From a virus, in the IMG/VR virus record IMGVR_UViG_3300027800_000055, positions 1 to 21,040 of that record: a stretch of 21,040 bases of DNA. One strand, given 5' to 3'. Shown in pieces: positions 1-21,040 of the stretch (its first letter is position 1; the number at the start of each line of letters is the position of its first letter). The notes under the pieces were generated by a model. It was not told where the DNA came from, did no database searches, and worked only from the letters and a program-made list of their open reading frames with translations. The translations under genes and the position numbers were made by a program.

Positions 1-506
1 TTGCTGGCTTCACTGTCAATGGCGGGCATGGTGTCTGCATCCACCGGGGTGGTTTTGGCCGTTGCCCCATGGATGCTGGAACCAACATTCCCGGCATCGG
101 TAACATCCGCCGCGGTTTCAATCCCGGACAATTTGGATTGCTCGGTTGCGGTGAATACCTTGTTGGTTGTCCCGCTGGCATGATTGTCCACATCAAATGC
201 ATCATCATTCACGCTGGTGGGGTCATAGATTGATGCCAGCATGTCACCGCTTCCTGAACCGCCCGCGCCGGTCATGTCCGCCTTGTATTGCACTCCATCA
301 ATTTTGGCCAGGAACCACTTGCCGGTGCTGTTGGTATCATGCCACAACACGGCTTCCCCATCATCCAGCAATGTTGGTTCCGCATCGCTTTGAATAATCA
401 GGATGTGGTTGTACGCCTGTTTTCCCTGCACTTCCAATGATTGAATGCGCCGGGATAGCTGGGCAATGATTGATTGCAGGTCAATGATTTGTGAAGTATT
501 TGCCAC
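1..506 (-). CDS. Tail fibre-like protein, 3' end outside window
   Basis: The frame opens with GTG at 506-504 and stays open to the window edge, giving 168 codons without a stop. The start VANTSQIIDLQ is followed by a short heptad-like helix (about residues 8-30), a WHDTNSTGKWFLAKIDG segment, a Gly/Ser linker (about 85-93) and then typical phage fibre text: TATEQSKLSGIETAADVT and NVGSSIHGATAKTTPVDAD. Phrases of the type 'HGATAKTTPVDAD' recur in phage tail fibre and baseplate appendage proteins, where they form stalk or knob repeats, so a host-contact appendage is the likely role. AAAGG lies about 9 nt before the GTG, and the upstream peptidase gene ends at 527. An ATG at 526 leads at once to a stop, so GTG is preferred. 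The receptor-binding part lies outside the window. Confidence 0.75.
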   Translation of the reverse strand, partial: MANTSQIIDLQSIIAQLSRRIQSLEVQGKQAYNHILIIQSDAEPTLLDDGEAVLWHDTNSTGKWFLAKIDGVQYKADMTGAGGSGSGDMLASIYDPTSVNDDAFDVDNHASGTTNKVFTATEQSKLSGIETAADVTDAGNVGSSIHGATAKTTPVDADTMPAIDSEAS

Positions 507-526
507 GCTGTGATGCCTTTATTTCA

Positions 527-1342
527 TCAAAATTGGGTCCAACCGCCGTTTGTCCCGCCTATCATGTACAACACATCCATGGTGGGCACGGGAATGGCAC
601 CAGGGGTTTCCCGGCGGGCATTCACAAAAATTGCACCATCCGCTTCCCGGAAAAACTTGTACCGTTCACCCTTGGCGGCCCGCATTGCCATGTCCGCGAA
701 AATGTACCCCAGGGCCAGGGTTTCAATGCTCTGTGCTTTGTCCATTTCCAATACCTCTGCAATAATGTTGAACAAATTGGAACCATCTGCTGGCACCGGC
801 TCTGGTGCGGCTTCCTGTTTTCCTATCCTGGGGACCAGGGCGGAACATCCTGATGCAATCCCTGGTGGGGTATTCCAGGCCCGCATGAACAAGCCCTCTG
901 TGGTTCTCTGGTATGCACCTTCCTGTTCCCGGTCACCCTTGAAATTGGGGTCATGGTACACAATCTGGCCGTCCTGATACCCAATCACCAGGACAAAGTG
1001 CCCGCCGGTGAATACCCGGTCCTGTTTGTTCTGGGGCGGGATTTTCCCGTACTGCACACAACAAATGACTGGCTTGCGTTCATCAATGGCCGCTTTCAAT
1101 GCTTCGATGGTCCAGAACCGCTGGCGGTCCACGGCAATGCCGTAGTGTTCACACGCCTGGGCAAGTCTGGGAAACGAAACCACACCATGGGTACCAATCC
1201 AGGCGGTCATGCTATCAATGGCCACATCCGTATTGGCCAGGTATTCCAGGGCCATGTGGATGCATGCGGCCCCGCAGTCATTGACGCTGGCCTGGCTGGA
1301 AAGGGTCCATTGTGATGAATAGGGAACATCCAGGATGGCCAT
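527..1342 (-). CDS. C39-like (papain-fold) cysteine peptidase, probable endolysin
   Basis: This is a 271-residue protein whose first 150 residues match the Peptidase_C39_2 pattern. The start is MAILDVPYSSQW, then Q17 and C23 in a QASVNDCGAACI context, H115 in GGHFVLVIGY and D131 in YHDPN. This gives a Cys-His-Asp triad with an oxyanion-hole Gln six residues before the Cys. Such domains cleave peptide bonds and in phages can serve as murein endopeptidases. The C-terminal part (about 170-271) is not recognised; it may be a binding domain or a second module. There is no signal peptide, so a lysis role would need a holin, and the membrane protein encoded just upstream (ends at 1353) is a candidate. 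GAAAGGG before the ATG supports the start. A virion-associated or maturation peptidase is the alternative. Confidence 0.75.
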   Translation of the reverse strand: MAILDVPYSSQWTLSSQASVNDCGAACIHMALEYLANTDVAIDSMTAWIGTHGVVSFPRLAQACEHYGIAVDRQRFWTIEALKAAIDERKPVICCVQYGKIPPQNKQDRVFTGGHFVLVIGYQDGQIVYHDPNFKGDREQEGAYQRTTEGLFMRAWNTPPGIASGCSALVPRIGKQEAAPEPVPADGSNLFNIIAEVLEMDKAQSIETLALGYIFADMAMRAAKGERYKFFREADGAIFVNARRETPGAIPVPTMDVLYMIGGTNGGWTQF

Positions 1343-1352
1343 GGCGGCCCTT

Positions 1353-1685
1353 TCAATTATTTTCTTCGGTCATGTGGGCAATTAAAAGGTCCAATGCCTT
1401 GGTGATATTGGCATCAATTCTATCCATGGCCGCATTCATGTCATCCAACTGTGCTTGGTCCGCCTTGGTGTCCACCTTGCTTTCAATGGTTTTCAACCTG
1501 TATTCCAGCACTTCCGTGTTGGGGTTGTTTTCCTGGGCGGCTTCCACCCGGCCCATGCGGCTGATAATATCAAATTGCTTGATGGCAATGGTTCCAATGA
1601 TGCCGGTGACAATCAGGAACAGGGCAATGTTGTTGCGTATGAAATTCACCCACTTGTCAATGGTTCCCATGCTGTCCCGTTTCAT
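1353..1685 (-). CDS. Membrane-anchored coiled-coil protein, possible holin or spanin-like lysis protein
   Basis: This is a 110-residue protein read from the ATG at 1685, which has AGGGATG upstream overlapping the stop codon of the fibre gene. A second ATG five codons later (1670) is possible. One hydrophobic segment at about residues 16-38 (NIALFLIVTGIIGTIAI) is followed by a charged heptad-rich helix (about 55-108: EVLEYRLKTIESKVDTKAD and onward). A single N-terminal membrane anchor plus a coiled coil is the layout of inner-membrane spanins and also resembles, in reverse order, XhlA-type holin helpers. Position immediately before a cysteine peptidase supports a lysis role. Family membership cannot be fixed by eye; a structural or baseplate role is not excluded. 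Confidence 0.6.
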   Translation of the reverse strand: MKRDSMGTIDKWVNFIRNNIALFLIVTGIIGTIAIKQFDIISRMGRVEAAQENNPNTEVLEYRLKTIESKVDTKADQAQLDDMNAAMDRIDANITKALDLLIAHMTEENN

Positions 1686-1695
1686 GGTGTCATCC

Positions 1696-2952
1696 CTATA
1701 TCTGAATAAGCAATGTCCCAAAAATTGATTTTGTGCCGGAATTTGTCCACCCTGCTGTATGTGCCGTTGTGTACGCATTGATTGTGTTGGAATTGGCCGC
1801 AATCGCTAGTTTCCCCGGTGATGCTTGCCATGTGCCACCATCGCAAACGGTACACATATTCCCAAATGACCGGCTATCTATATCCGCTATTGTCACGGGG
1901 GCTGTCATTGATAGTGTGGTTGCATTACTTGACCCTTGCACTCTGACATATATCAACACCACACCTTTTTGTGAAATGCTGATATTTGCAATGTTGTATA
2001 CAAATTCCCCAGTAAACCCTTGCGGGTTGCTGTTGAAATTGAAATAAGACGGAAAATCCGGCGGGTCCATATATGAAATATATGGCAAGGTGATTGCCGC
2101 ATTGGCTATGGTGTAATCCGTGTTCACCATGATGGTCACGGTTGTGTTTGGTGCGCCATAACTTGATGAAAGCACCACGGCGTATTTGGTGGTGGTTTGC
2201 ACAAATTTCAACCGGGTACCGCATGTATATTTTGCCGTCTGGTCACCTGGAACGGTGAATGTGGATGCTGATGCATAGGTCCACACCTCGTTTGCCTTTT
2301 GCCAACCATCCCATCCAATCACGCTTCCGCCCAATTTCAGGTCCGGGCCAATCTCTGCCTGGCCGGATGCATTCAGTTTCAAAAGGTCCGCAAACACCCC
2401 CGCGGCGGTCAATGCCTGGATATAGCTGTCATTGGCCAGCTTCACCAGGGAAACCCCGGTGGCAATTCTGCCGTCTGCAATGTTGGCATTCACAATTGAT
2501 GTGGCACCTGATGCCACGGTGATGGTGGCAAGCAAAAGGTGGTTGGCGGGTAGGGTAGGGGCACCCGCGCCAGGCGTACCGGCAACGCGCACAATGGTGG
2601 CAATGTTGCTGGCATTCGCGTCCGCGGCAATCCCGTCATCACATTTGATGGCCACCAGGTCCAGCCTGGTTGAACCACTGGGGTTGGATGCAATCGCCAG
2701 GGTTTCCGCGGCATCACATAGTACCGGCCAAAATTTTGGTTCCCCTGAATAGGCGGTGAAGCTGTCATTGGGAACATACGCAACACCCGCGGCAATCAAC
2801 ACATTCATGTCAGGGCTGGCGTTCTGGGTGACTTTGAACCCGGTGGCAATGTCCACAATCCCGGCACCCACTAGCAGGTCCCTGGCCCAGACAAGGTGCT
2901 GGCCTTCGCCGTGGTTGGTCATGCCATCTTTGACTGCAACATATATTGCCAT
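1696..2952 (-). CDS. Tail fibre / baseplate appendage protein
   Basis: This is a 418-residue protein starting MAIYVAVKDGMTN. The N-terminal half (about 1-190) resembles the upper part of baseplate or fibre proteins: a beta-rich region with LDLVAIKCDDG, GAPTLPANHLLLATITV and an IADGR motif. The C-terminal half (about 200-418) is a beta-rich domain starting WDGWQKANEVWTYASA, with CGTRLKFVQTT and NTDYTIANAAITLPYIS, a kind of text common at the ends of phage appendage proteins. The likely role is cell-surface recognition or attachment to the baseplate. It has its own promoter candidate (2987-2995) just after a terminator, and GAAAGGGAAAA is a strong ribosome site 4-5 nt before ATG. Which host molecule it binds cannot be read from the sequence. 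Confidence 0.75.
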   Translation of the reverse strand: MAIYVAVKDGMTNHGEGQHLVWARDLLVGAGIVDIATGFKVTQNASPDMNVLIAAGVAYVPNDSFTAYSGEPKFWPVLCDAAETLAIASNPSGSTRLDLVAIKCDDGIAADANASNIATIVRVAGTPGAGAPTLPANHLLLATITVASGATSIVNANIADGRIATGVSLVKLANDSYIQALTAAGVFADLLKLNASGQAEIGPDLKLGGSVIGWDGWQKANEVWTYASASTFTVPGDQTAKYTCGTRLKFVQTTTKYAVVLSSSYGAPNTTVTIMVNTDYTIANAAITLPYISYMDPPDFPSYFNFNSNPQGFTGEFVYNIANISISQKGVVLIYVRVQGSSNATTLSMTAPVTIADIDSRSFGNMCTVCDGGTWQASPGKLAIAANSNTINAYTTAHTAGWTNSGTKSIFGTLLIQI

Positions 2953-2986
2953 TTGTTTTCCCTTTCATGGATTATTCGCCGCACTC

Positions 2987-2995
2987 ATTATACCA
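2987..2995 (-). promoter_or_regulatory. Extended -10 promoter upstream of the fibre gene
   Basis: On the minus strand this reads TGGTATAAT, an exact extended -10 box (TGn plus TATAAT). No good -35 lies at normal spacing, as expected for extended -10 promoters. The following bases, GAGTGCGGCGA, share G at +3 and CGG at +6 to +8 after the box with two other promoters in this window. The T of TGG is the last base of the terminator T-run, so the promoter restarts transcription exactly where the tail operon ends. Confidence 0.65.
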
Positions 2996-3029
2996 AAAAA
3001 AACGGCTGGCAATTATTGCAGGCCAACCG
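2995..3029 (-). terminator. Rho-independent terminator after the tail hub gene
   Basis: On the minus strand, stem CGGTTGGC pairs with GCCAGCCG (8 bp with one G-U pair) around an 11-nt loop and is followed by eight T. The tail hub stop codon (TAA, 3015-3013) lies inside the loop, so the stem overlaps the end of that gene. It separates the tail-assembly transcript from the fibre and lysis genes. Confidence 0.8.
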
Positions 3030-4038
3030 TATATTTGACGCTTTCACGGCCATCCTGGTCCAATGACAAGTCCCACCCGTAAACCCGGAACGCATTGACA
3101 ATGTTGTATATTCCATGCCTGACCCTGATTTGTACGGTGTCACCCAGGTCAATTGAACCAAAGGTTGGTTCCGTGCCGGGTACCTGGACAAATTCCAGGG
3201 AAACCAGGGGTTGCTTCTGCCGCCTGGTCAAATCGTTGCCATAATCATCCATTGTATCTGCCACGGTCACATCTTGTAGGGCAATGGCCTGTTGGCGTAA
3301 TTTGATGATGGCCTGGCTGGTGCTGTCCACCACTGACCGGCGCAAATCCCCGGACCCGTACCCGGTTGACAATACCAGGGCTTCATTGCAGGGTTGGGCA
3401 AAATCTTCCACAATCGTGGGCACTTCCCCCACATTCACGCCATATTCAAATATACCGTCCGTCAATGAACGGTCCGTGCCCTTGGGGAAATACACATTGA
3501 AAACCTTGTCCGGGGTTATCTCAAAATCAAAACCACTGGCCACTTTGGACAAATTCACAATGGCATCCATGATGTTCTGGTTTTTATAGGTGCGGTCCCT
3601 TGGCTTTGATGCCACAATGGTCCCCTCGGTGATGCCCAGGTCACCATTGGTCAATGCCTGGCTTTCGGCAATCAATGTGGCGGCAATGGTCCCGGCATCG
3701 GTTGCGGCAAAGGTGCGCACGGCCCCAGTATACCTGGCTGACAACTGTTCAAACCATTCAAAACTGATGATGTTGACCAGGTTGGTGCTGTCTTTCACCA
3801 GGCCACCGCGCCGGAACGCCTGTTCACCGGCCCAAATCTTTTTCCCATCACGCCACACCTGGGTCTGATACCGGCGCAACGCGGTCAAAGATGCCAGCTT
3901 GGTGTCTGTCACTGGGACCCCAAAGGTGCATTGGCCGTACCCATTCAACACGGAACCGCATTGCAAGCCCTTGTGGTGGCTCAATTCACCAAGGGCCACG
4001 CCGTTTTCATCGGCAATGATGATGTGATAGTCTGCCAT
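3013..4038 (-). CDS. Tail hub / baseplate protein (siphovirus Tal- or Gp37-like)
   Basis: This is a 341-residue protein directly after Dit, with a TAATG overlap, which is the usual place of the tail hub that closes the tube. It starts MADYHIIIADENG; the first 100 residues are beta-rich (YQTQVWRDGKKIWAGEQAF), a strand pattern typical of siphophage hub N-domains. An IMDAIVNLSKVASGFDFEI segment follows near residues 155-173, and the C-terminal region (about 290-341) has FGSIDLGDTVQIRVRHG, as in gp27-like hub domains. No peptidase domain follows, so this is the short hub form. The stop codon lies in the terminator loop at 3013-3015. Confidence 0.75.
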   Translation of the reverse strand: MADYHIIIADENGVALGELSHHKGLQCGSVLNGYGQCTFGVPVTDTKLASLTALRRYQTQVWRDGKKIWAGEQAFRRGGLVKDSTNLVNIISFEWFEQLSARYTGAVRTFAATDAGTIAATLIAESQALTNGDLGITEGTIVASKPRDRTYKNQNIMDAIVNLSKVASGFDFEITPDKVFNVYFPKGTDRSLTDGIFEYGVNVGEVPTIVEDFAQPCNEALVLSTGYGSGDLRRSVVDSTSQAIIKLRQQAIALQDVTVADTMDDYGNDLTRRQKQPLVSLEFVQVPGTEPTFGSIDLGDTVQIRVRHGIYNIVNAFRVYGWDLSLDQDGRESVKYTVGLQ

Positions 4039-4868
4039 TATATCCCCCGGTATGCATCACGGTATGAAACCACCAAATTGGTGCCCGTATCCCCGCCGGT
4101 CTGGGCATTGAAAATCAGGGTGTTGTTGCCTGGTACAAATTCAACCCAGTCACCTGAAAACACGGAAAACACATTCTGGGACCCGGCCAGCTTCACCGTG
4201 CGGGCGGCCACATCCACTTCAATCCATTCACCGGCTTGCAGTGTGGTGGAAAGCAAAAACATTTCCCCGGTATCTGCATTCTGGACCGTGAAATTGGTGC
4301 CTGGTCCGTATACTTTGAAAACAGGGGTGGACCGTTCATTGCCGCTGTTGGTCGCGCTGGTGACCACGGTGGCACCAATGGCCAGGGTGGATGGCACGGT
4401 GGCCGGGATGGTTTCCCCACCCATGAAATTGGTGGTGCTGGTGTTCACGGTCAAAAGGTCCTGGCCGGACAAACGCCAATCCGGGCATGTCATTTCCACC
4501 ATGTATGCATTCACGCCCATGGAATAGGGGGCAATGAACCGGGTGACAATGCCATCCACCTGCAAGGGCAACCCATCATAGGTGGTGAATTTCAAACGCA
4601 CCAGGGAACCCTGGCCAATGACCTTGAGAAAGGCACGGCGCAAGGCCCACATGGCGGTATTGTCCAGGCCCAGGAATATCCCGGACCAGGAAATGACCCG
4701 GCGGCCAAATTTGCTGTCAATGAATTGTGCGCCATCAAAGGCGGCAAAATCATCAATGACCGGGCGGATGCTGGGGTATTCAAACCCTTCATACCGCTGT
4801 ATCACAACCCCGCTGACCAGGTCATCAAAGGTGAAAGTATCGGACCCGCGGCTGGCAATAATCTGCAT
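4038..4868 (-). CDS. Distal tail protein (Dit-like siphovirus tail component)
   Basis: This is a 276-residue protein between tape measure and hub. The N-terminal half (about 1-150) shows the Dit pattern: an initial beta hairpin, then FGRRVISWSGIFLG, then FLKVIGQGSLVRLKFTT and YMVEMTCPDWRLSG. The second half (about 160-276) is the galectin-like C-terminal domain, with STPVFKVYGPGTN, a GEMFLLSTTLQAGEWIEVD segment and VEFVPGNNTLIF, which matches siphovirus-type tail component C-terminal domains. Dit forms the hexameric ring joining the tail tube to the tip. The start ATG lies one base after the tape measure stop, with AAGGGGAA inside the end of that gene as ribosome site. Confidence 0.85.
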   Translation of the reverse strand: MQIIASRGSDTFTFDDLVSGVVIQRYEGFEYPSIRPVIDDFAAFDGAQFIDSKFGRRVISWSGIFLGLDNTAMWALRRAFLKVIGQGSLVRLKFTTYDGLPLQVDGIVTRFIAPYSMGVNAYMVEMTCPDWRLSGQDLLTVNTSTTNFMGGETIPATVPSTLAIGATVVTSATNSGNERSTPVFKVYGPGTNFTVQNADTGEMFLLSTTLQAGEWIEVDVAARTVKLAGSQNVFSVFSGDWVEFVPGNNTLIFNAQTGGDTGTNLVVSYRDAYRGI

Positions 4869-4869
4869 G

Positions 4870-6729
4870 TCAATTTCCCCTTGCTAAACCGGGCACCAGG
4901 CCAACCCGGAAACCAAATTCCCGCCCTATGCTTTGCAGGTCAACCGCACTATTCACATTCTGGATGGCAATGTCAATTTGCTGGTTCACCCCGCCGCCGG
5001 TCACCATCGCTTTGCTTTCCCGGTTGCTGTACACATCGGAACCCCTGGGCAAATTCACCAATTCCGGGCCGGTTTCACCAACCCAGGACAATCCACCCAT
5101 CCAATTGCGCACACCATTGGCATTGTGCCCAAACATGTTGGCGAACATCCCAGCAATCCCCCCAGGGTTTTTGGCGGCTTCCGCTTCCGCCTGGGCTTGC
5201 TGGGTCTGGGCTTTCAATACATTCAAATCCTGCACTTTTTCCAGGTCACCGGCTTCCTTTGCCTTGGCAATTCGTTCATCAATCATTCCAATCTGTTCAT
5301 TCATGCTGTCAATGTTGCCTTGCAGGGCATTCACATTGCGCATCAATTCCTGGACCTTTTTGATTGCTTCCATCACCGCGCCAAAGGTCACCACCAGGGC
5401 AATGGGAACCGCCAGGGCCATCCAGGTGGTGGACAAGGCCATCAGGGGGATGTGGGCCGCGGTCAGGATAGCGGGCAAGGTCACGGAAAAGAATGTCACC
5501 ACCGCCGCCCATGCCGCCTGGGCAAACATCACGCCGTTCAATATCGCCCAAATGGCAACCAGGCCACCAATCACGCCGGTCAACAATTCAACCGCGGCCT
5601 TGTTGTCATTCAGGAATTGCAAAACGGCGGTTGCGGTATCCAGGACAAAACCAATGGCATCTTTCAGGGCATTGAACCCCAGCACCACCAGGTCACCCAG
5701 GACCGGCAACACATCTTTGACAATGAACCCAATCAGGTCCGCCAGATATTTGTTGTAAAATTCCGCCACGGCATCTGCCAGGTTTTTGAATTTTGGCAAT
5801 GCCTCGTTCACTATCCAGCCCACCAGGTCTGAAATAATAGGCACCACCACTTCATTGAATGTGGAAAATGCTGATTTGGCTTTGTCGATGCCCTTGGTTA
5901 TCAAATCAGTGAATGCGGGCACCAGGTCTTTGATGGCGGGCAACACCTTTTCATTCAACCAGGCGGCAAATTCCTTGGCCACGGGCAACATGGCGGTACC
6001 CACCTGGGTCATAATCTGGCCAAAACCGTCTTTGATGTTCGACATGGCACCCAGGAATGTCTGGCTTTGCTTTTCCATCATGCCGCCAAACTGTGAACCT
6101 TCCCCGGTCATCGCTTCCATGGCCTTCTGCACCTGGGGGAACCCCACTTTGCCCTTGCTCACCAGGTCCTTCACCTTGTCCACGGACACGCCCATGGTAT
6201 CTGCCAGGGCTTGCATCATGGGCACCCCGGCATTGGTGAACTGCATCAGGGTTTCCCCGGTCAACTGCCCGGCCACCTTCACCTTGCCAAAGGCACCAAC
6301 AAGCTGGTCAATGGGCACACCAAGGCCGCTGGCCAGGTCACCCAATTGGGTCATGGCGGGGATGATGCTTTCCTGGGCAAACCCGTATGCCAAAAGCTGT
6401 TTTGATGCAGTGATGATGCCCGGCAATTCAAAGGGTGTTTTGGCGGCGAATTTGGTAATGTCTTTCAAAAGGTCATTGGCTTTTTCGGCACTGCCCAGCA
6501 TGGTGGTGAACGCCACCTGGGATTGCTCAAAATTCCCGGCCATGGTCAGGCTTTCCTTGGCAAATTTGGCAATGCCAATGGCGGCCAGGGCGGTCCCTAC
6601 AACCCCGGCAACCCTTTTGACATTGTCACCAAAATCATTGGTGCTTTCCTTTGCATCGGCCATGCCCTTGTTGAAATTGGACATGTCCGCCTTGATGTTT
6701 GCAACCACATCGCCAATGGTTAGTGCCAT
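4870..6729 (-). CDS. Tail tape measure protein
   Basis: This is a 619-residue protein, the longest of the window, placed after the chaperones. The N-terminal region has the conserved tape-measure signature: MALTIGDVVANIKADMSNFN, then FEQSQVAFTTMLGSAEKA, TPFELPGIITASKQLLAYG, QLGDLASGLG and TLMQFTNAGVPMMQALAD. Hydrophobic segments lie around residues 380-460 (VELLTGVIGGLVAIWAILNG; PIALVVTFGAVMEAI). A coiled-coil stretch follows at about 465-525, and an NWMGGLSWVGETGPELVNL segment near 545 is typical of tape-measure C-termini. At roughly 0.15 nm per residue (general knowledge of tape measures) it would set a tail of about 90 nm. No peptidase or transglycosylase motif was seen. Confidence 0.92.
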   Translation of the reverse strand: MALTIGDVVANIKADMSNFNKGMADAKESTNDFGDNVKRVAGVVGTALAAIGIAKFAKESLTMAGNFEQSQVAFTTMLGSAEKANDLLKDITKFAAKTPFELPGIITASKQLLAYGFAQESIIPAMTQLGDLASGLGVPIDQLVGAFGKVKVAGQLTGETLMQFTNAGVPMMQALADTMGVSVDKVKDLVSKGKVGFPQVQKAMEAMTGEGSQFGGMMEKQSQTFLGAMSNIKDGFGQIMTQVGTAMLPVAKEFAAWLNEKVLPAIKDLVPAFTDLITKGIDKAKSAFSTFNEVVVPIISDLVGWIVNEALPKFKNLADAVAEFYNKYLADLIGFIVKDVLPVLGDLVVLGFNALKDAIGFVLDTATAVLQFLNDNKAAVELLTGVIGGLVAIWAILNGVMFAQAAWAAVVTFFSVTLPAILTAAHIPLMALSTTWMALAVPIALVVTFGAVMEAIKKVQELMRNVNALQGNIDSMNEQIGMIDERIAKAKEAGDLEKVQDLNVLKAQTQQAQAEAEAAKNPGGIAGMFANMFGHNANGVRNWMGGLSWVGETGPELVNLPRGSDVYSNRESKAMVTGGGVNQQIDIAIQNVNSAVDLQSIGREFGFRVGLVPGLARGN

Positions 6730-6730
6730 A

Positions 6731-7440
6731 TCATTTTGCCTTGACCTTTCCGCCTAGTGTGGCCAATTTTTGCTTCAATCCCTGCAACCCTTCCCGGTCA
6801 ATTTCCACTTCCCTGTCATCAAACTGCCGCAGTATTTGGTCCAAATCTTCAAACAGGTCCTTTGGTGACTTGCTGTGCGGGTTTTGGGCAATGGTGGCTT
6901 GCATCAAATACCCCCGCACTTCCCGTTCCGTTATCAGGTCGCTGTATACAAATGCTTCATCCGGGTACACCTCATTCAAAATCTGTTGCTTGCCCCAGCC
7001 GTATGCATTCGCCAGCCGGTCAATTATCCTTTCAACCCATTGGCTTTTCCTGGTGCCGCCGCTGTTCCGCTGGCCGGTGCCGGGCTTTGCACCTTTTTGA
7101 ACATTGGGGCCAACTCTTTTTTTAGATATTCAATGTTGTTGACCGCCAGGATGGCTTTGATGATGCGTACCAGGTCATCAATGCCGCAATCATCCCGCAG
7201 GGTGCCAAGGGTGATGCCGCTGGCAATGCTAACCAGGTTCAAAATGCTGTTGGCATGGGTGGCCATGCTTTTCACCAGGCTGGTTGCAAAATCTTTGTCA
7301 TCTGTTCCGTTGAATATCACGGTTGGCAAGTCACCCAGGGCCGCCAGAAAGTCCGCAAAGCGGCCCAGGGGCATCTTTGAAATGTCATATTGCTTGCCGT
7401 TCACTTCGATGGTTTCAACTGTCTTTTTCACGGGCATCAT
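6731..7440 (-). CDS. Tail assembly chaperone G-T fusion made by -1 frameshift
   Basis: The downstream frame, ending at 6731, lies in the -1 phase relative to the G frame and is open through the whole overlap. Before its first ATG (6979) it already encodes family-like sequence: QWVERIIDRLANAYGWGKQQ. So it is an extension of G and not a separate gene. A shift at the A7 heptamer (7123-7117) would join G residues 1-108 to 128 further residues, about 236 in total. In lambda-like siphophages the G and GT products load the tape measure and tail tube during tail assembly. Spacing, phase and gene order all fit; the exact shift point is inferred. The T part ends two bases before the tape measure gene. 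Confidence 0.8.
7024..7440 (-). CDS. Tail assembly chaperone (G-like)
   Basis: This is a 138-residue protein between the major tail protein and tape measure, the fixed place of the first tail assembly chaperone. It starts MMPVKKTVETIEVNGKQYDI and is helical after residue 25. A Pro/Ala/Gly-rich tail (QSPAPASGTAAAPGKANG) forms a linker at the end, as in other G proteins. AAAAGAGG precedes the start. A 7-A slippery site lies in codons 106-108 (CTA AAA AAA GAG), so part of the ribosomes should continue into the -1 frame. No enzymatic motif is present, and none is expected. Confidence 0.8.
   Translation of the reverse strand: MMPVKKTVETIEVNGKQYDISKMPLGRFADFLAALGDLPTVIFNGTDDKDFATSLVKSMATHANSILNLVSIASGITLGTLRDDCGIDDLVRIIKAILAVNNIEYLKKELAPMFKKVQSPAPASGTAAAPGKANGLKG
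7117..7123 (-). promoter_or_regulatory. Programmed -1 frameshift slippery heptamer
   Basis: On the minus strand this reads A AAA AAA followed by GAG, in the canonical X XXY YYZ phase of the G frame (codons CTA AAA AAA GAG). It is the only perfect in-phase heptamer I found in the G/T overlap. Two bases downstream, GTTGGCC (7114-7108) could pair with GGCCAGC (7075-7069), with one G-U pair, as a weak stimulatory stem; this part is uncertain. Confidence 0.7.
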
Positions 7441-7464
7441 AGTGCCTCTTTTAATGGGTAAATG

Positions 7465-7977
7465 CTACGCGCCCGCGCTGTCACCAATCAGGCCAAGCTG
7501 TGCGCCATCGGCTTTGCTTTCATCAATCAGGGCTTCAAACTCCACTTCATACACGCGTTCATCATCCACCATGAACTTCATTTCCACGGGGCTGGTGGCA
7601 ATGGCTTTATACAGGACCACATCCTCTGTGCGGGTGCCCACGGCGTTTGCCACGGGATGCAGAACCAAAAGCCCGGCGGCGGTGTTCATGCGGTCACCAA
7701 CCAGGCCGCCCAGGGTGGTCTTGGTCGTTCCGCTGGATGCTGACGGTATCAGGGCTTGCAGGGTGGCAATGGCCCATTCGGCCAGGGCAACCTTCACCTT
7801 CAACCGTTCACCAATCAGGACCTTGTCCAGGGGGGTGGAACCAAAGCGGTCCACGGTCACTTCATGCAGGTCTGGTTCATAGGTGACCACGGCCCCGCCC
7901 TTGGTGTATCCAAGGTCAGTACCTTTGAAAGTCACGCTACAAACGCCAATTTTCACATTCGTCACGCTACTGGCCAT
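7465..7977 (-). CDS. Major tail (tube) protein
   Basis: This is a 170-residue protein starting MASSVTNVKIGVCSVTF. The beta-rich text, with LGYTKGGAVVTYEPDLHEVT, a segment DRFGSTPLDKVLIGERLKV and a C-terminal ERVYEVEFEALID strand, is typical of siphophage tail tube subunits, which stack as hexameric rings. It stands between the tail terminator region and the chaperones, as expected. An in-frame ATG at 8019 exists, but the start at 7977 has AAAAAAGGA seven bases upstream and begins the conserved part, so it is preferred. The gene start overlaps the end of the Com-like gene (7967) by 11 nt. Confidence 0.82.
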   Translation of the reverse strand: MASSVTNVKIGVCSVTFKGTDLGYTKGGAVVTYEPDLHEVTVDRFGSTPLDKVLIGERLKVKVALAEWAIATLQALIPSASSGTTKTTLGGLVGDRMNTAAGLLVLHPVANAVGTRTEDVVLYKAIATSPVEMKFMVDDERVYEVEFEALIDESKADGAQLGLIGDSAGA

Positions 7978-8212
7978 TCGTTGTTCCTTTTTTAGAACTA
8001 AATATATTCTGAATTTCACCCGTTTGCGCGGCTAGTACGCCTTTTGCGCTCTTGAATGAAATTTCATTCATAGTGTTGCACCTGTAGCACTTGATACGCA
8101 CTGTGCCCACCAGGATGTTTTCCTCTGCCAATAGTACCCGGCATGCGTTCCCGTCCCGCTTGATGCCCGTGCATCGGTATTCCCGGTATGTCTGGCCATC
8201 ATGTTCAATCAT
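7967..8212 (-). CDS. Com-like zinc-ribbon protein
   Basis: This is an 81-residue protein with four cysteines (C14, C24, C42, C45) and the sequence CRVLLAEENILVGTVRIKCY followed by RCNTMNE. This resembles the Mu Com family (zinc-binding translational regulator of the mom DNA-modification gene), in which an RC..CxxLL segment leads to IKCPRC. Here the first cysteine pair is spread (C-x9-C instead of CxxC). Many phages carry Com-like genes without a neighbouring mom; none is seen here. The likely role is nucleic-acid binding, but the target is unknown. The start ATG overlaps the previous stop (ATGA), and the gene lies inside the tail operon. Confidence 0.6.
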   Translation of the reverse strand: MIEHDGQTYREYRCTGIKRDGNACRVLLAEENILVGTVRIKCYRCNTMNEISFKSAKGVLAAQTGEIQNIFSSKKGTTNGQ

Positions 8213-8595
8213 CGGTTCACCTTTGCCCTGAAATTTGCCACAAACATTTCACTGCCCTGTTCATCCCGGCCCAGGTGCCCCGGTTCACCCAGCAAAAGGA
8301 TGAACCTGAAATAGTACCCGCCCACCATCAATGTGGCATTGGCCTTTTGGTGTAGCTTGGACACCACGCTGTCAACCTTGGCCGCGCCGGTGGCATACGC
8401 TGATGCCCGGACCATCACCTGGATGGTTGGTTCCGCTGTGGGGATGTATGCATCCGGGGTCACTCCGCCCGTTTCACGGATGGCAATGCAGTCCGCGGGC
8501 GCATCATCCGGCATGCCTGACAAAAAGATGTTGGTGCCAACGGTTCCAACACCCTGGGCTTCCAGGTATTCCCCAATATCTTTGATGATATTCAT
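8209..8595 (-). CDS. Tail terminator-like / minor capsid protein
   Basis: This is a 128-residue protein starting MNIIKDIGEYLEAQG. The opening helix, the GTNIFLSGMPDDAPADCIAI segment, the TIQVMVRASAYATGAAKVD strand-helix and the YYFRFILLLGEPGHLGRDE end match the small phage proteins called 'minor capsid protein from bacteriophage' that act as tail terminators. They cap the tail tube and join it to the head. It overlaps both neighbours by ATGA: the HK97 gp10-like gene upstream and the Com-like gene downstream. The position fits, since it sits three genes after the connector and just before the tube. Confidence 0.72.
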   Translation of the reverse strand: MNIIKDIGEYLEAQGVGTVGTNIFLSGMPDDAPADCIAIRETGGVTPDAYIPTAEPTIQVMVRASAYATGAAKVDSVVSKLHQKANATLMVGGYYFRFILLLGEPGHLGRDEQGSEMFVANFRAKVNR

Positions 8596-8939
8596 TGAAA
8601 TGCCTTTCTCAATTCATTGGCCAGGTACTTCTGGAACAGGGGGAAATTGGCCAGGAACGGGTCTTGCAAATACTTGGCCTTGCGGCCCTTCTGGAAATTC
8701 AGGGTGGTGCCTTCATGGACCTTGGCGGCATACTCGGTATGGTAGCCAACCTGGACCCAATCCGGGGCTTTCAATTCTGACACCCCAGACGCTTGCAACA
8801 TGCCCTTGTCATGGGGCACTTCAAAGCTGGACAAACGCAATAATTCATCACCAACCACTTGCAACCCCAGGGCAACCGGGCCGCCTGGTGCGCTCATCAT
8901 CTTTTTCAAATCATCCACAACCTTCACAAATTCTGCCAT
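8592..8939 (-). CDS. Head-tail joining / minor capsid protein (HK97 gp10-like)
   Basis: This is a 115-residue protein from the ATG at 8939 (MAEFVKVVDDLKKMM). The centre has GYHTEYAAKVHEGTTLNF, the hallmark '.YA..vHEG' of HK97 gp10 and related minor capsid proteins that take part in head-tail joining. The C-terminus is helical (FPLFQKYLANELRKAF). The reading frame is open further upstream to 9038, but that part overlaps the preceding gene in another phase and looks like a shadow. GGTGGAAATAGC before ATG serves as a ribosome site across the upstream TAG stop. Confidence 0.72.
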   Translation of the reverse strand: MAEFVKVVDDLKKMMSAPGGPVALGLQVVGDELLRLSSFEVPHDKGMLQASGVSELKAPDWVQVGYHTEYAAKVHEGTTLNFQKGRKAKYLQDPFLANFPLFQKYLANELRKAFQ

Positions 8940-8940
8940 G

Positions 8941-9255
8941 CTATTTCCACCGTATAAGTGCCAGGCTGGTGTGGTGCAATTGCGCCACATCGCCCAGGGC
9001 ATCCGTGTGTTTGATGATGCGATAATCCACCCCGCCAATGGTCACCTTGCGGCCCACATCCACATTGGTGGCCAATTCATCCACAATGCAGGTGCCATCA
9101 ATGGGGGTCAATTCCCCCTGTTCATTCATCACCATTTTGTTGGTGGCGCGGAACCTGCCATTGACAACCACCGCCCCGGTCCAGGTCTTGCGGCCATAAT
9201 CATCCAGGGTTTGGGTGGTGTAGGTGGTCACGGGTGTGCGCAAAAGGTGTTTCAT
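8941..9255 (-). CDS. Head closure / stopper-like protein
   Basis: This is a 104-residue protein whose ATG overlaps the connector stop. The text, TTQTLDDYGRKTWTGAVVV then GRFRATNKMVMNEQGE, then GRKVTIGGVDYRIIKHTD and a final LIRWK, fits small beta-barrel head-completion proteins. These have a 'D.yG....w.....v.gr......' start and a 'v.i.g..y.I' strand. Such a protein closes the portal channel and provides the tail docking surface. The function is inferred from this pattern and the position after the connector. Confidence 0.72.
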   Translation of the reverse strand: MKHLLRTPVTTYTTQTLDDYGRKTWTGAVVVNGRFRATNKMVMNEQGELTPIDGTCIVDELATNVDVGRKVTIGGVDYRIIKHTDALGDVAQLHHTSLALIRWK

Positions 9256-9902
9256 GTCAACATGGTCCCTTTAATGTTTCGGATGTTTTTGAGCAATACG
9301 CGGGCTTCCGGGCACATGTCGCGTTCTGCCCCAGGCTTCATGGTATAGGAATAATCACCGCCAATGCTTTCGCTTTGGTAGTCACTGCCACCCATGAAAA
9401 AATCCACCCCTTTGGAAAGGATGTATTTGCACTGGGCCAGGGTTGCCCGCTTCACCGCTTCCGGTATGGCAATATACCAACGGTCAATATAGAAATTGGC
9501 ATCCTGTTCCCTGGGGAATTTGGCAAGCTGGCGAATGGCATACACACTGGTACTGTCCGGGGTGGGGCTGAATGCATCGGCCACGGTGATTTTGTGGTCC
9601 GTGGGGCTGTAGGCCGTGATGCGGCGCACCTGGCCCTTGCCTACCCCGCCAATTATTTCCACCTCACACCCAATGAACGCATCAATGGCATACCCGGAAA
9701 GCGCGGATGTGGTTGCATCCGTGATGCTGGTGCTGGTCGCGCTGTCTGCCTTGCCCATCCAGGTCAATGAAATGTGTTTCACCTGGAATTTGACCCAGGC
9801 ATCAATCATTTCCTCTGCCATGTCCACCACGGCTTCTGACACGGTTGACCCGGCATAGGTGGTGGCTTCGGCGGCGGTAACATATCCACGGCGTATGGTC
9901 AT
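9252..9902 (-). CDS. Head-tail connector (adaptor) with inserted beta domain
   Basis: This is a 216-residue protein. The N-terminal part (RRGYVTAAEATTYAGSTVS and the following acidic helix) and the C-terminal helices (about 145-216, AIPEAVKRATLAQCKYILSK) match the helical head-tail adaptor family. Between them, about residues 60-125 hold a beta-rich segment, AFIGCEVEIIGGVGKGQVRR followed by ITAYSPTDHKITV and ending SVYAIRQLAKF. It resembles the small beta domain found in many phage fibre and decoration proteins. AAGAGGTG six bases before the ATG at 9902 fixes the start; a GTG three codons upstream (9911) is less likely. A promoter box lies just upstream. Confidence 0.75.
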   Translation of the reverse strand: MTIRRGYVTAAEATTYAGSTVSEAVVDMAEEMIDAWVKFQVKHISLTWMGKADSATSTSITDATTSALSGYAIDAFIGCEVEIIGGVGKGQVRRITAYSPTDHKITVADAFSPTPDSTSVYAIRQLAKFPREQDANFYIDRWYIAIPEAVKRATLAQCKYILSKGVDFFMGGSDYQSESIGGDYSYTMKPGAERDMCPEARVLLKNIRNIKGTMLT

Positions 9903-9937
9903 TTCATTCACCTCTTGATGGTATTTTCTCCGTGCCC

Positions 9938-9946
9938 ATTATATCA
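9938..9946 (-). promoter_or_regulatory. Extended -10 promoter upstream of the connector gene
   Basis: On the minus strand this reads TGATATAAT, a perfect extended -10 box. The TGA is also the stop codon of the preceding gene (9946-9944). The next bases, GGGCACGGAGA, carry the G and CGG shared with the other two extended -10 promoters of the window. No clear -35 was seen. Confidence 0.6.
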
Positions 9947-10261
9947 AACTTTGCCCCTCTTTTTTTTCCTCTGGGATGGTGGCAAATAGTCAAACAATTC
10001 AAATTCCTGGTCAATCCTGGCGTTCAATTCCACCAGGCTGGCCCTTTCCAGGGCTTCCCGGTCCAGGTCCACTTTCACGCTCTTTTCCAATTCCACCTTG
10101 AATGTATTGAAATTGATGGTGTTGCCCACCATGTTGACCAAAAAATCCTTGGTGCGTTCCTGGCCATCCACCAGGACCTTCACGCGGATGCCCGCCTTGC
10201 TCACCTTGTGGTCCGGCTTCACGCTGACAATACGCGCTTTCACTCCGCTGGGCATGGGCAT
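9944..10261 (-). CDS. Small unknown protein, lysine-rich tail
   Basis: This is a 105-residue protein that I do not recognise. It starts MPMPSGVKARIVSVKPDHKV, has a beta-rich first half (GIRVKVLVDGQERTKDFLVN), a helical acidic second half, and ends in a basic tail (PPSQRKKKRGKV). There is no membrane segment or cysteine cluster. The start has AAGGGGGAA 5-6 nt upstream and lies inside the end of the methyltransferase gene (22-nt overlap), so the two are translated together. It lies between the modification genes and the connector genes. It could be a head accessory protein, but this is only from position. Confidence 0.6.
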   Translation of the reverse strand: MPMPSGVKARIVSVKPDHKVSKAGIRVKVLVDGQERTKDFLVNMVGNTINFNTFKVELEKSVKVDLDREALERASLVELNARIDQEFELFDYLPPSQRKKKRGKV

Positions 10262-10854
10262 ACCAATTCCCCCTTGTACTGAAATATCAGGTTGGCTTCC
10301 GTTTTGTGGGCCAGGTAGTATGGCCGGGTGGCAAAAAATTCCCGCAATTCTTTTTCCTTCGATGGCAACCCCAGGGTCAGGTATTCCACAATGATGATGC
10401 CGGGCATGTGTTCATCCCAATCAAAACTTTCCAGCACTTCCAATTCCATGCCTTCAACATCAATTGAAAGCAGGTCAATCTGCCGGATGCCGTACAAATC
10501 CAGGGCCATTTCCAGGGGCACGGCCAGGACCTTTTCCGATTTGTTGAATGCCAGGTCCAGGGGCCGCTTCACCCCGGTGGTCAGGTCAGGGCTGGCCGCG
10601 TTTTTGTAAAATGTCATCATCTTTTCCCGCTTGGCAATGGCTGACCGCAGTACATGCCGCCGCTTGTCCTGTAATTCCCGGCACTGTGCCAGGTCCGCAT
10701 CAATGCAAAGTCCAACCCAGCCCTTTTGTTCAAAATGCATGGTGTTGTTGATGGTTTCCGGGTCACCGGCACCAACATCCACAAAGATACCGATGCGGGG
10801 CGGCTTCATGTGTTCGCAGATGAACCTGTCCTCACCAAACTGGGAATGGTACAT
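10240..10854 (-). CDS. FkbM-family SAM-dependent methyltransferase
   Basis: This is a 204-residue protein with the full FkbM layout: an N-terminal SQFGEDRF motif (residues 4-11), the SAM-binding FVDVGAGDP loop (about 24-32), a second acidic strand LCIDADLAQC, and the family hallmark IDLLSIDVEGMELEVLESFD (about 125-144). Such enzymes usually O-methylate sugars or small hydroxyl substrates, and often sit beside glycosyltransferases. Here the start lies 3 nt after the glycosyltransferase stop, with AAGAAGGGG as ribosome site, so the pair is almost certainly co-translated. The substrate is unknown; a sugar placed by the neighbour is the natural guess. Confidence 0.85.
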   Translation of the reverse strand: MYHSQFGEDRFICEHMKPPRIGIFVDVGAGDPETINNTMHFEQKGWVGLCIDADLAQCRELQDKRRHVLRSAIAKREKMMTFYKNAASPDLTTGVKRPLDLAFNKSEKVLAVPLEMALDLYGIRQIDLLSIDVEGMELEVLESFDWDEHMPGIIIVEYLTLGLPSKEKELREFFATRPYYLAHKTEANLIFQYKGELVCPCPAE

Positions 10855-10857
10855 GGT

Positions 10858-12261
10858 TCACCCCTTCTTTTTGATGGGTTTTTTGCTTCCAAATTGTTTG
10901 TCCACCCTTTTTGACTGGTCCGCCACTTTGGTTTCTGCCCTGGGTGGCCGCCCCGGCTTCCGTGGTGGCTCTGCCGGGGCTTTCACCCCTTGCATGGGCA
11001 CCTGGACCGTTTCAGGCACCGGCCCTGTCAAAACGAATTGTAGTGCCTCAAATGCCCCCGCTAGTCCAACACCGCCATCTTCCTGGTTGTATGGGTTGAC
11101 CTGTAGTGCGGTTTTCAACTTGTCCACCAGGTTGTCCACATGCAGGTCCATTTCCACCAGGTCATTGATGTGGCGGGCAACCTGTTTGACCGTTTCGGCC
11201 ATGCTGAAATGCTTGGCCACATATTTGGCACCCTTCTGGGCCATGGCGCGGGCTTCATCCTGGTGTTCATACACCCGGCGCATTTGCTCTTTCAGGCTGT
11301 CAAATGATGGTTCCACGAACTGGCCCACATCGGCGGTGTCAAATTTTTTGTACAGTGATGCCGTCAACCCTTCCACATCCACCAGGTGGAAATACCTGGG
11401 GTCCGCATACTCGGCCATCCCGGACCCATTGGTGACAATCACGGGCATCCCGGTGGCCATGCATTCCAGCGGTGGCAATCCTATGCCCTCACCCCTGGAC
11501 GGGAACACCAGGCAATCACATTCACCCATCAATTGGCGCATTTCCTTTTGGCTGTATGCCCCTTTGACCACATCAATGTTGGGGTACTCACTTTTCAAAA
11601 TGGGGAATGGCAATTCATTGCGCACGGTTTTCAACACCAGGCGCACCTTGGGGTCATCGCCAAACACTTCCCGGAACGCATTGAACACCAGGTCAAAGCC
11701 CTTGCGGATGTTGAACGCATTGTAATGTAAAAAGGTGAACACGGGCCGTTCTGGGCGGTCAATGGGGGTGTACACCGCTTCATTGTACCCAATCGGCACC
11801 ACTTCGGAACGGATGCCACGGGTGGTAAATGCGGTTTGGCAAAATTTTGATGGCACCAGGACCTTCCACGCCTTGCGCAAATACTGCACCCAATCCGCGG
11901 GGATGCTGGTGCTTTCAAACATGGACAACATCAGGACCCTGGCATCTGGGTTGCAATGCGCCACAATGTCCGGGATGCCGTATACAAACGCGCACGGCAA
12001 TTTCTTGTCCTTAGTCAATCCAATCCCGGCCTTGCGCAATCCCTCGAACAGGCCGTCCGTGCTTTCCCCGTATCCGTCAAACTCTGAATTGTGCCCAATG
12101 TGGTACACGGAAACCCCGGTGGCTGGCACCTGGGCGGGTACTGGTTTGATGGCTTCCGCTTCCGCTTCTGTTGCCAGGCGGAACCCTGGTTTTTTCAATA
12201 ACTCTGCCGCCATTTCCTCTGACACGCCAACGGTGACCCCGGACGGATTGACAATGAACAT
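10858..12261 (-). CDS. GT-B (GT4-like) glycosyltransferase with extra terminal domains
   Basis: This is a 467-residue protein. Residues about 55-380 form a GT4-like glycosyltransferase: VSVYHIGHNSEFDGYG, then HYNAFNIRKGFDLVFNAF (R-K-G donor-site region), then FPSRGEGIGLPPLECMATGM, which holds the E-x7-E nucleotide-sugar motif. Residues 1-40 (MFIVNPSGVTVGVSEEMAAE and the following LLKKPGFRLAT) form a separate small domain resembling short 'NPxG...LL..GF..AT' phage structural sequences. Residues 430-467 are basic and Pro-rich, with an AT-hook-like RKPGRPPR core and a KKPIKKKG end. The gene follows the capsid terminator and precedes the methyltransferase by 3 nt. The likely role is adding sugar to a virion protein or a host surface molecule. 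AAAGGA precedes the ATG. Confidence 0.82.
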   Translation of the reverse strand: MFIVNPSGVTVGVSEEMAAELLKKPGFRLATEAEAEAIKPVPAQVPATGVSVYHIGHNSEFDGYGESTDGLFEGLRKAGIGLTKDKKLPCAFVYGIPDIVAHCNPDARVLMLSMFESTSIPADWVQYLRKAWKVLVPSKFCQTAFTTRGIRSEVVPIGYNEAVYTPIDRPERPVFTFLHYNAFNIRKGFDLVFNAFREVFGDDPKVRLVLKTVRNELPFPILKSEYPNIDVVKGAYSQKEMRQLMGECDCLVFPSRGEGIGLPPLECMATGMPVIVTNGSGMAEYADPRYFHLVDVEGLTASLYKKFDTADVGQFVEPSFDSLKEQMRRVYEHQDEARAMAQKGAKYVAKHFSMAETVKQVARHINDLVEMDLHVDNLVDKLKTALQVNPYNQEDGGVGLAGAFEALQFVLTGPVPETVQVPMQGVKAPAEPPRKPGRPPRAETKVADQSKRVDKQFGSKKPIKKKG

Positions 12262-12290
12262 GCTTTGGTCCTTTCTGCCTCATGGGCTAT

Positions 12291-12327
12291 AAAAAAAGGG
12301 GCCGGCCCGCTTTAACGAACCGGCCCC
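12291..12327 (-). terminator. Rho-independent terminator after major capsid gene
   Basis: On the minus strand, GGGGCCGG pairs perfectly with CCGGCCCC (8 bp) around a 14-nt loop and is followed by seven T. It lies 25 nt after the capsid stop codon, so the capsid transcript should end here; partial read-through would supply the glycosyltransferase genes. Confidence 0.9.
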
Positions 12328-12351
12328 ACCATTCATAGGAATTGGCTTTGA

Positions 12352-13299
12352 TTAGGTGTTGCCGCCCAATTCATGGGAAATTGCAACGACATGTTCCGGG
12401 CGGATGATGGCCACACCGTACAGGCAATCCAGGGTGACCTGAACGGCCAGTTTCATGGCATCATAGGAAACGGTGGAACGCAGGGCCAGGCCGGTGCGCT
12501 CGTCCAGTACCGTGGTCTGCTGGGCACCAAGGCCGTTGCCAGCGTCCGAAAGGGGGCGCATGCAAAGGGCAATGGCATCAGGTCCATAAACCAGGTCATA
12601 ATAGGTGTCCGGGCTGGTGGTGGCATCAATGCCAACAATCTGGCTTTCATCAACCTGGATGCCGCGTACCATGTTGGCAAGTCCGGCTTCGATTGCGGAT
12701 TTGTCACCCTTGGCATAGGCATTGGTCAGGTTGGTGTTGTTCAAAAGGGCTTCATAGGCATACGGGTCAAGCTGTGCGAACACGGGGGCCAGCTTGTTGA
12801 CCTTGTTTGATACAAGGGCGCGGCGGGCGGCGGTCAGGGCTTTGACCCAGTCCGCGGAATAGGTGCCAATGGCCAGGGTGGTGCCAGCAGATGCGTACAG
12901 GTCCACAAGGTCCTGTTCGATGGCTTCGGCCAGTACCATGGCGGCATCACGGGCATACCCTTCCATGGTGCCGGGGATGGCCATGGCTTTCGCCACATCT
13001 TCAATGATGAATGTCACTTCCTTGTGCTTGTTCAGGGTCACGGTGACTGCATCATCACTGGGGGCCTGGACGGTGACATTGAATTTGGCGGTTTTGTTGT
13101 TCACGGAAAGCGCGCCACGCTTGGGAACGGTCAGAACATCGCCACGGGTGGCGAATGCGGTGCCAAAATCCTTGCGGACATTTTTGGCCATGGAAAGATA
13201 CTTGCCCAGGTATCCCAGGCTTTGGTTTGCGCTGTCAACGGTGATTGCGGGAATGAAATTTGCCAGCTCGGCGGCTCCGATTGCTGAATAGTCTGCCAT
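12352..13299 (-). CDS. Major capsid protein (HK97 fold)
   Basis: This is a 315-residue protein directly after the scaffold gene and before a strong terminator. It has the P22-coat/HK97-like pattern: an N-arm with AAELANFIPAITVDSANQSL, DVLTVPKRGALSVNN, an E-loop and P-domain region, the spine helix around residues 110-150 (DAAMVLAEAIEQDLVDLYAS), and a C-terminal A-domain with YDLVYGPDAIALCMRPL and VAIIRPEHVVAISH. It forms the icosahedral shell. There is no N-terminal prodomain or protease gene nearby, so assembly should use the separate scaffold. The ribosome site is weak (GAAAG 11 nt from ATG), which is odd for a highly made protein; coupling from the scaffold gene 31 nt upstream is possible. 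Confidence 0.88.
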   Translation of the reverse strand: MADYSAIGAAELANFIPAITVDSANQSLGYLGKYLSMAKNVRKDFGTAFATRGDVLTVPKRGALSVNNKTAKFNVTVQAPSDDAVTVTLNKHKEVTFIIEDVAKAMAIPGTMEGYARDAAMVLAEAIEQDLVDLYASAGTTLAIGTYSADWVKALTAARRALVSNKVNKLAPVFAQLDPYAYEALLNNTNLTNAYAKGDKSAIEAGLANMVRGIQVDESQIVGIDATTSPDTYYDLVYGPDAIALCMRPLSDAGNGLGAQQTTVLDERTGLALRSTVSYDAMKLAVQVTLDCLYGVAIIRPEHVVAISHELGGNT

Positions 13300-13330
13300 G
13301 TTACATTGCTTTCAAAAAATTGGTTGGTTG

Positions 13331-14017
13331 TTACTGGGAATAATCCACGCGGCCTTCTTTGCGGGCCAGGTCAAATTCTTCTTTGTTCTTCTCATACTCT
13401 GCCTGGTTTTTGCTGGTGGTCCGTATCTCTGACCACTTCCACATCTTTTTCCCGTTTGGCGCACTCTTGTCCGCGGGTGATTTACCCGCGCCAATGTTCG
13501 CCGGGGGTGTGGTTTTGCCCACCAGGATGGGATGCTCTGCCACCAGGCTTTCCAAAATTGCTTTGCCGTTAGTCACCACGCCCTGTTCATCCACTTCAAC
13601 CTTTGACCAATCAATCAGGGCCAGGGCAACCTTGCTGTCCACAATCCCAAGGCCGCTGGCTTCTTTCAATAGGCCAATTTCCTTGGTTGTTTTCATCCGG
13701 CCTTCCCGTTCCTGGGTCAATTCGGCTTCCCGTTTCTCCGCCAACTCCTTCCACTTGCCCTGTTCGGCCAGCGCGGCTTCCTCTTTGGCTTTGGCATCCG
13801 CTTCCAATTTGGCGGCCTTTTTGGCGGCCTCGTTCAATTCTTTGAACCGTTTGGATTTGAATGCCTTTTCCCATTGCTCTGGGGTCAGGTCATCGCTGTC
13901 CTGGGCTGGGGGCGGGGTCTGTGCATCTCCCTTGTCATCCTTTTTGTCGGCGGATGGGGCCGGGGGTGGTGTCTGACCTGCTGGGGGCGGGGTCTGGGGC
14001 TGTTTGTCATCTGGCAT
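13331..14017 (-). CDS. Capsid scaffolding protein (GP20-like)
   Basis: This is a 228-residue protein from the ATG at 14017 (MPDDKQPQTPPPAGQ), with AAAGGGA four bases upstream. The first 45 residues are Pro/Gln-rich and disordered. Residues about 50-125 form a long charged helix rich in Lys, Glu and Ala (EAAKKAAKLEADAKAKEEAA and on). A conserved-looking C-terminal part (KKMWKWSEIRTTSKNQAEYE) ends VDYSQ. This composition and the position between minor capsid and major capsid genes fit phage scaffold proteins, which guide shell assembly and then leave. The frame is open upstream to 14158, but that part overlaps the minor capsid gene and the promoter, so it is not used. Confidence 0.82.
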   Translation of the reverse strand: MPDDKQPQTPPPAGQTPPPAPSADKKDDKGDAQTPPPAQDSDDLTPEQWEKAFKSKRFKELNEAAKKAAKLEADAKAKEEAALAEQGKWKELAEKREAELTQEREGRMKTTKEIGLLKEASGLGIVDSKVALALIDWSKVEVDEQGVVTNGKAILESLVAEHPILVGKTTPPANIGAGKSPADKSAPNGKKMWKWSEIRTTSKNQAEYEKNKEEFDLARKEGRVDYSQ

Positions 14018-14064
14018 GGTGTCCCTTTCATTTTTTATCGTGGTATGCCCACGGAACTGGCGCA

Positions 14065-14093
14065 AGTGTAATACATTCGCAACTCGGTTGCAA
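14065..14093 (-). promoter_or_regulatory. Sigma70-like promoter for scaffold and capsid
   Basis: On the minus strand, TTGCAA (14093-14088) is followed after exactly 17 bases by TACACT (14070-14065). Each box matches four of six consensus bases, in the 86-nt gap before the scaffold ATG. The -35 lies at the edge of a perfect inverted repeat, GCAAC-TCG-GTTGC (14079-14091). A site like this could be an operator for a regulator. Its boxes differ from the extended -10 type found elsewhere in the window. Confidence 0.5.
14079..14091. repeat. Short perfect inverted repeat at the -35 region
   Basis: GCAAC and GTTGC, 5 bp arms around TCG, overlap the -35 side of the scaffold promoter candidate. It may be an operator half-site pair or chance; no second copy was seen. 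Confidence 0.4.
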
Positions 14094-14103
14094 GTAAATC
14101 TGT

Positions 14104-14919
14104 TTACGGTTGCATGTTGGCAATATCCGGGTGATACGGCAACAAGCGGTGTTTGCAATTTGGGTGTAAAAGTCCCCCGGCCTTGGCATCATCCACCGTG
14201 GGATAGCCTGGTGTGTCCCCGGTGATAGACAAAATGCGGCCTTCCCAGTCTGCACACCCCTGGTGGTCGCTGTTGTGGTCGCTCACCTGGACCAAATCAA
14301 AGCCCTGGGAAAGCATACGGTTTGACAATCCACGGTTGGTGGTTTCCACCATTTTGGTCCTGGTCAACATTTCGGCGTACCGTTCAATTGTCCAGGTGTT
14401 CCCGCCCCGGTCTGTCATGCCCAGGGTTTCATCCTTCAACAATTCCTGGATGCGGCCACTGATACGCTGGCGGGTCGCGGCGGTGATGCGGCCATCTGCA
14501 AACAAACCCTGCAACCGTATCTTCCGGGCTTCATCAAACACCCTGCCGGTTGACCGCTTCATGCTGTCCATGCCATCACCAAACCGCAAAAATATGTCAT
14601 CCAAACTTGCCTGGATGGCTTCCTGGTCAATCTGTAGCATGCCAAAGCCCGCTTTGCCGGTGTTGATGGCATCAAATGCCAGCTTGGCACCCACGCGGTA
14701 ATGGTAAGCCGCTTCTGCCGTTATCACGGGCACCGCCTTGGCGTTTATCTCTGCCAGGATGGCATCCACCTGCTTCTGAATTATGGTCAACTGGTCCCGG
14801 CGGGCATCCGTGATGCCAGTGCGCAGAACACGCGCAATGCGGGCACTTGCTTGCGCATAGATTGCCCGCACTTTGTCCACGGTCACTTCAACCCTTGGTT
14901 CAAATGGTTCAATGGCCAT
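14104..14919 (-). CDS. Minor capsid / head morphogenesis protein (SPP1 gp7, MuF-like)
   Basis: This is a 271-residue protein after the portal gene. The N-terminal two thirds is helical. Residues about 190-265 hold the minor capsid protein 2 / MuF-type domain: a TRTKMVETTNRGLSNRMLSQ helix, DLVQVSDHNSDHQGCADWEG, and the end motif GGLLHPNCKHRLLPY. Cys and His residues of the C-x-x-W and HPNCKH motifs are typical of this family and may bind metal. These proteins bind the portal inside the prohead and help assembly or DNA entry. The start ATG at 14919 has AAAAGG about 8 nt upstream, just after the portal stop. Confidence 0.85.
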   Translation of the reverse strand: MAIEPFEPRVEVTVDKVRAIYAQASARIARVLRTGITDARRDQLTIIQKQVDAILAEINAKAVPVITAEAAYHYRVGAKLAFDAINTGKAGFGMLQIDQEAIQASLDDIFLRFGDGMDSMKRSTGRVFDEARKIRLQGLFADGRITAATRQRISGRIQELLKDETLGMTDRGGNTWTIERYAEMLTRTKMVETTNRGLSNRMLSQGFDLVQVSDHNSDHQGCADWEGRILSITGDTPGYPTVDDAKAGGLLHPNCKHRLLPYHPDIANMQP

Positions 14920-14930
14920 TCATGTACCTT

Positions 14931-16337
14931 TTACTGGCCCGCTGGCGGGGTGGGGAATGTCCCGTCAAAGGTGGCCTGGTCACCATCAATATCTTCCAAT
15001 TCATCTTCCGCCTGTTCCTCTGTGGTACCCTGCAATGTCTGCACGGCTGTTTTCTTTGACATGATGCCGCTTTCCACCTGCTTCACCACCATGTCCACAC
15101 TTTCCACCGCGTCATCCACAATGCCATCACTCCACACGGTCTGGATGCGTTCCACATCGGTCACCCGGATGCCGCCGCAAGTGTACCCATTGGCCTTGCT
15201 CAATTCCTGGGAAATTTCACACACTTCTTTGATGCTCTGGTCATAGTACAACCGTTTGCGGTTGCGCTTAGCAATGGTACGCAATAGCCGCATTTTCAAT
15301 GCCCGGCCCGTTTCGGCCTGGCCGGACCCCATGCCAAACACATCCGTGTTGGTTTCGCTGGTCAGGAACATAAACTCCACAATTTTATCAATCTGTTTGA
15401 ATGCGCTGTCCAGGTTGGCATTCCAGACGATGTATTCAGGCTTTCCGCCACCATCGCTGGACATTTCAATCATGCCCAGGGCTTCTTTGCGCACCTGGCC
15501 CTGTTCATCCAGGACACCTTCCGGCACGGCCAGGATGGGGTCACTGTGTTTGTCCAGGATTTGGTCAATCATGGTCATGCGGTTGTTCAATGCCCGCTGT
15601 AGGCTTTCCAGGTTCAAAAAGTCTGATGTTCCAAAATAGTGGGCATTCCCCCTGGGCCGGTAATTCGGGGTGTGGACAATCATGTTGTGGCTGATGCCGG
15701 TGTTTATTTCCGCGGCATAGGCTTTGGAATATGTGGCATTGTAGGCATCCACACCAATTTCCTGGCCAATGGTCCAGGTCCCGGCCTTGTGGTCACCTGT
15801 CAATTCAAATACCTGGGTGGTCACCTTGGGTGCTTCATGGGTTTCCACCACCAGGAATGTGGCCACCTTGCCCGCACCATCATCTTGCATTTCAGTCCAT
15901 GCAAACACTTCCTTTTTGGGGTGTTGTCGGGCATTCAGTACATCCAGGACCGGGAAATATATGGCGGGGTTGGTGTCATCCACCACAATTTCATTGTCCA
16001 CCACCCGGACCTTGAAAACGCTGTCACCCAGGGCGGCATTGCTGACCGCACTTTCAAAAAACTGGGTTTTCAGTTTGTTGCGGTGGTATAGGTTTTCAAT
16101 AAATTCCTGGTTTTTATCGGCCTTCAATTGCACTTCCTCACCAAATAGCATGTCCGCGCTGACATTGGCCACCAGGGAATTGAAATTCACCATGATGTAC
16201 TTCATCCTGGCATCCAATGCCCGCTTGGTTGTCCCCAGGGCCAGCACTTCAAAATGGGAACCTTCCAGCAATTTGGCGTTTCTGGCATACCTGGCCAGGC
16301 GTTCCGCTTCATTTGGGTATGGGAATACTTTTTCCAT
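14931..16337 (-). CDS. Portal protein (SPP1 gp6-like)
   Basis: This is a 468-residue protein from the ATG at 16337 (MEKVFPYPNEAERL), which has GGAAGGG six bases upstream; an ATG five codons earlier (16352) is less well placed. The family pattern is clear: an N-terminal wing with NSLVANVSADMLFGEEVQL, then FFESAVSNAALGDSVFKVRV, a region PNYRPRGNAHYFGTSDFLNL leading to SLQRALNNRMTMIDQILDKH, then DVFGMGSGQAETGRALKMRL (stem/clip region) and an acidic C-terminus (TTEEQAEDELEDIDGDQ). Portals form the dodecameric vertex through which terminase pumps DNA. It has its own promoter candidate in the 57-nt gap after the large terminase gene. Confidence 0.9.
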   Translation of the reverse strand: MEKVFPYPNEAERLARYARNAKLLEGSHFEVLALGTTKRALDARMKYIMVNFNSLVANVSADMLFGEEVQLKADKNQEFIENLYHRNKLKTQFFESAVSNAALGDSVFKVRVVDNEIVVDDTNPAIYFPVLDVLNARQHPKKEVFAWTEMQDDGAGKVATFLVVETHEAPKVTTQVFELTGDHKAGTWTIGQEIGVDAYNATYSKAYAAEINTGISHNMIVHTPNYRPRGNAHYFGTSDFLNLESLQRALNNRMTMIDQILDKHSDPILAVPEGVLDEQGQVRKEALGMIEMSSDGGGKPEYIVWNANLDSAFKQIDKIVEFMFLTSETNTDVFGMGSGQAETGRALKMRLLRTIAKRNRKRLYYDQSIKEVCEISQELSKANGYTCGGIRVTDVERIQTVWSDGIVDDAVESVDMVVKQVESGIMSKKTAVQTLQGTTEEQAEDELEDIDGDQATFDGTFPTPPAGQ

Positions 16338-16372
16338 TGTCAACCCTTCCATCTGTGATTTTATCCGCCCAA

Positions 16373-16381
16373 ATTATAGCA
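16373..16381 (-). promoter_or_regulatory. Extended -10 promoter upstream of portal
   Basis: On the minus strand this reads TGCTATAAT, an exact extended -10 box, in the gap between large terminase (stop at 16395) and portal. It is followed by TTGGGCGGATAAAATC, with the G and CGG shared by the other two promoters. TTGATG lies 14 bases upstream, too close for a standard -35. Confidence 0.65.
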
Positions 16382-16394
16382 CAAAACATGTTCA

Positions 16395-17864
16395 TCAAAT
16401 CGCCTTGGTGGTGTACGCCTTGGCGCGTTTGTGGACCACCTTGGCACCCTGGATGCATAGGAACGCGGCAAACAAAAGGTCATCATGGAACCCGTTTTCA
16501 TGTTCCCGCTTGCCATTGGGCTTTTTGATGAATGTCTGCATTTCCTTTATCGTTTCCGGGTCAAATATCCCCAATTCGCCATCATCAAACATTCTGTTAA
16601 ATTCATCAATCAATAGGTCCCGGTTGGTGGCGGTGGTACGCCAGCCCATGGTTTCCTTTTCGGTCTGCTTTTGCTTGTCCACGGTCACTTCCAGGAATAG
16701 GTTTTTGTACCCGGCATTGTGGATGGTCAAAACGGTGGTCAGTCCGGTGTTGTTCCGTTCCGGGATTATCAGGGCATCATTGAAATACCTGGCCACCTCA
16801 ATTGCCAATATACCCAATTGGTCCGGGCGTATGGTGTCATCCCGGAACGCGGCCACAAAATCCTTGGTGTTTTTATCATACACTTTCAATGTGTTGGCAT
16901 CTTTTTCCACGCCCTCTGCCGTATCCGCCCCCACAACATATTCATGGGCCGGGTCAACATCAATATAGATTTTCACCCCATTCATCATTTTGACTGGCAC
17001 CTGGGGCCGTATGGCCTTCACCCTGGATTGATTGAACACAAAATGCCCGGTGGCCAAAAAGCATTCCATGGCATCAAAGGGGTATTCCTGTTTGACCTTG
17101 TGGCGCAGTATGCGGGCCTTCTGCATGTACCAATTCAATTGCCCCATGGTGATGCCAAACTGGCCAATGGGGTCTGGGTACAATTCAAACGCCCTGGCAA
17201 TTTCGGCATACTCACCCAGCACATCCTGGCCGGGTGCCAGGTCCAGGCTGTATTCCTGGGCAATGGTCCAATTGATGAACACCGGCCAAAATTCGTTCTT
17301 CCCGGCAACGGCATCACTCCACAATTCTGAAAAGTGATTGAACCCATTGGCCGTGCTTTCAATTATCAGGTACCCATTGGTCGGGATGGCTGGGAATGTA
17401 CCTTCCAAAAAGTCCGCCACCATGTCCGGGCGGAAAAAGGCATATTCCGATACATGGACCCGCTGGAATGTGCCGGACCGGGCATTGGTGTCCACTTTGA
17501 TGCTGGAATGGGTGGCACCAAATTCCAATTCACGGATGCTGTTGTACTTCACATCCATGGTTTCCCGCACCAGGGGCGGCAAATTGTCAAAGGCATATTT
17601 GATTTTTTTGAAAATGGCCTCTGAATTGTCCAGGTTGTCCGCAATGGTCAGGATGTGTTTGTCATGCTGTACCATGGCCACATCCAGGTCATCCATCTTT
17701 TCATGGGTGGTCATGCCAAGCTGGCGGGCCTTCAACATCAGGATGCGGTTGTGGGCTTCCTGGTGCTTCCTCAATACCAACTGGGCGGCATTGGGCCGGA
17801 ACTGTTGCCGGTTGCCGTCTTTGTTCTGTATCCAAAAGTATTGGTTGAACAGGCGTTCAATCAT
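16395..17864 (-). CDS. terL: Terminase large subunit (packaging ATPase and nuclease)
   Basis: This is a 489-residue protein. ATPase part: KARQLGMTT (residues 45-53) is the Walker A; VHVSEYA (136-142) is the Walker B with Ser in place of the first Asp and catalytic E140, a form seen in other SPP1-type terminases; ESTANG (169-174) is the coupling motif. Nuclease part: D314 in VVGADTAEG, E369 in IIPERNNTG and D461/D462 in FHDDLL are the metal-binding acids of the RNase H fold. The length is normal and no residue is missing. It cuts concatemeric DNA and drives it into the prohead through the portal. The start overlaps the upstream small membrane gene by 8 nt. Confidence 0.95.
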   Translation of the reverse strand: MIERLFNQYFWIQNKDGNRQQFRPNAAQLVLRKHQEAHNRILMLKARQLGMTTHEKMDDLDVAMVQHDKHILTIADNLDNSEAIFKKIKYAFDNLPPLVRETMDVKYNSIRELEFGATHSSIKVDTNARSGTFQRVHVSEYAFFRPDMVADFLEGTFPAIPTNGYLIIESTANGFNHFSELWSDAVAGKNEFWPVFINWTIAQEYSLDLAPGQDVLGEYAEIARAFELYPDPIGQFGITMGQLNWYMQKARILRHKVKQEYPFDAMECFLATGHFVFNQSRVKAIRPQVPVKMMNGVKIYIDVDPAHEYVVGADTAEGVEKDANTLKVYDKNTKDFVAAFRDDTIRPDQLGILAIEVARYFNDALIIPERNNTGLTTVLTIHNAGYKNLFLEVTVDKQKQTEKETMGWRTTATNRDLLIDEFNRMFDDGELGIFDPETIKEMQTFIKKPNGKREHENGFHDDLLFAAFLCIQGAKVVHKRAKAYTTKAI

Positions 17865-17964
17865 ACTTGCCCGCCGGGTACTTCAAACACTGGTCAATTG
17901 CCGCCACCAGGAACAGGACCACACACGCCGCCCCAATCATAAACCCGGCAATGAATGCAATCAT
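17857..17964 (-). CDS. 35-residue membrane protein, DUF3789-like
   Basis: This tiny gene sits between peptide deformylase and large terminase. Its ATG overlaps the deformylase stop (ATGA), and its stop lies 8 nt inside the terminase gene. The protein begins MIAFIAGFMIGAACVVLFLV, a single hydrophobic helix with GxxxG-like small residues, and ends in a charged KYPAGKYD tail. Short phage proteins of this design are grouped as DUF3789, whose function is unknown. Tight translational coupling on both sides supports a real gene. Confidence 0.65.
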   Translation of the reverse strand: MIAFIAGFMIGAACVVLFLVAAIDQCLKYPAGKYD

Positions 17965-18416
17965 TTGGTCACCTCGTAAATGTACAGGCAATCAAAATGG
18001 TCAATTTCATGCTGGAATATGAACGCCCTGGGACCGGCCAGCTTTTCATTGGTTTCTGGACCTTCCCAGGTGGATGGGGTTGTGTACATCACTTCACACT
18101 TGTGGAACCGTTGCACAATCACCGTGCGCTTGTCCGGGAAACTCAAACAACCTTCCGCATTGTCCACTGGGGTCCTGGTGTGCCGTTCAATCGTGGGGTT
18201 GATGATAATTTCCCCGGCCTTGGTGACAAAGAACCGCAGGGGGTCATCCTGTGTCACCTGCTGGTGCGCAATCGCCTGGCCGCCGGTATATAGGCCAATC
18301 GGTTCATGGCACATTTCCATCATCACCTTGGCATCTTCAATGACCCTGGGCATGTCTGCATCTTCAACCACCCGGCTTTTGACCTGGTGCGGCTTCACAT
18401 ACTGTTTGGCAATCAT
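17961..18416 (-). CDS. def: Peptide deformylase
   Basis: This is a 151-residue protein with all three deformylase motifs: motif 1 as GGQAIAHQ (45-52, degenerate from GxGLAAxQ, with the key Gln Q52 kept), motif 2 as EGCLSFP (88-94, canonical), and motif 3 as HEIDH (136-140, canonical). C90, H136 and H140 should hold the metal and E137 act as the catalytic acid/base. The enzyme removes the formyl group from new N-terminal methionine in the cytoplasm. It is shorter than most bacterial forms (about 165-190), as are known phage forms. It overlaps the small terminase gene by 4 nt. A catalytically active enzyme is likely; the loss of the Gly in motif 1 is the only weak point. Confidence 0.93.
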   Translation of the reverse strand: MIAKQYVKPHQVKSRVVEDADMPRVIEDAKVMMEMCHEPIGLYTGGQAIAHQQVTQDDPLRFFVTKAGEIIINPTIERHTRTPVDNAEGCLSFPDKRTVIVQRFHKCEVMYTTPSTWEGPETNEKLAGPRAFIFQHEIDHFDCLYIYEVTK

Positions 18417-19000
18417 TTTTCAACCCCCTGTTGTAGCTGGCGCAATTCGGCAACCATTTCCTCATGGGTCATGGTGACAACCTTTGAACGGTCAACAATC
18501 AAGCCCTGGCGTTTGTAGTACAAGGCCATGCCGCTGACCTTGGCGGGCATGTTCTCACGCTGGGCACAAACGAACCCCAATTCCGTGTCCACAAAGTCAA
18601 CATTGGTGTCAATCTTGGTCAAAGCGGCCACACATTTGATTATCTTTACATTTCTCAACAACCGCCAGCTACATGTGGCGGCCACCGCCTGGTCAGTCAC
18701 GGACATATAATTCAAACCGTATGCTTCGATGTATGACCGGGTGCCATTGCCAAAAAAATCAGGGTGTGTGGCGTACAGTAAAGCAAAATGAAATTGCTTT
18801 TGGGTCAGGTCAAATTGCTTGGCACCCGTGGTGATGCGTTCCACCTGTTCCACCACTGCAACGCAACTTTCATGTGCCCACTTTGTCTTGGTCAACCGTT
18901 CCTTTTCATCATCCTTCCCAATGGCCATGGCGCAAATAGCACACATCAATGGCTTTTCAATGGGCTTTTGCTTGGCCTTTTTCGGTTTGGCTTTCGGCAT
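18413..19000 (-). CDS. terS: Terminase small subunit with N-terminal zinc-finger-like region
   Basis: This is a 195-residue protein two genes upstream of the large terminase. The core (about 63-125) has the small-terminase DNA-binding start FDLTQKQFHFALLYATHPDF, then GNGTRSYIEAYG (an 'LT.KQ..F...Y....NGT.A...AYG' pattern). A VAATCSWRLLRNVKI segment follows, matching 'AA..AS.LLRN..V' of the family. Before it lie a Lys/Pro-rich start (MPKAKPKKAKQKPIEKP) and C20-x2-C23 with H43-x2-C46, a possible zinc site. The start at 19000 has GGGGAAGGAAA; an ATG at 18946 would drop the basic tail but keep the cysteines. It binds the packaging site on DNA and hands it to the large subunit. Confidence 0.85.
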   Translation of the reverse strand: MPKAKPKKAKQKPIEKPLMCAICAMAIGKDDEKERLTKTKWAHESCVAVVEQVERITTGAKQFDLTQKQFHFALLYATHPDFFGNGTRSYIEAYGLNYMSVTDQAVAATCSWRLLRNVKIIKCVAALTKIDTNVDFVDTELGFVCAQRENMPAKVSGMALYYKRQGLIVDRSKVVTMTHEEMVAELRQLQQGVEK

Positions 19001-19169
19001 TGGTTTCCTTCCCCACTAAATTCAAAAACGCTTCCACATCCAGGCATTCAAACCCGCATCCCTGGCAATGCCATGGGGCCTGGACCGGCAACAATTCCCT
19101 GGTGATGTTGTCACCCTGGCACACGGGGCACTTCGGCTTCAATGTCAGGTCAATGGTTTGGTCAATCAT
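18957..19169 (-). CDS. Small zinc-ribbon protein
   Basis: This is a 70-residue protein with two CxxC knuckles (C14-x2-C17 in KCPVCQG and C35-x2-C38 in WHCQGCGFEC), a classical zinc ribbon for nucleic-acid or protein binding. A charged, Gln-rich tail follows. The start overlaps the stop of the nuclease gene (ATGA), and the end overlaps the small terminase gene by 44 nt. The specific function is unknown. Confidence 0.65.
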   Translation of the reverse strand: MIDQTIDLTLKPKCPVCQGDNITRELLPVQAPWHCQGCGFECLDVEAFLNLVGKETNAESQTEKGQAKAH

Positions 19170-19612
19170 TCAATCCACCCAGGTATGCATCCGGCCATGT
19201 TTTTGATGCCCTTGTACACCGCAGTGTCAAACACATCCACCTTCACATCCGGGAAATACTTTGCCATCCGTTTCAGTTTGGTGCGGCTCTTGGGGTCCAT
19301 GTACCCCTTCACTTCAATGAATGTCTGGGTGCCATCGGTTTCATCAACGCGAAAGTCCGGGGTGTAGGATGTGACCCCGCGCCGGATGCCCTCAAACCAA
19401 AAGCATTTCGGTTCGTATGCCCAGCCCAGGATGGTCCCGTTGCATTTCATCCATTCCAGCCAGTGCGCCACATTCACTTCCCATTTGCTCTGGAAATAGT
19501 GCTTTTGGCCACCAATGGTGTGGAACCCCTTTTGGACATTCGCAAAATGGTGTGGTTTCTGTTTTCCGGCAATCATTGCCCGGTACTGTGCGGCACTGAT
19601 GTGTTCAATCAT
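19166..19612 (-). CDS. PD-(D/E)XK nuclease, DUF1064-like
   Basis: This is a 148-residue protein from the ATG at 19612 (MIEHISAAQYRAMIAG). Conserved text: HYFQSKWEVNVAHWLEWM (E45), GWAYEPKCFWFEG, TSYTPDFRV (D86) and TFIEVKGYMDPKS (E100, K102), then TKLKRMAKYFPDVKV. This is the PD-(D/E)XK nuclease core in the order E, PD, ExK, and the flanking pattern 'Y.SKWE...' with 'EVKG.md.ks..K.k....yp' resembles phage DUF1064 proteins. It may act as a resolvase or debranching nuclease before packaging. The start is chosen because ATG overlaps the stop of the upstream micro-ORF. An in-frame start at 19744 would run over two other genes. Confidence 0.75.
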   Translation of the reverse strand: MIEHISAAQYRAMIAGKQKPHHFANVQKGFHTIGGQKHYFQSKWEVNVAHWLEWMKCNGTILGWAYEPKCFWFEGIRRGVTSYTPDFRVDETDGTQTFIEVKGYMDPKSRTKLKRMAKYFPDVKVDVFDTAVYKGIKNMAGCIPGWIE

Positions 19613-19686
19613 AGGGTGAAGCCCGCTATAATGCCAGCTATCACGGCCAGTATATACCAAATGCACCCGCAATTCATGTTCTTCAT
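19609..19686 (-). CDS. 25-residue membrane peptide
   Basis: A micro-ORF begins MKNMNCGCIWYILAVIAGII and ends with GFTL and a TGA that overlaps the ATG of the nuclease gene. AGGGAAAAGG lies a few bases before its ATG, a clear ribosome site, and the previous gene stops 14 nt upstream, so it fills a gap that would otherwise be empty. It is one hydrophobic helix with a Cys pair (C6, C8) near the N-terminus. The function is unknown; it could act only to couple translation or be a small membrane factor. Confidence 0.55.
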   Translation of the reverse strand: MKNMNCGCIWYILAVIAGIIAGFTL

Positions 19687-19700
19687 GGCCTTTTCCCTGG

Positions 19701-19943
19701 TCAAAAAATGTCTGGATTGATTTGGACCACGCCGCCATCACCATCCAGGTGCGCCGGGCATGCCCAAGGCTTTGGCGGTTTGTTCTGTCCTGGGAAATAG
19801 GTGCGCATGGGTGTGAACCCGCGCTCCTTCAACATCACCTGCACTTCCAAAAAGCTGACAATTTCCGCAATGATTTGGGCCTGATTGTCCTTTGTGATGT
19901 ACTCACCCAGGGCGCGGATGGTTTCAATTCTGGGCTGGTTCAT
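19701..19943 (-). CDS. Small unknown protein
   Basis: This is an 80-residue protein starting MNQPRIETIRALGEYITKDN. The first 40 residues are helical and acidic/hydrophobic (AQIIAEIVSFLEVQVMLKER); the rest is Pro/Gly-rich (PMRTYFPGQNKPPKPWACP). No recognised motif. ATG overlaps the upstream stop (ATGA), and its stop precedes the micro-ORF. Probably an operon accessory gene. Confidence 0.6.
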   Translation of the reverse strand: MNQPRIETIRALGEYITKDNQAQIIAEIVSFLEVQVMLKERGFTPMRTYFPGQNKPPKPWACPAHLDGDGGVVQINPDIF

Positions 19944-20110
19944 TGTATCTTCACCTCTTTACATTCTGGGCATTGGTATAGTTTCACGGTATATGGTCGG
20001 TCCACATAACCGCCACCACTTTCGTGCAGTGTTCTGACTATGTCTTGCCGTATCGGCCCCACTTCAATCATTGGCTGTACGCAATTCAAACAAAGCGGCG
20101 GTTGGTCCAT
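19940..20110 (-). CDS. Small zinc-ribbon protein
   Basis: This is a 56-residue protein from the ATG at 20110, chosen because AAAGGAA lies about 4 nt upstream; the frame is open further up but runs into the preceding gene. C7-x2-C10 (PLCLNCVQPM) and C47-x2-C50 (YQCPECKEVKIQ) at the two ends form a zinc-ribbon pair. The function is unknown. Confidence 0.6.
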   Translation of the reverse strand: MDQPPLCLNCVQPMIEVGPIRQDIVRTLHESGGGYVDRPYTVKLYQCPECKEVKIQ

Positions 20111-20132
20111 GATGTTCCTTTCAAATGGTATG

Positions 20133-20411
20133 CTATATGGTCCCCAGGCAATCCTTGTGGATGCTGTACGGTTCCCAGCAAAAGAATGCCATAGTTTCCG
20201 TGCCGCCATTCGGCTTGTTCGCCATGCAGGTAAATGCGGGCACCTGGCCCTTGCGTATCATCATCAATTCGCCAACATCATGGGTGATTAAAAGCTGGTC
20301 AGTCAATAACCGCTGGGGCACTCCGGCAAAAAGTCCCTGGTGCCCGTATGCTTCCCCCTTGGTCAAATTATGCACCCGGCATTTCAGGATGCCACCACCT
20401 TTTGCAGGCAT
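20133..20411 (-). CDS. Small unknown protein
   Basis: This is a 92-residue protein from the ATG at 20411 (MPAKGGGILKCRVHNLTKGE), with AAAGGATGG a few bases upstream and overlapping the end of the previous gene's stop region. It has Gly-rich start, beta-rich middle (LTDQLLITHDVGELMMIRKG) and a Cys/Trp-containing end (AFFCWEPYSIHKDCLGTI). I do not recognise it. An in-frame ATG at 20444 inside the previous gene is possible. Confidence 0.55.
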   Translation of the reverse strand: MPAKGGGILKCRVHNLTKGEAYGHQGLFAGVPQRLLTDQLLITHDVGELMMIRKGQVPAFTCMANKPNGGTETMAFFCWEPYSIHKDCLGTI

Positions 20412-20421
20412 TTTCCATCCT

Positions 20422-20919
20422 TTAGACAAAAGTGAATTGGCCATCCGGCCCGGCTTGCATGTGCATGGTTTCCCATTGCAGGGTGGCCAGGGCTTGCACG
20501 TAGGGTGTGGACCTGGACACCATGCCCACATTCACCAGGTCCGGGGAATGTTCAATCACCTGGTTGTGGAACACTTTGACCCATTCAGGGATTGCCACCT
20601 CACCGCGTAGGAATTTTCCAGCGCGTTCCGTGATTATCCAATGCGCCGCTTTGTGCTTCCCGTTCTCACGGTGCTTTGCCACCAGGCCATGGAACCGCAT
20701 TTTGGAAAGCTGTGACCATTCGCATTTTTTCAATTCGTTTGGTGTGCCATCCATGTCCCGTATCACATCCACCACATACCCGCCACCCTTGGCCATGGCG
20801 GCGCGTTTCATCTTTATCAGGACCGCAATCATAATGGGGGCAACCTTGTACTTGTATGCCTTCATCGAATGCCCGCAATGGGGGCAATGTTCCTGTTCCA
20901 ATTCAACCTGGTTTTCCAT
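20422..20919 (-). CDS. Zinc-knuckle plus probable winged-helix protein
   Basis: This is a 165-residue protein. A CPHCGHS knuckle (C12, C15) near the start has no obvious second cysteine pair. Residues about 28-105 look like a winged helix: helix PIMIAVLIKMKRAA, helix NELKKCEWSQLSKMRFHGLV, then AHWIITERAGKFLRGEVAI, as in small DNA-binding proteins of phages. So it may be a regulator or a DNA-packaging accessory factor. AGGAAAA about 9 nt upstream supports the ATG at 20919. The fold assignment is by eye. Confidence 0.6.
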   Translation of the reverse strand: MENQVELEQEHCPHCGHSMKAYKYKVAPIMIAVLIKMKRAAMAKGGGYVVDVIRDMDGTPNELKKCEWSQLSKMRFHGLVAKHRENGKHKAAHWIITERAGKFLRGEVAIPEWVKVFHNQVIEHSPDLVNVGMVSRSTPYVQALATLQWETMHMQAGPDGQFTFV

Positions 20920-20946
20920 GGCTTTTTTCCTGGGATTAAAAAATTA

Positions 20947-21039
20947 TTAAATGCCCGCGACTGGCCCCACAAATTGAACCGCACCACGAATTTCCATGCT
21001 GTATGTCCCGCCCAGGTGGAATTTGTCCAGGTCCGCCTG
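20947..21039 (-). CDS. 3' end of an unknown gene (5' end outside window)
   Basis: One of the three minus-strand frames at the right edge reads as clean coding sequence, QADLDKFHLGGTYSMEIRGA then VQFVGPVAGI and TAA at 20949-20947. Only 30 residues are visible, too few to name. The stop is followed after 27 nt by the next gene, consistent with the same operon. Confidence 0.5.
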   Translation of the reverse strand, partial: QADLDKFHLGGTYSMEIRGAVQFVGPVAGI

Positions 21040-21040
21040 G

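Follow-up and report, generated by a model that had tools for sequence, protein, structure and literature searches.

In double-stranded DNA phages, avoidance of Type II restriction sites takes the form of short palindromes eliminated by synonymous choice, with differences among related phages, and for GATC a restriction enzyme directed at the word is documented as the cause; the word is under-represented in 45 of 46 phages with a host that encodes such an enzyme (PMC6286503). In the same survey no avoidance of Type I sites was found, avoidance of Type III sites was rare, and there was no systematic strand-asymmetric avoidance (PMC6286503). Strand bias is known from phage T7, as Type III enzymes cleave only between opposed sites and a phage carrying its sites in one orientation escapes; the biochemically characterised Type III sites are all 5–6 bases long (PMC3874151).

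The DNA analysed here (the window) is a linear virus record of 21,040 bp, IMG/VR record IMGVR_UViG_3300027800_000055, and comprises a siphovirus structural module, with all recognisable genes on the minus strand. Comparison with PHROGs identified the small (18413–19000) and large (16395–17864) terminase subunits and the portal protein (14931–16352; 3e-48), which served as the query for relatives and for the tree. Also recognised in the protein search of the window were a minor head protein of 271 aa (14104–14919), the major head protein (12352–13299), head-tail connectors, the tape measure protein (4870–6729), the distal tail protein Dit (4038–4868) and a C39-like peptidase that is a probable lysin (527–1342). 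A peptide deformylase gene (17961–18416) lies between the two terminase genes, a glycosyltransferase and an FkbM-type methyltransferase (10240–12261) are located between the genes for the major head protein and the connectors, and a DUF1064 protein (19166–19744) matches phage Holliday junction resolvase/endonuclease families; these too are on the minus strand. None of the window proteins searched was recognised as the product of a restriction, DNA methylase or anti-restriction gene.

An exact string search found GATC on neither strand of the window, as the preliminary description had reported, against expectations of 80 copies from base composition alone, 52 from a maximal-order Markov model, 50.1 ± 7.2 from dinucleotide shuffles and 77.4 ± 7.4 (minimum 58) from 200 synonymous-codon shuffles in which every protein was kept. 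The expectation of about 80 sites given in that description agrees with the composition figure and, with the other models, including the Markov and codon-shuffle comparisons it had proposed, giving 50–77, the zero is far beyond chance. The synonymous shuffles preserve proteins and codon usage and do not preserve dinucleotide bias, which is why the Markov and a phase-aware dinucleotide model were run alongside them. There are 431 codon pairs in the window at which some synonymous choice would yield GATC. Selection by GATC-specific restriction is partly supported, as the best account of this part of the pattern, and taken alone such a loss is ordinary among phages.

The loss is not confined to GATC, contrary to the first reading of the zero as specific to that word. 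In coding sequence, GANTC, GANNTC, GCWGC and GAAN8TC are each absent where the synonymous shuffles predict 43, 46, 41 and 43 copies, respectively, and CCAN7TC occurs once where 29 are predicted, all five counts lying below those of all 200 shuffles. Across the whole fragment (1–21040) GATC and the first four of these words have zero copies and CCAN7TC has two, whilst ACGT is found once, at 20498–20501, against 26–46 expected (44 by codon shuffle). Because the words emerged from a scan of many candidates, the exact boundaries of the targets are uncertain and provisional. That a single GATC-specific enzyme produced the whole pattern is consistent with the complete absence of GATC and with the precedent for such restriction in phages, but it is very unlikely, because words that do not contain GATC are equally or almost equally absent, among them GANTC, GANNTC, GCWGC, GAAN8TC and, on one strand, CTC and CTTC. 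As a complete account it is refuted by these words, and the MboI/DpnII-type enzyme suggested in the preliminary description holds up for the GATC part only.

An unusual host could also have imposed a mutational or codon-usage bias that made the missing words. Dinucleotide biases are present in the window (CpG and TpA low, TpG/CpA high), as are rare codons (GCT, TCT, CTC and TTA), but this explanation is highly improbable, as the exact zeros remain when codon usage is preserved, and GANNNTC is present in normal number (55, with 59 expected from synonymous shuffles) beside zero GANTC and GANNTC, something that a smooth mutational bias does not do. The phase-aware dinucleotide model, which is independent of the codon-shuffle assumption, gives observed/expected counts of 0/27 for GAN1TC, 0/52 for GAN2TC and 5/31 for GAN9TC, with GAN5TC, GAN8TC (70/52) and GAN11TC (57/51) normal. 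The word losses are independent of codon usage. GGCC, CCGG, CATG and GTAC are normal or enriched by synonymous shuffle and GGCAG is not depleted; the first three, described earlier as common, were counted 189, 171 and 155 times. TCGA, noted earlier as rare but present, does occur (10 copies); its scarcity reflects dinucleotide bias, since the Markov model expects only 4. TTAA, TCGA, CGWCG and CTTA/TAAG are not counted as firm losses, since their rarity is attributable in part or in full to dinucleotide bias (that of CG and TA for the first three). CCWGG is enriched three-fold, with 237 copies on both strands and 227 in coding sequence against 79 expected.

The bipartite losses resemble Type I recognition sites in that the missing words, GAAN8TC and CCAN7TC, consist of two half-sites separated by 7–8 bases, although their full-length specificity is provisional. 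GAAN8TC is missing at that fixed spacer with neighbouring spacers present. A scan of bipartite words found zero-count words with expectations of up to 25 in the window, whereas in six codon-shuffled copies such words had expectations rarely above 9–12 and at most about 12. These losses differ from the published survey, in which avoidance of Type I sites is not reported (PMC6286503), and the window departs from the Type II pattern of that survey in purging several site classes at once, non-palindromic and bipartite words included.

In the same pipeline, no eliminated word was found in lambda or in Paenibacillus phage Tripp, whose portal is homologous to that of the window, and in T7 the eliminated words were only those containing GATC or CCWGG. 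The known EcoP15I strand bias of T7 was reproduced (36:0), with 36 copies of CTGCTG and none of CAGCAG.

The window also lacks short words on one strand. Throughout its length (1–21040), the coding (minus) strand is nearly free of CTC, with 2 copies where 65 are expected in coding sequence (220 when only third-position GC is kept), and of CTTC, with 3 copies (2 within coding) where 53 are expected, and both coding counts are below all 200 synonymous shuffles. The plus strand holds 92 CTC and 154 CTTC, that is, the coding strand has 92 GAG and 154 GAAG, and the asymmetric words are purged from one strand only. These expectations were computed on a one-strand gene set, from which spurious antisense ORFs that mask the CTC signal were left out. 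GAG and GAAG are also somewhat under expectation on the coding strand by synonymous shuffle, and CTGCC, GCTGT and CTGTC are each absent from it. For CTC, a tRNA effect or codon avoidance was rejected as the cause, since copies outside the reading frame are lacking along with those inside it.

The few surviving copies have common flanks. The only two GAG on the plus strand are at 4626–4628, where the coding strand reads ...TTCTCAAGG, and at 9291–9293, where it reads ...TGCTCAAAA, and both read CTCAA; all three plus-strand GAAG (493–496, 2758–2761 and 19618–19621) are CTTCAC in the coding sense. These shared flanks are a hint of longer words as the actual targets. On the minus strand the ribosome-binding core GGAGG has no copies and AGGAG has 2, with AGGGG (18) and AAGGG (44) common, and the purge seems to reach ribosome-binding sites.

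A clade of relatives carries one-strand losses as well, and more strongly than the window itself. In the coding strand of the record L019 (24,468 bp), GCTG is absent against 106 CAGC, CTGC occurs once against 110 GCAG, TTGG once against 79 CCAA, and CTTC not at all against 22 GAAG, with GAAG surviving almost only before T. GCTG is missing from the coding strand throughout the clade (L019 with L018, L021 and L022), the losses of CTGC, TTGG and CTTC in L019 itself going beyond this. Given this survival of GAAG before T and the flanks of the exceptions in the window, the targets proper may comprise several longer words.

Both likenesses and differences appear when these losses are set beside T7 and EcoP15I. 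In both cases an asymmetric word stands all or nearly all in one orientation in a one-directional genome, but T7 lost a 6-base word to a known enzyme, whereas the losses here concern words of 3–4 bases (CTC and CTTC; GCTG, CTGC and TTGG in L019) and the enzyme is a putative one. The coding strand of T7 lost the form containing A, whilst that of the window lost the form containing T. A literature search found no strand-specific word loss of such kind reported beyond T7.

The removal of CTC and CTTC from one strand is what would be expected under Type III or Type ISP enzymes, which need two opposed sites in order to cut, so that placing all sites in one orientation would suffice to escape them. 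The chance that this Type III-like reading of the one-strand losses is right is put at slightly under even, and the label is held back because the lost words have 3–4 bases where characterised sites have 5–6, and because the genes all run one way, so that a nuclease acting on RNA might also account for the strand pattern. The genes are unidirectional in the window, and essentially so in L019, and the DNA strand and the mRNA strand coincide here.

Toxin ribonucleases with sites of 3–5 bases exist, and a host or phage-triggered ribonuclease that cut CUC and CUUC in phage messages could have produced the one-strand losses: every strong one in the window and the L019 clade (CTC, CTTC, GCTG, CTGC and TTGG) falls on the coding strand and affects each of the three frames. 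This is nevertheless unlikely. Other losses in this genome, those of palindromes, GCWGC and bipartite words, affect both strands, as suits targets in DNA, and the lost words change between lineages, as restriction sites do. In addition, where coding strands are rich in purines the pyrimidine-rich orientation is cheaper to lose anyway, and T7, a proven DNA-level case, has the same kind of bias. Taken together, the losses of 3–4 bases in the window (CTC, CTTC) and the L019 clade (GCTG, CTGC, TTGG, CTTC) raise the possibility, advanced here tentatively, of a strand-specific host defence with very short targets, whether a DNA system of 3–4 base specificity that is Type III-like or nicks, or a nuclease of phage messages. 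If true, such a defence would be unlike any Type III enzyme characterised so far.

The portal search returned 73 viral contigs and 12 genome or MAG contigs, and the closest GenBank phages by portal are Paenibacillus phage Tripp and its relatives (Halcyonevirus), at about 31% identity; in Tripp no word is purged by the test used for the window. Most portal relatives retain GATC, and the set of purged words varies from phage to phage. The relative L006 (35,878 bp record; portal 51%) has purged CATG, GGCC, TCGA and GCGC and, in its 21 kb locus, is free of CCWGG and GCWGC too, a multi-site purge different from that of the window. GATC is lost in L009, ACGT in L023, and CCGG and TCGA in L027; in L080 (G004:C13, 34,298 bp) GAGA and TCTC are absent from both strands, CCGG is absent and CGCG occurs once. 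The tape-measure relatives L097–L099 showed no purge of GATC or CTC.

On the portal tree (52 rows, 9 of them GATC-purged) the distribution of GATC loss needs 7 changes, at least 6 of which are forced by supported branches, and the loss is lineage-specific and not a property of this type of phage. L002, a close neighbour of the window on the tree, keeps GATC (13 copies in 7 kb), and in L019 it is enriched, as it is in the L019 clade, with 323 copies in 24 kb and 288 in coding sequence against 177 expected. Such a distribution suits host enzymes that change, and does not suit a trait fixed in the phage, such as Dam/MutH processing. GATC is the site of Dam and MutH, and the preliminary description had also considered Dam-like methylation or MutH-type processing; loss of GATC through Dam-like methylation or host processing of the MutH/SeqA type is, however, extremely improbable. 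Relatives with the same module keep or enrich the word, its loss recurs on the tree with those changes, unrelated words are lost equally, and no Dam- or MutH-type gene was recognised among the window proteins searched. The losses are thus neither limited to GATC nor family-wide.

Restriction in general is very likely to have caused the purge. It is also likely, if a little less so, that this siphovirus lineage purged the recognition sites of several host restriction-modification systems, largely by synonymous change. The lineage would have been exposed to several restriction systems as its hosts changed; GATC (the MboI/DpnII/Sau3AI class), GANTC, GANNTC and GCWGC would have gone from both strands as under Type II enzymes, the bipartite GAAN8TC and CCAN7TC would have been removed as under Type I enzymes, and CTC and CTTC would have been cleared from one strand as under the orientation-dependent enzymes considered above. 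What the counts demonstrate is the losses, their lineage-specificity and the strand asymmetry; the enzymes, their types and the host we infer. The published survey does not describe bipartite losses in combination with an almost complete loss of very short words from one strand (PMC6286503), and it is the breadth of the purge, above all the one-strand loss, that is out of the ordinary. If confirmed, word gaps in metagenomic phages could serve as a record of the restriction repertoire of the host, one-strand systems included, and could help to connect phages with hosts not yet in culture.

A megablast of the window against phage genomes gave no match, and a first scan of a genome collection for relatives found nothing. 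The second scan yielded only distant portal relatives, the nearest MAG hits having 36–38% portal identity; they lie in bins of Gottesmanbacteria, Patescibacteria, Moranbacteria and Omnitrophota, and in Firmicutes. The link to the Omnitrophota bin was discarded, as its other contigs have 54–63% GC against 41% in the phage contig. The GC content of the L080 contig differs from that of the other contigs of the MAG with which it was binned. In L002, the minor head ORF (2439–4115) encodes 558 aa against 271 aa in the window; the middle of it resembles an intein, and an antisense ORF of 265 aa lies within.
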